Made by a program: the position numbers and the translations under genes
In this document: positions 1-64,000 of the stretch, piece after piece
Layout of the letters: each line of letters begins with the position of its first letter
Position numbering within the stretch: the stretch's first letter is position 1
The notes under the pieces: model-generated
Database searches by the model: none
Told to the model about the DNA's origin: nothing
Seen by the model: the letters and a program-made list of their open reading frames with translations, nothing else
Origin: Streptomyces umbrinus
GTDB lineage: Bacteria; Actinomycetota; Actinomycetes; Streptomycetales; Streptomycetaceae
DNA length: 64,000 nt
NCBI RefSeq assembly: GCF_030817415.1
Contig: NZ_JAUSZI010000002.1
Coordinates: forward strand, 9,833,501 to 9,897,500
Direction: 5' to 3'

Positions 1-85
1 ATAACTCGTTACCGATCACCATGGCATGCGGCTGATACACGTCGCCCCCTGCTGCGCGGCTCCGACACACACTGAGGCGATCGTC

Positions 86-616
86 TCAATTAACTTGAAA
101 GCAACTCAACAGGCATATTCCAGCCATCAGAAGAGCCGCCAGGGCAAAATCGACGGCGAGGCGGACCGCGCGCAACTTTCTGTCCGCCAGCCAGGCGAGA
201 ATCCGCAAGCGGCGCGCCTCGACATGTCGTTCAAGCTCCCCATGCGCGGCTGCACTCACGCCGAACCTGAGGTGTACGACTGCCTCGGCCATCAGTTCGG
301 CCCGCAATCCCGCCCCTGGCACCACGGGGCGCAGTACGAGCAACGCAGCCCCTATCGCCAACAGCAGCAACAGGCACATCAGTACTAGGGAGAAAACCCC
401 GACGGGGGGCAGGCCGTCTGTACTCGACAGAACGGCGATACCAGCAGCCAGCAGTCCACCGGCTATTCCACACAACGCCGTTGCTTTGGTATCCGCCCGC
501 TGCACCTCGACGAAGGCGCGTTCGGCGTGCCCTCGCAGTCGCTGTATGTCTGTCGGAATATCCCATAGCTCCTGCATATCGGCCACGTCCTCCGCTGCCG
601 TCGGTGTGCTTGTCAT
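86..616 (-). CDS. Pycsar-type membrane effector (PycTM-like), orphan
   Basis: This 176-aa protein has the layout of the PycTM (former DUF5706) family, membrane effectors of cyclic-pyrimidine anti-phage systems. An amphipathic N-terminal helix carries the family signature around ADTKA (about residues 40-44), followed by two adjacent hydrophobic segments (about 47-63 and 72-95), a basic amphipathic stretch with ILAWLADRK, and a last membrane helix at 155-172. I chose the ATG at 616 because the longer frame upstream runs into the junction palindrome and reads as low-complexity Arg/Ser sequence; the ribosome site there is weak. No cyclase gene lies next to it: a helicase fragment and transposon debris flank it. 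The family assignment rests on recognisable pattern, not a search. It may be an orphan effector left after loss of its cyclase. Confidence 0.62.
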   Translation of the reverse strand: MTSTPTAAEDVADMQELWDIPTDIQRLRGHAERAFVEVQRADTKATALCGIAGGLLAAGIAVLSSTDGLPPVGVFSLVLMCLLLLLAIGAALLVLRPVVPGAGLRAELMAEAVVHLRFGVSAAAHGELERHVEARRLRILAWLADRKLRAVRLAVDFALAALLMAGICLLSCFQVN

Positions 617-687
617 GGCAGTAGCCAGCCTGCTCGCAGAGGCGAAGGAGCGATGCCTATCGCAGGGCACGAGGCGCGCTGGTTCGC

Positions 688-1631
688 TCACTCCTCGGCT
701 ATCGGAACCCGGCAGGATCTGCTGCAGGTTTGGGTGACAGGTTGACCTGTCACCCAAACCTGCACCAGACCCAGCTGCTCGCACCGGCGCCAGACCTCGT
801 CCACCGCCTCGTTGTTGTTGGAGGCCACGAGAACGGTTTGCCCGCTGGTCACCGCGGTGGCGATGAGGTTGGCCACGAGCTGGCTCTTGCCGGTGCCGGG
901 CGGTCCGGTGGCGACGGTGAGACGGCGTGTCATCGCGGCGCGCAGGACGGCGGCTTGGGCCTCGTTGCAGGGCAGGGGTGTCACCAGGCGTGATGGTTCG
1001 GGTTCCGACAGGGCCAGGGCGCGGGTGCGGTTCGCCGGGTCGGGGGACAGGGCGGCGAGTGCTGTCGCCTGGATGCGGTCCGTCTTCTGCGCGATGTCGG
1101 CGAAGTCGTCGAGGAGTTTCTTCGTGTAGGCGGTGTCGGGCAGGGCCGTGAGGAGGACGGCAGCGTTGCGGGCGCCGTGGCCGGGAGTGTGGATGTCGAT
1201 GCGGTCGGCGAGCTGGTCAGGGTGGAGCTCTTGGACGCACGGGATCTCGAACTCCTCCCTGAGGAGCTTGCTCGCCTCCACGGCCAGGCGGTCGTGCTGG
1301 CCGCGATGCCAGGTCGGCTGGAAGGTGTCGGCGAGCTGCGCGGCCTCCTCCTCGCCCAGCCAGTCCCGGGCCAGCTGCGGGTGGGGCTGGACGGGACCGT
1401 AGGGCTTGAGCCGCACCTCGCCGTCCTGGGAGACGATCTCCACGCGGCGGATCAGCAGCGGGGCGAACTTCGGGTGCCGCCAGGGCCGGCCGCCGCGTGG
1501 CCCGGTCACCACCACAGCCGGGTAGCTGGCCCAGAGTTCGGCCTCCTGCTCGGTGGCCGACTCGATCAGTGGGTCCGCCTCGGCGGGAACGGGGACGCTG
1601 TCCCTGCCGGGGATCTCGTCCGTGCAGGTCA
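688..1631 (-). pseudogene. SF1 helicase (AAA_11/DNA2-like) fragment
   Basis: An open frame running leftward from the transposase stop carries a superfamily 1 helicase N-terminal half. The Walker A motif GPPGTGKSQLV is preceded by a Q-motif region (NEAQAAVLRAAM) and followed by the Ia-like LVASNNNEAVDEV. Both ends are broken. The beginning lies beyond the transposase at 1629-2723, with no start codon or ribosome site, and the frame loses homology after CEQLG at the palindrome and stops at 688. Motifs II to VI are absent, so no ATPase can be made. Such helicases are frequent in restriction and defence loci, and neighbours here fit that, but the original role cannot be recovered from this fragment. 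Confidence 0.7.
723..764. repeat. 20-bp perfect palindrome with 2-bp centre
   Basis: Positions 723-742 and 745-764 are exact reverse complements, separated by TG. The palindrome lies exactly where the helicase fragment loses its homology and just upstream of the PycTM-like gene. Two abutted inverted ends of a mobile element, or a recombination scar, would look like this; a strong operator or cruciform is the other option. No U-tract follows, so it is not a typical terminator. Confidence 0.7.
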
Positions 1632-2723
1632 GGCCGCATGCTGGTACTCGTGGAGGGTGTCGCCGAGGCGGTCGCGTCGTCGTATGTCGAGGTGGGCGAT
1701 GGCGTCCGGGTCGGTGATCGGCGGTGGCTGGGGGTGCAGCGGGCGGGCGTCTGCGATGCCTTGGGCCGGTGGGAGTTGTGGGGCTGTTCGAACTCGCGCA
1801 GGGCGTGGAGCAGGTGGCGCTGGTTCGAGACCAGGGTGCGGTCCAGCAGTTCGCGTCGGCAGGTTTGTACCCAGCGTTCCGTGAGCGCGTTCATCCGCGG
1901 CATCCGGATCCCGCTGACTACGGCCTCGATCCCCGCATCCTCAAGGACGGTGTCGAACAGGGCGGGGTACTTCCCGTCGCGGTCGCGGATCATGAACCGG
2001 GGCCCGGCAGCCGGCATCCTCGAGATCCATGACGAGGTTCCTGGCGGCCTGTGCCACCCAGGAGGCGGTCGGGTGCGCCGTCGCGCCCAGGATGCGGATG
2101 CGCCGGCCGGCGTGCCCGATCACCGCGAACACGTACAGCCGCGCCCCGGACAGGGTGACCGCTTCGAAGAAGTCACATGCCAGCAGGGCATCGGCCTGGG
2201 AGCGCAGAAAGTCCGTCCAGGTGCTGGAACCCCGCTCGGGTGCCGGGTCGATCCCCGCCCCCTTCAGGATCTCCCACACCGTGGAGGCGGGCACCTGCAC
2301 GCCCAGAACCAGCAGCTCGCCGTGGATGCGCCGGTAGCCCCAGCCGGGATTCTCCCGCGCCAGACGCAGCACGAGAACGCGGATCGAGCGCACGGTACGC
2401 GGCCGACCCGCACGCCTGGGCCGGGAACGGGCAGCGTGGCGGCGCGAGACCAGGTCACGGTGCCAGTGCAGCACAGTGTCCGGGCGCACCAGCAGCCGTG
2501 CCCGGCGCAGCACACCATGCGGGAGCCGGTGCAGTAGCGCAGCTAGGAACACCCGGTTACTCGGGGCCAACCGCACCCGATCCCGGCCGAGCTGGCGTTC
2601 CAGCAAGCTGATCTGATGACGCAGCGCGAGGATCTCCGCGTCCTTGTCCTGGTTGCTCACCGGCAGCAGCCGCAGCAGGGCGAACACGTTCGCCACACCC
2701 CGATAGGCAAGTCGAAGCACCAC
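1629..2723 (-). pseudogene. Integrase-core DDE transposase, two frameshifts
   Basis: The reading starts at 2723 with an N-terminal helical region (ALRHQISLLERQLG) and an HTH (GWGYRRIHGELL), then the rve-type catalytic core with ACDFFE. Near 2000 it must change frame to read FMIRDRDGKYPALFD, and near 1763 it changes back to the first frame (GIADARPLHP) to finish with TLHEYQHAA and a TGA at 1629-1631. Together these give about 364 residues, the usual size of this IS3/IS481-like integrase-core family in Streptomyces. The two shifts compensate, which suggests decay from an intact copy. Its stop abuts the helicase fragment, so it probably entered that gene. Confidence 0.8.
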
Positions 2724-2836
2724 GACAGATCATCCTGCCGGGGCTCTCACCAGGTGCCCAGAGCACCCGCCCAAGCGCCGCGCTCGACACCACCCGTACA
2801 CCAGCCCCCACCAGGACGGATGAGTTTTTCGGCAGG

Positions 2837-3818
2837 CGCACCGCTGGCCGTACGGAGAACTGCCAGATCGGAGTGTTCGCCGCCTACGCCTCTGCGAAGG
2901 GCCGGGCCCTGGTGGACCGCGAGCTCTACCTGCCCAAGTCCTGGCCGGAGGATTCCGACCGGTGCCGCGCCGCCCGGATTCCGGAGAGCAGGTCCTTCGC
3001 GACCAAGCCGGAACTTGCCCGTGCCATGGTTCGGCGGGCGCTGGACTCCGCACTGCCGATCGCCTGGGTGACCGCCGATGCGGCCTACGGGCAGGAGTGG
3101 CACTTCCGCCGGATGCTGGAGGAGGCCGGCGTGGCCTACGTCCTGGCGGTGCCCAAGTCACAGCAGGGCAAGTCCCCAGCGGGAAGCTGGCGCATCGACC
3201 ATGTCCTGATCGGTGCTCCGGCCGAGGCATGGGAGCGGATCTCCTGCGGTGACGGTGCGAAGGGAGCACGGGTCTACGACTGGGTCGCGGCCAAACTGCC
3301 CACCGTGGAGGGTTCGGATCCCGCCCACTCCCGCTGGGTGCTGGCCCGTCGCAGCTGGCGCGTCCCGAAGAGATCGCGTATTACCTGGCCTTCGCGCCAG
3401 CGAACGTTACTGTCTCCGAACTGGTTCGGGTGGCCGGCGCCCGGTGGGCCATCGAGGAGTGCTTCCATGCGGCGAAGAACGAGTGCGGCCTGGACCAGTA
3501 CGAAGTCCGCCGCTACGTCGGTTGGTACCGCCACATCACCCTGGCCATGCTCGCGCACGCCTTCCTGGCGGCAATGACAGCCCAGGCCCTCGAAAAGGGG
3601 GCCGCAGAAACGGTTCGAGCGGCCTCGTTCCCCTCACTGTGGCAGAAGTCCGACGGCTCCTGGGCCTTGCCCATCCCCCCTCGGCCCGGCAGCGGTCGCC
3701 CGCGCGGCGGACCTGCTGGTCCCGCTGGCGCCGACGCCATCAGGCCATCGCCCGCCGCTGCCACTATCAGCGCCGCACGCGCCCCGATCGAGTGAGTCAC
3801 GAACCACCACCAACCTGA
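2837..3818 (+). pseudogene. IS701-family transposase remnant
   Basis: The first recognisable residues are TAGRTENCQIGVFAAYAS at about 2840; the first third of the protein, including the N-terminal catalytic part, is missing. The frame runs through VDRELYLPKSW and WVTADAAYGQ, slips by one base near 3355 into [17 protein letters not shown] and [25 protein letters not shown], and slips again near 3600 into [14 protein letters not shown] before the basic tail WSRWRRRHQ. All three pieces match one IS701 transposase in order, so this is a decayed copy and not a gene. Confidence 0.82.
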
Positions 3819-3892
3819 TGCAAGGTCAGCCGGCTAGACTCCGAAAGGTCCCCGTGACCAGGGAAGATGGAGAAGTGCAACTGGAGTACTAG

Positions 3893-3915
3893 GCCGAGAG
3901 TCCATGGCTCTCGGC
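3893..3915. terminator. Hairpin, possible terminator
   Basis: GCCGAGAG and CTCTCGGC pair perfectly around a 7-base loop, followed by TCTTG. It lies in the 294-bp gap between the IS701 remnant and the end of the HEPN-like gene; I see nothing else in that gap. Confidence 0.4.
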
Positions 3916-4112
3916 TCTTGGGTCGCTGTCATCGGCGGCGTCAAGGTACCAGGTCTGGACTTGCTGGCTGACGGGAGCGTTCCGGTCCTTCGGTAAGCCT
4001 TGCTAGTTGATTCTTTCGATCGCGAGCCCTCAGCCGTCGGCTGGAGTTGCAGGTCCCGGGGAGCTCGATGGAGCCCAACCATGCGCACGCGCCACTGTGT
4101 CGAGCCCTGTGC

Positions 4113-6032
4113 CTACGAGGAGTCGGTACCTGTTGAAGCGGAGGCAGTGAGCCGAGCCCGCCAGAAGCTGGCAGCGTCCTGCCCTTGCTGCATCGCAGTG
4201 AACTCGTCCGACCGCTGTGCGAGCGCGGCAGCGGGCGCCGTGCCCTGAACGTAGGACTCGAGACCGCGGTTGAGCGCGCTGCGGCTCAGGAACTCGGCGT
4301 ACTCGCGCACGGACGCGACAATCGCAAAGCCGGCGGGGTTGCCGTGCACCAGGGCATTGCGGACACGGCTCCGTCTGTCCTTCAACACGGCGCCCTCGGA
4401 CGTGTAGTTCGCGACCAGGGCGCGGTACTCGGCAAGGTCGCTCACACTGGAGAACATCCGCTTGATCCAGGCACGCTCGGACTCGATGCGGCACAGCGAG
4501 AGGAGATCGCCCCAGCGGTCAGCGACGAACAGGATCCACGGGCGCGACGGTTTGTCCGCGAGCCACTCCCGGGCCAGCTCGCTGCGCAGTTCACTCTGAT
4601 GCGTGACGCCGAGCAGGCACATACCAACGGCCCGCTGCACGTCGGTCAGCCATCGCGTGTGTGGCCAGCGCTCGCCGAGGAGATCGAACAGGTCGTTGGG
4701 GGCGAGCGCGGCGTGTGCCGCGACGTGTTGCACCACACGGTCTGCGAGGGGGATCACGCTGCTGATGTCTGCCTCGGACGGCTTGCGCATCGCCATGGCG
4801 CGGCTGAAGGGGTGGTCGGCGGCTGTCTGCGCTTCGAGTGCGGCCGCGAGGAACCGGGGAAGCTCCTCGCGGGCCAGCGCCGAGGCGATACGCGGTCCAT
4901 GCTTCTTGATCGCGTCCGCGGTGATGCTCGCGCCGTAGTGATCGTCGGGGAAGCCTGTCTCGCGCTGGGAGACAAGCAAGCTGAGAGGGCCGGTCTTGCC
5001 GGAGCGCAAGATTCCGTACTGGGCGAGGTGCGGGCGAATCCCGCCGGAGTTGTGGATCGAGACATTGAGGATCGTGCTCACTACGTCAACGGCACGCTCC
5101 AACGCACCGGCTGCCGTGGTTGTGCCGAGGTCGACGCGTACCAGGAAGTCGACGTCGGACTCCTCGTCAGCCATCTTTGCGACCTCGAAGATGCCACCGT
5201 GCTGCACCAGCTCCCAGAGCTCCGCCTTGTGCTCGAAGTCCTGGCGCTCGGGCCTGGCGTTGGGTACCGCCCAGTGGGCATCAATGAAGGACACCCGCCC
5301 GGCGGAGAGGTGCATGAAAGCCTTGCCCTGGTAGCCGAGCCACACCACTACCGGTTCGACCTGGGCCGGAGTGCCGATGTGGGTTCGGGCGTTCGCGATC
5401 CGCTCGGGCAGTGGCACGTCCTTCTGGCCGATGGGGATGTCGTGGGGGGCGCGGCCGAATGCGACTATCGAGACGAGGTCGCGGAAGATCCGTTCCGCGT
5501 TGAGGCCACGCCTGTGCAGCTGGTCGAAGAGCAGTTCGGCGATCGGACGGTACTCCCGGCCCGCCAGGGTGCGGTCTTTAGCGGTGGCCACGAGGTCGTC
5601 CCAGCCGGCGCGGACAGCTTCGTCCGTCTTGAGCGCTTCGCGGAGGTCCTTCGCGGTGTCGGTGACGTTGGTCCAGGAGACGTCGGTCCGGGTGCCCGGC
5701 GGCTGCTTCAACACCGCCGAGGGGCCTCCGGTGAGCTGCGAGAAGGCAGCTTGGAACCGTGCGAGTGGTGCGGCGATGCGCGCGCGGAGCGAGACGCCGA
5801 GCGCGTCGACGGACTCGTCGAGGTCGAGCTGCAGTGACCTGCGGTTGGCGGAGTTCTTCCAGGCATCGACGCCGCTTGCAACCTCTACCCACTGCAGGAC
5901 TTCGTCTGCGAGCACGGTGAGAGGCACGACCGTGCTGACGCCGTGGTGGCGGTCGAGCGACGAGACGAGAGACTTCAGCCAGTCCGGATCGGCAGCGGAC
6001 CAGTGGTCGCTGACGTTGTAATCGATCATCAT
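4113..6032 (-). CDS. Large protein with C-terminal HEPN-like motif (candidate defence RNase)
   Basis: A 639-aa soluble protein without signal peptide or membrane helices. Near residue 570 it carries RVRNALVHG, the RNxxxH signature (R-X4-H) of HEPN ribonucleases, in a context typical of ApeA-like HEPN domains: a helix of regularly spaced charged residues before it and a helical tail after it. The remaining 550 residues have no motif I recognise; a central region (about 240-360) looks like mixed alpha/beta. Start is the first of two tandem ATGs at 6032 with only a weak GAGG upstream. Neighbours are an orphan Pycsar-like effector, a helicase fragment and a DUF2971 gene, a setting typical of defence islands. 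Family assignment beyond the HEPN-like motif is not possible from sequence alone. Confidence 0.6.
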   Translation of the reverse strand: MMIDYNVSDHWSAADPDWLKSLVSSLDRHHGVSTVVPLTVLADEVLQWVEVASGVDAWKNSANRRSLQLDLDESVDALGVSLRARIAAPLARFQAAFSQLTGGPSAVLKQPPGTRTDVSWTNVTDTAKDLREALKTDEAVRAGWDDLVATAKDRTLAGREYRPIAELLFDQLHRRGLNAERIFRDLVSIVAFGRAPHDIPIGQKDVPLPERIANARTHIGTPAQVEPVVVWLGYQGKAFMHLSAGRVSFIDAHWAVPNARPERQDFEHKAELWELVQHGGIFEVAKMADEESDVDFLVRVDLGTTTAAGALERAVDVVSTILNVSIHNSGGIRPHLAQYGILRSGKTGPLSLLVSQRETGFPDDHYGASITADAIKKHGPRIASALAREELPRFLAAALEAQTAADHPFSRAMAMRKPSEADISSVIPLADRVVQHVAAHAALAPNDLFDLLGERWPHTRWLTDVQRAVGMCLLGVTHQSELRSELAREWLADKPSRPWILFVADRWGDLLSLCRIESERAWIKRMFSSVSDLAEYRALVANYTSEGAVLKDRRSRVRNALVHGNPAGFAIVASVREYAEFLSRSALNRGLESYVQGTAPAAALAQRSDEFTAMQQGQDAASFWRARLTASASTGTDSS

Positions 6033-6188
6033 CGTGAGCCGCCAGCCTCTCGCGCGGTCCTGGCAGTCGGCCGGAAGGACTGCTTTTCTATGGTCCTGTG
6101 AGGATAGGGGGCACGCTCGGCCGCAGCCGAAGGATTTTGTCGTCGCCCCTCCACAGCGATCCTGGCCTGTGGGGCAATACCGGCGGAT

Positions 6189-6495
6189 TTACTTGGCAGA
6201 GGCCTGGCCGCGCTCTTGGTCGAACACCGTTCGCAGGCCGTCCACTTGGTCAGCGAGTTCGGTCAGCAACTGCGTTACCGTCGCCTCGCTGTCCGTCGTG
6301 CCGCATTCCCGAGTGGGTCGTGTCCCGCTTCGTGGTGTAAGCAACCTTGCTCGACGCGTTCCGGTAACCGCGCGTCGGCCACGTCATGGGACACGGCTCC
6401 CGGGTCGCGCAGCGGCTGACCTGCCGTCAGCGCCATGCGCGGCCCCGAACCGCGCCGATGCGGCGATGACCTGCGGATTCCGGCGCCTTGATCCG
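6189..6495 (-). other. Decayed coding-like stretch, no intact gene
   Basis: The 460 bp between the HEPN-like gene (6032) and the split DUF2971 tail hold no intact gene. On the minus strand one frame reads LTAGQPLRDPGAVSHDVADA and, after an apparent frame change near 6290, TVTQLLTELADQVDGLR ending with a TAA at 6189-6191. The composition looks protein-like but I cannot name it. Confidence 0.25.
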
Positions 6496-6585
6496 CTACA
6501 CCACCTGGCGGGACGCCACCCAGCGCTCCGCCTGTTCGTTGTTTGGCCCCCAACGTTCGGTCGTGAGCACGGCGTGCAGCCGGAG
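6496..6585 (-). pseudogene. Severed 3' end of the DUF2971 gene
   Basis: If the IS3-family element and one copy of its GAG target duplication are removed, the DUF2971 frame continues without interruption from the Leu codon at the junction (7911-7909, equivalent to 6585-6583). It reads RLHAVLTTERWGPNNEQAER then WVASRQVV, and ends at the TAG at 6498-6496. This segment is therefore the original C-terminus of the protein encoded at 7906-9186, now separated by 1.3 kb. Confidence 0.8.
6583..6585. repeat. Target-site duplication GAG (left copy)
   Basis: GAG directly precedes the left inverted repeat; an identical GAG follows the right repeat at 7909-7911. Three bases is the usual duplication for IS3-family insertion. 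Confidence 0.85.
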
Positions 6586-6654
6586 TGAGGTTCCCCCGGG
6601 ATGCGGAGGAAGTTGACAGCAGGTCAGATGGGACTCATGAGAGGACCTGTGACC

Positions 6655-6963
6655 ATGGCTGCACCCCGGAAATACTCGCTCGAGTTGCGTGAGCGTGCGG
6701 TACGTATGTATCGCACCGCTGAGCCGAAGCCCCAGATCAAGAAGCTGGCCGTCGACCTCGGCGTGCACCCGGAGGCCCTGCGTGGCTGGATCCGCCAGGC
6801 CGAGGCGGACGCCGGCGAGCGCGACGACCGTCTCACCACCGACGAACGCGCCGAACTCACGGCCCTGCGCAAGGAGAACACCCAGCTCAAGCGAGCCAAC
6901 GACGTCCTGCGGACGGCCTCGGCGTTTTTCGCGGCGCAACTCGACCCGACCCGGCCCAGGTGA
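6655..6963 (+). CDS. IS3-family transposase OrfA
   Basis: This 102-aa protein has an N-terminal helix-turn-helix of the IS3 OrfA type (YSLELRERAVRMY, then VHPEALRGWIRQAE), followed by a leucine-zipper-like helix ELTALRKENTQLKRANDVLR. It binds the element ends. Its stop overlaps the start of OrfB (GTGA at 6960-6963), and OrfB lies in the -1 frame, the arrangement that usually gives an OrfAB fusion by programmed frameshifting. Confidence 0.92.
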   Translation: MAAPRKYSLELRERAVRMYRTAEPKPQIKKLAVDLGVHPEALRGWIRQAEADAGERDDRLTTDERAELTALRKENTQLKRANDVLRTASAFFAAQLDPTRPR

Positions 6964-7877
6964 CGGCGCTCGTCGACGAGCATCCCCGCCTGGGAGTCGA
7001 GTGCGTACTTCGGGAACTCCACATCCCCTCCTCCACCTACTACCGCTGGCGCCGCGCAGAGAAGGAGCCCTGCGAACGGCGGCGTCGCGACGTCGAGCTG
7101 ACCGAGCGGATCAAGGAGATCCACGCCGACTCCACCGGCGTCTACGGCTCTCCGCGCGTGCACGCCGTGCTGAAACGCGAGGGCACCCCGGTGGGCCGCA
7201 AACGGGTCGAGCGCCTGATGCGTGAGACCGACCTCGCGGGTGTGAGCCCGCGACGGAAGGGCTTCACGCGCCGGGACCCGAAGGCCACCCTGGCCCCGGA
7301 CCTGGTCAACAGAGACTTCACCGCACCGGCGCCGAACCGGTTGTGGGTCACCGACCTCACGATGATCTCCACCGGCGAGGGGCCGTTGTGGCTGTCCGCG
7401 ATCCGCGACGCGTTCTCCCGCCGGGTCGTCGCCTGGGAGACCTCCGCCCGCGCGGACGCCGACCTGGTCCTGACCACGCTGGAGTACGCGCTCGCGTCCC
7501 GCGAGGTCGAGCCGGGCAAGCTCATTCACCACGCCGACCACGGCTGTCAATATACGTCCATCAAGCTCACAACTCGGCTCATGCGGGCGGGAGTTGAGGC
7601 GTCCATGGGTTCGGTCGGGGACTCGTACGACAACGCGCTCGCGGAGAACCTCTGGATGCTCATCAAAACCGAGGGCCTCCGCGGCCGCACCTTCACCACG
7701 AGGGCCGAGGTGAATCTCGCGCTCTTCGAGTACGTCGACGGCTTCTATAACTCCCGCCGCATCCAGGAACGGCTCGGCTTCCTCAGCCCGATCGAGTTCG
7801 AGGAGAAGTACTACGCCGAGCAGGCGACGGCCGAACCAACGAATCTGAACACCCGTCACCCCCTGCTGACGAGCTGA
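6960..7877 (+). CDS. IS3-family transposase OrfB (DDE integrase core)
   Basis: A 305-aa catalytic subunit. It begins with the HTH_21-like region (STYYRWRR, GVYGSPRVH), followed by the rve core. The DDE residues are visible in WVTDLT (first Asp), HHADHGCQYTS (second Asp) and SYDNALAENLWMLIKTE (Glu). The C-terminal YNSRRIQERLGFLSP is the family hallmark. No stop or frameshift interrupts it. GTG start overlapping the OrfA stop; expression as a fusion by -1 slippage is likely but inferred. Confidence 0.93.
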   Translation: MTALVDEHPRLGVECVLRELHIPSSTYYRWRRAEKEPCERRRRDVELTERIKEIHADSTGVYGSPRVHAVLKREGTPVGRKRVERLMRETDLAGVSPRRKGFTRRDPKATLAPDLVNRDFTAPAPNRLWVTDLTMISTGEGPLWLSAIRDAFSRRVVAWETSARADADLVLTTLEYALASREVEPGKLIHHADHGCQYTSIKLTTRLMRAGVEASMGSVGDSYDNALAENLWMLIKTEGLRGRTFTTRAEVNLALFEYVDGFYNSRRIQERLGFLSPIEFEEKYYAEQATAEPTNLNTRHPLLTS

Positions 7878-7905
7878 TCAGCGGCTCCCGCATGACGGGG
7901 GAACC

Positions 7906-9186
7906 TCAGAGCCTTCCCCGGGCCAGTACCTGGACGGCTGCGGCTGCCACGAGTGTGTACGAGGAGGAGGGCAGGTTCTCCACCACGCACATGTAGCCAG
8001 TTTGGTCATAGATCGTTTCGCCGGGCAGTCCCGGGCCGCGCTGCTGGAGCTTCGGTGGGATGGCCTGTGTACGGGAGTGCGTGTCCACTGTGGTCGCGGG
8101 CCAGTCGGCCAGTTTGACGGCAAGAGCATCGATGCCCTCGCGCAGCATCCGGGTGGCGGCCGCGGTCACTGGGGCAGCGTTTTCTTTGCGCTCCCTGGCG
8201 TTGGCCTCGGCCATGCGCAGAGCCTGCCAGCGTTCTGCCAGGGACCCGGTCCGACGCGGCGCGGTCGACTGCAGGGGCGAGCGGCTGGCTGCCGCCATTC
8301 TCGGCACGGCCCTCTCGAACGGTACGCACTGCATTCGGCGGTTGTGGTAGCGGATCTGTTCCACCGGGACCTCGTACGGTTCCAGAGCCTTGAGTAGGTC
8401 GGCGACCCGGTCCGGCGGGAACGAGCTGCCCAGGACCACACCGGTGAGTGCGTCGTGGATGTCGACGAACTCGTAGTTGGCCGTCTGATTGAGTACGACC
8501 AGCCTGTACTCGCTCTCGCTGTCCCAGTCGAGGTGCTTACGGAAAAACAACTGGTCCTGGTATTTCTCCGCGTAGGCCAGCGCCACGGCATCGCTGCCGA
8601 ACTCGCCGACCTGATCGGTGTTGACGCCCCGGGTCACCGGACCGCTCTGGGCGGTGAGGTAATGAACGGGGCCGTGAAGAGGCAGCGACGTCGGGCCCGT
8701 GTGCGCGGCGTGGAACGAGGCGACGAGCCGCTCCCGGTCGAACTGCAGACACACGCCGGCATGCCGGTCCCCGTAGTGCGCCCACAAGGCCAGGTGCGCC
8801 CAGCCTCGTAGGGCATCCGGATTGGACACGGTCTCTGGCAGCGCGATGACCTGGGTGAGGCAACCCACTTTGGTGTGCTGGCGCAGCTGACGGTCGATGC
8901 CGTCCCACACGGCGAAGTCGGCATCCGCCGGGCGCTGATCGGAGGAGGCGAGCATCGGGTAGTGGGGTTCAGACTCCCACAGATCGTTCGTCGCCGTGTA
9001 AGGGGACAGGCGCAGGGCCTTGGAGGGAAGAATGCCGGAGACGGCCGCATCGACACTTGTGTAGTGAAACAGCTGACCGGTGAGAGACCGCGGTGCCGCG
9101 AGTGTCTCGAACTCACTGATGTCCAGGAATGCTCCCGGCTCGTGCCCCGGCAGAGGGCCGGGAGGCGATGAATCCTGTGTACTCAT
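7906..9186 (-). pseudogene. DUF2971-domain protein, 3' end cut by IS3
   Basis: About 426 residues. The N-terminal half carries the DUF2971 pattern: LFHYTSVDAAVSGIL with LRLSPYTATNDLWE (about 42-75), the central GWAHLALWAHYGDRHAGVCL, and EYRLVVLNQ. A C-terminal region of unknown fold ends at LARGRL, where the inserted IS3-family element supplies a TGA; the missing 24 residues sit at 6496-6582. I chose the ATG at 9186, preceded by GAGGAGCG. DUF2971 proteins are poorly understood but recur beside abortive-infection and other defence genes. Loss of the tail may or may not inactivate it. The 376 bp upstream to 9563 hold nothing I can support. Confidence 0.75.
7909..7911. repeat. Target-site duplication GAG (right copy)
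   Basis: This matches GAG at 6583-6585 on the other side of the IS3-family element. Confidence 0.85.
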
Positions 9187-9563
9187 GGCCGACGCGCTCC
9201 TCGACATCCGTGCTGGTTGCTTGTGGCGCAATTCTGGCTGACCTTGTCGGTATCCCAGGAAGCAATCCGGCCCAAGACCCGGCGGACAGCGCCAGCTATT
9301 GCGAATCCTTGGAAGGCGCACTGTCCCGCTGGCGTAGGTGTTGCATCGTGCTGAGCTTCACCCACCTGCGGACGGGCTCAGGTCCGATTGGAGGTGCTGG
9401 GACGCGCGGGGAAAAAGCCGGGGCGGGCTCTGCTGCCGCTGAAGGATTAGGTTCTGGGGGTTCATGCGGCGATTTCCGGAAGATAGACAACTTTCTCAGT
9501 GCCCAATTGAGGAATCCTCGGTGGCGAGGCTCGTACTGTCGCGCTGAGTGCCTGCGGCGGCTA

Positions 9564-9990
9564 TTGATTCGAAACGGTAGGTGTTCTGGGTCGTTGATCT
9601 CTGCGTGAGTGAACTGGTGGGGGATGCACGGCAGTTGTCGCCGTCGGCGCAGGAGGCCCTTCGACTGCGGGCGGTGGCTGCGCTGGTGGCGGGCCGGGAC
9701 CGTGAGGATGTCGCTGCGGTGTTCCAGGTCTCGCTCAAAGCCGTGGACGACTGGTGGGCGAAGTGGCCTGGCATGCGGGCCCGAGGCGCTCGCAGCTCGG
9801 CCGCATGGACGCCGGGTCGGCAGGCCGTACTGGATCAATGTCCCTGTGACCTGGGGGTGGCGGGGCAGCTGTGGACGCGGGCCGGAGTGGGGGCCTGATC
9901 GCGAGGCTGTACCGGGTGCGGCTGACCGAGCAGGGCGTGGGCAAGTACCTGCGCCGGTGGGGCCTGTCCTTCCAGCGCGCGGACAAGCGG
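9564..9990 (+). pseudogene. Decayed IS630-type transposase, 5' part
   Basis: The stretch matches the intact IS630 copy at 12592 nearly base for base, including the left terminal repeat (TTGATtCGAAAC, one mismatch) and the N-terminal frame SELVGDARQLSPSAQEAL. A deletion of several tens of bases follows WWAKW, and the homology stops after GGACAAGCGG at 9990. The catalytic domain is gone. It lies in direct orientation to the intact copy 3 kb away. Confidence 0.85.
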
Positions 9991-10504
9991 CGGCTTCTCG
10001 TGGTCCCAGCGGTAGTGGCGGTCGAGCTCAACAGGTCGCGGCTGTAAACCAGAGGCGGTCTCGACCGCCGCCTTGCCCGTATTCCGGTGTGCGCGGCGGC
10101 CGTTCCTTGTGGGGCAAACGACCGGCACACTCAGCGACCGGGCCGGGCTACTGTGCCCGTCGTACGGGGCTGGCACCGGCCATGGCGGTCGCGCATGACC
10201 TCACCCGCAGGGCGAACCTCGCCTGATGCGGCGCCCGAAGTTGTGCACCACTGACGAAGCTCCTGGCATAAATGACAAGGCCCGAGACCAACGACGCCAC
10301 TCCATGAACGAGGCCAGCGGAGGGAGAGCTGCGTGACGCGGTTCGTGGCGCCCTACAGGCTGCGTTCGGGGGGACTGGTTCTGCTGACTTATCAGGGGCT
10401 GAACCAGCTCCTGATGAATCTTGCTCGTCAACCGTCACGGGACTGGTCGGAGTCGCACGCGGGGGACACCTCAACTTTTCTTCACAGATTGGAAGAATTC
10501 GCAC
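9991..10504. other. Gene-free stretch
   Basis: I see no supportable gene here. A GGCGGT/ACCGCC hairpin lies near 10052-10067. The short frames on both strands lack ribosome sites and protein-like composition. It probably holds the promoter of the secreted protein at 10505. Confidence 0.4.
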
Positions 10505-10870
10505 ATGAAGCCTTGGATGCGAAAGTTCGTCGGCGTGATCGGTGTGACCGCCGCCGCTGTCACGATTCCGGTAGCGGTCACGCCGTCGGCGCACGCCGAC
10601 AGTGCGTACGGTTGCAATTACCCCGAGGTTTGCTTCTACACCGATACGCACGTGCAGTCCGCGATCGTCGCTCGCTTCAAGGTGGTGACATCTTCCTGGC
10701 AGTACTTGAAGTACCCGAACACAAACTACGCCGTCGTGAACACTCGCAACGACGATGTCGCGTACGTCCTGAATAGTAGCGGAACGGTGAACTGCGTGAA
10801 GCCGAACGGAAGCTACAGCTCTGCGGAGAGAGTTGTAGCCGTTCGCATCAGCTCACGATCCACCTGCTGA
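10505..10870 (+). CDS. Secreted small protein, peptidase-inhibitor I36-like
   Basis: A 121-aa precursor with a clear Sec signal peptide: MKPWMRKF, a hydrophobic run to about residue 25, then PSAHADS for signal-peptidase I cleavage after ADA-like AHA. The mature part begins with YGCNYPEVCFYTD and contains VTSSWQYLKY, NTRNDDVAYVLNSSG and a final Cys. This resembles small secreted Streptomyces proteins annotated as family I36 (SMI-type) inhibitors, with four Cys suited to two disulfides. Start is the ATG preceded by GGAAG nine bases upstream. A strong hairpin follows. Inhibitory function is inferred only from family resemblance. Confidence 0.65.
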   Translation: MKPWMRKFVGVIGVTAAAVTIPVAVTPSAHADSAYGCNYPEVCFYTDTHVQSAIVARFKVVTSSWQYLKYPNTNYAVVNTRNDDVAYVLNSSGTVNCVKPNGSYSSAERVVAVRISSRSTC

Positions 10871-10901
10871 AAACGGTCACTCATGGGCATTGCCGTACGA
10901 G

Positions 10902-10946
10902 AGTGGCCCGGTTCCCCCGGATATGGGCCGGGGGAACCGGGCCACT
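10902..10946 (+). terminator. Strong 19-bp stem terminator
   Basis: Positions 10902-10920 pair perfectly with 10928-10946 around a 7-base loop, 31 bp after the secreted-protein stop. No long T tract follows, which is common for Streptomyces terminators. Confidence 0.75.
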
Positions 10947-11113
10947 TCTCGTGACGGATTAAAAAGGCCGTAGCCAAGTCCCCGCTGGAATGCGGGGACC
11001 TACATGGGCAGGAGGGGAATGCATCCTGGAAATACGGCACCTTGGCACACGCCACTGACACCGGTCCCGGGCCACGTGGGCACGGCGTTCCGGCCGCCTC
11101 GTATGCTGCGCGG

Positions 11114-11809
11114 ATGAGCGATCAGAGGATGAACGCGCCCGTGGCGGGCGGCGTCGGGGACGCGGTCGGGGCCGGAGTGCCCGCTCCAGGTGGGCAGCGC
11201 ACGGGAAGGAGCGCCGGGGCGTCTGTACTCGCCACGCTCTGGGTGCTGCTGGTCGCCTGGGGGATCGCCGCCGGCAACACCGGACTCGCCTACGTCACGC
11301 TGGGCATGGACTTCATCCCGATCGCGGCGGGCGTGCTCGGCTGCCTGGTCTTTGTGATCGTGCTGCGGCTGCTCCACAGGGCGTGGTGGCTCGCCGTCCT
11401 CTCCGTGGTCCCCGCGCTCTTCATTCTCGTCGGGTCCGTCCAGTACGCCCCCGAGGCGGCGCTCGACCGACGTGGCGTCCGCGAGACCGTCACGATCACC
11501 GCGGACAGCGCGGCGGGAACGGCGAGCAAGAACCACCGGTTCACACTGGTCGGGCCGGGCGGTGAACTCGACGAGACCCTCGAGTACCGGGGGAGCAACC
11601 CCGGTTACCGGGTGGGCGACCGCATCGAGATCCTCCGCGACCCGGAAGGCGCCGTCCCGCTGGAGGATGCCGTGGACGTCGACCCCGAAGGCAGGCTCGG
11701 CGGCCTCGTCACGGGAGTCGCCGCATGGACGGGCATGACGCTGCTCGCGGGCTGGCGCGGCCATGTACGCCGACGGGAGAACCGCCGGGCGTGGAGCGGC
11801 ACGATCTAG
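11114..11809 (+). CDS. Hypothetical membrane protein (3-4 TM)
   Basis: This 231-aa protein has a disordered N-terminus of about 35 residues, three hydrophobic helices (about 36-54, 60-90 and 95-113), then a soluble region of about 80 residues with VRETVTITADS and YRVGDRIEILRDPEG that could form a small beta-rich domain. A weak hydrophobic stretch near residue 205 and a basic tail follow. Start chosen at ATG 11114; the longer frame upstream lacks a ribosome site. It is transcribed alone. Proteins of this type (DUF3592-like, membrane-bound with a beta domain) are common in Streptomyces and uncharacterised; I do not assign a function. Confidence 0.7.
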   Translation: MSDQRMNAPVAGGVGDAVGAGVPAPGGQRTGRSAGASVLATLWVLLVAWGIAAGNTGLAYVTLGMDFIPIAAGVLGCLVFVIVLRLLHRAWWLAVLSVVPALFILVGSVQYAPEAALDRRGVRETVTITADSAAGTASKNHRFTLVGPGGELDETLEYRGSNPGYRVGDRIEILRDPEGAVPLEDAVDVDPEGRLGGLVTGVAAWTGMTLLAGWRGHVRRRENRRAWSGTI

Positions 11810-11920
11810 GAAGGCACGGGCGACGGGGGCCCCGTACGGGACAGGGACTTGGGGACGGCGCCGTCGCAGCCCACCTCGCCGGCCTCCACCTGCGCGCCTC
11901 GATGATCTGGCTCAGAGTTC

Positions 11921-12538
11921 TCACCTCGTGCGGCTGCGGATCCGAGCCCACCGGGTTGCCGGGGGCTGCAGCGCGGCGCGTACCGCCTGGCCGAAGGATT
12001 CAACGGCAGCTTCGATGCCAGCGGTGTTCTCGATGTCGGTGGCGGCCGCCATCACGGCGACGGTGGCTTCCGCGACCGCCGCGTCGGAATGGCGCTGGAG
12101 CGGGGCCGCGGCGGTGGCCAGGAGCAGCAGGGGCTCGCGGACGGTGGCGATCGTCTGGTTGACCGCGCGGCGTTCCCGGCTGAGCAGGTGGGCGACTTCG
12201 CCCAAGCCGATGGCGAAGCTCAAGGCGTCGGAGCCGCCCGCCACGCGTCCGCGGGCCGTTCCTCCCACACCCGCCAGCAGGGCGAGCAGGAAGCTCCGTC
12301 CCCGGGAGGCCGGGCCTTCCCACAAGATGTGGGTGGCGGCCGCGGCGACACGTACGTCGGCCACCGCCACGATCAGGGCATCAGCCTGATTCTCCAGGGC
12401 GGCCTTGGCTGCTTCCTGGTCGGCGCGGTCCCGGGAGCGCGTGGTGAGCCAGTAGGTCAGCAGAGCCACCGCGATGGCGCCGAGAATCTGGACGATCGTG
12501 TCCGCGTGGTCGGCCACGACGTCAAGGAGTTTGTGCAC
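11921..12538 (-). CDS. Hypothetical protein with one N-terminal membrane helix
   Basis: A 205-aa frame from a GTG at 12538. A single membrane helix (TIVQILGAIAVALLTYWLTT, about 13-32) is followed by an Ala-rich helical region rich in heptad-like spacing that could be a coiled coil. The IS630 element ends 53 bp upstream, so the native promoter is probably displaced. No clear ribosome site is visible before the GTG, and the true start may have been lost. I do not recognise the family. A small membrane-anchored helical protein beside mobile DNA could belong to a defence system, but nothing in the sequence proves that. Confidence 0.5.
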   Translation of the reverse strand: MHKLLDVVADHADTIVQILGAIAVALLTYWLTTRSRDRADQEAAKAALENQADALIVAVADVRVAAAATHILWEGPASRGRSFLLALLAGVGGTARGRVAGGSDALSFAIGLGEVAHLLSRERRAVNQTIATVREPLLLLATAAAPLQRHSDAAVAEATVAVMAAATDIENTAGIEAAVESFGQAVRAALQPPATRWARIRSRTR

Positions 12539-12591
12539 CCATGCAGTGTGACGGTCCGTCTGATGACCGCCCGCCTCCCAGAGCCGTTCTA

Positions 12592-13698
12592 TTGATCCGA
12601 AACGGTAGGTGTTCTGGGTCGTTGATCCCTGCGTGAGTGAACTGGTGGGGGACGCGCGGCAGTTGTCGCCGTCGGCGCAGGAGGCCCTTCGGTTGCGGGC
12701 AGTGGCCGCGTTGGTGGCGGGCCGGACTCGCGAGGATGTCGCGTCGGTGTTCCAGGTCTCGCTCAAGGCCGTGGACAACTGGTGGGCGAAGTGGCTGGCT
12801 GGCGGACACGAGGCGCTCGTGGCCCAGCCGCGTGGGCGCCGGGTCGGGGAACATCAGGTTCTCGACGCGGTCGAGCAGCAGGCGGTCCGGCAGGCCGTGC
12901 TGGATCACCGGCCCTGTGACCTGGGGCTGGCCGGGCAGCTTGGGACGCGTGCTGGCGTGGGGGACCTGATTGCGAAGCTGTACCGGGTGAAGCCGACCGA
13001 GCAGGGCGTGGGCAAGCACCTGCGCCGCTGGGGCCTGTCGTTCCAGCGCCCGGACAAGCGGCCCGTCGAGCAGAACCTGGAGGCGGTGCGCGTCTGGCGG
13101 GAGGAGACCTGGCCGGCGATCCGTGCGAAAGCGAAGACCGAGGGCGGCGAGGTCCTCTTCGCCGACCAGGTCGGCATCCGCTCCGACCAGGTCACCGGCC
13201 GCACCTGGGGCGCCAAGGGGTGCACCCCCATCGTGCGCCGCACGGGCAACCGGTTCTCGGTGAACGCGATGTCCGCGATCAGCACGAAGGGCCGGATGCA
13301 CTTCATGGTGTTCACCGAGACCTTCGACGCCGACGTGATGTGCCGCTTCCTCGACCGGCTCGCAGGCCACTTCGACCACAAGGTCCACCTCGTCGTGGAC
13401 GGCCACTCCGCGCACCGCTCCCGCAAGGTCCGCACCTGGCTCGCCGATCACCCGGACCGGATCGAGCTGCACTTCCTGCCGTCGTACTCGCCGGAGCTGA
13501 ACCCCGACGAGCTGGTCAACGCCGACCTCAAACGGAGCCTGCCGATGCACAGCCGGGCCCGCGACCAGGCCCAACTCGCCGCCGAGACCCGCCGGTTCTT
13601 CCACCGACGCCAACGCCAGCCACACATCGTCCGCGGCTACTTCGGCGGCCCGTACGTTCGCTACATTCTCGAATAGAACCCTTTGAGTTTCGGATCAA
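12592..13698 (+). mobile_element. Intact IS630-type insertion sequence
   Basis: The terminal repeats TTGATCCGAAAC (12592-12603) and its complement (13687-13698) are perfect and flanked by TA on both sides (12590-12591, 13699-13700), the TA duplication expected of the IS630/Tc1 group. One open transposase gene fills the element. A decayed copy in the same orientation lies at 9564. Confidence 0.9.
12633..13676 (+). CDS. IS630-family transposase
   Basis: About 347 aa from a GTG at 12633 (SELVGDARQLSP). An N-terminal HTH (REDVASVFQVSLKAVDNWWAKW) is followed by a second HTH (TEQGVGKHLRRWGLSFQRP), then the DDE_3 core: LFADQVGIRSD, the strand LVVDGHSAHRS (second Asp), and FLPSYSPELNPDELVNADLK with the final acidic residue. 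The whole frame is open, so the copy should be functional. Confidence 0.92.
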   Translation: MSELVGDARQLSPSAQEALRLRAVAALVAGRTREDVASVFQVSLKAVDNWWAKWLAGGHEALVAQPRGRRVGEHQVLDAVEQQAVRQAVLDHRPCDLGLAGQLGTRAGVGDLIAKLYRVKPTEQGVGKHLRRWGLSFQRPDKRPVEQNLEAVRVWREETWPAIRAKAKTEGGEVLFADQVGIRSDQVTGRTWGAKGCTPIVRRTGNRFSVNAMSAISTKGRMHFMVFTETFDADVMCRFLDRLAGHFDHKVHLVVDGHSAHRSRKVRTWLADHPDRIELHFLPSYSPELNPDELVNADLKRSLPMHSRARDQAQLAAETRRFFHRRQRQPHIVRGYFGGPYVRYILE

Positions 13699-13777
13699 TA
13701 GCCTATCGGTCGGCAAAGCGAAGTGCCCGCATTCAGAGTGGCGGCCTTTCAACGCCAAGGACATCGCCGACGTGATC

Positions 13778-14302
13778 ATGACGCTCACCCCGGAGCGGGA
13801 CGTTGACATCCCCGAACTCGCCCGTCTCGCGGATGAGTTCCACCTGGCGCCTGAACTGCTGGAACTGCTGCGCCTGTGGGGGGAGTGGGATCCGGAGGGC
13901 ATCGGCCGCTTGGAGGCGCTGTTCAAGGCCCTCGGCCCCGCGGCGGTACGGGAGGAGGCCCGGCGCCGCAAGGAGTGGCGGAAGCAGGACACCGGCGCGC
14001 GGCCCGGAGGATCCGCGCACCCTGCTCTACGGCATGCGACTCACCCCGTCGCCTCCGCCCCGCGTCCGGACCGGGTCCCCGACCGGGCCGTGGCCCACGA
14101 CTTCGACCGCGGCACCCTGCTGCTGACCCCGGTCGCCGACTTCCTTCTGGTCTCGGACGCGAGCGCCCGCCGGCGGTCCCGCGAACCGCGGTCCCACCCG
14201 GCGGGTGTCCGTGAAGATCTGTCGGGCGAAGTAGCCGTCCGCGTTGCCGCCGACGGCCTTCGCCGTGGTCAGGAGGGGCGGAGTTCGACGACGACGCGAT
14301 AG
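13778..14302 (+). other. Possible remnant ORF of unknown function
   Basis: From the ATG at 13778 the first 75 codons look like a real soluble helical protein (DIPELARLADEFHLAPELLE, then LRLWGEWDPEGIGRLEAL). After about 14010 the frame becomes Arg/Pro/Ser-rich and loses protein character, suggesting a frameshift or decay. It begins 80 bp after the IS630 right end, so an upstream part may have been cut off. No homologue is recognised. Confidence 0.3.
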
Positions 14303-14622
14303 CTGGCGGGCTCCGAGGTGATGTGCAGGCCCGGGTCGTCGAACATGCGCTGCAACGACGCATGCCACTCGGGATTTCCGGTGGCCTTGTCGAGCGCGGT
14401 GCCCGAGCTCCACTCGGCGACGTGCACGAATCGCGTCTCGGGCGCGTCGGCGAGGGGGCGGTGCAGACGGGAGCGGAGGAAGCCCGGCTGCGTCGACATG
14501 ATCCGGGCGTTCTCCTGGTACACCTCGGCGAAATAGTCGGCCTCGTCCGCGGGCACGGTGTACCTCTTGATGACGGTGACCGGGCCGTCGACGCCGGTCT
14601 CCGAATCCAGGGAATGACTCAT
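14269..14622 (-). CDS. Antibiotic biosynthesis monooxygenase (ABM) domain protein
   Basis: A 117-aa single-domain protein with the ferredoxin-like ABM fold: VTVIKRYTVPADEADYFAEV at the first strand and helix, the middle STQPGFLRSRLHR, and FVHVAEWSSGTALDKAT with HASLQRMF. Such proteins are small cofactor-free monooxygenases or heme-degrading-like enzymes; the substrate cannot be read from sequence. It is transcribed away from the LAL regulator at 14826, sharing a 200-bp intergenic region, which suggests that regulator controls it. Confidence 0.8.
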   Translation of the reverse strand: MSHSLDSETGVDGPVTVIKRYTVPADEADYFAEVYQENARIMSTQPGFLRSRLHRPLADAPETRFVHVAEWSSGTALDKATGNPEWHASLQRMFDDPGLHITSEPASYRVVVELRPS

Positions 14623-14825
14623 GCCACCCTGTCCGGCGACGAGTCGACGGTGTGACGAGCCGCCGGGCTTTTTTGCCGGGTCATTACCTGGCAGACGGTG
14701 CGCAAGGGCCGTACCGCGTGGGGCCGGGGGCGGTCTTGACGAATGACGAGTGGGTTCGGCCGACTCAGATAAGATGCATGGACATAGGCATGGCGGAGCG
14801 ATACTTGCGGCAAAGGGCGGACATT

Positions 14826-17582
14826 ATGCCTGATATCGCGCCGCTGCGGGGGCGACGCGACGAGCTGGCGGAACTGGAAGCTCTGGTGCGCCGTGCCCGC
14901 GTCGGCCACAGTCGGGCACTGGTCGCCTGCGGCGAGGCCGGCGTCGGCAAGACGGCGCTCCTGGACCACGTCATCGCGAGTGCCGAGGCAACCGTCCGCA
15001 CCGAGCGCATCGTCGCCTCGCAGTCCGAGATGGAACTCGCCTACGCCGGCCCCCAGGCGCTCTGCGGGCACATGATGGATTCGGCCGCCCGGCTGCCGGC
15101 CCCGCAGCAGGAGGCCATCGAAGCGGCGTTCGGACTGCGCAGCGCCGCCGCTCCGAGCCCGTTCCTCGTCGGGCTGGCGTTGCTGGGGCTGCTCACCGAG
15201 GCCGCGGAGGACCGCGGACTGCTGTGCGTCGTCGACGACGCACAGTGGCTCGACCACGCCTCGGCGCGCGCCCTCGCGTTCGCCGCCCGGCGGCTGGACG
15301 CGGAAGGCATCGCCCTGGTGCCCGTCATGCGCCAGCCCGACGAGGTGTTCGCGGGCCTGGCGCACATGGTCGTGGAAGGGCTGGGCCACGAGGACGCGCG
15401 CGAAATCCTGCGCCTGGCGGTGCCCGGCGGTCTCGACCAGCGGGTCCGCGACCAGCTCATCGCGGAGGCTCGCGGCAACCCGCTCGCGCTGCGGGAGCTG
15501 CCCCGGGCCCTGAACCCCGCCCAGATCGCCAGCGGCCTCACCCTGAGCAGCACCCTGCCGCTGGAGAACCGCATCGAGCAGAGCCTGGTCGTCCAGCTCG
15601 CCTCGCTGCCCGCACCAGCGCGCAGCCTGCTGCTGGCGGCCGCCGAGCCCACCGGTGACCCCGGACTGCTGTGGCGGGCGAGCGCGGTACTGGGACTGGG
15701 ACCGGACGCTTTCGACGCGGCCAAGGACGCCGAGGCGCTCGTCGTCGGCACTCGCGTCGGCTTCCGTCATCCGCTGGTGCGGTCGGCCGTGTACCGGGCG
15801 GCGTCACCGGCGGACCGGCGCCGCGTCCACGACGCCCTGGCGGACGTCACCAGCGCCGAGCACAACCCGGACCGCCGAGCCTGGCACCGGGCCAGCGCCA
15901 CCCTGCACCCGGACGATGGGGTCGCCGCCGATCTCGAGCGGTCCGCGGCGCGTGCGCGCACACGCGGCGGCCCGGCTGCGGCGGGCGCGTTCCTGGAGAG
16001 GGCGGCGGAGCTCACCCCCTCGCCGTTCCACCGCGGACAGCGGCTGATCGCGGCCGCCGAGGCCAAGCACGACGCGGGCGCGCCGGGCGCCGCCCTCCGC
16101 CTGCTCGAGTCCGCCCGCGCCCTCCCGCTCACCACGTTGCAGGAGGCGCTAGTCGCGCGGCTGCACGCTCGGGCCGGATACGCGCTGCGGCGTGATCGCA
16201 GCGGGGTGCAGCACCTGCTCGCCGCGGCGCAGGGACTCGAAGGGCTCGACCCGGTGCTCGCCCGCGACACCTACGTCGAGGCGCTGGCAGCCGCGACCTA
16301 CGGCGGCCGGCTCGGCGACGCCGAACAGGTGGCCGCCGTCGCGAACGCGATCCTCGCGGCGACGCCCGCCGCAGAGGAGTCCGACCGGGCGGGCGACCTC
16401 ATTCTGCGCGGCCAGGCGCTGCTCGCAACCGAGGGGCAGGAGGCCGCGATCGCCACCTTGCGACGGGCCCAGCGCGCCTTCCTCGAACAGGCACCGGACT
16501 TCCTCGAACTGCACTGGATGTGGTTCGCCTCCCGCGCCGCCCAGGACCTGTGGGACCCGGCTGGACTTCGCGCCCTCGCCGACCGGCAGGTCGAGCTCGC
16601 CCGCACCGAAGGCGTCGTCACAGTCCTGCCGATCGCCCTGAGCCTGCTGCTGGTGCAGATGACCGACGGCGACCTGGACGGGGCCGAAGCCTCCTGCGAC
16701 GAGATCGACGCCATCAAGGAAGCCACCGGCAATCCGCTCCCGCGGTACGGACGGCTCCTCCTCGCGTCGTACCGAGGACAGGTCGACGAAGCGGAACGCT
16801 GGGGGGAGCGCATCCGGGCCGACGGGCAGGCGCGCGGCGAGGGATACGCGCTGAGCGCGGCCAACTTCTCCCAGGCGGTCCTCTACAACGGCCTCGGCCG
16901 CTTCGCCGAGGCGGTCGCCTGCAGCCGCCGCGAACTGCCGTACACCCATGAACTGAACCTCGCGATGCGCACGTTGCTCGAACTGGTGGAAGCGGCCACA
17001 CACACCGGTGAGTACGCGCTCGCCGAGTCGGCGCTCAGGCAGTTGGCCGGCGTCACACGGCCGGTGGGCACCACCTACGCGTTGGCCGTGCTGGCGATGG
17101 CGGAGGCGCAACTGCGTGAAGGTGAGGAGGCGGAGAACCTGTACCGGGACGCGATCAAGCGCTTCGAGCACGAGCGGATCCCGATCTGGGTGGGACGTTG
17201 CCGACTGTTGTACGGCGAGGCGCTCAACCGCCAGGGCCGGCCCGCCGACGCGCACGAGCAACTCCGCGCCGCGCACGAGGTGCTGACGGCCTGTGGCCTG
17301 AACGGCTTCGCCCAGCGCGCCGCGGACGAGCTGCGCGCGAGCGGTGAAACCCTGCGGGTGCGCCAACGAGGGTCGGCGGCGCAGCTCACCGGGCAGGAAC
17401 TCAACGTGGCCCGCCTGGCGCGCGAAGAACTGACGAACCGGGAGATCGGCGCTCGCCTGTTCATCAGTGCTCACACTGTCGAGTACCACCTGCGCAAGGT
17501 CTTTGCGAAGCTCGGTATCAAGCGGCGGACCGAGCTGAAGCCCGCCCTCGCCGAACTCACCCTGACTTCGCCGAAGACCTGA
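14826..17582 (+). CDS. LAL-family LuxR transcriptional regulator
   Basis: A large ATP-binding LuxR regulator of about 918 aa. The N-terminal STAND-type ATPase begins with LRGRRDELAELEALV; Walker A is GEAGVGKTALL and Walker B is LLCVVDDAQWLD. The central region is an all-helical TPR-like scaffold, and the C-terminal LuxR HTH is LTGQELNVARLAREELTNRE with [20 protein letters not shown] took the ATG at 14826, preceded by AAAGGGCGG; ATGs at 14778 and 14790 are alternatives. It probably senses a ligand and activates the divergent ABM gene or a distant pathway. A paralogue of the same architecture lies at 58865. Confidence 0.9.
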   Translation: MPDIAPLRGRRDELAELEALVRRARVGHSRALVACGEAGVGKTALLDHVIASAEATVRTERIVASQSEMELAYAGPQALCGHMMDSAARLPAPQQEAIEAAFGLRSAAAPSPFLVGLALLGLLTEAAEDRGLLCVVDDAQWLDHASARALAFAARRLDAEGIALVPVMRQPDEVFAGLAHMVVEGLGHEDAREILRLAVPGGLDQRVRDQLIAEARGNPLALRELPRALNPAQIASGLTLSSTLPLENRIEQSLVVQLASLPAPARSLLLAAAEPTGDPGLLWRASAVLGLGPDAFDAAKDAEALVVGTRVGFRHPLVRSAVYRAASPADRRRVHDALADVTSAEHNPDRRAWHRASATLHPDDGVAADLERSAARARTRGGPAAAGAFLERAAELTPSPFHRGQRLIAAAEAKHDAGAPGAALRLLESARALPLTTLQEALVARLHARAGYALRRDRSGVQHLLAAAQGLEGLDPVLARDTYVEALAAATYGGRLGDAEQVAAVANAILAATPAAEESDRAGDLILRGQALLATEGQEAAIATLRRAQRAFLEQAPDFLELHWMWFASRAAQDLWDPAGLRALADRQVELARTEGVVTVLPIALSLLLVQMTDGDLDGAEASCDEIDAIKEATGNPLPRYGRLLLASYRGQVDEAERWGERIRADGQARGEGYALSAANFSQAVLYNGLGRFAEAVACSRRELPYTHELNLAMRTLLELVEAATHTGEYALAESALRQLAGVTRPVGTTYALAVLAMAEAQLREGEEAENLYRDAIKRFEHERIPIWVGRCRLLYGEALNRQGRPADAHEQLRAAHEVLTACGLNGFAQRAADELRASGETLRVRQRGSAAQLTGQELNVARLAREELTNREIGARLFISAHTVEYHLRKVFAKLGIKRRTELKPALAELTLTSPKT

Positions 17583-17658
17583 ACGCACAGGAGTCGCAAG
17601 GGCTCTGCCGGGCCGCCGTAAGAGACGGGACTCATTTACCTTCGGGCGAGGTGTGATG

Positions 17659-18720
17659 TCATGACCGGCGGCGGGCCCACCAGAAACCGAATGCGGTGAC
17701 GGCGGCCGTTGCGGTGAGGAGCAGCGCAGCCATGACCCACTGCATGGGCCAGAAGTGCGACGCCGGGTGGTACTGCACCCACACCCCGACGACGTCGTGC
17801 GCCTTGAGACAAGCGGCGGAGGCATCGGTGAAGTCCCCGCAGGCGGTGGAAGTGAACTTGTCTCCCGAGGACGTGAGATAACCGGAGTCGACGTTCCATG
17901 AGGTGTAGTCCTTGTTGGGCATGTCCATGGGCCACGCGTGCGGTGTGTACAGGCCCAGGGGAGCGGACGAGCCGTAGAAGTCGGCGGTGACCTGTTGAGC
18001 GGTCGCCTCCTCGGCGGGCCACAACAGGGGACGCAGGAAGCCCAGGCCCGCCCACCCGGCGACCCCCACCGCGCAGGTGACGACCATGGCCGCCACCGTG
18101 CGGCGCGTGACCATACCGATTGCCGCGCCGGTGACCAGGGCGAGCAGGGACATGGCGACCGGGACCACACCGATGTCGTTGAACGGCGGCGACTGATACC
18201 AGTACATGCCCCGCAGCAGGGTCCCCGCGGGCGTCCACCACCAGCTGTAGAGCCCCGAGAGGACGCCGGTGCCGATGAGCGTGACGAGGGCGGGCACACC
18301 GAACTTGAAAGCTGTCCACCGGGTACGGCTGACGGACTGTGACAGTGAGAGCAGGTGGGTGCCGTCCTCCATCTCGCGGGACAGGAGCGGTGCGCCGAGG
18401 AAGACGCCGATGATCAGGGGGACGAAGGAGATCAGCAGGCCGGTGTAGTGGATGGTGTTGTAGAACCTGCTCCGGAAGGCGTTCACTTCCGCGCACCGGC
18501 GTTCGGGGGACCCGTAGACACAGCCGGCCAGGTCGTGGGCCTCGATGTAGGCGAGCATGTCGGCTCGCTGGACCGCGACGAAGACGGCGAACACGGTGAG
18601 GAGGACGGCGCCGATCCAGAATGCGGAACGGTGCTGGCGCCAGACCAGCCAAGCCGGCCCGGACAAGCGGGGGAGTCGGAGACGGACGGATACGGGCAGG
18701 AGGGCCTGGTTGTCACTCAC
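17659..18720 (-). CDS. ABC transporter permease
   Basis: This 353-aa membrane protein has six or so hydrophobic helices (about 33-50, 97-118, 150-165, 185-207, 215-235 and 328-346) and a large extracytoplasmic loop (about 235-325) with two Cys (ACGDF, AACLK). The motif LLSREMEDGTHLLSLSQSVSR is the coupling helix typical of ABC-2-type permeases that pair with one ATPase. The GTG start overlaps the ATPase stop by 4 bp (GTGA), so the two are translationally coupled. Likely exports a peptide or cell-envelope-active compound, by analogy with YtrA-controlled transporters. Confidence 0.87.
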   Translation of the reverse strand: MSDNQALLPVSVRLRLPRLSGPAWLVWRQHRSAFWIGAVLLTVFAVFVAVQRADMLAYIEAHDLAGCVYGSPERRCAEVNAFRSRFYNTIHYTGLLISFVPLIIGVFLGAPLLSREMEDGTHLLSLSQSVSRTRWTAFKFGVPALVTLIGTGVLSGLYSWWWTPAGTLLRGMYWYQSPPFNDIGVVPVAMSLLALVTGAAIGMVTRRTVAAMVVTCAVGVAGWAGLGFLRPLLWPAEEATAQQVTADFYGSSAPLGLYTPHAWPMDMPNKDYTSWNVDSGYLTSSGDKFTSTACGDFTDASAACLKAHDVVGVWVQYHPASHFWPMQWVMAALLLTATAAVTAFGFWWARRRS

Positions 18721-19691
18721 GCGGCGTCCTCACCGGCGTCGATACGCGCGCTGGGAGTGATCAAGTGTGGAATGTCCGGAACACCGAGGTAGGCGATCAG
18801 TAGTTCTTCGAGATGCGGCCGGTGCTGGATCCACTTGCCTGCCACCGGCCCCTCCGGCCGGACCAAGGCGGTGACATGCCCTCCGGAGCGATCACACGAG
18901 ACAACGGTGTGCGGGAGAAGTTCGGCTGACGGATTCTGCCCTTGACCATGGCCCGACAGCACGGTGTGAGCGGCGAGCAGGGCGTCGATCTCTCCGGCGA
19001 GCCGCACACGGCCGCCGGTGATGGTGACGAGGTAGTCGCACACGGTGTCCATCTCGGAGACCATGTGTGTCGACATCAGGACGGTGGTGCCGTGTTCGGC
19101 CACCTCGCTCATCAGAAGGGCGGTGATCTCGTGACGCACACGCGGGTCCAGGTCCGACATCGGTTCGTCCAGCAGCAGCAGCCGGGGACGTTTGCCGAGA
19201 GCGAGAGCGAGTGCCACGCGTGTGCGCTGCCCGCCGGAGAGATGTCCGACTTTCGCGCGCAGCGGTATGTCGCCCTGGCGCACGAGCTGCTCGGCGGTGC
19301 CCTGATCCCATCCGGGGTTCATTTCGCGGCCGACGCGCAGCATCTCCCCGACGGTGAAGCCCGGATAGAGAGGCTTGCTCTGTCCGACGAACGCCACGCG
19401 GTTGCGCCTGGCCGGTGACTTGTGGGAATCCCCGAACACACTGAGAGTGCCACAGGTCGGCTCCAGGACATCGGCCGCCAGTGACAGCAAGGTCGTCTTG
19501 CCCGCACCGTTGGGACCCACCAGGGCGCAGATACGCCCGGCAGGGAGGCGGAAGTCGCAGTCGCGCAGTGCCCAGGACCGGCCGAATCGCCGGCCCACCC
19601 CCCGAGCCTCCAGGGCCGGGGGGTCGGGTTCCTGCACGGCGTAGTGGGTGGCCTGACCGGCTGGGGAACCGTCGGGCAGGGAATGGTTCAT
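18717..19691 (-). CDS. ABC transporter ATP-binding protein
   Basis: A 324-aa ATPase: Walker A GPNGAGKTTLLSLA, Q-loop VAFVGQSKPLYPGF, signature LSGGQRTRVALALAL, Walker B LLLLDEPMSDLD and H-loop VLMSTHMVSEMD. About 80 residues follow the nucleotide-binding domain, with variable C-terminal sequence as in CcmA/DrrA-like exporters. The start overlaps the GntR stop (ATGA at 19688-19691) and its stop overlaps the permease start, making a tight three-gene operon. Energises the permease at 17659. Confidence 0.92.
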   Translation of the reverse strand: MNHSLPDGSPAGQATHYAVQEPDPPALEARGVGRRFGRSWALRDCDFRLPAGRICALVGPNGAGKTTLLSLAADVLEPTCGTLSVFGDSHKSPARRNRVAFVGQSKPLYPGFTVGEMLRVGREMNPGWDQGTAEQLVRQGDIPLRAKVGHLSGGQRTRVALALALGKRPRLLLLDEPMSDLDPRVRHEITALLMSEVAEHGTTVLMSTHMVSEMDTVCDYLVTITGGRVRLAGEIDALLAAHTVLSGHGQGQNPSAELLPHTVVSCDRSGGHVTALVRPEGPVAGKWIQHRPHLEELLIAYLGVPDIPHLITPSARIDAGEDAA

Positions 19692-20140
19692 TCTGTTTCC
19701 TCCATGCTGTTCTGCTGCATCGCGTTCGTGTCTGGCGGGATCGGCCGGGAGACCTCCCGGGGAAGTGCGTCGTACTCCTCAATGAGATCCGTGAACAGCG
19801 CGGTCACGTCGTCTCGATCGACTCCGGCCGCGCGGGCCTGCTGCAGCCACTGCAGCAGGCCCGCGCGCAGAGTTGAGTCGCCGACCGTCTCGGGTCGCGA
19901 GAGTGAGCGGACCACGAAGGTGCCGGCACCCCGTCGCGACTCGACCAGCCCTTCGTGCTCCAGCTCCCGGTATGCCTTGTGCACGGTGTTGGGGTTGATC
20001 GCTGTCATCCCGACCACCTGTCGAGCCGTTGGCAGGCGATCGCCCGGGGCAAGCAGGCCCAACCGCATTGCCTGCTTGGTCTGCTGGACGATCTGCATGT
20101 ACGCGGTCATGCCGCTGCGTCGATCGATGCGGTATCGCAC
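19688..20140 (-). CDS. GntR-family regulator, YtrA subfamily
   Basis: This 150-aa repressor has a winged helix (AYMQIVQQTKQAMRLGLLAP, GDRLPTARQVVGMTAINPNT, EGLVESRRGAGTFV) and only a short C-terminal helical tail, the hallmark of YtrA-type GntR proteins. These typically repress their own ABC-transporter operon, as the layout here shows. GTG start at 20140. The palindromic operator begins 12 bp upstream and there is no evident ribosome site, so the transcript may be leaderless. Confidence 0.92.
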   Translation of the reverse strand: MRYRIDRRSGMTAYMQIVQQTKQAMRLGLLAPGDRLPTARQVVGMTAINPNTVHKAYRELEHEGLVESRRGAGTFVVRSLSRPETVGDSTLRAGLLQWLQQARAAGVDRDDVTALFTDLIEEYDALPREVSRPIPPDTNAMQQNSMEETE

Positions 20141-20151
20141 CGGTGAACCAG

Positions 20152-20177
20152 CTTTCTACTAGTCAACTAGTAGAAAG
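20152..20177. promoter_or_regulatory. YtrA-type operator palindrome
   Basis: Arms 20152-20163 and 20166-20177 are perfect 12-bp inverted repeats around CA, with the core TACTAGT/ACTAGTA. The position directly before the GntR start codon and the CTAGT half-sites fit the operators known for YtrA regulators; autorepression of the operon is the expected outcome. Confidence 0.82.
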
Positions 20178-20311
20178 AGAGTGGTGGTTGATCCAATCGG
20201 ATGTCAAGTCGCCACCGGCGCCCGCGCACAGCCACACGTCGTTTCCGCGGACGGTCACCACGGCGGGAGCGACTGCTGCCCACTGCACCCACCGTTGGTC
20301 GACCGGCCGGG

Positions 20312-21144
20312 TTATGGGGTCTGCTGACCTCGAAGGACACCATGAGCGCGGAGGAAGGTGAGTACTGCAGTGTTGAACTCCGCGGGCCGCTCGACGTGCG
20401 CGAGGTGTCCGGTGTCCTCCAGGATTGTCAACTCGGCTACGGGCACACGCTCGTGCTGGAGTGCGGCCCATCGCGGACCGCAGATGAGGACCCTGACGGC
20501 CCGCCAGTACGAGGGTGGGCGTGGCGATGCCGGACAATTGATCCCGAACGTCGAAGGGCCGCTCCTCCCCTCGGGTGGGAGCCGTGTACATCCGAAGCGA
20601 CTCCCGAGCGGGCGCGAACTCCTTCTCTCGTCCCCAGTAGTTGAACAGATAGGCCGGCATTGTCGTCTGCAACACGGCGGTGGCGCCGGCGTCGGTCAGC
20701 AGGTCGAGACGAGTGGTGAGGGCGGCGACGTAACCCGCCACCTCCGGATGGTCGTCGACATGGTCCTTCACGAACCTTTCCATGAGAGTGACCGAGCAGG
20801 GTGACCTGTGGCACGTCCAGGTGCTCAATCACACTGTGCAGGAAGTGCGTGTATGTCGCCACGGTGTAATCGCGGGGATCGGGAAGCCGACCTGAGTCGC
20901 CCCTACCGACTGGCTCGACATAGACCATGGTCAGGGAGCATTCGAGGCCGGGCATGCGCAGGTAGTCCCAGCCGATGCCCGGTCCGCCCGAGTGAGTGAG
21001 GCACACCGGGCCTGAGCCGGCGACGTGATACCGCATGGGAGCGAGCCCGTGAGGGACGGCGATCGTGTGAGTGCCGGGAGACAGAGGCGAGGACGGATCA
21101 TCTGTCGTCGAGGGGAAAGCCCCCGACTGATACGAGTGCTTCAC
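20312..21144 (-). pseudogene. Proline-iminopeptidase-like alpha/beta hydrolase, broken
   Basis: The 5' part reads HVAGSGPVCLTHSGGPGIGW and continues to the nucleophile elbow LLGHSHG, where about 35 residues (the start of the cap region) are missing. A second frame carries ERFVKDHVDDHPEVAGYVAA through RDQLSGIATPTLVLAGRQ. After another slip a third frame gives LTILEDTGHLAHVERPAEF with the catalytic His and a TAA at 20314-20312. All pieces are collinear with one hydrolase. The deletion and at least one frameshift make it inactive. Confidence 0.8.
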
Positions 21145-21208
21145 ACCTTCCGATGATCCGCCACGGCAGGTGCATCCTCAAGGAGGGCCACAACGAGTGA
21201 TGGCACTG

Positions 21209-21439
21209 TTATGTGAGCCGACAGAGGCGGACGGTCGAGCGTCCTGCCGGCTCAGGCGGCCGCTGAGGGCCCTCGGAGGAAACCATGAGGTGCTGCATCA
21301 GTTGCCCCGGCGTCAATACATTCCCGAGAGCCGCCCGGCGCAGTGTCTGCAGCAGGTCGAAGTCGCCGACGTCAGTGATGGTCCGGCCGGGCTGACGGCG
21401 CAGGCGGTCCTCGAAGAGTTCCTGTCCGAACATTGGCAC
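21209..21439 (-). other. Short ORF, possible regulator remnant
   Basis: A 76-codon frame with natural composition (GQELFEDRLRR, ITDVGDFDLLQTLRRAALGN). The last part vaguely resembles the effector-domain C-terminus of LysR-type regulators, but no DNA-binding domain precedes it and no ribosome site is convincing. The rest of the 21145-21668 gap shows only the hairpin at 21589. Confidence 0.25.
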
Positions 21440-21588
21440 GGTGGCGGGCCTGGAGGACCATTATCGGCGCCACAACATGTGAAAGGTGCTGTAGGGTAAA
21501 CACAGTGTTCCGGGCGCGCCGGGTTGGACATCCCACGCGAGGCGCCGGGAACACCACCCGCTGCTCAGAGTCTGGTGGGTGCGGTGTG

Positions 21589-21629
21589 CCCCGGACGCCC
21601 ATCGATCCCCCGTGAGCCGGCGTCCGGGG
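21589..21629 (-). terminator. 11-bp GC-rich hairpin terminator
   Basis: CCCCGGACGCC (21589-21599) pairs with GGCGTCCGGGG (21619-21629). It lies 40 bp after the stop of the wHTH gene that ends at 21669. Confidence 0.6.
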
Positions 21630-21668
21630 TCACTTGTCGTTTGCCGACGGGGGCCTTCAGGGCCGGAG

Positions 21669-22232
21669 TCACGAGGCGCGGTAGAGACCTCGACCGGTGC
21701 GCCGGATACGAGAGGCGCCGACGAGACGGTCGAGCGTGCTGCGAATGGCGTTGATGCTGCCACTGTCGGTAGCACGGCCCAACGCCACCGCTACGTCGCG
21801 GGCGCGCACATCCGCGTCGCCGACCTGTGCGAAGTAGTCCAGGATCTGTTCGGTCAGCCAGCCGTACGTTCGCTCCGGGGTGACCTTCGGACGGGGTGTG
21901 CGCCGCACCGGTTCCTTCTCGCCTCCGGTTCCCTGTGCGACTCGCGCGACGGCGGCCGAGGCAGCCGGGAGCGGGTCCGCCTCGGCCTTCGTCGGCCTTG
22001 CGGCACGGTGCCGACCTGTGTCAACGGCGTCCGCGGCGGCTTTGCCTTCCGTTGGGGGTGCCATCATGGCCTCAAGGGCTCCCAGCGCCCGTTGAACGGT
22101 GTCGAGATGAGCGACGACAGCAGCGAGCTCCCTCTCCAGCGCCTGCTTTTGCAGCTGCAGACGGCTGAGGTCCTCTTGGAGGCTCTCAGTCGTGACCTCG
22201 ATTTTGTGCGCCGCGCGAGTTGCCGGAACCAT
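21669..22232 (-). CDS. Coiled-coil plus winged-helix protein, paralogue A
   Basis: A 187-aa protein in two parts. Residues 10-58 form a strongly predicted coiled coil (LQEDLSRLQLQKQALERELA then VVAHLDTVQRALGALEAM). A Pro/Ala/charged linker leads to a C-terminal winged-helix-like domain of about 65 residues (YGWLTEQILDYFAQVGDADV, ARDVAVALGR, INAIRSTLDRLVGASRI). It is about 60-70 percent identical over the structured parts to the protein at 25926, with the same ribosome site GAGAGGAA. A likely DNA-binding dimer; the target is unknown. The pair brackets the sigma, hydrolase and NDH-2 block. Confidence 0.75.
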   Translation of the reverse strand: MVPATRAAHKIEVTTESLQEDLSRLQLQKQALERELAAVVAHLDTVQRALGALEAMMAPPTEGKAAADAVDTGRHRAARPTKAEADPLPAASAAVARVAQGTGGEKEPVRRTPRPKVTPERTYGWLTEQILDYFAQVGDADVRARDVAVALGRATDSGSINAIRSTLDRLVGASRIRRTGRGLYRAS

Positions 22233-22508
22233 CTTTTCCTCTCATCCTCAACCCGTCGTGCCTCGCCCCCGCCCAGCTCACCTGGAGGTGTCGATCGACC
22301 CGGACGCCGGGATGGGTGGTTCGGAGCATCACATGTAACATCGTCATAGAGGGGATCCCGTTGTCACCGCGGTGAAGACACAGTGACGAATCAGTGGAAG
22401 CCTGTCAGTCAATTGTTGCCACTGACACGCGCAAAGCGCAACGGTCGGCGCACTCTTCAGCCAGAGAGGTGTGACAGCCGCCGTCAGTCGCACTGTCCGG
22501 GAACCCTC

Positions 22509-23408
22509 TCAGTCGCCCCGTGGTCCGTGTCCGTGGGAAGGAAGGTGGTGGCGGTTCCAGCTGCGTAGCTTGTCAGGATTCATGACGGCCCAGACGTGGG
22601 TGACGTGATGGCCCGCGATATCGAAGCTGATGACGGCGGCGACCTGGTCGTTGTGGCGGACGACGATTGCGGTGCGGCCGTTGGCGGAATTGAGATGCAG
22701 GGTGGTGTGGGGGCGGGGGGCAAGGAGGGTGAGGAGGACACGGGTGACCTGCTCGCTGCCGTGAACCGGTCTGGTCAGGGCACGGATCTTGCCGCCGCCG
22801 TCGAAGAACGCGGTGGCGTGAGGAGACAGCAGGGACACCAGGTGCGCGGGGTCGGTCGTGACGCAGGCTTGCCGCACGGCGCGAACGATCTTGTCGTGTT
22901 CTCGCGGTGTCGTGGGATGCGCGCGGCTGGTGCGCAGGCTGCGGCGGGCACGGTCGGCGAGTTCGGCGCATTCGTGTGGTGTCCGGCCCACGATGTCGGC
23001 GACCGTCTGAGGCGGCATCGCGAAGACGTCGTTGAGGACGAACGCCGCCCGTTCGGTGGGGGAGAGGGCGTTCAGGGCGTTGAGCAGGACATCGCTGATC
23101 TCCTCCGTCAAGGCCGGGTCGAATTCCGTGCGGGCGTCCGGGCCCTTCCCTTCGGGGTTCGGGAGCGGGCGCTCGGGTACGGACAGGCGTGCCAGGCAGA
23201 TGGTGCCCGTGCTCTTGGTCAGCCAGATACGCGGCTCGGTGATCCCTGTGCGCTGCTTGTCCGTCAGCGTGTACCACCGTCTGTAGGTTTCGGTGACGGC
23301 GTCCTCGGCCGCGCGCCCGTTCCCCAGCATCCAGCGGGCCACGTTGAGCAGATGCTGTCGCTCGTCCAGCAGCTCCGCGATCGGTGCCGTGTCACCGGTC
23401 TGACCCAT
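22509..23408 (-). CDS. ECF41/SigJ-like sigma factor with SnoaL-type C-terminus
   Basis: A 299-aa protein. Sigma region 2 (HLLNVARWMLGNGRAAEDAV) is followed by region 4 (ALNALSPTERAAFVLNDVFA, PPQTVADIVGRTPHECAELA). The NTF2/SnoaL-like extension carries two ECF41 signatures, FFDGGGKIRA and VMNPDKLRSW. The WLPEP linker motif of the class is replaced by VPERPLP, so it is a divergent member. No anti-sigma gene is present, as usual for this class, where the extension regulates activity. A TGTCACA-N16-AGTC site lies upstream, pointing to autoregulation or control by a sister sigma. Confidence 0.88.
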   Translation of the reverse strand: MGQTGDTAPIAELLDERQHLLNVARWMLGNGRAAEDAVTETYRRWYTLTDKQRTGITEPRIWLTKSTGTICLARLSVPERPLPNPEGKGPDARTEFDPALTEEISDVLLNALNALSPTERAAFVLNDVFAMPPQTVADIVGRTPHECAELADRARRSLRTSRAHPTTPREHDKIVRAVRQACVTTDPAHLVSLLSPHATAFFDGGGKIRALTRPVHGSEQVTRVLLTLLAPRPHTTLHLNSANGRTAIVVRHNDQVAAVISFDIAGHHVTHVWAVMNPDKLRSWNRHHLPSHGHGPRGD

Positions 23409-23481
23409 GAGGCGTCCTTCCTCTCACCCGGCACCGCACCTCAGCCGTCGCAGTCGGATCGCAGCGCCCTACTGCAGTTCA

Positions 23482-23508
23482 GACTGTACAAGCACGGATC
23501 ATGTGACA
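23482..23508 (-). promoter_or_regulatory. ECF41-type promoter P1 (sigma gene 22509)
   Basis: Minus strand: TGTCACA at 23508-23502, 16-base spacer, AGTC at 23485-23482; start codon at 23408. Confidence 0.65.
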
Positions 23509-23626
23509 GTGGGTCATCGTCGAGTGCAGCCACAGGATACTGCGACACATCGAGGCAGTAACAGTGTGACAGCATGACATGTCACTTCATACAAGAGACG
23601 GCATCCACTCATGAAGGGGTTCACCC

Positions 23627-24361
23627 ATGCCCGCAATTCTCGTCCACGGCGTTCCTGACACCCAGCACGTATGGGACGGTGTGCGCCGACACCTGACCAG
23701 GTCGGACGTGGAAGCCTGGAACCTGCCCGGCTTCGGGGGCGAGCGACCGGCCGGCTTCGGTTCCACCATGGAGGAGTACGCGGACTGGCTCATCGAGCGA
23801 CTGGAGCGGGTCGGCGAGCCGGTGGACCTGGTCGGTCACGACTGGGGGTGCATTCTCACCCTCCGCGTGGCCTCCCTGCGCCCCGACCTCGTCCGTACCT
23901 GGGCGGGAGGCAACGGGCCGATCAGCGCGGAGTACGTCTGGCATCCGTTGGCCAAGATCTGGCAGGACCAGGTCCAGGGCGACCGCTACATGTCCGAACT
24001 GCGCGCGGAGCCGTTCGCGGACGAGGTGTCGGTCGGCTTCGACGTGCCGCTCCCGCTGGCCAGGGAGATGGCGAGCCGGGTGGACGACACGATGAAGGAT
24101 GCGGTCCTCAAGCTGTACCGGTCGGCGGTCACCATGGGCGCGGAGTGGGAGCCGGCGCTGGCCGACGTGACCGCCCCGTGCGTGGTCTTCTGGGGAGCGC
24201 AGGACCCCGCCTGCCAGATCGAGTTCGGGCGCAGGCTCGGTGACTCCCTGCGCGCTTCCGAAGTGATCGAGATGGACTGCAATCACTGGCCGCTGCTTCA
24301 GCGGCCCGCGGAGGTCGCCGAGATCCTGGAGAAGCACTGGAGCGCGCACTCCGGCGCCTGA
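23627..24361 (+). CDS. Alpha/beta hydrolase, dehalogenase/epoxide-hydrolase type
   Basis: This 244-aa enzyme has the oxyanion region LVHGVPDTQHVWD, the nucleophile elbow LVGHDWGCILTL (Asp nucleophile, as in haloalkane dehalogenases and epoxide hydrolases rather than a Ser), a cap region with Trp-rich AKIWQDQVQG, an acid in FWGAQDPACQ and the catalytic His in DCNHWPLLQRP. The Asp nucleophile favours an ester-intermediate mechanism; the substrate is unknown. AAGGGG precedes the ATG. A partial TGTCACT element lies 44 bp upstream but lacks a good -10. Confidence 0.85.
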   Translation: MPAILVHGVPDTQHVWDGVRRHLTRSDVEAWNLPGFGGERPAGFGSTMEEYADWLIERLERVGEPVDLVGHDWGCILTLRVASLRPDLVRTWAGGNGPISAEYVWHPLAKIWQDQVQGDRYMSELRAEPFADEVSVGFDVPLPLAREMASRVDDTMKDAVLKLYRSAVTMGAEWEPALADVTAPCVVFWGAQDPACQIEFGRRLGDSLRASEVIEMDCNHWPLLQRPAEVAEILEKHWSAHSGA

Positions 24362-24457
24362 CGAACACGACGGTCGGACCGGTCGGACCGATCGGACGGC
24401 ACCGGCGGACCGCGCACCCGACCGACGTGACGGTATCCAGCCCGAGCAGAACCAGAA

Positions 24458-24497
24458 GCGGCACCGGCGATCGCGTATGCGCCCGGGCCGGTGCCGC
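24458..24497 (+). terminator. 10-bp hairpin terminator
   Basis: GCGGCACCGG pairs with CCGGTGCCGC around a 20-base loop, between the hydrolase stop and the next promoter, whose -35 begins only 4 bp later. Confidence 0.5.
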
Positions 24498-24500
24498 ATC

Positions 24501-24527
24501 TGTCACACGGGGCGGCGACGACCGGTC
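24501..24527 (+). promoter_or_regulatory. ECF41-type promoter P2 (NDH-2)
   Basis: TGTCACA at 24501-24507, N16, GGTC at 24524-24527; GTG start at 24561, leader about 25 nt. Confidence 0.78.
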
Positions 24528-24560
24528 TAAGAGTCGAAGCCGAGGAGAACAGAGGACACC

Positions 24561-25892
24561 GTGCGTGAGATCTTGATCGTGGGCGGCGGCTACGCGGGTT
24601 TCTACACCGCGTGGGGTCTTGAGAAGGAGCTGCGACGCGGTGAGGCACGGGTCACCGTGGTCGACCCGCGTCCCTACATGACGTATCAGCCGTTCCTGCC
24701 CGAGGTGGTCGCGGGGTCGGTGGAGGCGCGTCATGCCGCGGTGTCGCTCCGGCGACATCTGCACCGGACCCGTCTGATCGCGGGTGCGGTGACGGAGATC
24801 CGCAACGCCGCGCACACCGTGACGATCCGGCCGCAGTCCGGGCCGGAGTTCGACCTGCACTACGACACGCTGGTGGTGACGGCGGGAGCCGTCACCCGCT
24901 CCTTCCCCATCCCGGGGCTGCGCGAGCAGGCGTACGGACTCAAACACGTCGAGGAGGCCGTGGCGATCCGCGACCGGCTGCTCACGTCGTTCGACCGTGC
25001 GGCGACGCTGCCGGACGGGCCGGAACGGTGCAGGCTGCTCACCGTCACCGTCGTCGGTGGCGGCTTCTCCGGGGTGGAGGGCTTCGGTGAACTGCTGGGC
25101 CTGGCGTCCGCGCTGCTCAAGCACTATCCGGAGATCAAGGCGGACGAACTCGCCTTCCACCTGGTCGAGGCGCGGGGCCGCATATTGCCCGAGGTCACCG
25201 ACCGGCCCGGTGAGTGGGTGGTGCGTTCCTTGGAGAAGCGGGGTGCACGCGTCCATCTGAACACTCAGCTCCTCTCTGCCGAGAACGGACGCGTCGTGCT
25301 GTCGGACGGAACGGAGTACGACTCGGGTCTGCTCGTGTGGACGGCGGGCAACGCCTCCAACCCGATCGTGCACAATCACACCGACCTCCCGGTCGACGAG
25401 CACGGCCTGTTGAAGGTGCGCGCGGATCTCCGGGTGGGCACGGAGACCGAGGTCGTGCCGGACGTCTGGGCGGCCGGTGACGACGCCTCGGTGCCCGATC
25501 TCGCCGTAGGCCGACCGGACGCCCGCACGGTGCCCAACGCCCAGCACGCGGTGCGTCAGGGCAAGCGCCTCGCCAAGAACATCCTGGCGTCCCTGCGTGG
25601 CCGGCCGACCAAGAACTACGAGCACCACAGCCTCGGAGTGGTGGCCACGCTCGGCCTGGGCCGTGGCATCTTCCAGTACCGACGCCTGGTCATCAAGGGT
25701 TTCCCGGCCTGGCTGATGCACCGCGGCTACCACGTCCTGGCCGTGCCGAGCTGGGAGCGCAAGGCGAGGGTGTTCGCCGTGTGGGCGACCGCCGCCCTTT
25801 TCGGCCGTGACATCGTCTCTCTCGCCTCGGTCCAGCACCCGAGGGACGCCTTCGTCTCCAGCGGTGAGCCTCGGCGGCAGGAGTCACGCTGA
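24561..25892 (+). CDS. Type II NADH dehydrogenase (NDH-2-like flavoprotein)
   Basis: A 443-aa two-dinucleotide-fold flavoenzyme. The FAD Rossmann motif ILIVGGGYAGFYTAWGL is at the start, the NAD(P)H motif TVVGGGFSGVEGFGEL at about 168, the FAD-contacting VPDVWAAGDDASVPDL at about 300, and QNA-like NAQHAVRQGKRLAKNI follows, as in NDH-2. The C-terminal WLMHRGYHVLAVPSWERK region is the amphipathic membrane anchor. It oxidises NADH and reduces quinone without pumping protons. It sits under an ECF41-type promoter; a cytochrome b and a fumarate-reductase-like flavoprotein in the same regulon suggest an auxiliary respiratory set. Confidence 0.88.
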   Translation: MREILIVGGGYAGFYTAWGLEKELRRGEARVTVVDPRPYMTYQPFLPEVVAGSVEARHAAVSLRRHLHRTRLIAGAVTEIRNAAHTVTIRPQSGPEFDLHYDTLVVTAGAVTRSFPIPGLREQAYGLKHVEEAVAIRDRLLTSFDRAATLPDGPERCRLLTVTVVGGGFSGVEGFGELLGLASALLKHYPEIKADELAFHLVEARGRILPEVTDRPGEWVVRSLEKRGARVHLNTQLLSAENGRVVLSDGTEYDSGLLVWTAGNASNPIVHNHTDLPVDEHGLLKVRADLRVGTETEVVPDVWAAGDDASVPDLAVGRPDARTVPNAQHAVRQGKRLAKNILASLRGRPTKNYEHHSLGVVATLGLGRGIFQYRRLVIKGFPAWLMHRGYHVLAVPSWERKARVFAVWATAALFGRDIVSLASVQHPRDAFVSSGEPRRQESR

Positions 25893-25925
25893 GCGCGTCC
25901 GCTGCCGGTAACTGCCGGGCGTTGC

Positions 25926-26477
25926 TCAGGGCTTGGCCGCGCGGTACAGACCGCGGCCGACCCGGCGGACGCGCGAGGAGCCGACGAGACGGTCGAGCGT
26001 GCTCCGGATGGCGTTGATGCTGCCACTGTCGGTGGCACGGCCGAGGGCGTCGGCCACATCCCGGGCCCGGACGTCGACATCGCCGGCTTGCGCGAAGTAG
26101 GCCAGGATCTGTTCGGTGAGTTTGCCGTACGTCCTCACACCGTCGGTGTCACTCTCGGCGCTGTCGGCCGTCGCCCGGCTCGCGTCACGCTCCTCGGCCG
26201 GGTCCGCGACCGGCGCGGGCGGCGTGGGCACCGATGCCACGGTCACCGGCGCCTCCGCATCCGCGGCCACGCGACGGTGTGCCGCGGACGACGCAGCGGC
26301 CCCCGGCATGAGGGCCTGAAGGGCGCCGAGGGCCCGCTGTACGGAGCCGAGGTGCGCGGTGACCGCCGCCAGTTCCCTCTCCAGCGCCTGCTTCTGCATC
26401 TCCAGGCGGGCCAGGTCCTCCTGGAGGCCCTCGGCGGTGATCTCGATGTTGCGGGCCGTGGGGGTCACGGAGACCAT
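25926..26477 (-). CDS. Coiled-coil plus winged-helix protein, paralogue B
   Basis: This 183-aa paralogue of the protein at 21669 has the coiled coil LQEDLARLEMQKQALERELA, an Ala/Pro linker, then YGKLTEQILAYFAQAGDVDV and SINAIRSTLDRLVGSSRVRR with a basic wing RRVGRGLYRA. The linker differs freely while both structured ends are conserved, which marks two functional domains. It is convergent with NDH-2 (33 bp between stops). Likely a DNA-binding protein of unknown target. Confidence 0.75.
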   Translation of the reverse strand: MVSVTPTARNIEITAEGLQEDLARLEMQKQALERELAAVTAHLGSVQRALGALQALMPGAAASSAAHRRVAADAEAPVTVASVPTPPAPVADPAEERDASRATADSAESDTDGVRTYGKLTEQILAYFAQAGDVDVRARDVADALGRATDSGSINAIRSTLDRLVGSSRVRRVGRGLYRAAKP

Positions 26478-26674
26478 GCGTTCCTCTCGTCCTCACCCCT
26501 TGTTCCGGCGGGGCCGCCCGATGTGCGGGCTCCGTCACCCGGCCCGGCATCGGAGGCATGATACCGGGCATCGATCGAGCGACCCCCGCCGACCGGAGAG
26601 CGCGGCCGGCGGGAGCGGTGGCGCGCGCACCGCGTCCACCGCGACGGTCCGCCGGTACCCGTCCGCGCTCTCCG

Positions 26675-27025
26675 TCAGGCACGGCCCGGCGTCGAATGAT
26701 CGAGGCGGGCGCCGCCTTCCCGGCCCGCGGGCGCCTCGTGGTCGGGGGACCCTGCCGCGGAGAGCTGCAGTCGCCGCAGCGTCTCGGAGACCGCGTGGAT
26801 ACGGGCGTCCACTGTTTCGATCGCCTCTCGGAGCAGGCTCAGCCGTCCTTCGAGCAGAGCGGCCTCCGCCGCCAGGGTCGCGGTGGCGGCAGCGGGATCG
26901 GACTGCCGGTCAGTGCTTTGGGGCATCTCCTCGTCCTTCCTCAGCTCGTGCCGCAAGCTCGTGAACAGGCTTTTCAGAAACAGTGATGGCTCGAACGCAT
27001 CGGATGACGTGTGTGTCCCTGCCAT
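26675..27025 (-). CDS. Small hypothetical coiled-coil protein
   Basis: A 116-aa soluble protein starting at the ATG at 27025, which has an excellent ribosome site (GGAGGAGG). Residues 50-85 form a helix with heptad spacing (LAAEAALLEGRLSLLREAIE, VDARIHAVSETLRRLQL). No family is recognised. It is preceded by a perfect ECF41-type promoter and lies next to an ECF41 sigma gene, so it is a likely regulon member. A binding partner of the wHTH coiled-coil proteins is possible, but only by position and shape. Confidence 0.65.
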   Translation of the reverse strand: MAGTHTSSDAFEPSLFLKSLFTSLRHELRKDEEMPQSTDRQSDPAAATATLAAEAALLEGRLSLLREAIETVDARIHAVSETLRRLQLSAAGSPDHEAPAGREGGARLDHSTPGRA

Positions 27026-27086
27026 GCTCCTCCTCCTTCGCTGCGGGACTCGGGCGGGCATCGCCGCAAGCCGTCGACACCGCATT

Positions 27087-27113
27087 GACCGAACAGTGAG
27101 GAGCGCTGTGACA
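27087..27113 (-). promoter_or_regulatory. ECF41-type promoter P3 (coiled-coil protein)
   Basis: Minus strand: TGTCACA at 27113-27107, N16, GGTC at 27090-27087; start codon 27025. Confidence 0.78.
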
Positions 27114-27134
27114 ACCGGCGTACGGCCCGCCGCG

Positions 27135-28088
27135 CTACCGCGGCGGGCGACCGGGGCGAACGCAGACCTCGCTGACGACCGCGCAGTGGAAACGGGAGCG
27201 GGAGTCCAGGAACGCGGCGATCTTGGCCGGGTTGAAGACCCACATCACCTGGTGGATGCCACGGTGTGTGGCGGCGATCGTCATGTAGGTGGCGGGCCGG
27301 CCGTCCCTGTGGAGCAGGATGCCGCTGCGCCCGTTGGCCTCCACCGGTTCGGCCTCGACCATCGGCCAGAAGCGGCGGTGCGCGGTGGACAGGTTCGCCA
27401 CGCGGGAACGGCCCAGGACGGGGATCCGAGCCGCTCCCCGGATGCCGTTCCCGTCGGACAGGCTGACCGCGTTCGGCGTCAGCAGCTCCTCCAGCGTGCC
27501 GACGTCACCCCGCTGGGCGGCGCCGACGAAGGCTTCGAGCAGCCTGCGGTGCTCTGCGGCGTCGACGCTGTCCCGCTGGTCGTCGGTGAGGTGCTTGCGC
27601 GCCCGGCTCACGATCTTCCGCACGTTGACGGGGCTGAGCCGCAGGATGCGCGCGATCTCGGGATAGTCGTAGTCGAAGGCTTCTCTCAGCACGTACGCGG
27701 CGCGCTCGGTCGGAGGGAGTTTCTCCAGCACCAGCAGCAGGGCGAGTTCGAGTGCTTCGGCCCGTTCGGCGCCGACCTCCGGGTCGTTGCTGGTGTCGAC
27801 GGGCTCGGGCAGCCACGGACCGATGTAGCTCTCGCGGCGCAGCCGGGCCGACTGAGCCACGTTGAGGGCCAGCCGTGTGGTGGTGGTGGACAGGAACGCG
27901 ACGGGGCTGACCACGATCGCGCGGTCGGTGCGCTGCCAACGCAGCCACACCTCCTGGACGACGTCCTCGGCCTCCACCGCACTGCCCAGCAAGCGATAGG
28001 CGATGCCGAAGAGGCGTGGCCGGAGTTCCACGAAGACGGAAACGGCCTCGCTCAGGTCACTGTCCGCGGGGGGCGCCTCTGGATGCAT
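27135..28088 (-). CDS. ECF41 sigma factor (SigJ-like)
   Basis: A canonical 317-aa ECF41 protein. Region 2 is RLFGIAYRLLGSAVEAEDVV and QEVWLRWQRTDR; the linker signature is GPWLPEPVDT; region 4 is LPPTERAAYVLREAFDYDYP and EIARILRLSPVNVRKIVSRA. The NTF2-like extension carries LSDGNGIRGA (the DGGGK position) and MWVFNPAKIAAF (the NPDKL position). The extension replaces an anti-sigma factor. It lies between the coiled-coil gene and a WhiB gene, all with ECF41-type promoters, including its own. A strong candidate for the regulator that reads TGTCACA-N16-GGTC. Confidence 0.94.
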   Translation of the reverse strand: MHPEAPPADSDLSEAVSVFVELRPRLFGIAYRLLGSAVEAEDVVQEVWLRWQRTDRAIVVSPVAFLSTTTTRLALNVAQSARLRRESYIGPWLPEPVDTSNDPEVGAERAEALELALLLVLEKLPPTERAAYVLREAFDYDYPEIARILRLSPVNVRKIVSRARKHLTDDQRDSVDAAEHRRLLEAFVGAAQRGDVGTLEELLTPNAVSLSDGNGIRGAARIPVLGRSRVANLSTAHRRFWPMVEAEPVEANGRSGILLHRDGRPATYMTIAATHRGIHQVMWVFNPAKIAAFLDSRSRFHCAVVSEVCVRPGRPPR

Positions 28089-28222
28089 GATCCTTCAGTC
28101 TCCGTTTCTGTGTCACAGGTTTGTCGGCGAAGGCGATCGGCCTCTCTGTCGAGGACCGCCGCGGTGGCGGCCCGGCGTACTGAGGGATCTGGCAGGGCGC
28201 TGCGCTTGCCTCCGCACGATGT

Positions 28223-28249
28223 GACCGCGGGCGCGGATGCTTCGTGACA
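28223..28249 (-). promoter_or_regulatory. ECF41-type promoter P4 (ECF41 sigma 27135)
   Basis: Minus strand: TGTCACG at 28249-28243, N16, GGTC at 28226-28223; start codon 28088, implying a leader of about 130 nt. Confidence 0.65.
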
Positions 28250-28345
28250 CTTTCGCGGCGAGTTTTTTTCCGGGTTTTCGGAGGCGGGCAGTTCGGCTGT
28301 GCCATCGGAGCGGGCCTTGCGGCGGCGGGCGCCGTCATGGGCCGG

Positions 28346-28372
28346 ATGTCACACGCGCGCTGACAGTTCGGT
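28346..28372 (+). promoter_or_regulatory. ECF41-type promoter P5 (WhiB)
   Basis: TGTCACA at 28346-28352, N16, GGTC at 28369-28372; start codon 28482. Confidence 0.78.
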
Positions 28373-28481
28373 CTTTCAAGTGGAAAGCGGTAATGCGCGG
28401 CACGCGCTTTTCGCGAGCTCCCCCACACGAGGAGCGACCTCCCCCCGAACCGGTATCCGTTCCGCACACAGGAGGCATTCC

Positions 28482-28745
28482 ATGGATTGGCGCGTAAGGG
28501 GACTCTGCCTGAGCGAGGATCCTGACCTCTTCTTCCCCATCGGCAGTATCAACAGCGGTCCGGCGACGCTGCAGGTGGACGAGGCCAAATCCGTCTGCCG
28601 CCATTGCCCCGTTACGCGGCAGTGTCTGGCCTGGGCCGTCGAGATGGGCCCGGTCGAGGGGATCTGGGGAGGAACCACGGAAGGGGAGCGCCGTGCCATG
28701 CCACGGCGGACGGTGCGCGAGCAGGCCGTGAAGAGCGCCGCCTGA
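28482..28745 (+). CDS. WhiB-family iron-sulfur regulator
   Basis: An 87-aa Wbl protein. The four cluster ligands are Cys in RGLCLSEDPDLFF and in SVCRHCPVTRQCL (C-X2-C-X5-C), followed by the turn GIWGG and a basic C-terminus (RRAMPRRTVRE) for DNA contact. Wbl proteins hold an O2/NO-sensitive 4Fe-4S cluster and bind region 4 of the principal sigma factor. Start ATG with GGAGG 7 bases upstream. It is divergent from the ECF41 sigma gene and carries its own ECF41-type promoter, so it may relay redox signals downstream of the sigma factor. The exact Wbl subclass is unclear. Confidence 0.93.
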   Translation: MDWRVRGLCLSEDPDLFFPIGSINSGPATLQVDEAKSVCRHCPVTRQCLAWAVEMGPVEGIWGGTTEGERRAMPRRTVREQAVKSAA

Positions 28746-28760
28746 GAGCAGGGCCTCTCA

Positions 28761-28818
28761 CGGATGTGGGTGGGCGGGGCGGCCCCGGCTTCGGGACCAC
28801 CCCGCCTACCCACATCCG
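28761..28818. terminator. 22-bp bidirectional terminator
   Basis: Positions 28761-28782 and 28797-28818 are inverted repeats with two mismatches, between the convergent WhiB and YceI genes. Confidence 0.75.
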
Positions 28819-28823
28819 TTTCG

Positions 28824-29423
28824 TCAGGCCGCCGCGTCCTGGTCGGCCCGTACGGCCGAGATGTCCAGGGCCAGGGTCACCTTGTCACCGACGAGGACAC
28901 CCCCTGTGTCCAGCGGCGTGTTCCAGGCCAGTCCCCAGTCCGAACGCCGCAGGGTGGCCCTGCCGTCGAATCCGACGCGATGGTGGCCGAAGGCGTCGCT
29001 GCCGGCCCCACCGAAGGTGATGCCGACGGTCAGGGGCAGCTCGACGTCCTTGATGCGGAGGGTGCCCAGGAGCTGGAACTCGTCGTCGCCGAGCGGGGTG
29101 ATGCCGGTGGAGCGGAAGGCCATCAGGGGATACGTCGCCGAGTCGAAGAAGTCGGGCCCCGCCAGGTGCGCGTCGCGATCCGCCACGCCCGTGTCCAGGC
29201 TGTCGGTCTGGACACTGACGTACGCCTCCGAGTGGGACGGCTCGGCACCGTCGAGTTTGAGTAGGCCCTCGAAACGTTCGAACCGTCCACGGACGTTGGA
29301 GACCATGGCGTGCCGGACGGAGAAGCCGATCGTGCTGTGGACCGGGTCGATGGTGTAGGTACCGGTCACTGCCGGATATGAAACGACGACCGGTGAAGCT
29401 GTCTTGTCGCGATGAATCAGCAT
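28824..29423 (-). CDS. YceI-family lipocalin-like protein
   Basis: A 199-aa YceI domain: GTYTIDPVHSTIGFSVRHAM at the first strand, VRGRFERFEGLL, then DFFDSATYPLMAFRSTGI, LGTLRIKDVELPLTVGITF and LDTGGVLVGDKVTLALDISA. YceI proteins form a beta-barrel that binds isoprenoids such as polyprenol or ubiquinone-like molecules. No signal peptide, so it is cytoplasmic as in most Streptomyces homologues. It lies 127 bp downstream of the NmrA-type gene in the same direction without its own ECF41 site, so it is probably co-transcribed from P6. Confidence 0.9.
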   Translation of the reverse strand: MLIHRDKTASPVVVSYPAVTGTYTIDPVHSTIGFSVRHAMVSNVRGRFERFEGLLKLDGAEPSHSEAYVSVQTDSLDTGVADRDAHLAGPDFFDSATYPLMAFRSTGITPLGDDEFQLLGTLRIKDVELPLTVGITFGGAGSDAFGHHRVGFDGRATLRRSDWGLAWNTPLDTGGVLVGDKVTLALDISAVRADQDAAA

Positions 29424-29550
29424 GGTGAGCGGCTTTCTCTGCGATTGCTGTCTGTGCCGGAGGTGAAGAGGGGCCTGCCGTGCCGCAATGCGGACGACAG
29501 GCCCCATCCGTCTGGCCGGCGGGCCCTCGAGGGGCCCGCCACACGCCGAC

Positions 29551-30297
29551 TCAGCTCTGCTGGGCGAGCCAGTCGGCGAACCGGGTCGCGCCGATGTTCG
29601 CGTCCGGACCGGGGAGCAGCGTGGTCTCCTTCAGCTCCGCACCGAAGTACGGGGCGTGCACGTCGGTCACGACCTTGCGCGGGTCCTTCTTTGCGGCCAG
29701 GCCCTTGCGGATCAGCTCGTCGAGCTGGAACTCGTCGGGGCCGGCGATCTCCACGACCCCGTTGACGGGGCCGCCGACCGCGGTGCGGCCGACCGTGGCG
29801 GCCACGTCGTCGGAGAAGACGGGACGGATCTTGACCGGGGCCAGCCGGACGGTGTCACCCTTGGTCGCCGCCTCGGCGATGCCCTTCATGAACTCGAAGA
29901 ACTGCGTGGCGTGAACGATGGAGTAGGGGATGCCGGACTCCTTGATCAGGGTCTCCTGCGCCTGCTTGGCGCGGAAGTAGCCGCTCTCCTGCAGCCGCTC
30001 CGTGCCGACCACGGAGAGCGCCACGTGGTGGGTCACACCCGCGTCCGCCTCCGCCTTGAGGAGGTTGGTGGTCGAGGTCCGGAAGAACTCCATCACGGCG
30101 TCGTCCTCGAAGGACGGCGAGTTGGACACGTCGATCACGACCGACGCACCGGTCAGGACCTCGGCCAGCCCCTCGCCCGTGAGCGTGTTGACGCCGGTGT
30201 TCGGGGCGGCCGGTACCGCCTCGTGACCGTGCTCATTGAGCTTGGCCACCAGCTTCGAGCCGATCAGTCCGGTACCGCCGATGACTACAACCTTCAT
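29551..30297 (-). CDS. NmrA/SDR-type NAD(P)-binding protein, paralogue 1
   Basis: A 248-aa atypical short-chain dehydrogenase: nucleotide motif VVVIGGTGLIGSKLVAKL, TSTTNLLKAEADAGVTHHVA, YFRAKQAQETLI (Tyr-X-X-X-Lys position replaced by FRAKQAQE), and TQFFEFM. Members of this type act as NAD(P)H-dependent quinone or nitroso reductases or redox sensors. The epimerase/oxidoreductase partner class is one of three (COE) repeatedly found beside ECF41 sigma factors. It is driven by P6, with a close paralogue at 48527. Confidence 0.88.
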   Translation of the reverse strand: MKVVVIGGTGLIGSKLVAKLNEHGHEAVPAAPNTGVNTLTGEGLAEVLTGASVVIDVSNSPSFEDDAVMEFFRTSTTNLLKAEADAGVTHHVALSVVGTERLQESGYFRAKQAQETLIKESGIPYSIVHATQFFEFMKGIAEAATKGDTVRLAPVKIRPVFSDDVAATVGRTAVGGPVNGVVEIAGPDEFQLDELIRKGLAAKKDPRKVVTDVHAPYFGAELKETTLLPGPDANIGATRFADWLAQQS

Positions 30298-30342
30298 GGT
30301 GACGATCCTTTCGAGATGTGCGGTGTCGTCCGCACCGGAAAA

Positions 30343-30369
30343 GACCGAGTGCGAACGTTTTCTGTGACA
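30343..30369 (-). promoter_or_regulatory. ECF41-type promoter P6 (NmrA-YceI)
   Basis: Minus strand: TGTCACA at 30369-30363, N16, GGTC at 30346-30343; start codon 30297. Confidence 0.8.
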
Positions 30370-30410
30370 CGGGAGCTGTGCGTGAAGCTTTTCTCTCGGC
30401 CGGAGGGCCG

Positions 30411-32141
30411 CTATTCGACGAGCTTTCCGTCGGTGGAGACTTCCGCCATGAGGGACGCGATCTCGTCCGGAACGGCTGGGATGCTCTCGCGGGTGATTCC
30501 CGTCGTCGGGGACCAGACGAGGTTCACGCGGAGGGCGGGATCCATGTCGGGGAAGTCACTGCGGTTGTGACACCCGCGGGTCTCCCGGCGTTCCAGCGCC
30601 GCTTCGAGAGTGGCGCGGGCCGCGAGGGCGGCCGACTTCAGGTCGAAGGCGTGGGCGAGGTCCTGGAAGCCGGCGATGTCGGGGTGCACCCCTACGTTCT
30701 GCATGCGTTCCTCGATGGCGTCCAGTTCCGCCAGCCCGGTGCGCAGACCCTCTTCGTCGCGGACGACGCCGGCGTGCTCGGTCATCGTGTTGCGGATCGC
30801 GCGCTGGAGCGCGCGGACGTTCTCGGGTCCGTCGGCGGCGAGCAGTTCCTCGACTTCGGCGCGCGCCTGGGCCACGGCGGTCGCGGACCGGGGCTGCGCG
30901 GTGAGCGACTCCGAGTAGGCGGCGGCCGCCTGACCGGTGATACGGCCGTAGACGAGGAGTTCGATCAGGCTGTTGCCCCCCAGCCGGTTGGCGCCGTGCA
31001 GTCCGCTGGCCGCCTCGCCGATGGCGTACAGGCCGCGCACGTCGGTGCTGTGGTCCTCGGGACGCACCCAGACGCCCCCCATCGAGTAGTGCGCCGTGGG
31101 GGCGACCTCGATGGGTTCACGGGTGATGTCGAGCATCTGCAGTTCGAGGAGCGTCTGGTAGACCCGGGGCAGCCGGTTCATGATCGTCTGACGGGGCAGA
31201 TGGGAGACGTCGAGCCAGACCCCGCCGTTGGGGGTGCCGCGGCCTTCCTTGATCTCGGTGTAGGAGGCGAGGGCCACGCGGTCGCGGGTGGACAGTTCCA
31301 TGCGCTCGGGGTCGTAGCGGTTCATGTACCGCTCGCCGAGGGCGTTGCGCAGGATGCCGCCCTCGCCGCGGGCGGCCTCGCTGACCAGGGTGCCGGCGGC
31401 GTTCTCCGGTTCGATGATCCCGGACGGGTGGAACTGCACCAGCTCGGGGTCGCGCAGGCGGGCCCCGGCCTCGACCGCCAGGCGGAAGGAGTCGCCGGTG
31501 TTCTCGTCCCGCCGGGAGGAGGTACGGCGCCAGATGCGCGTGTGCCCGCCGGCCGCGAGGATGACGGCGTCCGCGTGGACGAGGTAGCCGGTGCCGTTGT
31601 TCAGGTCGAAGCCGTAGGCCCCGAAGACGGCACCTTCGTGGACCAGCAGCCGTGTGATGTACACGGTGTCGAGCATGGGTATGTCGAGCTGGCTCGCACG
31701 CCGGATGAGGGTGCGCTGGATCTCCAGGCCGGTGTAGTCACCGGCGAAGGCGGTGCGGCGGAACCTATGGGCGCCGAAGAAGCGCTGAGAGATACGGCCG
31801 TCCCCTTCGCGGGCGAATTCCATGCCGTACCGCTCCAGGTCGTCGATGCCCAGGGCCGCCCCCTGGGTGACGATCTCGGCCGTACGGGGGTCGCCGAGGA
31901 GGTAACTCTCCTTGAGCGTGTCCGCGGCGTGCTGCTGCCAGGAGTCCTCGGGGTCCATCGTGGCCAGCGCCGCGTTGATGCCCCCGGCGGCCAGGGACGT
32001 GTGGGTGTCCTCCTTGGGACGCTTGCCGACGGCGACGACGTCGACACCGGCCTCGGCCAGTTCGATCGCGGCCCGAAGGCCGGCACCGCCGGTACCGATC
32101 ACCAGCACCGTGGTGGAAATTTGTCGTTCGGTGATAGGCAC
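30411..32141 (-). CDS. Fumarate reductase/succinate dehydrogenase flavoprotein-like (SdhA/FrdA/AprA class)
   Basis: This 576-aa flavoprotein has the FAD motif VLVIGTGGAGLRAAIELAEA, the FAD-attachment region HTSLAAGGINAAL, the capping-domain QFHPSGI, the active-site EAARGEGGIL and TAHYSMGGV, and EAASGLHGANRLGGNSL near the second FAD motif. It has the C-terminal helical domain of the Sdh/Frd family. No iron-sulfur (SdhB) or membrane-anchor subunits lie nearby; a 7Fe ferredoxin is divergent at 32312. Thus it may be a soluble flavoprotein that receives electrons from that ferredoxin, or an L-aspartate-oxidase-like enzyme. Confidence 0.85.
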   Translation of the reverse strand: MPITERQISTTVLVIGTGGAGLRAAIELAEAGVDVVAVGKRPKEDTHTSLAAGGINAALATMDPEDSWQQHAADTLKESYLLGDPRTAEIVTQGAALGIDDLERYGMEFAREGDGRISQRFFGAHRFRRTAFAGDYTGLEIQRTLIRRASQLDIPMLDTVYITRLLVHEGAVFGAYGFDLNNGTGYLVHADAVILAAGGHTRIWRRTSSRRDENTGDSFRLAVEAGARLRDPELVQFHPSGIIEPENAAGTLVSEAARGEGGILRNALGERYMNRYDPERMELSTRDRVALASYTEIKEGRGTPNGGVWLDVSHLPRQTIMNRLPRVYQTLLELQMLDITREPIEVAPTAHYSMGGVWVRPEDHSTDVRGLYAIGEAASGLHGANRLGGNSLIELLVYGRITGQAAAAYSESLTAQPRSATAVAQARAEVEELLAADGPENVRALQRAIRNTMTEHAGVVRDEEGLRTGLAELDAIEERMQNVGVHPDIAGFQDLAHAFDLKSAALAARATLEAALERRETRGCHNRSDFPDMDPALRVNLVWSPTTGITRESIPAVPDEIASLMAEVSTDGKLVE

Positions 32142-32176
32142 GATTGCTCCAGTCGCAATGGGTGGTCACTGACTAG

Positions 32177-32203
32177 GACCAGGTCAGGCGGCGGTTTGTG
32201 ACA
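32177..32203 (-). promoter_or_regulatory. ECF41-type promoter P7 (flavoprotein)
   Basis: Minus strand: TGTCACA at 32203-32197, N16, GGTC at 32180-32177; start codon 32141. It lies back-to-back with P8. Confidence 0.8.
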
Positions 32204-32216
32204 GCGGCAGAACGCG

Positions 32217-32243
32217 AGTCACAACGTGACGGTGTCCTTGGTC
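32217..32243 (+). promoter_or_regulatory. ECF41-type promoter P8 (ferredoxin)
   Basis: AGTCACA at 32217-32223, N16, GGTC at 32240-32243; start codon 32312. The -35 elements of P7 and P8 are only 13 bp apart. Confidence 0.72.
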
Positions 32244-32311
32244 ATACAGACGCGCCCGACGTCCGCGCGCCGGTGCCGCGACGTGTTCGACGTTCGAGGA
32301 GGAGGAGAGGG

Positions 32312-32698
32312 ATGACGTACGTCATCGCGCAGCCCTGCGTCGACATCAAGGACCGGGCCTGCGTGACCGAATGCCCCGTGGACTGCATCTACGAGGGCTC
32401 ACGCACGCTCTACATCAACCCCCAGGAGTGCGTCGACTGCCACGCGTGCGAACCCGTCTGCCCCGTGGAGGCCATCTTCTACGAGGACGACCTGCCGCCG
32501 GACTGGGCGCACTACCTTGCCGTCAACGCCGAGTACTTCACCGCGGCGGCTCCGGACCCCCGCGGACCGCGTGACACGGTGGGCGATCACCCTCTCGTCG
32601 CGGCACTGGCGCCGCAGAGTCCGAGCAAGAAGGAGATCTCCGTCTTCACCGCCCGCAAGGAAGAAGCCGCCGACGCGGACCTGTGGTTCCCGTCATGA
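32312..32698 (+). CDS. 7Fe (3Fe-4S/4Fe-4S) ferredoxin, FdxA-like
   Basis: A 128-aa ferredoxin with MTYVIAQPCVDIKDRACVTE leading into CPVDCIYEG, then CVDCHACEPVCPVEAIF. The Cys spacing CX7CX3C...CX2CX2CX3C marks a 7Fe ferredoxin. After the fold (about residue 70) there is an extended hydrophilic tail longer than usual. Strong purine-rich ribosome site GGAGGAGGAGAGGG before the ATG. Divergent from the flavoprotein gene with paired ECF41-type promoters, so electron transfer between the two is likely. Confidence 0.92.
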   Translation: MTYVIAQPCVDIKDRACVTECPVDCIYEGSRTLYINPQECVDCHACEPVCPVEAIFYEDDLPPDWAHYLAVNAEYFTAAAPDPRGPRDTVGDHPLVAALAPQSPSKKEISVFTARKEEAADADLWFPS

Positions 32699-32760
32699 CC
32701 GCCGCCCCGCGACGAGCAACCGCCGCCGGGGCGGCTGGCGAGGTCCGCCGGGCGTGCCGG

Positions 32761-33258
32761 TCAGGAGGCCAGCGTGATGGTGGTCGGCGTTCCCCGCCAG
32801 GCCATGCGCGCGTACGGACACAACGCGTCGGCCTTCTCGATCAGGTCGTCGGCCGTCTCGGGAGCGACTCCGGGCCACCGCACCACCAGATCGACGTGCA
32901 GCAGATAGCCGCCGTCCTCCGGGTCCCGCCCGAAGGCGACGGTCGCCTCGATCGAGATTGCCGCCGGATCGAGGCCCTCCTGACGTGCCAGCAGGCTCAG
33001 CGCGCCGTGGAAGCACGCCGCGAAACCCGCCGCGAAGAGCTGCTCGGGGTTGGTTCCCCGGCCGTCACCGCCCAGCTCGGCGGGCATCCGCAGGTCGAGG
33101 TCGAGGGCGCCGTCGGACGAGCGGGCCCGGCCGGAGGCCCGTCCATGTGAGGCCACACCGCCGTGGACGGTCACGGTGGTCGTGTAGATGGGCGAGAACT
33201 CCTCTCCGTCGTAGTCCTTCTCGGTCGACAGGGTGGGCAACTGGATCCGTTCGGTCAC
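32761..33258 (-). CDS. Ohr/OsmC-family peroxiredoxin-like protein
   Basis: This 165-aa protein (GTG start) has the Ohr pattern: a beta hairpin YTTTVTVHGGVASHGRASGR, then GTNPEQLFAAGFAACFHGAL with the peroxidatic Cys, and ADALCPYARMAWRGT with the resolving Cys. Ohr proteins reduce organic hydroperoxides with lipoyl-dependent electrons. The regulon also encodes a lipoylated E2 (44411), a plausible source of dihydrolipoyl groups. Under P9. Confidence 0.9.
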   Translation of the reverse strand: MTERIQLPTLSTEKDYDGEEFSPIYTTTVTVHGGVASHGRASGRARSSDGALDLDLRMPAELGGDGRGTNPEQLFAAGFAACFHGALSLLARQEGLDPAAISIEATVAFGRDPEDGGYLLHVDLVVRWPGVAPETADDLIEKADALCPYARMAWRGTPTTITLAS

Positions 33259-33317
33259 GGCATGACTCCGTTGTCGTCGAGGTGCGCAGTCCCGGCAGAG
33301 GTCCGGGACCACTGAAT

Positions 33318-33344
33318 GACCGACAAGCAGCCGGAACTGTGACG
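33318..33344 (-). promoter_or_regulatory. ECF41-type promoter P9 (Ohr)
   Basis: Minus strand: CGTCACA at 33344-33338, N16, GGTC at 33321-33318; start codon 33258. Confidence 0.7.
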
Positions 33345-33385
33345 CCCGGTCCCTCGACGGCCTCGAAGGCCCGACCGCAGGGCGG

Positions 33386-34282
33386 TCAGTCCCGCAGCGA
33401 GGCCACGAAGGGCTTCAGCTTGTCCGGGTTCATCACCCACATGATCCGCTCGATGCCGCCCGCCGAGATGTCGGCAGTCAGCAGGGCGACCGCGTCCCCG
33501 CCGGACGAGACCAGCACGGCCGATCGGCCGTTCGCCTCGACCCACCGGATCTCGGACTGCGGCCAGAAACGCGGAGCGAAGGCGACGAGGTACCGCGAGA
33601 CATGGGCCCGTCCGACGACCGGGATCTTGGATGCGCCGCGGATTCCGTTGCCGTCCGAGTAGCTGACGACATCGGCGGTGAGCACGTCCTCCAGTACCGA
33701 CAGGTCGCCCGTCCGCGCCGCGGAGAGGAAGACCTCCAGCAGCCGCCGGTGGGCCGCCGGAGTGACGCGCTCCTTGCGCTCGGCAGCCAGGTGCCTGCGC
33801 CCGCGGCTCACGAGCTGACGGGCGTTGGCCTCGGTGATCTCCAGGATCTCGGCGACCCGTCCGTAGGGGTAGTCGAACGCCTCCCGGAGCACGTAGGCGG
33901 TTCGCTCCAGGGGATTCAGCCTCTCCAGCAGGAGCAGCACCGCCATTTCCAGGGCTTCGGCCCGCTCCGCGCCCAACTGCGGATCCTGCGCGGTGTCGAC
34001 GGGCTCCGGAAGCCAGGGCCCGACGTAGGACTCCCGGCGTACCCGCGCGGACTGGGCCAGGTTGATCGCCAGCCTCGTGGCGACCGTGGTCAGGAAGGCG
34101 AGCGGCTCATTGACCTTCGCACGGTCGGTGTTCTGCCATCGAAGCCAGGTCTCCTGCACGATGTCCTCGGCCTCCACCGCGCTGCCCAGGACTCGGTACG
34201 CGATGCCGAAAAGCCGTGAGCGCGCCGAAAGGAAGTCCTTCGTCGCTTGGTCCAGGGTGCCGGGTTGGGCGCCAGCGTGCAT
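33386..34282 (-). CDS. ECF41 sigma factor (SigJ-like), third copy
   Basis: A 298-aa full-length ECF41 protein closely related to the one at 27135. Region 2 is RLFGIAYRVLGSAVEAEDIV and QETWLRWQNTDRAK; the linker is GPWLPEPVDTA; region 4 is LNPLERTAYVLREAFDYPYG and AEILEITEANARQLVSRGRR. The extension carries YSDGNGIRGAS and the intact MWVMNPDKLKPF. No ECF41-type promoter is visible directly upstream, unlike the other regulon genes, so it may be expressed constitutively or by another signal and could sit at the top of the hierarchy. Confidence 0.93.
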   Translation of the reverse strand: MHAGAQPGTLDQATKDFLSARSRLFGIAYRVLGSAVEAEDIVQETWLRWQNTDRAKVNEPLAFLTTVATRLAINLAQSARVRRESYVGPWLPEPVDTAQDPQLGAERAEALEMAVLLLLERLNPLERTAYVLREAFDYPYGRVAEILEITEANARQLVSRGRRHLAAERKERVTPAAHRRLLEVFLSAARTGDLSVLEDVLTADVVSYSDGNGIRGASKIPVVGRAHVSRYLVAFAPRFWPQSEIRWVEANGRSAVLVSSGGDAVALLTADISAGGIERIMWVMNPDKLKPFVASLRD

Positions 34283-34422
34283 GGGTCATCCCTTCTGGCC
34301 TCGTGCTCCCATGCTACAAGCGGACGGGGACGGAGGGCGCGGCGGATGGTCGTCCCACCGCCCCAGCGCCCGTCACGTTGGCACACCGTGTCACCCGGTC
34401 ACTCCCGGACAACCGTCGTCGC

Positions 34423-34449
34423 TGTCACGGATCCATCGCACACCTGGTC
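34423..34449 (+). promoter_or_regulatory. ECF41-type promoter P10 (DUF5134)
   Basis: TGTCACG at 34423-34429, N16, GGTC at 34446-34449; start codon 34466, which leaves a leader of only about 10 nt. Confidence 0.68.
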
Positions 34450-34465
34450 AGGACTGAGAACCGTC

Positions 34466-35128
34466 ATGGACCAGGAGGCGCACCCAGTGTCGGACAAGAC
34501 GCCCGCACTCCACATCGTGCACTGCATGCTGACGCTGCTCTTCGTCCTCGTGGCCCTGCACGTGCTGCGGCGCGGGGTCCGGGCACCGGGAGCGGACCGC
34601 CGCGACCGGGTGGATAACCTGCTGCACTTCGCCATGGCGGCGGCCATGGCGACCATGCCCTGGAGCCTCGGCCGGTCGCTGACCGGCCTGACCACGGTCG
34701 TGCTCTGTGCGGCGGCCACGCTGTGGTTCCCGCTGACCGCGCTGTACCGCCGTACCAGGGGCACGGCGGCGGCGATCGCCGGGCGGCTGCCGCCGGCCGC
34801 GGGCATGGCGGCGATGGCCTGGATGTCGCGGACGCCCCACGGTGGGGCCGCTCCCGCCCACGAGACCCTGGCCAGAGGCGTTCCGGTGGCCCACCACACC
34901 GCGGCGCACGGCCCCGCGGCGAGCGTCTCGATGACGGCGGCCCTGGTCACCGCCGCACTGACGCTCTGTCTCCTCGGCTTCGCCGTCCGGTCGTTGATGC
35001 GCCCCATGCCCGCGCTGCGGACCGCCACGGGCACCGCGCACCGCGCCGCCGCGGCGGACCCGTACGGGCACGTCCGCGACGGGGCGATGGCGTGGGGGAC
35101 GGCCGTGATGCTGGTACTGCCCCACTGA
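34466..35128 (+). CDS. DUF5134-type membrane protein
   Basis: A 220-aa membrane protein with five to six hydrophobic segments (about 14-32, 50-67, 75-92, 104-122, 150-175 and 205-218). The His-rich first half (LHIVHCMLTLLFVLVALHVL, LLHFAMAAAMATMPW) matches the DUF5134 pattern of actinobacteria. Conserved His/Met residues in the membrane suggest metal or heme binding, but that is inference. Its stop is 8 bp from the end of the convergent aldehyde dehydrogenase-like gene. Under P10. Confidence 0.7.
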   Translation: MDQEAHPVSDKTPALHIVHCMLTLLFVLVALHVLRRGVRAPGADRRDRVDNLLHFAMAAAMATMPWSLGRSLTGLTTVVLCAAATLWFPLTALYRRTRGTAAAIAGRLPPAAGMAAMAWMSRTPHGGAAPAHETLARGVPVAHHTAAHGPAASVSMTAALVTAALTLCLLGFAVRSLMRPMPALRTATGTAHRAAAADPYGHVRDGAMAWGTAVMLVLPH

Positions 35129-35135
35129 CCGCCGT

Positions 35136-36527
35136 TCACTCGAAGCCGACGACGGCCTTGCTGCGCATCAGGAAGTCCGACAGGTAACTGTCGTGCGGCA
35201 CGCCCGGAGCCATCCAATGGGTCGGCCGGTCACCGGCGTACACATTGGCGATGGTGGGTTCCGCCAGCAGGGTGTCCAGCAGGGCGTGGTCGCGGGAGAG
35301 GAACGAGAGGACGAGGGTCTCCCGCAGCGGAGCGATTCCGTCCGAGCGGTTCCACGGCGCGATCCACACACAGGGAAAGGGGAGTTCGGCCCGCAGTTGC
35401 GGGGCTCCCGCGTGGTCGACCTGGTGGACTGCCGGGCGCAGTACGGCACTTCCGTCCCCGAGGTCGTCGACGATGCCGTCACCGCCGAGCCAGGCGCGGG
35501 TCCCCGCCGCCACCTTCTGCAGATAGGAGTCGAGGGCGCGGGCCCGGTCCAGTGGGCACACCGGGAGTACCGCCCGGGTGTCCTGGGGCGGCAGACCGGG
35601 CAGCCGGGACAGGCGGTCCGCGACGGCCTCGGCGAGCGGCGCCGGATCGCCCTCGACGAGGACGGCGGTGGCGTTGACGCACGCGGTGCCGCCCTCGTCG
35701 GCGACGGAATCGACGATGGTGTCGAGATACTCCCGCCATTCCGTGTCCGCGGTGACGAGGATCTTGGTCCGGCCGGGCCCCTGCGGCAGCACGCGGGCAT
35801 CGTGCGCGTACCGGGCGACCAAGTCGTCTCCGCCGTACACCACCGCGCGGTCCGCACCGCGGATCAACGCCCCGGCGGCCTGGCGGTCCGTGGGCAGCAG
35901 CACGAGCTGGTCCTCCCGGACGCCCGCCCGGTGCAGGGCTCCGACCAGGCGGTGCGGAGTGAACGGCTCCCGCCGGGACGGACGTACAGCGACGCGGTAG
36001 CCCAGCGTCAGCGCCTCCAGCCACAACCGGTGGACACCGGGGTGGTTGCCGGAGGCGTTGACGGCGAACACCTCGCCCCGGCGGGCCCATACGGCGTGCC
36101 CGGACCCGAGGGCCGGATCCCCACTGTCCCGGGCCGCCCCGCGCGGCCTGCCCCGGTCGGCCGAGGCACGGGCCAGGCTGACGAATCTCGCGGTGTCACG
36201 TGTCGCGGTGCGCACCACCGTCAGTGGGCTGCCGGAGGTGCGGCTCACCAGGTGCTCGTACTCGCGTACGCCCAGCCCGCCGATGGTGCCGGTGGCGAAC
36301 TCCTCGGCGGCCGCTTCCAGGAGGGTGTCCATGCCGGCTGTCGGTACGGCCTCGGCTTTGCGCAGCACGGCCAGGGCCCGGTCGACGTAGACCGGCGGTA
36401 CCAGGCTCAGTCGCGCCACCTCGGTACCGGACACGTCCGTCACGCTGCTCGGTACGCGCGTCCGGTAAGGGCCGTTGGGGCCCAGCGCGTCCAGGTACAC
36501 CGGCCCGTCGGCCTTCACGACCGTCAT
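35136..36527 (-). CDS. Acyl-CoA/acyl-protein reductase, aldehyde dehydrogenase superfamily (LuxC-like)
   Basis: This 463-aa ALDH-superfamily enzyme has the catalytic Cys in EGGTACVNATAV. The N-terminal 100 residues and the segment WARRGEVFAVNASGNHPGVH (with GYRVAVRPS, the cofactor site) resemble LuxC-type fatty-acyl reductases, and not simple aldehyde dehydrogenases. It is translated directly after the ANL ligase at 36527 (stop and start share a base), the order of an acid reductase in which the ligase activates an acid and this enzyme reduces it to an aldehyde with NADPH. No luxA or luxB is present. Confidence 0.72.
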   Translation of the reverse strand: MTVVKADGPVYLDALGPNGPYRTRVPSSVTDVSGTEVARLSLVPPVYVDRALAVLRKAEAVPTAGMDTLLEAAAEEFATGTIGGLGVREYEHLVSRTSGSPLTVVRTATRDTARFVSLARASADRGRPRGAARDSGDPALGSGHAVWARRGEVFAVNASGNHPGVHRLWLEALTLGYRVAVRPSRREPFTPHRLVGALHRAGVREDQLVLLPTDRQAAGALIRGADRAVVYGGDDLVARYAHDARVLPQGPGRTKILVTADTEWREYLDTIVDSVADEGGTACVNATAVLVEGDPAPLAEAVADRLSRLPGLPPQDTRAVLPVCPLDRARALDSYLQKVAAGTRAWLGGDGIVDDLGDGSAVLRPAVHQVDHAGAPQLRAELPFPCVWIAPWNRSDGIAPLRETLVLSFLSRDHALLDTLLAEPTIANVYAGDRPTHWMAPGVPHDSYLSDFLMRSKAVVGFE

Positions 36528-37627
36528 CAGTACACGCCCTCGATCACGGTCTCGCCCTTCACCGTGGCCACGGGCGCCACGTCCGCGACGGCGTCGCCCG
36601 CGTGGTCGCCGGCCGGCCGCACACGGACCGCCGTGTCGCGTTCAGCGTTGTTGGGGATGAGCATGGACTTGCTGACGTGACTGACGATCACCTGGCCGCG
36701 CTCACCCACCTCGACGCGTTCCCCGGTGGCGGGGTCGACGACCGACAGGAACACGTACGGCGACACCGGGTCGAAGATGCAGGGCTGCGAGGCGTCGAGT
36801 CCGGGGCGTTCGAGCAGTGCGGTGAGCATCATGGTGTTGCCGTACATGCCGATGAGCGGCACATCGGGAAAGACCTCCGTGGCCAGCAGGTGCCGGGTGT
36901 CGGGGTCCATGTGGGTGCCGCCCCAGAGGATCGCCCGGACGGAACCGTTGATCCGCTCCAGGAGGTCGTCCTCGCGGGCGAAGCGTTCCAGCAGGGGAGT
37001 GGTGGCGGCCAGTACCCCGACCTCCTGGGTCAGCAGGATCCGGCGGCACTGTTCGACGAGATGGTCGGTGTAGGACTCGACCTCGTCGCTTCGGCCCGCG
37101 GCGACCAGCTTCTTCACCCAGCGGGGGTCCATGTCGATGCTCAGGCCCGGGCCGCCGAGCGACGCCGCCGCCCGCTGCAGTACGTCCCCCACCAGGTGCG
37201 GACCGGTCGGCGCCACGGTCAGCCACTGGGCGCCGAGGGGCAGGCCGTGCTCCCGCAGACGCCGGTCGACCTGCTCGGTGCTGTGCCGCATCCAGTCGTC
37301 GAGCTGGACGACCCGCTTGGGCGCCCCGGTCGTCCCGCCGCTGTCGAAGACGTTGATCAGCCGGGCGTCGCTGCCGTAGCCCCGGGGGATCAGGTCCGCC
37401 ACCGGCACGTGCCGCAGCTCGTCGGTGAGGTCAGGGAGGAGCGACAAGTCGGCCACGCCCTTGACGTCCCGTCGCGGATCGAAGGCGAGCCGCTCGGCCC
37501 GGTCGAGCCAGTAGCGGGAGCCGGTCGCCGGGTCGAAGTGCCAGCGCATGGCCGCTCGTACGAACTCGTCTGGATCGACGCCGTCGGACGGCCCGGCGTC
37601 CAGAACGGCGGGAGACTCGTAAGTCAT
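36527..37627 (-). CDS. ANL-superfamily acyl-adenylating enzyme (LuxE/PaaK-like)
   Basis: A 366-aa enzyme short for an ANL ligase. The P-loop is FDSGGTTGAPKRVV; an AMP-site segment is LWGGTHMDPDTR; IGMYGNTMML is the motif preceding the catalytic Thr/Glu region. The length and the lack of the full C-terminal subdomain match LuxE acyl-protein synthetases and phenylacetate-CoA-ligase-like proteins. ATG at 37627; its stop overlaps the LuxC-like start. Member of the operon started by P11. Confidence 0.78.
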   Translation of the reverse strand: MTYESPAVLDAGPSDGVDPDEFVRAAMRWHFDPATGSRYWLDRAERLAFDPRRDVKGVADLSLLPDLTDELRHVPVADLIPRGYGSDARLINVFDSGGTTGAPKRVVQLDDWMRHSTEQVDRRLREHGLPLGAQWLTVAPTGPHLVGDVLQRAAASLGGPGLSIDMDPRWVKKLVAAGRSDEVESYTDHLVEQCRRILLTQEVGVLAATTPLLERFAREDDLLERINGSVRAILWGGTHMDPDTRHLLATEVFPDVPLIGMYGNTMMLTALLERPGLDASQPCIFDPVSPYVFLSVVDPATGERVEVGERGQVIVSHVSKSMLIPNNAERDTAVRVRPAGDHAGDAVADVAPVATVKGETVIEGVY

Positions 37628-37701
37628 CAATGGTCCTTTCTCGGTGCGGCCCCGTGCGGATGACGGGGCTGCCGTGCGAGGCACGGGTTGGCGGGCGCCG
37701 G

Positions 37702-38445
37702 TCATCGGCTGAACAGTTCGAAGGCGACGGCGCGACCGCCGGTGAACCGCGCGCTGTGGAGGCGGGTGCTGTCGGCCAGGAAGCGGCGCACGTACGTCTC
37801 GGGGTCCTCGTCGGTCAGGGCTTCGAGGTAGGCCCGGTGCCGCAGCAGGGACTGCACCGCCTGTTCGAAGCCGGCCTCGGCGGACACGGCGTGGGACGGC
37901 GTCGGCGAGTTGGCGACGGCCACCCACCGGACGCCGTCCCAGGGCCGGAGCCCTTGTTCGGCGAGTTCCGGAAAGATCCAGCGGTTGCCGGCGTCCGCCG
38001 CCGCGTCCAGCACGGCGCGTCCCACCGCCACGTGGTCTGGGGTGTTCCAGGCGCTGCCCGCCCAGGTGTCCCGGTGATTCAGCGTGAGCACCAACTCGGG
38101 CCGGTGACGCCGGACGGCGGCGGCGATGTCGCGGCGCAGGGCCACGCCGTACTCGATCACACCGTCCCGGTGGTCCAGGAACTCCACCGCCGGGACACCG
38201 ACCGCCGCCGCGGCGGCACGCTGTTCCGCCTCGCGCAACGGGCCGGCCCGCTCGGGCGTGAGGGTGTCGATGCCGGCCTCACCGCGGGTGGCGAGCACAT
38301 AGGTGATCTGCCGGCCCTCGGCCACCCAGGCGGCCACGGCCGCCGAGCATCCGTACTCGAGATCGTCGGGATGCGCCACCACCGCCAGGGCGCGCTGCCA
38401 GTCGTCCGGCATCGGCCGCAGTGGTGCGAGGGAAGCGTCGGTCAC
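37702..38445 (-). CDS. PIG-L/LmbE-type zinc deacetylase
   Basis: A 247-aa deacetylase with the zinc motif VVAHPDDLEYG (His, Asp, Asp), TRGEAG, and NHRDTW with a later TPDHVAVGRAV supplying the third ligand His. This family removes acetyl groups from N-acetylglucosaminyl substrates, such as GlcNAc-inositol in mycothiol biosynthesis (MshB), mycothiol conjugates (Mca) and antibiotics. The GTG start overlaps the stop of the reductase upstream. Its presence in an acid-reduction operon hints that the product is an amino-sugar or thiol conjugate. Confidence 0.87.
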   Translation of the reverse strand: MTDASLAPLRPMPDDWQRALAVVAHPDDLEYGCSAAVAAWVAEGRQITYVLATRGEAGIDTLTPERAGPLREAEQRAAAAAVGVPAVEFLDHRDGVIEYGVALRRDIAAAVRRHRPELVLTLNHRDTWAGSAWNTPDHVAVGRAVLDAAADAGNRWIFPELAEQGLRPWDGVRWVAVANSPTPSHAVSAEAGFEQAVQSLLRHRAYLEALTDEDPETYVRRFLADSTRLHSARFTGGRAVAFELFSR

Positions 38446-39704
38446 GCCTCAGCTCCCGCCGGCCGCGCCTGCTGCGGAAGCAGACTCTCCAGCGGGACCG
38501 AGGGATCGGCGAGGACGGCGTCGTCCGTCTCCGTGCCGGACTCGATCAGGGCACGGACCGTCCCGATGACGTCCCACACATTGACGCTCATCCCTGCCAC
38601 GACCCGATTTCCGGACATCCAGAAGGCGATGAACCGCCGCTCCTCCCGCGACCCGCGGAAGACCACACGGTCGTAGCCGCCCGGTTCGGCGTACCCGGTG
38701 TACTCCATCCCGAGGTCGTACTGGTCGGTGTAGAAGTACGGCAGCCGGTCGTACACCGCGTCCTTGCCGAGCATGCTCAGCGCGGCGGTACGCGGCTGGT
38801 GCAGCGCGTTGGCCCAGTGCTCGACGCGCAGGTGCCGACCGAGCCGCGGGTGGTAGGCGTTGGCGACGTCACCGGCGGCGTGGATGCCGGCCGCGGAGGT
38901 CCGCAGCCGCTCGTCCGTCACGATGCCGTCGCGCACCTCGAGGCCCGCCTCCTCGGCGATACGGACGTTGAGGGTGATGCCCACGCCCACCACGACGGCG
39001 TCCGCGGGCAGGTGAACCCCGTCGGCGAGCTGCACGCCGTCGACGCGGCCCCCGGTTCCGGTGATCCGCTCGACACGGGCGTGGGGACGCAGGTCCACCC
39101 CGTGGTCCTGGTGCAGACGGGCGAAGACCTCGGCCGCTTCCCGGCCCAGGACTCTCAGCAGCGGCAGTTCGCCGCGTTCGAGAACGGTCACGTCCGCTCC
39201 CGCGGCCCGGGCAGCGGCGGCCGTCTCCAGGCCGATCCAGCCCCCGCCGACCACCACGATCCGGGCACCCTCGGTGAACGCGGCCTTCAGCCGCTCACTG
39301 TCGCCGACGCGCCGCAGATACAGCACGTTCTCCAGGTCCGCGCCGGACACCGACAGGCGGCGCGGGGAGGAACCCGTCGCCAGGAGCAGCTTGGCGTAGG
39401 GCACGCGACGGCCGTCGTCCAGTGTGACCTCCGCGGCATGCGCGTCGACGGAGGTCACGGTGGTGCCCAGGAGCAGCTCGACGTCGTGTTCGCGGTACCA
39501 GCCCTTGGGGTGCACGTGAATGGACTCGCGGTCCTCCTTGCCCAGCAGATAGCCCTTGGACAGCGGTGGTCGAATGTAGGGCCGTTCCCGCTCGTCCCCG
39601 ATGACGAGGAGCGGCCCGTCGTGGCCGTGCTTGCGCAGTTCCTCCGCGGTCTTGCCCGCGGCCAGGCCGCCCCCGACGATGACGAACGTATTCACAGGCG
39701 ACAT
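38442..39704 (-). CDS. Ferredoxin reductase-type FAD oxidoreductase
   Basis: This 420-aa flavoenzyme has the FAD motif FVIVGGGLAAGKTAEELRKH, YIRPPLSKGYLLG, the NAD(P)H motif IVVVGGGWIGLETAAAARAA, and the FAD motif AAGIHAAGDVANAY near 290. A reductase-C domain follows (RFIAFWMSGNRVVAGMSVNV). These reduce ferredoxins or rubredoxin-like partners using NAD(P)H; the 7Fe ferredoxin at 32312 is a candidate partner in the same regulon. ATG at 39704; first gene of the P11 operon. Confidence 0.9.
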   Translation of the reverse strand: MSPVNTFVIVGGGLAAGKTAEELRKHGHDGPLLVIGDERERPYIRPPLSKGYLLGKEDRESIHVHPKGWYREHDVELLLGTTVTSVDAHAAEVTLDDGRRVPYAKLLLATGSSPRRLSVSGADLENVLYLRRVGDSERLKAAFTEGARIVVVGGGWIGLETAAAARAAGADVTVLERGELPLLRVLGREAAEVFARLHQDHGVDLRPHARVERITGTGGRVDGVQLADGVHLPADAVVVGVGITLNVRIAEEAGLEVRDGIVTDERLRTSAAGIHAAGDVANAYHPRLGRHLRVEHWANALHQPRTAALSMLGKDAVYDRLPYFYTDQYDLGMEYTGYAEPGGYDRVVFRGSREERRFIAFWMSGNRVVAGMSVNVWDVIGTVRALIESGTETDDAVLADPSVPLESLLPQQARPAGAEA

Positions 39705-39765
39705 GAGATCCCCGTCCCAGTTTGTGAGGCGCACACAGTGAGTCGTGCGGTCCGGTAATCCATCA

Positions 39766-39792
39766 GACCGGTCGGCGACACCGTTTGTGACA
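39766..39792 (-). promoter_or_regulatory. ECF41-type promoter P11 (reductase/PIG-L/LuxE/LuxC operon)
   Basis: Minus strand: TGTCACA at 39792-39786, N16, GGTC at 39769-39766; start codon 39704. It drives four genes with overlapping or near-overlapping ends. Confidence 0.82.
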
Positions 39793-39854
39793 TCGCTGTG
39801 CGGGCGGGCCGGGGCGGTCACCGTGGGCGTTTCCGGCCCGTTTCGGCGGCCGGT

Positions 39855-40622
39855 TCAGGTGTGGTTCGGCCGCGTGACGGCCAGGACGCGGGGATCGTCG
39901 TAGCCCGGCAGCAGGACGAACCCGTGCCGTTCGAGGTCGGCAATGAGTCGAGCCCGCGAGGCGGGCCACATCCAGAACGTCTCCGTGTGCTCCCGCAGCA
40001 CACCTTCTGCCCCGCGCACCCAGTATTCGACGCGGTTGCGGATGCGATACCCGGCGGTCGACATCGTCATGCGTCCCCCGTACACATGCCCGCCCACCCG
40101 CTTCTCCGGCAGGAGGCGTACGACGTCACGGGCGGGCAGCACGGCTGGCGGTAGCTGCAGGAACAGCGAACCCCCGGGGACCAGGGCCGCCCGGACCGCG
40201 GGCCAGAGCACGTCCCGCGCGGCCGGGGGGAGACAGGCGACCGTGTTGTGGCACACGGCCACGTCCGCGACCGCGTACAGACCCGCCCGGTCCAGCGTGT
40301 ACGGGTGCACGGTCACCCGCTCCCGCTGGGGCGCGGGCAGGACGGCGAGGCGGGTCAGCAGCGAGGTGCGCATGGCCCGTGCGGGCTCGACGGCGTGCAC
40401 GTCGACCCGGGACTCGGCCAGGCTCATCAGTGTGACCCGCCCGCTCCCGGCACCGATGTCCAGCACACCGAGACGGGCTTTCGCGACCTCACCGCCGTAG
40501 AGATGACGGACGCGACTCTCGTCCTGGTCGGCCTGCAAGATGTCGTAGAACTCGGCGGTGACGGCATAGGAGTCCGGGTACGGCCGGGTGGGCGGTGCTT
40601 CTGTGCTGACAACAGGGTGCAT
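39855..40622 (-). CDS. SAM-dependent methyltransferase
   Basis: A 255-aa class I methyltransferase: SAM motif LGVLDIGAGSGRVTL, the acidic loop VDVHAVEPARAMRTSLL, then VCHNTVACLPPAARDVLW and PGGSLFLQLPP. The C-terminal half contains a small beta insertion typical of methylases of polyketides or small molecules (YGGRMTMSTAGY). The ATG at 40622 is almost exactly at the predicted transcription start of P12, so the message is probably leaderless. The substrate is unknown; the neighbouring acid-reducing operon is the likely context. Confidence 0.82.
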   Translation of the reverse strand: MHPVVSTEAPPTRPYPDSYAVTAEFYDILQADQDESRVRHLYGGEVAKARLGVLDIGAGSGRVTLMSLAESRVDVHAVEPARAMRTSLLTRLAVLPAPQRERVTVHPYTLDRAGLYAVADVAVCHNTVACLPPAARDVLWPAVRAALVPGGSLFLQLPPAVLPARDVVRLLPEKRVGGHVYGGRMTMSTAGYRIRNRVEYWVRGAEGVLREHTETFWMWPASRARLIADLERHGFVLLPGYDDPRVLAVTRPNHT

Positions 40623-40630
40623 GCCAGCAA

Positions 40631-40657
40631 GACAGTGTGTGAGCCGAGCGTGTGACA
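40631..40657 (-). promoter_or_regulatory. ECF41-type promoter P12 (methyltransferase, leaderless)
   Basis: Minus strand: TGTCACA at 40657-40651, N16, TGTC at 40634-40631. The ATG begins 9 bp after the -10, leaving no room for a ribosome site. Confidence 0.68.
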
Positions 40658-40763
40658 GGCGGATCGCCTGCTACGACCGGCCGGTGTCTCGCGGAAGTGA
40701 CCGCTCTGCCCCTGGGGAGCGATCGCTGCCCCCTGGAGAGTGACCGCTGTCACAGGCGTGTGC

Positions 40764-40790
40764 TGTCACAGATGAATGACATGTGCAGTC
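40764..40790 (+). promoter_or_regulatory. ECF41-type promoter P13 (hydroxyacid dehydrogenase)
   Basis: TGTCACA at 40764-40770, N16, AGTC at 40787-40790; start codon 40893. A second TGTCACA sits at 40748-40754 without a matching -10. Confidence 0.7.
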
Positions 40791-40892
40791 AGTTCTCTTG
40801 GTCCGGCCTCGGAGCCGGACCGGCCGTGCACCGGCCCGGGTGCCGTGTGTTTCCGGCCCACGAACCCGGAGTGAAAGCAGAGCCCCGTCGAC

Positions 40893-41831
40893 ATGAGCGC
40901 GAACTCCCCCCAGGTATGGCTGCCCGCCCACTTCGCCGACCTGGCTGACCTGCCGCCCGGACTCGACTACGCCCGCTGGGACGGCCGTTCGGACTTCCCC
41001 TCGGACCCCGCGAAGGTCGAGTTCTACGCCCCGCCGCTGACCCAGGACATCGACATCATCAGCAGGCCGCTGAAGCGGATGACGCGTCTGCGCGTGGTCC
41101 AGGCACTCAGCTCGGGGACCGACGAACTGCGGGCGGCTCTGGGCCGGCTCCCTCGCCCGGTGACGCTCTGCAACACGCGAGGAGTCCCCGCCCCGAGCAC
41201 GGCGGAGCTCGCCCTGACCCTGATCCTCGCCTCGCTGCGGGGCATACCGGAGGCACTCCGCGCCCAGGACCGCGGGGCGTGGAGCCCGCAGTTCGCCCCC
41301 TCCCTGTACGGCCGGTCCGTGCTCATCGTCGGCTACGGAGCCGTCGGGTCCGCGGTGGAGGACCTCCTGGCGCCCTTCGGTTGCGCGGTGACCCGCGTCG
41401 CGAGCGAGGAACGGGACTCGCGCCGGGGGCCGGTGCAGTCCGTGACTCGGCTGCCCGATTTCCTCGCGGACGCGGACGTCGTCGTGCTGTCCATCCCGCT
41501 CACCCCGCAGACCCGTCAGCTCTTCGACGCGGGCCTGCTGGCCCGCATGAAGGACGGTGCCCTGCTCGTCAACGTGTCCCGAGGAGCCGTCCTCGACACC
41601 GACGCCCTGCTGAAGGAGGCACACACCGGTCGGTTGCGGGCCGCGCTCGACGTGACGGACCCCGAACCGCTGCCGCAGGCACATCCGCTCTGGACGACAC
41701 CGGGCGTGCTCATCACCCCGCACGTCGGAGCGTTCACCCTCTCCCTGTGGCCGCGCCTCGAAGCGCTCATCCGACGCCAATTGGCCCGATTCGCCGCCGG
41801 CGAGGAGCTCGAGAACATCGTGCCCCGCTGA
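40893..41831 (+). CDS. D-2-hydroxyacid dehydrogenase (glyoxylate/phosphoglycerate reductase type)
   Basis: This 312-aa NAD(P)-dependent enzyme has the Rossmann motif VLIVGYGAVGSAVEDLL, the strand VVLSIPLTPQTRQLFD, the Arg of LVNVSRGAVLDTDALL, the Glu of LDVTDPEPLPQAHPLWTT and the catalytic His of LITPHVGAFT. These residues form the active Arg-Glu-His set. Family members reduce 2-oxoacids. The substrate cannot be told; a glyoxylate-like or phenylpyruvate substrate is equally likely. Single gene under P13. Confidence 0.9.
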   Translation: MSANSPQVWLPAHFADLADLPPGLDYARWDGRSDFPSDPAKVEFYAPPLTQDIDIISRPLKRMTRLRVVQALSSGTDELRAALGRLPRPVTLCNTRGVPAPSTAELALTLILASLRGIPEALRAQDRGAWSPQFAPSLYGRSVLIVGYGAVGSAVEDLLAPFGCAVTRVASEERDSRRGPVQSVTRLPDFLADADVVVLSIPLTPQTRQLFDAGLLARMKDGALLVNVSRGAVLDTDALLKEAHTGRLRAALDVTDPEPLPQAHPLWTTPGVLITPHVGAFTLSLWPRLEALIRRQLARFAAGEELENIVPR

Positions 41832-41868
41832 CGTTGCTGACCCTGCTGACCTCGGGCCGGGCCGCCGG

Positions 41869-41895
41869 CGTCACACCCCGGCCGTCTCACCGGTC
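41869..41895 (+). promoter_or_regulatory. ECF41-type promoter P14 (cytochrome b)
   Basis: CGTCACA at 41869-41875, N16, GGTC at 41892-41895; start codon 42044. Confidence 0.65.
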
Positions 41896-42043
41896 AAGGT
41901 GTCGACAGAAGTGCACGAATCATGTGGGAACGGCACAGGCATGGACGAGTCTGCCTGACCGCGTCGTATGCACGCCGAACGGGCCTTGCGGCCGGGGCCC
42001 GGGAGTGCGGCTCGGGCCGCGGTGAGCGTCGGGTGACGCAGAG

Positions 42044-43678
42044 ATGAGTGGTGAAGAGATGAGCAACGACAGCCGGCCGGCCGAGCCGGAGCAGGGGCGC
42101 ACGGGGGAGAGGGTGGCCCAATGGGCGGAGGGACGACTCGGCTACCGCCGTGTCGTCCGCTCCGCGCGGCGCCTGGTCTTCCCTGAACACTGGTCGTTCC
42201 TGCTCGGCGAGATCGCGCTCTACAGCTTCGTCATCCTGCTCGTCACCGGCGTCTATCTGAGCTTCTACTTCCACCCCTCCTCCGAACTCGTCGTCTACCA
42301 GGGCAGCTATGCCCCGCTGCGGGGGCAGTTGGTGTCGGAGGCATTCGACTCGACGCTACACATCTCCTTCGACGTCCGCGGCGGTCTGCTCATCCGCCAG
42401 GCGCACCACTGGGCAGCCCTGGTCTTCGTGGCCGCCGTGTTCGCGCACATGATGCGAGTCTTCTTCACGGGCGCGTTCCGCAAACCGCGAGAGCTGAACT
42501 GGATATTCGGTTTCCTGCTGTTCACCTTGGCGATGTTCGCGGGACTGACCGGTTACGACCTTCCCGACGACCTGTTGTCCGGAACCGGGCTGCAGGTCGT
42601 GAACGGAACCCTTCTGTCGATCCCGGTCGTCGGGACCTATCTGTCCTTCTTCCTCTTCGGCGGCGAGTTCCCCGGCGACGACCTGATCGCCCGCTTCAAT
42701 GTCCTGCACGTCCTCGTCATCCCTGCACTGATGGTCGCGCTGATCGTCGGCCACGTGGCCCTGGCCGTACGTCACCGGCATACCCAGTACCCCGGCCCCG
42801 GCCGCACCAACAGCAAGGTCGTCGGCCTCCCGCTCAAGGTGTACGCCGCCAAGGCCGCCGCCTACTTCTGCTTCGTGTCCGGCGTGATCTTCTTCATGGC
42901 CGCCGTCGCGCAGATCAATCCCGTGTGGAGGTACGGCCCCTTCCGCCCCGACCAGGTCTCCGCCGGATCCCAGCCCGACTGGTACATGGGCGTCGCCGAC
43001 GGCCTGCTGCGCGTCATGCCGGGCTGGGAGATCGACTTCTGGGGCCACACCCTGGCCCTGGACAACTTCCTGCCCCTGCTGGTCGGCGTGCTGCTCTTCC
43101 TGGCGATGGGCGCCTATCCGTTCCTGGAGTCCTGGGTCACGGACGACGATCGCGATCACCACTTGCTGGACCGCCCACGCAACCGCCCGGTGCGGACCGC
43201 ACTGGGCGTGGCCTGGCTCAGCGTGTACGCCGTGGCTCTCGTGGGAGCCGCCAACGACATCATCGCCACCCGGCTGAACATGTCCGTCAACGCGGTGACC
43301 TGGGCCGTGCGCATCGGCCTGTTCGTCGTCCCGGTCCTGGCCTTCGTCGTCACCAAACGGCTGGCACTGGGCCTGCAACGCCGGGACCGCGACGAGGTGT
43401 TGCACGGCCGTGAGAGCGGTGTCATCAAACGCCTTCCGGACGGCGGGTACGTGGAGATCCATGAGCCCCTCGCCCCGGCGCGACTGCACACGCTGACCGC
43501 TCATGAGCAGTACCGGCCCCTGACGGCCGTAGCCGTGCGGGGCACGGACGGTGCCATGCCGACTCGTATCCAGTGGCTGCGCGCCGGGCTCAGCCGTGCC
43601 CTCTACGGCACCGGCACACAGGTCTCCAAGCCCACGGCGGCCGAGTACAAGGAGATCACCGACCGGCACCGGTCCTGA
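42044..43678 (+). CDS. qcrB: Cytochrome b (QcrB-like), orphan copy
   Basis: A 544-aa actinobacterial-type bc1 complex cytochrome b with eight or nine membrane helices. The heme b ligands are in IRQAHHWAALVFVAAVFAHM (helix B) and FNVLHVLVIPALMVALIVGH (helix D). The Qo-site region is NPVWRYGPFRPDQ rather than PEWY, and DWYMGVADG is typical of high-GC Gram-positive cytochrome b. A soluble C-terminal extension of about 115 residues follows. No qcrA or qcrC is nearby, whereas the standard Streptomyces qcrCAB genes form a cluster elsewhere; this looks like a second, stress-induced copy. An ATG at 42059 is an alternative start. Confidence 0.88.
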   Translation: MSGEEMSNDSRPAEPEQGRTGERVAQWAEGRLGYRRVVRSARRLVFPEHWSFLLGEIALYSFVILLVTGVYLSFYFHPSSELVVYQGSYAPLRGQLVSEAFDSTLHISFDVRGGLLIRQAHHWAALVFVAAVFAHMMRVFFTGAFRKPRELNWIFGFLLFTLAMFAGLTGYDLPDDLLSGTGLQVVNGTLLSIPVVGTYLSFFLFGGEFPGDDLIARFNVLHVLVIPALMVALIVGHVALAVRHRHTQYPGPGRTNSKVVGLPLKVYAAKAAAYFCFVSGVIFFMAAVAQINPVWRYGPFRPDQVSAGSQPDWYMGVADGLLRVMPGWEIDFWGHTLALDNFLPLLVGVLLFLAMGAYPFLESWVTDDDRDHHLLDRPRNRPVRTALGVAWLSVYAVALVGAANDIIATRLNMSVNAVTWAVRIGLFVVPVLAFVVTKRLALGLQRRDRDEVLHGRESGVIKRLPDGGYVEIHEPLAPARLHTLTAHEQYRPLTAVAVRGTDGAMPTRIQWLRAGLSRALYGTGTQVSKPTAAEYKEITDRHRS

Positions 43679-43712
43679 CCGGTGCCGGTCGGCGGAACCT
43701 GACATCGCGACA

Positions 43713-43739
43713 TGTCACACCTTCCATTGTTCTCCGGTC
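43713..43739 (+). promoter_or_regulatory. ECF41-type promoter P15 (GNAT-like gene)
   Basis: TGTCACA at 43713-43719, N16, GGTC at 43736-43739; start codon 43912, leader about 165 nt. Confidence 0.75.
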
Positions 43740-43911
43740 TTAAGGAGCGAAAGGCGACACAACGTGTGGCCGGTGCGACCAGCACCGCCCGCACCGCCTC
43801 ACCCCGTGCACCCGCGGTTCGCCGCTTTCAGCGCGCACTTTCCCCGCTCACCGGCACCGCCCCTCCGCCCAGGGAGACCTGTGCGCCCATTTCGCCCGAA
43901 AGACACTCGAC

Positions 43912-44322
43912 ATGAGCCGTAACCCCCGCACCACCAGGGCCCGCAGCGCGCTCACCGTGCTGGCCGGCGTCAGCATCGCCGCCGGCTGCTCGGTGCACCT
44001 GGCCGCGCGGGACACCATCGGTCGTGTCGTCGCCGTCGGCCACTTGCTGCCGGACCGCACGGGCGTGGAGGCCGCACTCCTCGTCGAGGACTCCTGGCAG
44101 GGCCGCGGACTCGGTACCCGCCTGCTGCGCTACTTGGGCCACCACGCGCTGACCGGCGGCTGGGAGACGCTCTACGGGTTCTTCCTCGCCGGCGACGAAC
44201 GGATCGACGCCATCCCGCGCCACGTACCCGCCCCTGTGGGGCGAAGGGAGGACGGCGGCGCCGTCACCGTCTCGATCCAGGTCCACGGCCTGGCGGACAG
44301 GCTGTCGGTCCGTCGACCCTGA
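43912..44322 (+). CDS. GNAT-like acetyltransferase fragment or small variant
   Basis: A 136-aa protein whose centre contains the acetyl-CoA-binding motif A of GNAT enzymes (VEDSWQGRGLGTRLLRYLGH) after the strand RVVAVGHLLPDRTGVEAALL. Usual GNATs have about 150-170 residues, with motif B after it; here only WETLYGFFLAGDERI remains before a divergent tail. It may be a reduced but functional GNAT or a decayed one. It lies under ECF41-type promoter P15, and a strong terminator follows. Confidence 0.6.
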   Translation: MSRNPRTTRARSALTVLAGVSIAAGCSVHLAARDTIGRVVAVGHLLPDRTGVEAALLVEDSWQGRGLGTRLLRYLGHHALTGGWETLYGFFLAGDERIDAIPRHVPAPVGRREDGGAVTVSIQVHGLADRLSVRRP

Positions 44323-44354
44323 CGCCCGGCCGTGCCGCGGGCGGAGACGACGAA

Positions 44355-44390
44355 GGGCCGGTGCGAGCGTCCGCTCGCACCGGCCCTTTT
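44355..44390. terminator. Bidirectional intrinsic terminator
   Basis: A perfect 15-bp stem (44355-44369 with 44372-44386, loop TC) is followed by TTTT and preceded by AA on the other side, between the GNAT-like gene and the convergent E2 gene. Confidence 0.88.
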
Positions 44391-44410
44391 CCATTCCCGG
44401 GCGCCGGAAA

Positions 44411-45604
44411 CTACACAGCGTCCTCGAAGGACCCGGACTCCAGGATCGCCCTGACCGCGGTCAGATAACGGGCCGCGTCCGCCCCGTCCACCAGCCTGTG
44501 GTCGTAGGACAGCGACAGGTGCACCAGGTGCCGGATGCCGATGACCTCGTCGTCGCCGTCGCGCACCACCGCGGGTCGCCTGACCGTGGCCCCTACGCCC
44601 AGGATCGCGGCCTGGTTCGGGGGCACGATGACGGTGTCGAACAGGGCACCGCGCGAACCGGTGTTGGAGATCGTGAACGTCGCGCCCGACACGTCGTCGG
44701 GGGTGAGGTGACCACCGCGGGCCCGCTCGGCCAGGTCGTGGACTGCCCGGGCGAGCCCGGCGACCGTCAGGTCACCGGCGTTCTTGATGACCGGGGTCAT
44801 CAGGCCGTTCTCCGTGTCGACCGCGATACCGATGTTCTCGGTGTCGAAGTAGGTGATGGTCCCCTCGGCCTCGTTGATCCTGGCGTTGACGACCGGGTGG
44901 GCCTTCAGCGCCTGGGCGGCGGCCATGATGAAGAAGGGCAGGGGGGAGAGCTTGAGGCCCTCCCGGGCCAGGAAACCGTCCTTGGCCCGATTCCGCAGCC
45001 GCATCAGCCGCGTGACGTCGGCCTCGACGGTGCTGGTCAGTTGCGCCTGCTCCTGCAGGGCCTTCTTCAGGTTGTTCCCGATGGCCTTGCGGATGCGAGT
45101 CATCGGGACCGTCCGACCGCGAAGGGTGGATGCGGCAGCCGCCGGTGCAGGCATAGGTGCGGGGGCCGGTGCGGCGGGTGCGGGGACTGCGGGCGTGTCA
45201 GGCATGATCGGCGCCGGGACCGCCTGCGGAGCCTCGGCGGGCGCGGGCGCGGGCGCAGGTGCCGGGGCAGGGGCCTGGGCAGACGCGGGCGCCGGGGCGG
45301 GCGTCGGTGTCGTGGCCACCGGGGCCGGGGCCGGGGTCGGCGTCGGCGTGGCCGCCGGGACGGCGTCCGGCGTGCCGATGACGCCGAGACGGGCGCCGAT
45401 CTCGACGGTCTCGTCCTCGGCGACGGTGATCTCCAGCAGGACGCCGGCCGCGGGGGAGGGGATCTCGGTGTCGACCTTGTCGGTGGAGACCTCCAGCAAG
45501 GGCTCGTCGGCCTCGACTCGTTCGCCGACCTGCTTCAGCCAGCGGGTCACGATGCCCTCGGTGACTGACTCACCGAGGGCCGGCAGGGTCACGGAAACCG
45601 TCAT
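44411..45604 (-). CDS. 2-oxoacid dehydrogenase E2 (dihydrolipoyl acyltransferase), one lipoyl domain
   Basis: A 397-aa E2. The N-terminal lipoyl domain has the lipoylation Lys in LEVSTDKVDTEIPSPA. An Ala/Pro-rich linker of about 90 residues follows (residues 85-170), with no clear E1/E3-binding domain apart from RGRTVPMTRIRKAIGNNL. The C-terminal catalytic domain contains YDHRLVDGADAARYL (His and Asp). Class SucB/AceF-like. ATG at 45604 with GAGGAG upstream. It follows AceE by 107 bp in the same direction. No dihydrolipoyl dehydrogenase (E3) is in the window, so a shared E3 is required. Confidence 0.88.
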   Translation of the reverse strand: MTVSVTLPALGESVTEGIVTRWLKQVGERVEADEPLLEVSTDKVDTEIPSPAAGVLLEITVAEDETVEIGARLGVIGTPDAVPAATPTPTPAPAPVATTPTPAPAPASAQAPAPAPAPAPAPAEAPQAVPAPIMPDTPAVPAPAAPAPAPMPAPAAAASTLRGRTVPMTRIRKAIGNNLKKALQEQAQLTSTVEADVTRLMRLRNRAKDGFLAREGLKLSPLPFFIMAAAQALKAHPVVNARINEAEGTITYFDTENIGIAVDTENGLMTPVIKNAGDLTVAGLARAVHDLAERARGGHLTPDDVSGATFTISNTGSRGALFDTVIVPPNQAAILGVGATVRRPAVVRDGDDEVIGIRHLVHLSLSYDHRLVDGADAARYLTAVRAILESGSFEDAV

Positions 45605-45722
45605 GATGTCGTTCAACTCCTCATGGATCGGCAGGGCGTGAGTGCCCCCCGAACCTCTTGTCCACGGATTGCGGCATGCGGCCCGTGCGGCGCATGCGGG
45701 GTCGGTCGCGGCACGCGGCCAC

Positions 45723-48410
45723 TCACCGGTCGAGGCCGTAACGTGCGCGCGCCTGAGCGACGGTCGCCGGCGGGATCACCCCGGCTCGGGCCAGCCGGTC
45801 CAGCGCGGTCACCACGATCGACTCGGCGTCCACCCGGAAGTGCCGGCGCACGTCCTCACGGGTGTCGGACAGCCCGAAACCGTCGGTGCCCAGGGAGTAG
45901 TAGTCCTGTTCGACCCACTGGCTGATCTGGTCGGGTACCTGCCGCATCCAGTCACTGACGGCCAGCACCGGCCCCGGCGCTCCGGCGAGGGCCCGGGTGA
46001 CGAACGGTGTGCCTTCCTCGCCCCGCATCCGGGCGTCGTCGGCACGCATCGCGTCCCGGCGCAGCTCAGTCCAGGACGTCACCGACCACACGTCGGCGTA
46101 CACCTGCCAGTCGGAGGCGAGCAGTTCCTGTGCCCTCAGGGCCCAGTGGATGGCCGTACCGGAGGCCAGCAGTTGCAGCCGGCGACCGTCGGTGACGGGT
46201 TCGGCGGGCCGGAACCGGTAGATGCCCCGAAGGATGCCCTCCTCGATGCCGGGGACCGCCGGCATGGCGGGCTGGACCTTGGGCTCGTTGTAGACGGTCA
46301 GGTAGTAGAAGACGTTCTCGGGCTGCTCGCCGTACATCCGGCGCAGACCGTCGCGGACGATCACCGCGATCTCGTAGGCGAATGCCGGGTCGTAGCTGAT
46401 CGCCGCGGGGTTGGTGGAGGCGAGCAGGTGCGAGTGCCCGTCCCCGTGCTGCAGGCCCTCACCGGTCATCGTCGTACGCCCGGCCGTGCCGCCGACCACG
46501 AAGCCGCGGCCCATCTGGTCGGCGAGCGCCCAGAACTGGTCACCGGTGCGCTGGAAACCGAACATGGCGTAGAAGATGTAGAACGGGATCATCGGCTCGC
46601 CGTGTGTGGCGTACGAGGTCGCCGCGGCGGTGAACTCGGCGACCGAACCGGCCTCGGTGATGCCCTCGATGAGTAGTTGCCCGGTGGTGCTCTCCTTGTA
46701 GTGGAGCAACTGGTCCGCGTCGACCGGGTCGTAGTTCTGGCCCTGCGGCGAGTAGATGCCGGCCGTGGGGAACATCGACTCCATGCCGAAGGTGCGGGCC
46801 TCGTCGGGGATGATCGGCACCCAGCGGGCCCCGCTGTGCGGGTCGCGCATCAGGTCCTTGACCAGCCGGACCAGTGCCATCGTGGTGGCGACCTCCTGAT
46901 GGCCGGACCCCTTCTCCAACTCCTCGAACGGCTTGGCGGGCGGCTCCGGCAGCGGCTTGGCGGTGACCCGGCGCAGCGGAACGGGACCGCCCAGCGCGGC
47001 CCGGCGTTCGCGCAGGTACCGCACCTCGGGCGAGTTCTCCCCGGGATGCCAGTACGGGACCTGGTCGCCGGCGAGCGCCGCGTCGGGGATGGGCAGCTCC
47101 AACAGGTCGCGCATCGCCCGGAACTGATCCATCGTGAGCTTCTTCATCTGGTGGTTGGCGTTGCGGGACTCGAACGCCGAGCCCAGAGTGTGCCCCTTCA
47201 CCGTCTGGGCGAGGACCACCGTCGGTGCGCCCCGGTGCTCCACGGCGGCCCGGTAGGCGGAGTACACCTTCAACGGCTCGTGTCCGCCCCGCGAGTTCTC
47301 GAACAGCTCGACCACCTGCGCATCGCTCAGGGAGGCGGAGAGCGCGGACAGGGCGTCACCCTGGAAGAAGTTCTTGCGTATGTAGGCGGCGTCCCGCACG
47401 GCGAGCGTCTGCATCTGCGCGTCGGGCACCTCGCCCAGTTGCCGCACCAGGTCGCCGGTGGTGTCCTGGCTCAGCAGCGGGTCCCAGGCTTCCCCCCACA
47501 GGGTCTTGACCACGTTCCAGCGCGCGCCGCGGAACCGTGCCTCCAGCTCCTGGACGATCTTCGAGTTGGACCGTACCGGCCCGTCCAGGCGCTGCAGATT
47601 GCAGTTGACGACGAACGTCAGGTTGTCCAGACCCTCGCGGGAGGCCAGCGTCAGGGCCGCCATCGACTCCGGCTCGTCCATCTCCCCGTCGCCGAGGAAC
47701 GCCCACACCCGTGAGGCCGAGGTGTCCTTGATGCCGCGGGCGTGCAGATAGCGGTTGAAGCGGGCCTGGTAGATGGCGCCGAGCGGGCCGAGCCCCATGG
47801 ACACCGTCGGGAACTCCCACAGCCACGGCAGCCGTCGGGGGTGCGGGTAGGACGGCAGGCCCTGACCGCCCGCCTCCCGCCGGAAGGCGTCCAGTTGCGC
47901 CTCGCTCAGGCGTCCTTCGAGGAAGACCCGGGCGTAGATGCCGGGGGAGGCGTGCCCTTGCAGGAAGAGCTGGTCCCCCGAGCCGTCCCCGTCCTTGCCC
48001 TGGAAGAAGTGGTTGAACCCGATCTCGTAGAGCCAGGCGGCCGAGGCGTACGTGGAGATGTGGCCGCCCAGTCCTAGCCGGGAGCCGCGGGTGACCATCG
48101 CCGCGGCGTTCCACCGGTTGAGCGCGGTGATCCTGGACTCCATCTCCAGGTCACCGTCGAACTCCGGCTGCGCCGCGGCCGGGACGGTGTTGACGTAGTC
48201 CGAGAACAGCAGCCCCGGCAGCGACGTTCCCGTCCGCGCGGCGAACTCGTGCACGCGCCGCATCAGATACACAGCCCGTTCCGGCCCGGCGTTGCGCACT
48301 ACCGCGTCGAGGGACGCCTGCCACTCGGCGGTCTCCTCGCGGTCCCGGTCGGGTAGCTGGTCGAGCTCACTGATCACAGGGGTCTCAGTGGGCCGGGACG
48401 GTTCATTCAT
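45723..48410 (-). CDS. aceE: Pyruvate dehydrogenase E1, homodimeric (AceE)
   Basis: An 895-aa protein of full length for AceE. It has the thiamine-diphosphate region [19 protein letters not shown] with [20 protein letters not shown], the N-terminal [20 protein letters not shown] and [20 protein letters not shown], and [16 protein letters not shown] at the second domain. It decarboxylates pyruvate and acetylates the lipoyl domain of E2. Its gene is followed by E2 and preceded by the NmrA-type gene (117 bp), all on the minus strand, probably one operon from P16. Streptomyces usually carries an aceE elsewhere, so this may be a second, stress-linked copy. Confidence 0.93.
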
Positions 48411-48526
48411 GGCAGCCTTCCTGTCACGGCGTGAGCGCCGGCGATGTCGGACGCGGACACGGTGGGTGTCGTGGGCAGCCGACCTGGTGGGTTGCGCGGG
48501 CGACGAGGCGGCGCCGCCCGGTCACC

Positions 48527-49267
48527 TCAGCGGCTCTTGAGCCACTGGGCGAACGTGTGGTGGCCCAGGTGGGCGTCCGGCCCGGGGAGGAGGGCCCGCT
48601 CCTCGACCACGGCGCCGAAGAAGGGGGCACGCGCGTCGGCGACGACCGGGTCGGTCCGGCCCAGGGTGCCCAGCAGCGCGGCCGTGGCGTCGTCGAGGCG
48701 CACCTCCTCGGGACCGGCTGCCTCGACCACGCCGAACTCCGGCAGCCCCACCGCGACATGGGCGACCGTCGTGGCGACGTCGTCCGCCGCGACCGGCCGC
48801 AGCAGCAGGGGCGGCACGTGCACACCGTCGGACCGGGTGCCAGCCACGGCGGCGGCCGCCACCGACTCGTGGAACGGCGTGGCGCGGACCACGGAATACG
48901 GGATGGGGGTGTGCCTGACCAGGTCCTCCTGCGCGGCCTTGGCCCGGAACCAGCCCGAGCCGACCCGGTCGGCACCCACCACCGACAGCGCCACGTAGTG
49001 CCCCACGCCTGCCGCGGCGGCGGCCTTGAGGAGGTTGCTCGTCGAGGTGGTGAAGAAGTCCGTGCTGACCTGTTGGTCCCGGGAGGGCGCGTCGGTGACG
49101 TCCACGAGCACCTCGGCGGTGCGCAGCACCTGGGCGAGACCTTCCCCGGTGCTGACGTCCACTCCTTCGCCGCGGGAGATCGGCACGACCTCCACCCCGT
49201 GGTCTCGGAGCCTGGCGACGGTCCGGGAACCGATCAGGCCGGTGGCACCTGCGACGACGACTTTCAT
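48527..49267 (-). CDS. NmrA/SDR-type NAD(P)-binding protein, paralogue 2
   Basis: A 246-aa paralogue of the protein at 29551, collinear throughout: VVVAGATGLIGSRTVARLRD, TSTSNLLKAAAAAGVGHYVA, WFRAKAAQEDLV and ALLPGPDAHLGHH. ATG at 49267. Each paralogue has its own ECF41-type promoter (P16 here), a repeated pairing of this enzyme class with the regulon. It probably heads the AceE/E2 operon. Confidence 0.88.
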   Translation of the reverse strand: MKVVVAGATGLIGSRTVARLRDHGVEVVPISRGEGVDVSTGEGLAQVLRTAEVLVDVTDAPSRDQQVSTDFFTTSTSNLLKAAAAAGVGHYVALSVVGADRVGSGWFRAKAAQEDLVRHTPIPYSVVRATPFHESVAAAAVAGTRSDGVHVPPLLLRPVAADDVATTVAHVAVGLPEFGVVEAAGPEEVRLDDATAALLGTLGRTDPVVADARAPFFGAVVEERALLPGPDAHLGHHTFAQWLKSR

Positions 49268-49362
49268 CTGGGTCTCTTCCGTCAGGGGGCGTGTGACCCC
49301 GCTGGATGTCGGTGGCAGACAGTGGCGGACATTGGCGCGTGCCACCGTGCTCATCAGACCTA

Positions 49363-49389
49363 GACAGCGCACATTCGTTTCTTGTGACA
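49363..49389 (-). promoter_or_regulatory. ECF41-type promoter P16 (NmrA2-AceE-E2)
   Basis: Minus strand: TGTCACA at 49389-49383, N16, TGTC at 49366-49363; start codon 49267. Confidence 0.66.
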
Positions 49390-49436
49390 CCGCGCCCTGC
49401 CTCCCGGGTGCGGGACGTGAACCGACTGTCGTCCCT

Positions 49437-49463
49437 TGTCACAGATCCGGCCGACATCTGGTC
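49437..49463 (+). promoter_or_regulatory. ECF41-type promoter P17 (cupin 1)
   Basis: TGTCACA at 49437-49443, N16, GGTC at 49460-49463; GTG start 49556. Confidence 0.78.
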
Positions 49464-49555
49464 AGAAGGATCGAGCGGTCTTACGACCGGACATGAACCG
49501 TGTCAGCGGACGATGTGTCGCCCGTGCACGGTGGAACCACGGAAGGTGCGACCCA

Positions 49556-50014
49556 GTGTCGGAGAACTCACAGCACGACCACCACGGCCACGGTCACGGA
49601 GACGGCGGCGCGGACGGCCCCAGCTGGACCCGCGCGGCGAAGCTGCTCCAGGACGCCTCGCCGATCACGGTTCCCGAGGGCGCCTCGGCGATGACCATCC
49701 ACGTCCAGTGGGAGCCCGGTGACCCCGGCACCCCGCCGCACCGTCACTCCGGCCCGGCCTTCGGGTACGTCGTCAAGGGTGCCGTGCGCTTCGAACTCGA
49801 GGGTGAGCCCGAGCGCATCATCGAGGCTGGCGGCACCTTCTGGGAGCCGGGCGGCGACGCCATCCACTACCAGGACGGCAACGCCCTCGACGACGAGACG
49901 ACGGAGTTCGTCGTCACCATGATGTGCGCCCCCGGCAAGCCCATGCTCGAACTGGTCGAGGAGGAAGAGCTGAAGGAGCGCGCCCACCTGCGCGCCCCGA
50001 GGCCCACCGCCTGA
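49556..50014 (+). CDS. Cupin-domain protein 1
   Basis: A 152-aa single-domain cupin. His-rich N-terminus (HDHHGHGHGDGG), then the cupin motif 1 PGTPPHRHSGPAFGYVVKGA with metal-binding His residues, and motif 2 EPGGDAIHYQDGN. GTG start with GGAAGG; an ATG at 49493 is an alternative. Cupins of this size are often quercetinase-like dioxygenases or ligand-binding proteins; the His-rich head may bind metal. Confidence 0.85.
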   Translation: MSENSQHDHHGHGHGDGGADGPSWTRAAKLLQDASPITVPEGASAMTIHVQWEPGDPGTPPHRHSGPAFGYVVKGAVRFELEGEPERIIEAGGTFWEPGGDAIHYQDGNALDDETTEFVVTMMCAPGKPMLELVEEEELKERAHLRAPRPTA

Positions 50015-50037
50015 CCTCGCGGTCGGACGCGCACAGC

Positions 50038-50091
50038 GGGCCCCGTACCCGTGACACCGGTCGTCGCCGGGAGGTCACGGATACGGGGCCC
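50038..50091. terminator. 18-bp bidirectional terminator
   Basis: Positions 50038-50055 pair with 50074-50091 with one G-T wobble, between the two convergent cupin genes. Confidence 0.75.
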
Positions 50092-50109
50092 GTCCGCTGT
50101 CGGCCGCTC

Positions 50110-50604
50110 CTACTCCACGAAGTACGAGTCATGCCGGTCGAAGAACGCGGCACGCTCCTCCTCGGAGGCGTGCGCCAGTTGGGAGACCTGCTCGAAGTAC
50201 TCCTCGCGCGGGGCGCCCGGGGTGAACAGCAGCAGCATGTCGGCCGGGGCGTCGGAGTCGTTGCGGAAAGCGTGCAGCCCGCCCTGGGGCACGTGCAGGA
50301 AGTCCCCCTTGCGGGCGTCGACCCACCGCACACCGTCGAACACCCGCACCGTGCCGTCGAGGATGAAGAACGACTCCGAGATCCGCTTGTGGTAATGGGT
50401 CTTGGGGCCGCCCGCCCTGGGCCGCATCTCCACGCGGTACAGCCCGAACTCACCCCGTGTTGTGCCAGTGGTGGCCACATAGTGGAGGGCGTCCTTACCG
50501 GTACCGCTCTCACCGATGTCCGGCGGTGTGGTGGCCGGCCGGAAGACGGCGCTGACCTCACCGTCCTCTCCCCAGTACTTCTGTTCCGGGTACGGGTACG
50601 ACAT
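50110..50604 (-). CDS. Cupin-domain protein 2
   Basis: A 164-aa cupin with PKTHYHKRISESFFILDGTV (motif 1: two His, Glu, then Gly) and LHVPQGGLHAFRNDS (motif 2). The C-terminal tail FTPGAPREEYFEQ is common in Streptomyces cupins. Its start lies about 105 bp from the left end of the IS110-family element, so the element likely separated it from its native promoter; no ECF41-type site remains upstream. Confidence 0.85.
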   Translation of the reverse strand: MSYPYPEQKYWGEDGEVSAVFRPATTPPDIGESGTGKDALHYVATTGTTRGEFGLYRVEMRPRAGGPKTHYHKRISESFFILDGTVRVFDGVRWVDARKGDFLHVPQGGLHAFRNDSDAPADMLLLFTPGAPREEYFEQVSQLAHASEEERAAFFDRHDSYFVE

Positions 50605-50708
50605 GTCTGGTCCTACCTTTCAAGAGTGGTTGCTCTGGTCATTCGTAAGATCGGAGGGCCCAGGGGCTCTGGGCATGGCTGTCATGTCGGCGCCGCTGGG
50701 ATGGCTTA

Positions 50709-52056
50709 AGGAACTTGGCCACCCGGAGCCCCGCGACGACTCGACCGCCAATTGGGAGATGCGACTCCGATCGCTGCTGTAGGACAACGTCGGCGAGGTC
50801 GTCTGCGGGATCGATGAACGACGAGCTGGCGGAGGGATACGTGCCCGAGATCTGGGCCGGAGTGGACATCGGCAAGACGCACCACCACTGCGTGGTCATC
50901 GATACGGAGGGCAAGCGCCTGCTGTCCCGCCGGGTCGCGAACGACGAGAGCGAGCTCCTCGCCCTGATCAGCGATGTCCTGGAGATATCCCGGGAGGTGC
51001 TGTGGGCCGTCGACCTCAACCACGGCGGTGCCGCGCTGCTGATCGGCCTGCTGGTCAGCCACGGCCAGCCGGTCGCTTACCTCACCGGCCTGGCGGTCCA
51101 CCGGGCCTCGGCCACCTACAAGGGCGGCGAGGGAAAGACCGACGCGAAGGACGCCTTCGTCATCGCAGACCAGGCCCGCGTCCGCCGCGACCTCGGCCTG
51201 CTGCGGCCCGGCGATGAGATCGCCGTGGACCTGCGCACCCTGACCACCCGCCGCCTGGACGCGGTCTTCGACCGGACCCGGCAGATCAACCGGCTCCGGG
51301 CCCAACTGCTGGAGATCTTCCCCGCGTTGGAGCGGGCCCTGGAACTGACGAACCGGGGGCCGGTGATGCTGCTGACCGGATACCAGACCCCGGCCGGGAT
51401 CCGCCGGGCTGGAGCGAGCCGGATCGGGACCTGGCTGAAGAACCGCAAAGTCCGCGGCGCCGCCACACTGGCCAAGACGGCCGTGGAAGCCGCCCAGGCC
51501 CAACAGACCGCGCTGCCCGGCGAGAAGCTGGCCGCCGCCATGGTGGTCCGCCTCGCGAAGGGGGTGATGGCCCTCGATGAGGAGATCGCCGAGCTCGACG
51601 CCCTGATCGAGGCCCGGTTTCGCGAGCATCCGCACGCCGAAGTGATCCGCAGCCTGCCCGGCATGGGCACGAAACTCGCGGCCGAGTTCATTGCCGCCAC
51701 CGGTGGCGACATGGACGCCTTCGGCAGCTCGGACCGCCTGGCCGGCTTCGCCGGCCTGGCCCCCAGGCCGCGCGACTCCGGGCGCGTCAGTGGCAATCTG
51801 CGCCGTCCCCGGCGCTACCACCGCGGTCTGCTGAGAACCATGTACCTGTCGGCCATGGTGAGCCTTCAGTGCTGCCCTGTGTCGAAGGCGTTCTACGACC
51901 GGAAACGGAGCGAGGGCAAGGGCCACAAGCAGGCCCTGCTGGCTCTCGCACGCCGACGCCTCAATGTCCTGTGGGCGATGATCCGTGACGGAAAGCAGTT
52001 CCATGCTTCACCCCCCGTCACACTGGCGGCTTGACATCACGATTGGGAAGTTCCTT
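50709..52056 (+). mobile_element. IS110-family insertion sequence (ends approximate)
   Basis: The element contains one transposase gene and possible imperfect ends: AAGGAACTT at 50709-50717 and its complement at 52048-52056. IS110 elements lack large terminal repeats, so the limits are estimates; the true left end may lie further upstream. A non-coding stretch of about 100-170 bp precedes the transposase (50640-50813), where members of this family encode a bridge RNA. It carries a possible stem GCCCAG/CTGGGC near 50661-50678. Confidence 0.62.
50814..52034 (+). CDS. IS110-family transposase (DEDD recombinase)
   Basis: This 406-aa recombinase has an N-terminal RuvC-like domain: first Asp in AGVDIGKTHHHCVVID, Glu/Asp in VLWAVDLNHGGAALLIGLLV and DAKDAFVIADQAR. 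The C-terminal transposase_20 domain is SLPGMGTKLAAEFIAATGG, then LAGFAGLAPRPRDSG. The ATG at 50814 has a weak site; a GTG at 50841 preceded by GGAGGG is equally likely and matches the usual short N-terminus. Catalyses RNA-guided excision and insertion without target duplication in this family. Confidence 0.93.
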   Translation: MNDELAEGYVPEIWAGVDIGKTHHHCVVIDTEGKRLLSRRVANDESELLALISDVLEISREVLWAVDLNHGGAALLIGLLVSHGQPVAYLTGLAVHRASATYKGGEGKTDAKDAFVIADQARVRRDLGLLRPGDEIAVDLRTLTTRRLDAVFDRTRQINRLRAQLLEIFPALERALELTNRGPVMLLTGYQTPAGIRRAGASRIGTWLKNRKVRGAATLAKTAVEAAQAQQTALPGEKLAAAMVVRLAKGVMALDEEIAELDALIEARFREHPHAEVIRSLPGMGTKLAAEFIAATGGDMDAFGSSDRLAGFAGLAPRPRDSGRVSGNLRRPRRYHRGLLRTMYLSAMVSLQCCPVSKAFYDRKRSEGKGHKQALLALARRRLNVLWAMIRDGKQFHASPPVTLAA

Positions 52057-52167
52057 TCCTGTGGCCGGCGCGCTGTGACGGGCCGGCGCGGACCACCGCA
52101 ACAGCGGTCCTTTGAGCTACGAGACCGGTGAGCCCGCGGCGGTGTGAGTGCCGAGGCTGCGGTCGTG

Positions 52168-53694
52168 TCATTCGACGGCTTGGTGACGGATGAAGCGGGA
52201 CACCAACGGGGGTTCCGTCAGCCACCCGTGTGTCCGCCCGTGCGGCGGATGCGGGGCGGTGGCGGTCTGCCGCAGCGCGCCGAAGGAGACCGCCGCGCCG
52301 ACGGCAAGCAGGGCCGCGCACAGGGGCATGGCCCGGGTGAAGGCCGCGTCGAAGGCCGCATCCGACCGGTATGCCTCGGGGCCCATTCCGACCAGCAGCG
52401 GCAGCGCCGCCACGGCCACCAGACCGGCCGCCCGGGCGGCGGCGTTGTTGATGCCGCTGGCCAGGCCGGCGTTGGAGGCGTCCACCGAGGCCAGCAGAGT
52501 CACCGTCAGCGGGGCGACCAAGATGACCATGCCGCTGCCCATCACCAACAGGGCGGGGAGGATGTCGTAGACGTAGGACGCGCCCGGCCCGGCCCGCAGC
52601 ATCATCACCATCCCCGCTCCGCACACCAACGGGCCGACGGTGAGCGGCACCCGCGGTCCCAGCCGCTGGGCGAGCATCCCAGCGTGGGCCGAGAACAGCA
52701 GCATCAGCACGGTGTTGGGCAGCATGGCCGCACCGGCGGCCAGCGCCGAGTAGCCGACGACGATCTGCAGGTGCAGGGCCGTGAGAAAGAAGAAGCCCCC
52801 GGTACCGGCGTACACGCACAGGGTGATCACATTGATGGCGGTGAACTGCCGTGAGGCGAAGATCGTCGGCGGCATCATCGGGTCATCGCTGTGCAGCTCC
52901 ACGCGGAGGAACGCGGCCCCCGCCAGCACGCCGCCGACGGCCGCGACGCTGGCCACCGGACCTCCGTCGCGCGCCTCGGTCAGCGCGTAGGTGACCAGGG
53001 CGAGCGCCAGGGCGCCCAGGACGGCACCGGGGATGTCGAAACCGGCCCGCCACCACCCTGCCGCGCGGGCCGCCTCCTGGTGCGGTGCGCCTACAGACTC
53101 CGGGACATGACGCAGCGCCACCGGCACGCACACCAGCGCCGGGACGATGCTCAGCAGGAAGGTCCAGCGCCAACCGGGGCCGTCGACCAGCCACCCGCCC
53201 AGGAACGGTCCTAGGGCGGCGCCGATGCCGCCGAACCCGGACCACAGGCCGATCGCGCGCGGCCGGTCGTCCGGGTGGAAGGAGGACTCGATGATCGCCA
53301 GTGAGCCGGGGGTGAGCAGCGCTCCGCCGACGCCCTGGAGTGCCCGGGCGGCGATCAGCGTGTTGGTGTCCGGGGCCAGGCCGCACAGCAACGAGGCCAC
53401 CGCGAACCAGACGGTGCCCAGGACGAAGACGCGGCGCCGCCCGAAACGGTCTCCCAGGGAGCCGCCCAGCAGGATGAGTCCAGCCAGGGTCAGCATGTAG
53501 GCGTTGACCGTCCACTGGAGCACGGCGAGGTCGGCGTCGAAGTCCTCGCCGATGTGGGGGAGCGCGACATTGGTGACCGTCGAGCCGAGCAGCACGACGC
53601 CGGAACCCAGGACGGTGGCCAGCAGAGTCCACCGGCCCCGGGCAGTGGCGATGCGGAGGACGGTGGTGCCCTCGGGCGTGGGGGTCTGGTTCAT
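52168..53694 (-). CDS. MFS drug efflux transporter, DHA2 (14-TM) type
   Basis: A 508-aa transporter with 14 predicted membrane helices. Family signatures are LGSTVTNVALPHIGEDFDAD in the first helix, GRRRVFVLGTVWFAVASLLC (motif A region) and LIAARALQGVGGALLTPGSL (motif C of drug-proton antiporters). Likely exports hydrophobic or cationic drugs using the proton gradient. The start overlaps the stop of the epoxide hydrolase-like gene by 4 bp, indicating coupling. Confidence 0.92.
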   Translation of the reverse strand: MNQTPTPEGTTVLRIATARGRWTLLATVLGSGVVLLGSTVTNVALPHIGEDFDADLAVLQWTVNAYMLTLAGLILLGGSLGDRFGRRRVFVLGTVWFAVASLLCGLAPDTNTLIAARALQGVGGALLTPGSLAIIESSFHPDDRPRAIGLWSGFGGIGAALGPFLGGWLVDGPGWRWTFLLSIVPALVCVPVALRHVPESVGAPHQEAARAAGWWRAGFDIPGAVLGALALALVTYALTEARDGGPVASVAAVGGVLAGAAFLRVELHSDDPMMPPTIFASRQFTAINVITLCVYAGTGGFFFLTALHLQIVVGYSALAAGAAMLPNTVLMLLFSAHAGMLAQRLGPRVPLTVGPLVCGAGMVMMLRAGPGASYVYDILPALLVMGSGMVILVAPLTVTLLASVDASNAGLASGINNAAARAAGLVAVAALPLLVGMGPEAYRSDAAFDAAFTRAMPLCAALLAVGAAVSFGALRQTATAPHPPHGRTHGWLTEPPLVSRFIRHQAVE

Positions 53695-54656
53695 GGCGCG
53701 TCCTGGCGTTCCCGGGCGAAGGGTTCGCGGCCGGCCTGCTCCTGCCGCAGGTCGCGCACGTCGCGTACGGCCGCCGCGAACGCCTCGGGGCGCTCCTGCG
53801 GAAGGTTGTGGCCGGCGTCTGCCACCTTGCGGTGGAGCCGTGGGCCGGTGAAGTGACGGGCGGACGAAGAGCCGTCCGTGGCCGGGAAGTTGCCGTCGGC
53901 CAGACCGTCCAGGGTGATGGCGGGCACCGTGATCGCCGGCAGCCCGGCGAGACGCGCTTCCAACTCCGCGTACTGCTCGGCGCCCGGCGCGAAACCGAGC
54001 CGGTGCCGGTATGAATGGAGCACTACGTCGGTGTAGTCGGGGTTGGTGAAGGACTCCGCTGCCCGATCCAGATCACTCTCGCGGAACGGCCACTTCGGGG
54101 AGTTCCGCTTCCAGATGACCCGTGCGATCTCCCGGGGGTCGTTCGCCAGTCCGGCCCGTCCCCGCTCGGTGAGGAAGTAGTAGAAGTACCAGAAGCCCGC
54201 CTCCCGTTCGGGTGCGAGAGGGATCGCCGCCGCGCCGATGTCCTGGATGAGGTAGCTGTTGACCGAGACCAGGCCGAGGACGCGCTCGGGCCACAGGGCG
54301 GCGGCGACATTGGCCGCGCGCCCGCCCCAGTCGTATCCGGCGAGGTAGGCGCGCTCCACGCCCAGGGCGTCCATGAAAGCGACGACGTCCGCGCCGAGGG
54401 CGGCCTGCTGACCGGAGCGCGGAGTCGATCCGAGGAGGAATCTGGTGGGGCCGTGCCCCCGCAGATACGGAACGACGACCCGGAACCCGCTGTCCGCGAG
54501 CAGTGGGGCCACGTCCACGTAGCTGTGGATGTCGTAGGGGACACCGTGCAGGAGCAGCACGGTGTCCCCGTCCGCTGAACCCGTCTCGTAGTAGGCGACT
54601 TCCAAGACGTCCGTGCTGACCCGTCGCAGGGGGGCGAGTGCGTGGCGTTCTGACAT
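53691..54656 (-). CDS. Epoxide hydrolase-like alpha/beta hydrolase
   Basis: A 321-aa enzyme with VLLLHGVPYDIHSYVDVAPL and the nucleophile Asp in YLAGYDWGGRAANVAAAL, which is the Asp-Trp-Gly motif of epoxide hydrolases. The catalytic His is in KVADAGHNLPQERPEAF. ATG at 54656 with AAGGA. The 235-bp gap to the AhpD-like gene upstream on the same strand has no clear promoter, so it may be read through from P18. Detoxification together with the coupled efflux pump is the likely role. Confidence 0.87.
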   Translation of the reverse strand: MSERHALAPLRRVSTDVLEVAYYETGSADGDTVLLLHGVPYDIHSYVDVAPLLADSGFRVVVPYLRGHGPTRFLLGSTPRSGQQAALGADVVAFMDALGVERAYLAGYDWGGRAANVAAALWPERVLGLVSVNSYLIQDIGAAAIPLAPEREAGFWYFYYFLTERGRAGLANDPREIARVIWKRNSPKWPFRESDLDRAAESFTNPDYTDVVLHSYRHRLGFAPGAEQYAELEARLAGLPAITVPAITLDGLADGNFPATDGSSSARHFTGPRLHRKVADAGHNLPQERPEAFAAAVRDVRDLRQEQAGREPFARERQDAP

Positions 54657-54890
54657 GAGGGTCCTTGGGATGCGTGGCCCGCGACGGATGGCACGGCCCG
54701 CCGGGCGGGCGCAGCCGGTCGGCTCACGACGACAGCGGTGCCGTGCTTCGCGACGACAGCAGCGCCGCGTGCTACGCGACCGTGCGGGCATCCGTCGACA
54801 GGCTGGGGCGGGCTTGGCCCGTCGCCTGGTCGGTGGTCGGGGCGACCAGGCGACGGACGGTTCGTGTCCGGCCGGGCCGGAGCGGCTGAC

Positions 54891-55361
54891 TCAGCCGAAC
54901 ATGCCGGGCTTGTAGCCGCCGGCCGGCTGCTGGTTGATGACGTTGATGCGGTTGTAGGCGTTGATGACGGCGATCAGCGAGATCAGCGCGGCGAGCTGGT
55001 CCTCGTCGTAGTGCTTCGCGGCGTTCGCCCACGCCTCGTCCGACACACCGCCTGCGGCGTCCGCGATGCGCGTGCCCTGCTCGGTCAGCTCCAGCGCGGC
55101 GCGCTCGGCGTCCGAGAAGACCGTGGCCTCGCGCCACACGGCCACCAGGTTCAGACGCTGCTGGTCCTCACCTGCCGCGGCGGCGTCCTTGGTGTGCATG
55201 TCGGTGCAGAAGCCGCAGCCGTTGATCTGGCTGGCACGGATCTTCACCAGCTCCTGAGTGGTGACCGGGATGGCCGCATGCACTGCCGCTCCGGCCGAGT
55301 TGAGGTGCTTCATGACCTTTCCGGCGAGGGCGTTGCCGAAGTAGTTGATGCGCGCGTCCAC
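54891..55361 (-). CDS. Carboxymuconolactone decarboxylase/AhpD-family protein
   Basis: A 156-aa AhpD-like protein: INGCGFCTDMHTKDAAAAGE with the CXXC and downstream His forming the peroxidase-type active site, then WREATVFSDAERAALELTEQ. GTG start with AAGGAG. Such proteins reduce peroxides via lipoyl groups or act on lactones. This is the COE class most often encoded beside ECF41 sigma factors, and its promoter P18 is a perfect consensus match. Confidence 0.92.
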   Translation of the reverse strand: MDARINYFGNALAGKVMKHLNSAGAAVHAAIPVTTQELVKIRASQINGCGFCTDMHTKDAAAAGEDQQRLNLVAVWREATVFSDAERAALELTEQGTRIADAAGGVSDEAWANAAKHYDEDQLAALISLIAVINAYNRINVINQQPAGGYKPGMFG

Positions 55362-55398
55362 GATGTATCTCCTTAAGTGGGAACACTGACAGCTCATT

Positions 55399-55425
55399 GA
55401 CCGTGAGGCCTCACGTTTTGTGACA
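55399..55425 (-). promoter_or_regulatory. ECF41-type promoter P18 (AhpD-like)
   Basis: Minus strand: TGTCACA at 55425-55419, N16, GGTC at 55402-55399; GTG start 55361. Confidence 0.82.
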
Positions 55426-55610
55426 ACGCCTCGTTCACCACACCGTGCGAGTGCGCACCGTGTCCGTGGCCCACTTCCGGCTACGCCGTCGGGCGCCGAT
55501 ACCATCGAATGAGTAGATCAGGGCCCGTCGGCCCGAGCCGGCGCCGTCCTCCCGCGCCCACGGACACCGGGCGCGGCGAGCGCCGCACCTCCGAACACAA
55601 GGTGAACACC

Positions 55611-56402
55611 ATGGCATCCGAAAGTGTCCTGCACCCGAGTCTCATCGTCCCGATCGGCCACGTCGAGCCCGTTCCGCGCCGGATCCGCGGAATGATCGGC
55701 GGCCGGGTCGCCTTCGATACCCGCCGCGCGCTGTACGTCTGGGAATGGCAGGCATATCCGCAGTTCAGCATCCCGATCGAGGACCTGGTGGAGGGTGTGC
55801 TCCACGACGACAAGCACACCGAGCAGCTCGGCGCCGGACCCGCGCACCGTCACACCTTGCACGTCGGCCCGGAAGTCCGCGCGGGAGCGGCGTGGATCTG
55901 GGGGGAAGGCGCCCCGCGAGCCCTGCGCGACACCGTGCGTTTCGAGTGGGAGGCGCTGGACTCCTGGTTCGAGGAGGACGAGCCGGTCTTCGTCCATCCG
56001 CGCAGCCCGTACTCCCGTGTGGACGCTCTGCGTTCCAGCAGCTCGGTCCGAGTGGAGCTGGACGGCGTCGTGCTGGCGGAGGCGGCCGACTGCGTGAAGC
56101 TGTTCGAGACCGGCCTGCCGACCCGCTACTACCTCGATCGCACGAACATCGACTGGACGCGGCTGCGGCACTCGGACACGGTGACCCGATGCCCCTACAA
56201 GGGGACGACGAGCAGCTACTGGTCCTTCGACAGCGACACCGCCTCCCACGAGGACATCGCCTGGACCTACGACTTCCCGACCATCCACGCCAACCGCATC
56301 GCCGGACTCACCGCGTTCTACAACGAACACGTCGATCTGTACGTCGACGGCACTTTGTTGCTGCCGAGGCCCGTGGACCCCGCCCAAATGGCATCCGACT
56401 AG
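55611..56402 (+). CDS. DUF427-domain protein (two domains)
   Basis: A 263-aa protein made of two DUF427-like halves: one around GGRVAFDTRRALYVWEWQAY (about 30-50) and the other around SVRVELDGVVLAEAADCVKL and LPTRYYLDRTNIDWTRL (about 145-185), ending TTSSYWSFDS. DUF427 is a beta-rich fold of unknown function, common in actinobacteria. ATG at 55611. No ECF41-type promoter was found upstream, although its neighbours carry them. Confidence 0.8.
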   Translation: MASESVLHPSLIVPIGHVEPVPRRIRGMIGGRVAFDTRRALYVWEWQAYPQFSIPIEDLVEGVLHDDKHTEQLGAGPAHRHTLHVGPEVRAGAAWIWGEGAPRALRDTVRFEWEALDSWFEEDEPVFVHPRSPYSRVDALRSSSSVRVELDGVVLAEAADCVKLFETGLPTRYYLDRTNIDWTRLRHSDTVTRCPYKGTTSSYWSFDSDTASHEDIAWTYDFPTIHANRIAGLTAFYNEHVDLYVDGTLLLPRPVDPAQMASD

Positions 56403-56486
56403 CGACAACTGTTCCCTTGGCCGGCAGGGCGCTTGCTCGAGAACGGACCTGGCCGACAAGTGAATGTCGTGCCGTTTTCCCGGACG

Positions 56487-56513
56487 CGTCACACTTTGAC
56501 TCCCGGCACGGTC
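56487..56513 (+). promoter_or_regulatory. ECF41-type promoter P19 (esterase)
   Basis: CGTCACA at 56487-56493, N16, GGTC at 56510-56513; GTG start 56564. Confidence 0.72.
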
Positions 56514-56563
56514 TCTTGAGGTGGAAAGCCTTCCGATATCCACCTTTCTCAAGGAGTAAATCC

Positions 56564-57514
56564 GTGAGTGACATCATCCTCGAGCCCGCCGCGCAGGAAT
56601 TCGCCGACGCGACCGCCAAGCCGCCGCTGCTGTACGAACTCGGTGTCGAGGGCGCCCGCAAGCTGCTCGACGACGTACAGTCCGGGCCGGTCGAGAAACT
56701 CGACGTGGACGAGAAGTGGATCACCGTACCCGCCCAGGTCGGCGACGTGCGGGTGCGCATCGTCAGGCCCGTCGGCAGCACCGGCGTCCTGCCCGTCATC
56801 CTCTACGTGCACGGCGGCGGCTGGATCCTCGGGAACGCCGGCACCCACGACCGTCTGGTGCGTGAACTGGCCGTGGGCGCCGAGGCGGCCGTCGTCTTCG
56901 TCGAGTACGACCGCTCGCCGGAGGCCAAGTACCCCGTCGCCATCGAGCAGGCGTACGCCACCGCCCAGTGGATCACCACCAAGGGCACGCAGGAGGGCCT
57001 GGACGCCTCCCGGCTGGTCGTCGCCGGTGACTCCGTCGGCGGCAACATGAGCGCCGCCCTCACCCACATGGCCAAGCGGCGCGGCGACGTCACCTTCCTG
57101 CATCAGTCGCTGTACTACCCCGTCACCGACGCCGCGCAGGACACCGAGAGCTACCGGGTCTTCGCCCACGGACCGCACCTGACCGCCAAGGCCATGGAGT
57201 GGTTCTGGGACGCCTACACCACCGACCCGGCGGAGCGCAGCCAGATCACGGCCTCCCCGCTGCACGCCACCCTGGAGGACCTCCAGGGACTTCCCCCGGC
57301 GTACGTCGTCGTCGACGAGAACGACGTGCTGCGCGACGAGGGCGAGGCGTACGCCCGCAAGCTGATCCAGGCCGGCGTGCCGACCACGAGCGTCCGCTAC
57401 AACGCCAGCCTGCACGACTTCATGATGCTGAACACGGTCCGCGGAACTCAGGCGTCCACATCGGCGATCGAGCAGGCCGTTCACGTCCTGCGCAAGGCCC
57501 TCGGCACCGACTGA
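56564..57514 (+). CDS. HSL-family esterase/lipase
   Basis: A 316-aa hormone-sensitive-lipase-type esterase: oxyanion motif ILYVHGGGWILGNAGTHD (HGGGW), nucleophile elbow LVVAGDSVGGNMSAAL (Ser), catalytic Asp in PPAYVVVDENDVLRDEGE, and His in NASLHDFMML. GTG at 56564 with AAGGAG. Hydrolyses short-chain esters; probably heads a two-gene transcript with the hydrolase at 57605, 90 bp downstream. Confidence 0.92.
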   Translation: MSDIILEPAAQEFADATAKPPLLYELGVEGARKLLDDVQSGPVEKLDVDEKWITVPAQVGDVRVRIVRPVGSTGVLPVILYVHGGGWILGNAGTHDRLVRELAVGAEAAVVFVEYDRSPEAKYPVAIEQAYATAQWITTKGTQEGLDASRLVVAGDSVGGNMSAALTHMAKRRGDVTFLHQSLYYPVTDAAQDTESYRVFAHGPHLTAKAMEWFWDAYTTDPAERSQITASPLHATLEDLQGLPPAYVVVDENDVLRDEGEAYARKLIQAGVPTTSVRYNASLHDFMMLNTVRGTQASTSAIEQAVHVLRKALGTD

Positions 57515-57604
57515 TCCATTCCGCATGGCGATTCCGCGGAAATTCCGACACAGCCGAGCCCGATGACGCGCGTAATTCGCCGGTTGATCGAAAGACCCAC
57601 TTCC

Positions 57605-58324
57605 ATGAATGCAGTGAAACCCACCGTAGTCCTCGTGCACGGCGCTTTCGCGGACTCGTCGAGCTGGAACGGCGTCGTCGACAGGCTCCAGTCGCACGGC
57701 TATCCCGTGGTGGCCGCGAGCAATCCGCTTCGCGGGCTGACCGCGGACAGCGCATACGTCAGGCAGCTCCTGGTGTCCATCGCCGGACCCGTCGTCCTGG
57801 TCGGCCACTCCTACGGCGGCTCGATCATCAGCAACGCCGCGAAGGGACTCGACCACGTCAGGGTTCTCGTCTTCGTCGCGGCGTTTCTGCCGGAGCAGGG
57901 CGAGAGCGCGGTCGACCTGTCCGGCAAGTTCCCGGGCAGCACGCTCGGGGAGGCGCTCCACCCGGTGCCGGTGACGCTCCCCGACGAGAGCCAGGTCGCG
58001 GATCTCTACATCGAGAAGAGCAAGTTCCACCAGCAGTTCGCCGCCGACGTCCCCGCGGAGACCGCGGCGATCATGGCGGCCACGCAGCGGCCCGTGGCCG
58101 ATGCCGCGCTGGCGGAGGGCGCCTCCGCCCCGGGGTGGCGGGACATCCCGTCCTGGGTGCTCATCGCCTCCGAGGACCGGAACATACCGGCGAGTGCCCA
58201 GGCATCCATGGCCGAGCGCGCGGAGGCCACGGTGGTCGAGGTCGCGGCCTCCCACGCGGTCAGTGTCTCGCGGCCCGGTGAGGTCGCGCGACTGATCAAC
58301 GAGGCGGCGCAGGCGACCGGTTGA
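57605..58324 (+). CDS. Alpha/beta hydrolase (HNL/methylesterase-like)
   Basis: A 239-aa hydrolase with TVVLVHGAFADSSSWNGVVD, the elbow LVGHSYGGSIISNAA (Ser nucleophile), an acid in WVLIASEDRNIPASAQ and a His in EVAASHAVSVSRPGE. This is the RsbQ/salicylate-esterase-like type frequent in actinobacterial stress clusters. Start ATG at 57605. A 10-bp stem terminator follows. Confidence 0.88.
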   Translation: MNAVKPTVVLVHGAFADSSSWNGVVDRLQSHGYPVVAASNPLRGLTADSAYVRQLLVSIAGPVVLVGHSYGGSIISNAAKGLDHVRVLVFVAAFLPEQGESAVDLSGKFPGSTLGEALHPVPVTLPDESQVADLYIEKSKFHQQFAADVPAETAAIMAATQRPVADAALAEGASAPGWRDIPSWVLIASEDRNIPASAQASMAERAEATVVEVAASHAVSVSRPGEVARLINEAAQATG

Positions 58325-58330
58325 GTGCGC

Positions 58331-58368
58331 GGTGGGTCGCGGCCGTCCGAGGCCGGCGGCGACCCACC
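58331..58368 (+). terminator. 10-bp stem terminator
   Basis: GGTGGGTCGC (58331-58340) pairs with GCGACCCACC (58359-58368); an inner GGCC/GGCC pair lies in the loop. Confidence 0.6.
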
Positions 58369-58419
58369 GGCACCACCGCCCGCACTCAGACCGGGCGCCT
58401 CCGACACTGGGAGCACATC

Positions 58420-58761
58420 ATGAAAACGAGCAAACAGGCCGCTCGTGGGCTGGCCGACCTCGAGGCGTACCTGTACCGCGAGGCGCATCTCAGCGCCGCT
58501 CGCCGGCGTGTGTCCGCCTTCACCGAGAGGACGGCCGGGCTGACCCACGGGCAGAAGCGGGATATCGAGCAGTGGTATCTCGAGGAGCAGAAGTACGTGG
58601 CCCGCATGGTGACCGAGCACATCGCCGACAGCGTCGGCGCGGCCGAGGCGGCGCATCACCTCCGGTTCGGACACTGGCTGCGCGGGACGATGCTCGCGAT
58701 GGCCGTGATCTGCCTGGTGACGTTCGTGTGCACGGCGGTTGTCGTGGCATCGGTGGCCTGA
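58420..58761 (+). CDS. Small helical membrane protein
   Basis: This 113-aa protein has an amphipathic N-terminal region (EAYLYREAHLSAARRRVSAF), a charged middle (IEQWYLEEQKYVARMVTEHI) and a single C-terminal membrane helix (TMLAMAVICLVTFVCTAVVV). The ribosome site GGGAG is good. No family is recognised. Tail-anchored proteins of this type are common in Streptomyces and mostly uncharacterised. Confidence 0.7.
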   Translation: MKTSKQAARGLADLEAYLYREAHLSAARRRVSAFTERTAGLTHGQKRDIEQWYLEEQKYVARMVTEHIADSVGAAEAAHHLRFGHWLRGTMLAMAVICLVTFVCTAVVVASVA

Positions 58762-58864
58762 CCCGCGGACGCGTCACCCGGCCTTCAGGAGAGGTACGGG
58801 CCGCGAGTGACTGAAACTGATCGGTTGTGCGACGCCGGGGTATGGTGGCGGCCGGGAGGCTGCC

Positions 58865-61636
58865 ATGGCGAGGGACGGAGCAGGGTCCGAACTCATCGGG
58901 CGGCAGGACGAGTGTCAGCTCCTCGAAGGTCTCCTCGCGCAGGTCAGGGCCGGTCAGAGCGGGGTTCTGGTGCTGCGCGGCGAAGCGGGGATCGGGAAGA
59001 CCGAACTGCTGAACCATCTGCTCGACCGGGCCACCGGATGCCATATCGTCCGGGCGGCCGGCGTGCAGTCCGAAATGGAGCTCTCCTACGCCGGACTGCA
59101 CCAGCTCTGCGCCCCGCTGCTGTCCCACCTCGACGGTCTCCCCGAGCCGCAGCGCGACGCACTGCGCACGGCCTTCGGCATGCAGGTCGGCGCCGCCCCC
59201 GACCGCTTCCTGGTCGGTCTGGCCACGCTGAGCCTGCTCGCCGCGGCCGTCGCAGACCAGCCACTGCTGTGCGTGGTCGACGACGCCCAGTGGCTGGACC
59301 GGGTGTCCGCCCAGACCCTGGAGTTCGTCGCGCGACGGCTCCACGCCGAACCCGTCCTGCTCGTCCTGGCCGTCCGTGAGTCCGGCTCCCGTGAGGTGCT
59401 CGCGGACCTGCCCGAGCTTCCTGTGCGGGGACTGAACGAGCGTGATTCCGGCGAGCTTCTCGACTCGGTCGTCACCGGCCCGCTCGACCAGCGGGTACGG
59501 GACCGCATCGTCGCCGAGACGCGCGGCAACCCGCTGGCCCTGCTGGAGCTGCCACGCGGCCTGACCCTCCTGGAGATGGCCGTCGGCTTCGGAGGACTGG
59601 AGACCCGCCCCCTGTCCAGCCAGATCGAGGCGGGCTTCCTCCGCCGTATCCGAGCCCTGCCCACGCAGACCCAGCAACTGCTGCTGATGGCGGCCACCGA
59701 GCCGGTCGGTGACGTGTCGCTGCTGCGGCACGCCGCCGAGCGCCTGGGCATCGACGTGGAGGCCGCCGCGACCGAGGCCGAGGCCGCGGGACTGATGACA
59801 CTCGGCACCTGGGTGCGTTTCCGCCATCCACTGGTGCGCTCCGCTGCGTACCGCGTCGTCGGCTTCGAGGAGCGCCGGCGCGTGCACCGAGCGCTGGCCG
59901 AGTCGATCGACCCGACGCTCTACCCCGAACGCCGTGTCTGGCACCTGGCGAGCGCCACGACGGGACCGGACGAGGCGGTGGCCGCCGAACTGGAGGAAAC
60001 CGCCGGGAGGGCGCACGCGCGCGGGGGTGTCGCGGCGGCGGCGGCCTTTCTGCACCGGGCCACCGAACTCACGCCCGATCCCGTGCGCCGCGGAACCAGG
60101 GCACTCGCCGCGGCGCGGGCGAAGTACCAGGCAGGCGCCTTCGACACCGCGCGGGAACTGGTCGACGCGGCGGAACTGAGCCCTTTGGACGGGCTCGGAG
60201 CTGGACGGGCGACTCTGCTGCGAGGGCAGATCATGTCCGCGGGCAAGAGCGCCAGCGTCGGACTGCCACTGCTGCTCGAAGCGGCCAAGCGGCTCCAGCC
60301 GTACGACTCCGCACTCGCCGGTCAGACGTACCGGGACGCGGTCTACGCGGCCCTGACCGCTGGCCGGCTGGCCACGGGCGGGGTCCGCGACGTCGCCGAG
60401 GCGGTGCTGGCAACGCCGGAGCACGTCGACAGCGCGAGCCGCGAGGACCGCCTGCTGACCGGCCTCGCACGGGTCATCGTCGAGGGCTACTCCGTGGGCA
60501 CGCCGACCCTCATGGACGCCGTCGCGGAGTTCCGGTCGGAAAAGCTCTCACGGGAGTACGGCCTGGGATGGCTTCCGCTCGTGTGCCGTACGGCACACAA
60601 CATCTGGGACTTCGCCGCCTGGTCCGAGCTGTCGGCGGAGCTGGTCGACCTCGCCCGCGACAACGGAGCGCTCGCCGTGCTGCCCTCGGCGCTCCTGCTC
60701 CGCCTGTCGAACCGCGTGTTCGCCGGCGACCTGCGCGGCGCCGCCTCCCTCGTCGTCGAGGCGGACGCGATCGGTGAGGCCATCGGCAGCAGCTTTTTCG
60801 CGCACTACGGCGCACTCGTCGTGGAGCCCTTCCGGGGACGGGAGTCAACGACCCGGCACGCGATCGAGACCGTCACCCACGACCGTCTCCTGCGCGGTGA
60901 GGGCAAGGTGACGACGGCCACCCAGTGGGCGACCGCGGTCCTGTGCAACGGTCTCGGCCGGTACGGCGAGGCATACGGCGCGGCCGAGCGTGGCTGCGAG
61001 AACCCGCAGGAACTCGGGCTGTCCCTGCAGTCCCGGGTGGAACTCGTCGAAGCGGCCGTCCGACTGGGCCGTAACGAACGTGCGGCCGAGGCCGTGCGAA
61101 CCATCGACGAGATGGCGCAGGTCAGTGGTACTCCCTGGGCGCTCGGCACCTCCGCCGCCACGCGGGCCCTGGTGAGCGAGGGGGAGGCCGCCGACGTCCT
61201 GCACCGGGAGGCGATCGAGCGGCTGGACACGGCCGAGACCCGGATGGACAGCGCCCGGGCACGACTCCGTTACGGCGAATGGCTGCGCCTGCAACAGCGG
61301 CGGGCGGAGGCCCGTACCCGGCTCAGCGAGGCACACGAGATGCTCAGCGAAGCCGGAGCGGACGCGTTCGCCGAGCGCGCGCGACGGGGGCTGCAGGCCG
61401 TCGGCGTCAAGGTGAGCGTCCGCGCCTCTACGGCGTCGGCCGCCCTCACCGCAAAGGAGGTCGAGATCGCGCGGCTGGCCCAGGGAGGCTTCACCAACCC
61501 GCAGATCGGCGCCCGGCTCTTCCTCAGCCCGCACACGGTCGAATGGCATTTGCGCAAGGTCTTCGCGAAGTTGGGCATCTCCTCCCGCAAGGAGATCGGC
61601 TCGGTGCACCTGGACGCGTTGGCGACCACATCCTGA
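58865..61636 (+). CDS. LAL-family LuxR transcriptional regulator, paralogue 2
   Basis: A 923-aa LAL protein: LIGRQDECQLLEGLLAQVRA, Walker [14 protein letters not shown], Walker B LLCVVDDAQWLDRVS, a helical TPR-like middle, and the C-terminal LuxR HTH LTAKEVEIARLAQGGFTNPQ with [26 protein letters not shown] precedes the ATG. The same architecture as the regulator at 14826; a collapsed third copy lies at 63094. It may activate nearby genes such as the OsmC gene that is convergent at 61658. Confidence 0.93.
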   Translation: MARDGAGSELIGRQDECQLLEGLLAQVRAGQSGVLVLRGEAGIGKTELLNHLLDRATGCHIVRAAGVQSEMELSYAGLHQLCAPLLSHLDGLPEPQRDALRTAFGMQVGAAPDRFLVGLATLSLLAAAVADQPLLCVVDDAQWLDRVSAQTLEFVARRLHAEPVLLVLAVRESGSREVLADLPELPVRGLNERDSGELLDSVVTGPLDQRVRDRIVAETRGNPLALLELPRGLTLLEMAVGFGGLETRPLSSQIEAGFLRRIRALPTQTQQLLLMAATEPVGDVSLLRHAAERLGIDVEAAATEAEAAGLMTLGTWVRFRHPLVRSAAYRVVGFEERRRVHRALAESIDPTLYPERRVWHLASATTGPDEAVAAELEETAGRAHARGGVAAAAAFLHRATELTPDPVRRGTRALAAARAKYQAGAFDTARELVDAAELSPLDGLGAGRATLLRGQIMSAGKSASVGLPLLLEAAKRLQPYDSALAGQTYRDAVYAALTAGRLATGGVRDVAEAVLATPEHVDSASREDRLLTGLARVIVEGYSVGTPTLMDAVAEFRSEKLSREYGLGWLPLVCRTAHNIWDFAAWSELSAELVDLARDNGALAVLPSALLLRLSNRVFAGDLRGAASLVVEADAIGEAIGSSFFAHYGALVVEPFRGRESTTRHAIETVTHDRLLRGEGKVTTATQWATAVLCNGLGRYGEAYGAAERGCENPQELGLSLQSRVELVEAAVRLGRNERAAEAVRTIDEMAQVSGTPWALGTSAATRALVSEGEAADVLHREAIERLDTAETRMDSARARLRYGEWLRLQQRRAEARTRLSEAHEMLSEAGADAFAERARRGLQAVGVKVSVRASTASAALTAKEVEIARLAQGGFTNPQIGARLFLSPHTVEWHLRKVFAKLGISSRKEIGSVHLDALATTS

Positions 61637-61657
61637 CCGCCGACGTGCCGACGGGGC

Positions 61658-62065
61658 CTAGACGGGCGACGCGTCCGGTTCCGCCAGCAGAGCGGGTACG
61701 GTGACGATCTTCGCCTCCCGGGTCAGCAGCCGGTGAATGGGACAGCGCCCGGCCGCCGCCAGCAACTGATCCCGCTGAGCCGGGTCCAGGTTGCCGGTCA
61801 GCCCGACGTTCTTGACGATGTGCCCCTGCTCTCCGAACCGGACGGCGACGTCGACCCGTTCCAGTGGCCAGCCGTGCCGGTCCGCCATGGCCCGCACCGC
61901 CATGGAGGTGCAGGACCCCAGCGCGGCCAGCAGCAGCTCTCCCGGGGTGGGACCGGCGTCGTCGCTCATGGGCTCGGGCTCGTCGGCCGTCAGGTGGTGA
62001 GGGCCGATCGTGACGGAACGGTTGAGCCGCCCACCTTCGGCGACGGTCACGATGCGCGTGCTCAT
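61658..62065 (-). CDS. OsmC-family protein
   Basis: A 135-aa OsmC/YhfA-like protein: VTIGPHHLTADEPEP, GPTPGELLLAALGSCTSMAV with the peroxidatic Cys, VKNVGLTGNLDPAQRDQLLA, and AAGRCPIHRLL with the second Cys. Reduces organic peroxides or hypochlorite by analogy. ATG at 62065 with GAGAGGAA. It is a different subtype from the Ohr at 32761. Confidence 0.88.
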   Translation of the reverse strand: MSTRIVTVAEGGRLNRSVTIGPHHLTADEPEPMSDDAGPTPGELLLAALGSCTSMAVRAMADRHGWPLERVDVAVRFGEQGHIVKNVGLTGNLDPAQRDQLLAAAGRCPIHRLLTREAKIVTVPALLAEPDASPV

Positions 62066-62346
62066 GGGTCTTCCTCTCGGCCAAGATGCGGGGACCATGG
62101 TGTGGCTCATCCCTCTGCCTCAGAGACCGAGCGGCGTACGGCCATGTGACGGGTCGGCCCGGAAAAGATCGAGGCGTCCTGGCCGGTCCCGGGTCGCGGA
62201 GCGCGACTACGGTCCCACCACGGCCTGACTACGGCACCACCACGCAGCTCCCACGGACTGTCAATGGCGCGGTGTCGGCGCCGCCGCGCGAGGTTGGGAC
62301 CAGCGGTGTTCCGAGCCGCTGACCCATCCCGGCGGAGGAGTCGACC

Positions 62347-63057
62347 GTGGAGACACATCTGTGGGAAGCCAGGCGCACGCAGGTCCTGGGCGGTCGCCCG
62401 GCGGCCTCGGCCATCGACGACTTGGAGGACGCGGCAGCCGTCTACTGGCGGATCCGGCCCTCACTCCTCACGATCGCCTATCGCATCCTCGGCAACGCGA
62501 CCGAGGCCGAGGACGTGCTGCAGGAGGTGTGGCTGCGGCTGCACCGCACGGACCGCCATGCCGTGCACAGCCCGTCGGCGCTGCTCCGGACGATCACCGT
62601 CCGGGTGGCGATCAACGTCCTTCACTCGGCCCGCAGACGGCGCGAGTACTGCGCCACCCCCTGGCTTCCGGAACCGCCCGACCCCGACACCACACCGGAG
62701 GCCGTGGCCGAGCGACAGGACGCGGTGGAGGGAGCGGTCGGCCTGCTGCTCGAGACGCTGACACCCCGGCAGCGCGCCGCGTTCGTCCTTCGGGAGGGGT
62801 TCGGATATCCGTACGATCGAATCGCCGCGCTGCTCGACATCAGCGTCGTCAACGCGCGACAGCAGGTCGCCCGTGCCCAGCGGCACCTCCTCGGACACGG
62901 TCGGCGGCGCTCGGTGGACGCCGTTACGCACCGCCGCCTCGTGCAGGCGTTCTTCGCGGCCGCTCAGGCAGGTGACATGGCCCGGTTGGAGCAGGTCCTT
63001 CTGAACGACGTCGGACGGCCCGAGGGCGCGCCGGTGAGCCGGACTGCGGACGCCTAG
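62347..63057 (+). CDS. ECF41-like sigma factor, C-terminally shortened
   Basis: A 236-aa sigma factor with region 2 ([33 protein letters not shown]), the linker [11 protein letters not shown] and region 4 ([40 protein letters not shown]). It begins the extension ([20 protein letters not shown]) but stops after about 25 more residues, so the DGGGK and NPDKL elements are absent. GTG with GGAGG. Deleting the extension in ECF41 proteins is known to change activity, so this copy could be deregulated or a decayed remnant. Confidence 0.85.
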
Positions 63058-63093
63058 CCGACCCGCTCGGGAGTAGGCTCGTCAAGGTCAATG

Positions 63094-63778
63094 CCTTGTC
63101 AATGCCTTTCGCGCGGTGCGGGGTGTGCGTGGTGCTCGGACGCGATCGTGAACGCCAGGTCATGACGATCTGGTGGCCGAGATACGAGGCGGCCGGAGCG
63201 CCGTCCTCGTGGTACGTGGGGAAGCCGGCATCGGCAAGACCGCCCTCGTGGACCATCTGGCCGCCCATGTCTCCGACTGCCGGACGATCCGTGCCGGTGG
63301 CAGCGAGGCCGAGATGGAGCTGCCGTTCGCCGGACTGCACCAGCTCGTCGCCCTCTTGCTCGACGACATCGATCACCTCTTCACTCCGCAGCACGAGGCC
63401 CTCGACATTCGCCTTCGGCCTGGTGTACGGGGAGTGGTTGCGGCGGGCGAACCGGCGAGGTGACGCCCGTGAGCAGTTGCGGCCGGCGTACGAGATGCTC
63501 GCCGGGTTCGGTGCGGTCGGGTTCACGGACCGTGCCGCCCGTGAACTGCGGGCCACCGGAGAGGCGGTGGCCCGGCGAGACCGGCTCCGGCGTCGTTGAC
63601 CGCACAGGAGAGGCAGATCGCGGGGCTGGCCCGGGACGGGCTGACCAATCCGGAGATCGGGGCGCGGTTGAGCCCGCACACCGTGGAATGGCATCTGCGC
63701 AAGGTGTTCGCCAAACTCGGCGTCACCTCCCGCCGACAGCTCGGCTCCGCCCTCGCCGACGGGCTACCGACCGCATCA
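63094..63778 (+). pseudogene. Collapsed LAL regulator
   Basis: The 5' end reads [10 protein letters not shown], then after a frameshift [20 protein letters not shown] (Walker A) and [20 protein letters not shown]. The next 600 or more residues are missing. The frame resumes with [20 protein letters not shown] and, after a further slip, the [23 protein letters not shown] with [19 protein letters not shown]. Only the two ends of a LAL gene remain. Confidence 0.85.
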
Positions 63779-63792
63779 TGATTCCCACTCTT

Positions 63793-64000
63793 CTCAAGCG
63801 ACCTCGTGTCGCACGATCTGGTTCAGCCAGGAGGCGTGGACCGGGGTGTGGACCATGACGGCATTCGGGAACCTGTCGGCCAAGCGGTCCACAGCTTTCC
63901 TGCCGCGATGCGAGGAGCCGTTGTCGACGATCCAGAAGACGCGCTTCGCGCTTGCGTAGGGCTCTTGGTTCATGACCTGCTCCCGGGGCCATGAACGGCA
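63793..64000 (-). pseudogene. IS630-type transposase fragment at window edge
   Basis: On the minus strand from the window end the frame reads AKRVFWIVDNGSSHRG (strand with the second catalytic Asp), then FPNAVMVHTPVHASWLNQI, before diverging to a stop at 63795-63793. The expected C-terminus with the last catalytic Glu is missing. It is a different IS630-type branch from the element at 12592. The 5' part lies beyond the window. Confidence 0.75.

Follow-up and report, generated by a model that had tools for sequence, protein, structure and literature searches.

Clustered TGTCACA-N16-(G/T)GTC promoters and a matching sigma factor clade suggest a large ECF41-type regulon in Streptomyces umbrinus

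In the genome of the soil bacterium Streptomyces umbrinus, about two dozen predicted promoters within 65 kb have an unusual switch sequence in common, and the majority belong to redox genes. Most of these promoters lie in the window analysed here, a stretch of 64,000 nucleotides (contig NZ_JAUSZI010000002.1, positions 9,833,501 to 9,897,500). ECF41 is a widespread group of sigma factors, and the best reading of the sequences is an ECF41 branch with a −10 element C(G/T)GTC, whose regulon may have expanded from a single target to some 25 promoters. Motif, array, extent, conservation, the sigma clade, and its association with the motif are read directly from sequence, and the sites are probably promoters of one ECF41-branch regulon, used by the sigma factor P0003 together with its relative P0002. 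In the initial annotation these sites were put forward as an ECF41 regulon that is large, physically clustered, and marked by GGTC in place of CGTC at −10, a proposal supported by the ECF41-type sigma factors, the motif–clade association, the conservation of the motif, and GGTC clusters.

All 19 sites first listed (P1–P19, from 23482 to 56513) were recovered at their positions. Their −35 element is exactly TGTCACA in 13 and has one changed base in six, and their −10 element reads GGTC in 15, AGTC in two, TGTC in two, and CGTC in none, as originally described. Scanning the window for TGTCACA-N17-GTC with at most one mismatch returned 24 matches, compared with 4.52 (s.d. 1.93) expected from 100 shuffles; the richest shuffle had 10 and none equalled the window. 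Five matches were absent from the initial list: 23390, 30546, 40411, 48422, and, on the minus strand, 62125. The last, 15 bp ahead of an OsmC gene, looks real; the other four, whose number is about the chance expectation, were discarded as probably random. With a weight matrix built from 289 sites of other loci, the near-identical locus L022 left out, 18 of the 19 sites score 14 or more and the remaining one (28223) scores 13.9. In resampled sequence scores of at least 14 occur 0.47 times per 164 kb (30 resamples), but one resampled hit reached 22.4, and a matrix score alone therefore does not prove any one site. The match at 30546 scores 13.3, near the retained sites 28223 and 75752, but has the −10 element CCGAC, is intragenic, and was dropped, as were the low-scoring places 24481 (10.7) and 52123 (10.6). 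For seven of the 19 sites, the longest possible ORF of the gene includes the site itself. The starts were probably called too far upstream in these cases, since homologues carry the motif ahead of the conserved N-terminus.

Conservation is given below as the fraction of homologues with the motif upstream; controls gave 0–3 hits per gene. These counts are not independent because the species are related, and counts from trimmed starts are less independent still because trimming lengths were set after the site positions in the window had been seen. The array opens with an exact CAGTC promoter (23482–23508, minus strand; score 21.8; 14/23), 74 bp ahead of the gene of sigma factor P0001. A CGGTC promoter (24501–24527, plus; 11/11) precedes a flavoprotein initially called NDH-2 (24561–25892, plus), which is a pyridine nucleotide-disulphide oxidoreductase (Pyr_redox_2, E = 1.8e-39) but matches no NCBIfam model above cut-off. 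Another CGGTC promoter (27087–27113, minus; 29.7; 6/6) serves a hypothetical gene (26675–27085), and a weak, uncertain candidate, TGTCACG..CGGTC (28223–28249, minus; 14/77, paralogues included), faces P0002. The WhiB gene (longest ORF 28299–28745, plus; Whib, E = 3e-23) has a CGGTC promoter (28347–28373, plus; 30.1; 16/16 with trimmed start), and its true start is probably downstream of 28299. LAL-type LuxR regulators are also encoded in the region. An operon on the minus strand (28824–30297) comprises NmrA-1, an NmrA/NAD_binding_10 oxidoreductase (29551–30297), followed by a YceI gene (28824–29507); its CGGTC promoter (30343–30369, minus; 29.4) is kept in 56/61 NmrA-1 homologues, and YceI is taken as operon-internal because 0/8 of its homologues carry the motif.

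A TGGTC promoter (32177–32203, minus; 28.1; 24/24) precedes an SdhA/FrdA-like flavoprotein (30411–32141, minus; FAD_binding_2, Succ_DH_flav_C), which scores below the sdhA/frdA model cut-offs and has no partner subunits adjoining its gene. AGTCACA..TGGTC (32217–32243, plus; 15.7; 12/13) belongs to a 4Fe-4S ferredoxin (Fer4; longest ORF 32198–32698, plus), CGTCACA..CGGTC (33318–33344, minus; 17.8; 20/20) to OsmC-1 (32761–33312, minus), and TGTCACG..TGGTC (34423–34449, plus; 21.9; 12/13 with trimmed start, 0/7 with called start) to a DUF5134 gene. Farther on, a CGGTC promoter (39766–39792, minus; 30.9) heads a minus-strand operon (35136–39821) of a ferredoxin reductase (38442–39821; 12/12), a PIG-L deacetylase (37702), an AMP-binding protein (36527), and an Aldedh-like protein (35136), and the genes behind the reductase have the motif in 0/11, 0/2, and 0/13 homologues. 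Three sites follow for a methyltransferase (39855–40622; CTGTC, 40631–40657, minus; 19.5; 15/16, control 3), a 2-hydroxyacid dehydrogenase (40893–41831; CAGTC, 40764–40790, plus; 22.6; 5/5), and a QcrB-type cytochrome b (42044–43678, plus; NF050120, 725 bits against a cut-off of 500; CGTCACA..CGGTC, 41869–41895, plus; 17.9; 13/15). The remaining targets are a GNAT gene (43912–44322; CGGTC, 43713–43739, plus; 29.6; 2/4); NmrA-2 with the pyruvate dehydrogenase (PDH) E1 and E2 acyltransferase genes (44411–49390, minus; CTGTC, 49363–49389, minus; 19.0), where the motif is kept in 31/33 NmrA-2, 1/4 E1, and 0/1 E2 homologues; a cupin gene with a probably over-called start (49436–50014; TGGTC, 49437–49463, plus; 29.7; 5/7, 4/6 trimmed); carboxymuconolactone decarboxylase (CMD), alpha/beta hydrolase, and MFS transporter genes (52168–55505, minus; CGGTC, 55399–55425, minus; 24.5; CMD 18/20 trimmed, 2/13 with called start); a hypothetical gene (56568–57050; CGTCACA..CGGTC, 56487–56513, plus; 14.2; 5/6); and the additional OsmC-2 (61658–62110; CGTCACA..CGGTC, 62125–62151, minus; 15.8; 6/7).

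The sites of the initial annotation thus hold up as real, but its end point of 56513 does not, since the cluster runs on to about 88114. Over its full 65 kb it has 27 candidate sites, of which 20 fall in the window. Genome-wide we found 33 exact matches (reversed control, 3), of which 17 fall in this one cluster, from window coordinate 23482 to about 88100; 13 of these are among the sites first listed and four lie just downstream of the window. The first −10 base is C in none of the 17 exact sites inside the cluster versus 11 of the 16 outside (Fisher p = 2e-5). CGTC sites elsewhere in the genome stand ahead of L104 and L113, which are sigma genes themselves, and ahead of a CMD-like gene (assigned by eye) beside the sigma gene L106.

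The same promoter architecture recurs among 79 loci around P0003 relatives, which together hold 307 exact sites versus three for the reversed motif. Spacing is nearly fixed at N16 (307 sites, against 1–6 for N13–N15 and N17, 49 for N11, and 15 for N22); 33 of the 49 N11 matches are TGTCACA-N11-TGTC, which probably reflects a CTGTC–CGGTC spacer preference. When aligned, the sites have fixed boxes, low information in most of the spacer and upstream flank, an AT-rich −10 region, and a start-site-like sequence step 6–7 bp past GTC. C occupies the first −10 base in only one of the 307, a departure from the ECF41 consensus CGTC, and the association of the motif with the sigma genes links a −35 element TGTCACA and a spacer of 16 ± 1 bp, as in ECF41, to this group. 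Of 299 sites, 220 point at the start farthest upstream in an ORF that looks coding, versus 261 of 897 random places.

P0003 (33386–34282, minus), the proposed master sigma factor, and P0002 (27135–28088, minus), 58% identical to it, both score above the gathering thresholds for Sigma70_r2 and Sigma70_r4_2 and so have the sigma2 and sigma4 domains. Both exceed the cut-off of 323.25 of TIGR02957 (SigX4), which we take to be ECF41 (337.8 for P0003, 325.8 for P0002), and P0003 also passes the SigJ model NF007214 (274.7; cut-off 271), which P0002 fails (259); the best solved relative of P0003 is SigJ. WLPEP lies in the sigma2–sigma4 linker of both and of 96/103 long clade members. The long C-terminal extension typical of ECF41 (about 100 aa with conserved motifs) is present in P0003, whose match to TIGR02957 runs along its length (16–291), and ends in NPDKL in P0003 and NPAKI in P0002; DG.G is found in 103/103 and NP.K(L/I) in 77/103 long members. 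Neither protein has a SnoaL hit in Pfam at E 0.001, and the SnoaL fold is inferred from the family. P0001 (22509–23408, minus) is a divergent ECF41-like protein that has DGGGK and NPDKL, but it lacks WLPEP and reaches only 179.6 bits against 323.25 in TIGR02957, which places it outside ECF41 by these marks, and in the tree it is among the 10 rows of a distinct, long-branched group. The short ECF41 protein P0004 (62347–63057, plus) stops at about residue 205 of P0003, without the distal part of the extension; this short form recurs in L063 and L066, and a further shortened copy lies at 78799–79557. In total, the 65 kb and its borders contain five ECF41-like sigma genes.

In the tree, a clade with support of 100/99 includes P0002 and P0003 but none of six ECF41 paralogues that have CGTC sites. 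An exact site lies close by for 31 of the 64 rows of this clade, always with G, T, or A and never C at the −10 base. Outside it, L114, L136, and L139 adjoin GG, GA, and CA sites, so the −10 base is an imperfect label, and L107, L140, L143, and L146 have GTGTC at 329–1435 bp. The sigma factor L106, whose TCGTC sites are 660–732 bp away and beyond labelling range, joins the clade stem with weak support (89/50). Loci collected for comparison with CGTC-type sigma factors were picked by antisense-strand similarity to L104, and their sigma homologues were confirmed by translated search. Residues Q50, T52, and R54 in sigma2 of P0003 separate the clade, as do many other positions, and are candidates for the −10 change.

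The motif accompanies this clade across the 79 loci in several actinobacterial families and is lacking as an exact site in six of them. Orthologues of most targets keep it, and the operon-internal genes tested mostly do not have it; it is poorly kept ahead of cupin-2 (5/11), abhydrolase-2 (10/24), and P0002 (14/77), and precedes only 8/78 P0003 homologues (control, 3). Clusters of three or more exact GGTC sites within 20 kb occur in 8/16 genomes with the clade (S. umbrinus included) and 0/45 without it, and the mean number of GGTC sites per genome is 6.6 with and 1.4 without (p = 7e-6; within order, p = 5e-5). At least five exact sites were found in the fetched stretch of 26/79 loci, a departure from the single target of ECF41, and none or one in another 26/79. 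Behind the site stands an NmrA-type gene in 50 loci and CMD in 18, both of them COE genes. P0003 relatives (60–80% identity) occur on 3 of 38 matched plasmid records, which were checked for a mobile origin; of two plasmid loci examined, SAT1 has no site in 41 kb and NBC_00841 has six.

That chance, composition bias, or a motif-carrying mobile repeat produced the array is a negligible prospect. Four to five one-mismatch hits are expected at random, but no shuffle reached the observed count and the exact sites across loci outnumber reversed ones by 307 to 3. The sites are not a copied repeat because the boxes are fixed while spacer and upstream flank hold little information. Orientation, spacing, and the free spacer sequence led us to reject the repeat-element reading, and for the same reasons we rejected the reading of the sites as operators of a classical DNA-binding regulator such as a WhiB or LuxR-type protein, which we consider highly improbable. 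Regulators of both kinds are encoded in the region, but the motif is non-palindromic, points towards genes at a fixed N16 spacing, and has the AT-rich −10 edge and start-site-like signal described above; WhiB homologues occur in only 16 of the 79 loci, and the −35 element equals that of the tested ECF41 promoters (PMC3426412).

A use of these promoters by P0001-type sigma factors, or by several ECF41 paralogues jointly, rather than chiefly by P0003, is unlikely but deserves more weight. The P0001 gene itself carries the motif, five ECF41-like sigma genes crowd the region, and a P0001-type sigma factor is found in 20/26 loci with at least five sites, 5/27 with two to four, and 1/26 with none or one. 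Against this, P0003 stands alone in the fetched flank of many loci with this motif, including five with at least five sites, and the S. umbrinus P0003 paralogue L102, which lies at 10.5 Mb and thus a long way from P0001, is accompanied by a CGGTC site ahead of an NmrA-like gene (by eye).

For the preferred reading, a regulon of the P0003 branch, we infer promoter use, an activation step, a direction of growth, and a physiological role. The P0003/P0002 branch would recognize YGTCACA-N16-(G/T)GTC, its −10 element preceded by C or T and followed by an AT-rich stretch. The fused C-terminal extension would keep the sigma factor inactive until an intracellular cue releases it, and RNA polymerase would then initiate at about 25 promoters grouped in 65 kb. 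This would turn on a redox and electron-transport set (the disulphide-oxidoreductase and SdhA/FrdA-like flavoproteins, ferredoxin, a reductase, cytochrome b, WhiB, OsmC, CMD, NmrA, and PDH), and the ECF41-like P0001, as one target, may form a second tier. A sigma gene paired with an NmrA gene, the simplest arrangement, is still present in many species, and in a group consisting mostly of streptomycetes it would have grown into a cluster. A fuller version, which we put forward only tentatively, is a tiered, contiguous island of changed −10 specificity, with a ligand-gated master P0003, second-tier P0001, naturally shortened sigma factors (P0004 and 78799–79557) ending at the point where cutting Ecf41Bli artificially raised its activity about 20-fold, and, in 65 kb, a single promoter type governing an entire alternative redox chain. 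The roughly 300 predicted promoters and the sigma clade that matches them make a strong, testable regulon; the C(G/T)GTC branch offers a natural change of −10 preference, the gradation between loci with a single target and the one with about 25 may show regulon growth by promoter gain, and the shortlist of redox genes is a possible basis for guessing the signal of this branch.

Compared with canonical ECF41 systems (Ecf41Bli, Ecf41Rsp, RpoE9 of S. meliloti, and SigJ of M. tuberculosis), the branch shares the WLPEP linker, the long C-terminal extension ending in NPDKL, the −35 element TGTCACA with its 16-bp spacer, and COE targets (CMD and NmrA-type oxidoreductase/epimerase). The published promoter, given initially as TGTCACA-N16-CGTC, is correct as a consensus but too strict as a rule, since PydfG of B. 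licheniformis has TGTT (PMC3426412). The ECF re-classification may already include a subgroup of the CGGTC type. Two other systems are related in part: the Azospirillum ECF41 factor RpoE10 is reported to control lateral flagella (PMC12826043, PMC8999054) and so to have effects that reach past one COE gene, but in another phylum and on other genes; and SigG1 of Streptomyces tsukubaensis (ECF56) also combines an ECF sigma factor with a SnoaL_2 extension, but belongs to another group, lacks NPDKL, and has an anti-sigma factor, RsfG (PMC7730460). Canonical ECF41 factors have one target and a CGTC −10 element (PMC3426412, PMC6180224), and the main study of the group describes their control as limited to one gene or one operon, whereas the S. 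umbrinus branch is associated with C(G/T)GTC, about 25 clustered promoters, and a target set that reaches respiratory and redox genes.

All 19 candidate promoters of the form TGTCACA-N16-NGTC that the initial annotation had placed at 23482..56513 are present with the sequences it gave. The window holds 24 matches with at most one mismatch, against 4.52±1.93 expected from 100 dinucleotide-preserving shuffles (highest shuffle, 10). The exact pattern TGTCACA-N17-GTC occurs 33 times in the 12.44-Mb genome (reversed pattern, three); 13 of these belong to the annotated set, and four more lie downstream of the window at window coordinates 66151, 75752, 79568, and 85574. In all, 17 of the 33 exact matches fall in one 65-kb stretch (binomial chance ~2e-30, for a stretch picked after seeing it). 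The first −10 base in these 17 is G in ten, T in five, A in two, and C in none, in line with the earlier statement that no site has CGTC, the canonical ECF41 −10, whereas the 16 exact sites outside the cluster have C in 11, G in two, A in two, and T in one (Fisher p=2e-5).

The array is larger than the 19 sites annotated, comprising 27 candidate promoters in 65 kb, of which 20 are in the window (the 19 plus one at 62125). A weight matrix trained on 289 sites of other loci (L023–L100) and applied to the 164-kb region scores ≥14 at 24 places between 23,482 and 88,114; 30 resamples of the region gave a mean of 0.47 such places and a top single score of 22.4. Sites at 28223, 75752, and 82625 score 11.9–13.9 and were retained on account of their boxes and positions, and the matrix yielded a new candidate at 69852 (+ strand; −10 TCATC). 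Matrix-found places at 24481 and 52123 were left out, as was 30546 (13.3; −10 CCGAC; inside a gene). Outside the cluster, a place scoring ≥14 at 117006 has no called gene behind it. Genes facing sites beyond the window include those for a NAD_binding_10 protein, an SdhA/FrdA-like flavoprotein, a MarR regulator, a sugar transporter, a ferritin-like protein, and LtrA. Of the 19 annotated sites, described as upstream of start codons, seven fall within the longest ORF of the gene concerned, probably because starts are over-called. An IS110-family transposase gene lies inside the cluster (50715-52034).

Conservation was assessed around relatives of P0003 (33386-34282), the proposed master ECF41 sigma; 173 stretches encode a relative, and the best 80 gave 79 loci (L022–L100). 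Homologues of window proteins (≥40% identity, at least half length) were checked for an upstream motif with ≤1 mismatch, and the reversed-motif control gave 0–3 per gene. With counts that are not independent events, because the species are related and L022 aligns to the window at 96%, the motif precedes homologues of the NDH-2-like protein (11/11), NmrA-1 (56/61), NmrA-2 (31/33), SdhA/FrdA-like protein (24/24), ferredoxin (12/13), ferredoxin reductase (12/12), OsmC-1 (20/20), OsmC-2 (6/7), methyltransferase (15/16), 2-hydroxyacid dehydrogenase (5/5), cytochrome b (13/15), hypothetical proteins 26675 (6/6) and 56568 (5/6), cupin-1 (5/7), and WhiB (5/6 with the called start, 16/16 with a trimmed start), and, with trimmed starts, DUF5134 (12/13) and carboxymuconolactone decarboxylase (CMD; 18/20). 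Weaker footprints were seen for cupin-2 (5/11), abhydrolase-2 (10/24), the divergent ECF41-like sigma P0001 (22509-23408; 14/23), the sigma P0002 (27135-28088; 14/77), SDR 64872 (2/6), GNAT (2/4), and DUF427 (0/1). Upstream of homologues of operon-internal genes, the motif was absent for 25926 (0/19), YceI (0/8), Aldedh-like (0/13), PIG-L (0/11), AMP-binding (0/2), hydrolase (0/3), and E2 (0/1), and present for PDH E1 in 1/4. Taken without the window as guide, 298 genes lie behind 307 sites, among them 62 NmrA-type (50 loci), 22 SdhA/FrdA-like, 22 sigma, 19 CMD, 16 cytochrome b, and 13 WhiB genes.

Those 307 exact sites in the 79 loci (1.52 Mb; reversed motif, three) are unevenly spread, with at least five in 26 loci and none or one in another 26. 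The count peaks clearly at N16 (307), with 1–6 at N13–N15 and N17, 49 at N11, and 15 at N22. The −10 of 299 distinct sites runs C84/T16, G80/T17/A3, GTC, followed by A/T, T, and A against a GC-rich background, and a KG step comes 6–7 bp past GTC; the upstream flank and first two thirds of the spacer carry little information, and CTG(C/T)C is preferred at the spacer end. With a good −10, single −35 changes are rare (0–4 counts, versus 1.3 for unrelated 7-mers and 100 for the consensus), apart from replacement of the first T by C (26). An upstream-most start of a coding-like ORF is faced within range by 220/299 sites versus 261/897 random places. At G004:C1:80234-80265, two GGTC-type matches, one on each strand, overlap over nearly their whole length in a palindromic arrangement (TGTCACACCG...CGGTGTGACA), which may be a bidirectional promoter or an operator.

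This genome has 18 ECF41-like matches (E≤1e-8), five of which lie inside the 65 kb or border it. The TIGR02957 (SigX4) cut-off is passed by P0002 and P0003 and not by P0001 or the short-form P0004 (62347-63057); the SigJ cut-off is passed by P0003 and not by P0001 or P0004. In a tree of 112 sigma factors (every one from this genome and the relative loci, with 60 drawn at random from the 79 loci), P0003, P0002, L102, P0004, and a copy at 78799-79557 share a clade (support 100/99) of 64 members; 31 have an exact site close by, with G, T, or A in 31/31 and C in none. P0001 falls with its kin in a separate, long-branched group of ten, six with G/T/A sites because they sit in the clusters. Elsewhere in the tree the −10 label is mixed: six have C, and L136, L139, and L114 have A or G. 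L107, L140, L143, and L146 have GTGTC sites 329–1435 bp off, beyond label range for the first three, and L146 is not in the tree. L106, with TCGTC sites, attaches to the clade's stem with weak support. CGTC sites of this genome precede the sigma genes L104 and L113 themselves, a CMD-like and a DoxX-like gene beside L106, and another CMD-like, a DoxX-like, and an NDH-2-like gene (named by eye from N-termini); three of the 16 exact sites outside the cluster have no convincing gene behind. For L102, a sigma at 10.5 Mb with 71% identity to P0003, the site is CGGTC and precedes an NmrA-like gene (by eye). The clade's sigma2 region mostly has Q50, T52 (73/102), and R54 (P0003 numbering); at these positions the sigmas linked to CGTC sites carry T/S/A/V, V or S, and mostly L, making the three residues candidates for the changed −10 preference.

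Among 61 genomes, 16 carry the clade (sigma match at E≤1e-80), with a mean of 6.6 GGTC sites versus 1.4 in those without (p=7e-6; within order, p=5e-5). Clusters of at least three GGTC sites in 20 kb occur, among the matches listed, in 8/16 genomes with the clade (this one included) versus 0/45 without; genomes with unlisted sites, G000 and G034 apart, have at most two. CGTC sites form no comparable cluster among the matches listed for the genomes, nor in this genome. Sigma copies with several sites also lie on megaplasmids (L173, Streptomyces sp. NBC_00841 plasmid, NZ_CP108854.1; and G019:C2, the same in length and place as NZ_CP108509.1), and the island may therefore move between strains. 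L023 (Nocardiopsis sp. FR4, NZ_VWVV01000010.1) matches the Streptomyces cluster over 10.6 kb in pieces at a mean 94% nucleotide identity, reflecting recent transfer or a mislabelled assembly.

P0004 and a second short ECF41 sigma (L006:15299-16057, window coordinate 78799-79557) both break off near residue 205 of P0003, with no remnant of the lost domain seen downstream in three frames, and short homologues in L063 (S. muensis) and L066 (S. caeruleatus) terminate at the position corresponding to P0004 residue 222. Excerpts of PMC3426412 report that Ecf41Bli truncated at residue 204 is ~20-fold more active and that a shorter cut loses activity; because their end matches the activating cut, the short forms, if functional, may by analogy act without a signal. 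After P0004, a frame at ~63200-63700, in which a P-loop-like piece and remnants of a LuxR-type helix-turn-helix were recognised by eye, resembles a decayed LAL regulator; LAL-type genes encoding AAA_16 and GerE domains lie at 58865-61636 and 66990-69809.

A fused C-terminal domain holds ECF41 sigmas in check (PMC3426412, in part), and their WLPEP linker and NPDKL motif are thought to contact each other (PMC7730460, in part). Since P0003 keeps both, it is probably held until a small molecule or a redox state frees it, and its level is probably steady, because the motif is rare before its gene (8/78 homologues; reversed control, three). Released P0003 would then fire the whole array, whose targets, judged by family names, suggest electron-flow remodelling and thiol/peroxide protection. 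P0001 may extend the response, as it is itself a predicted target and its type is enriched in many-site loci (20/26 with at least five sites versus 1/26 with none or one).

Titles and abstract openings in the literature on ECF41 and TGTCACA sigma factors yielded neither a clustered multi-promoter ECF41 regulon nor a GGTC −10 for ECF41. In the portions of the sources available, the ECF41 sigmas of B. licheniformis and R. sphaeroides (PMC3426412) and RpoE9 of S. meliloti (PMC6180224) have single targets, a pattern to which Azospirillum RpoE10 is an exception (PMC12826043, PMC8999054), whereas the array described here offers 27 candidate promoters.
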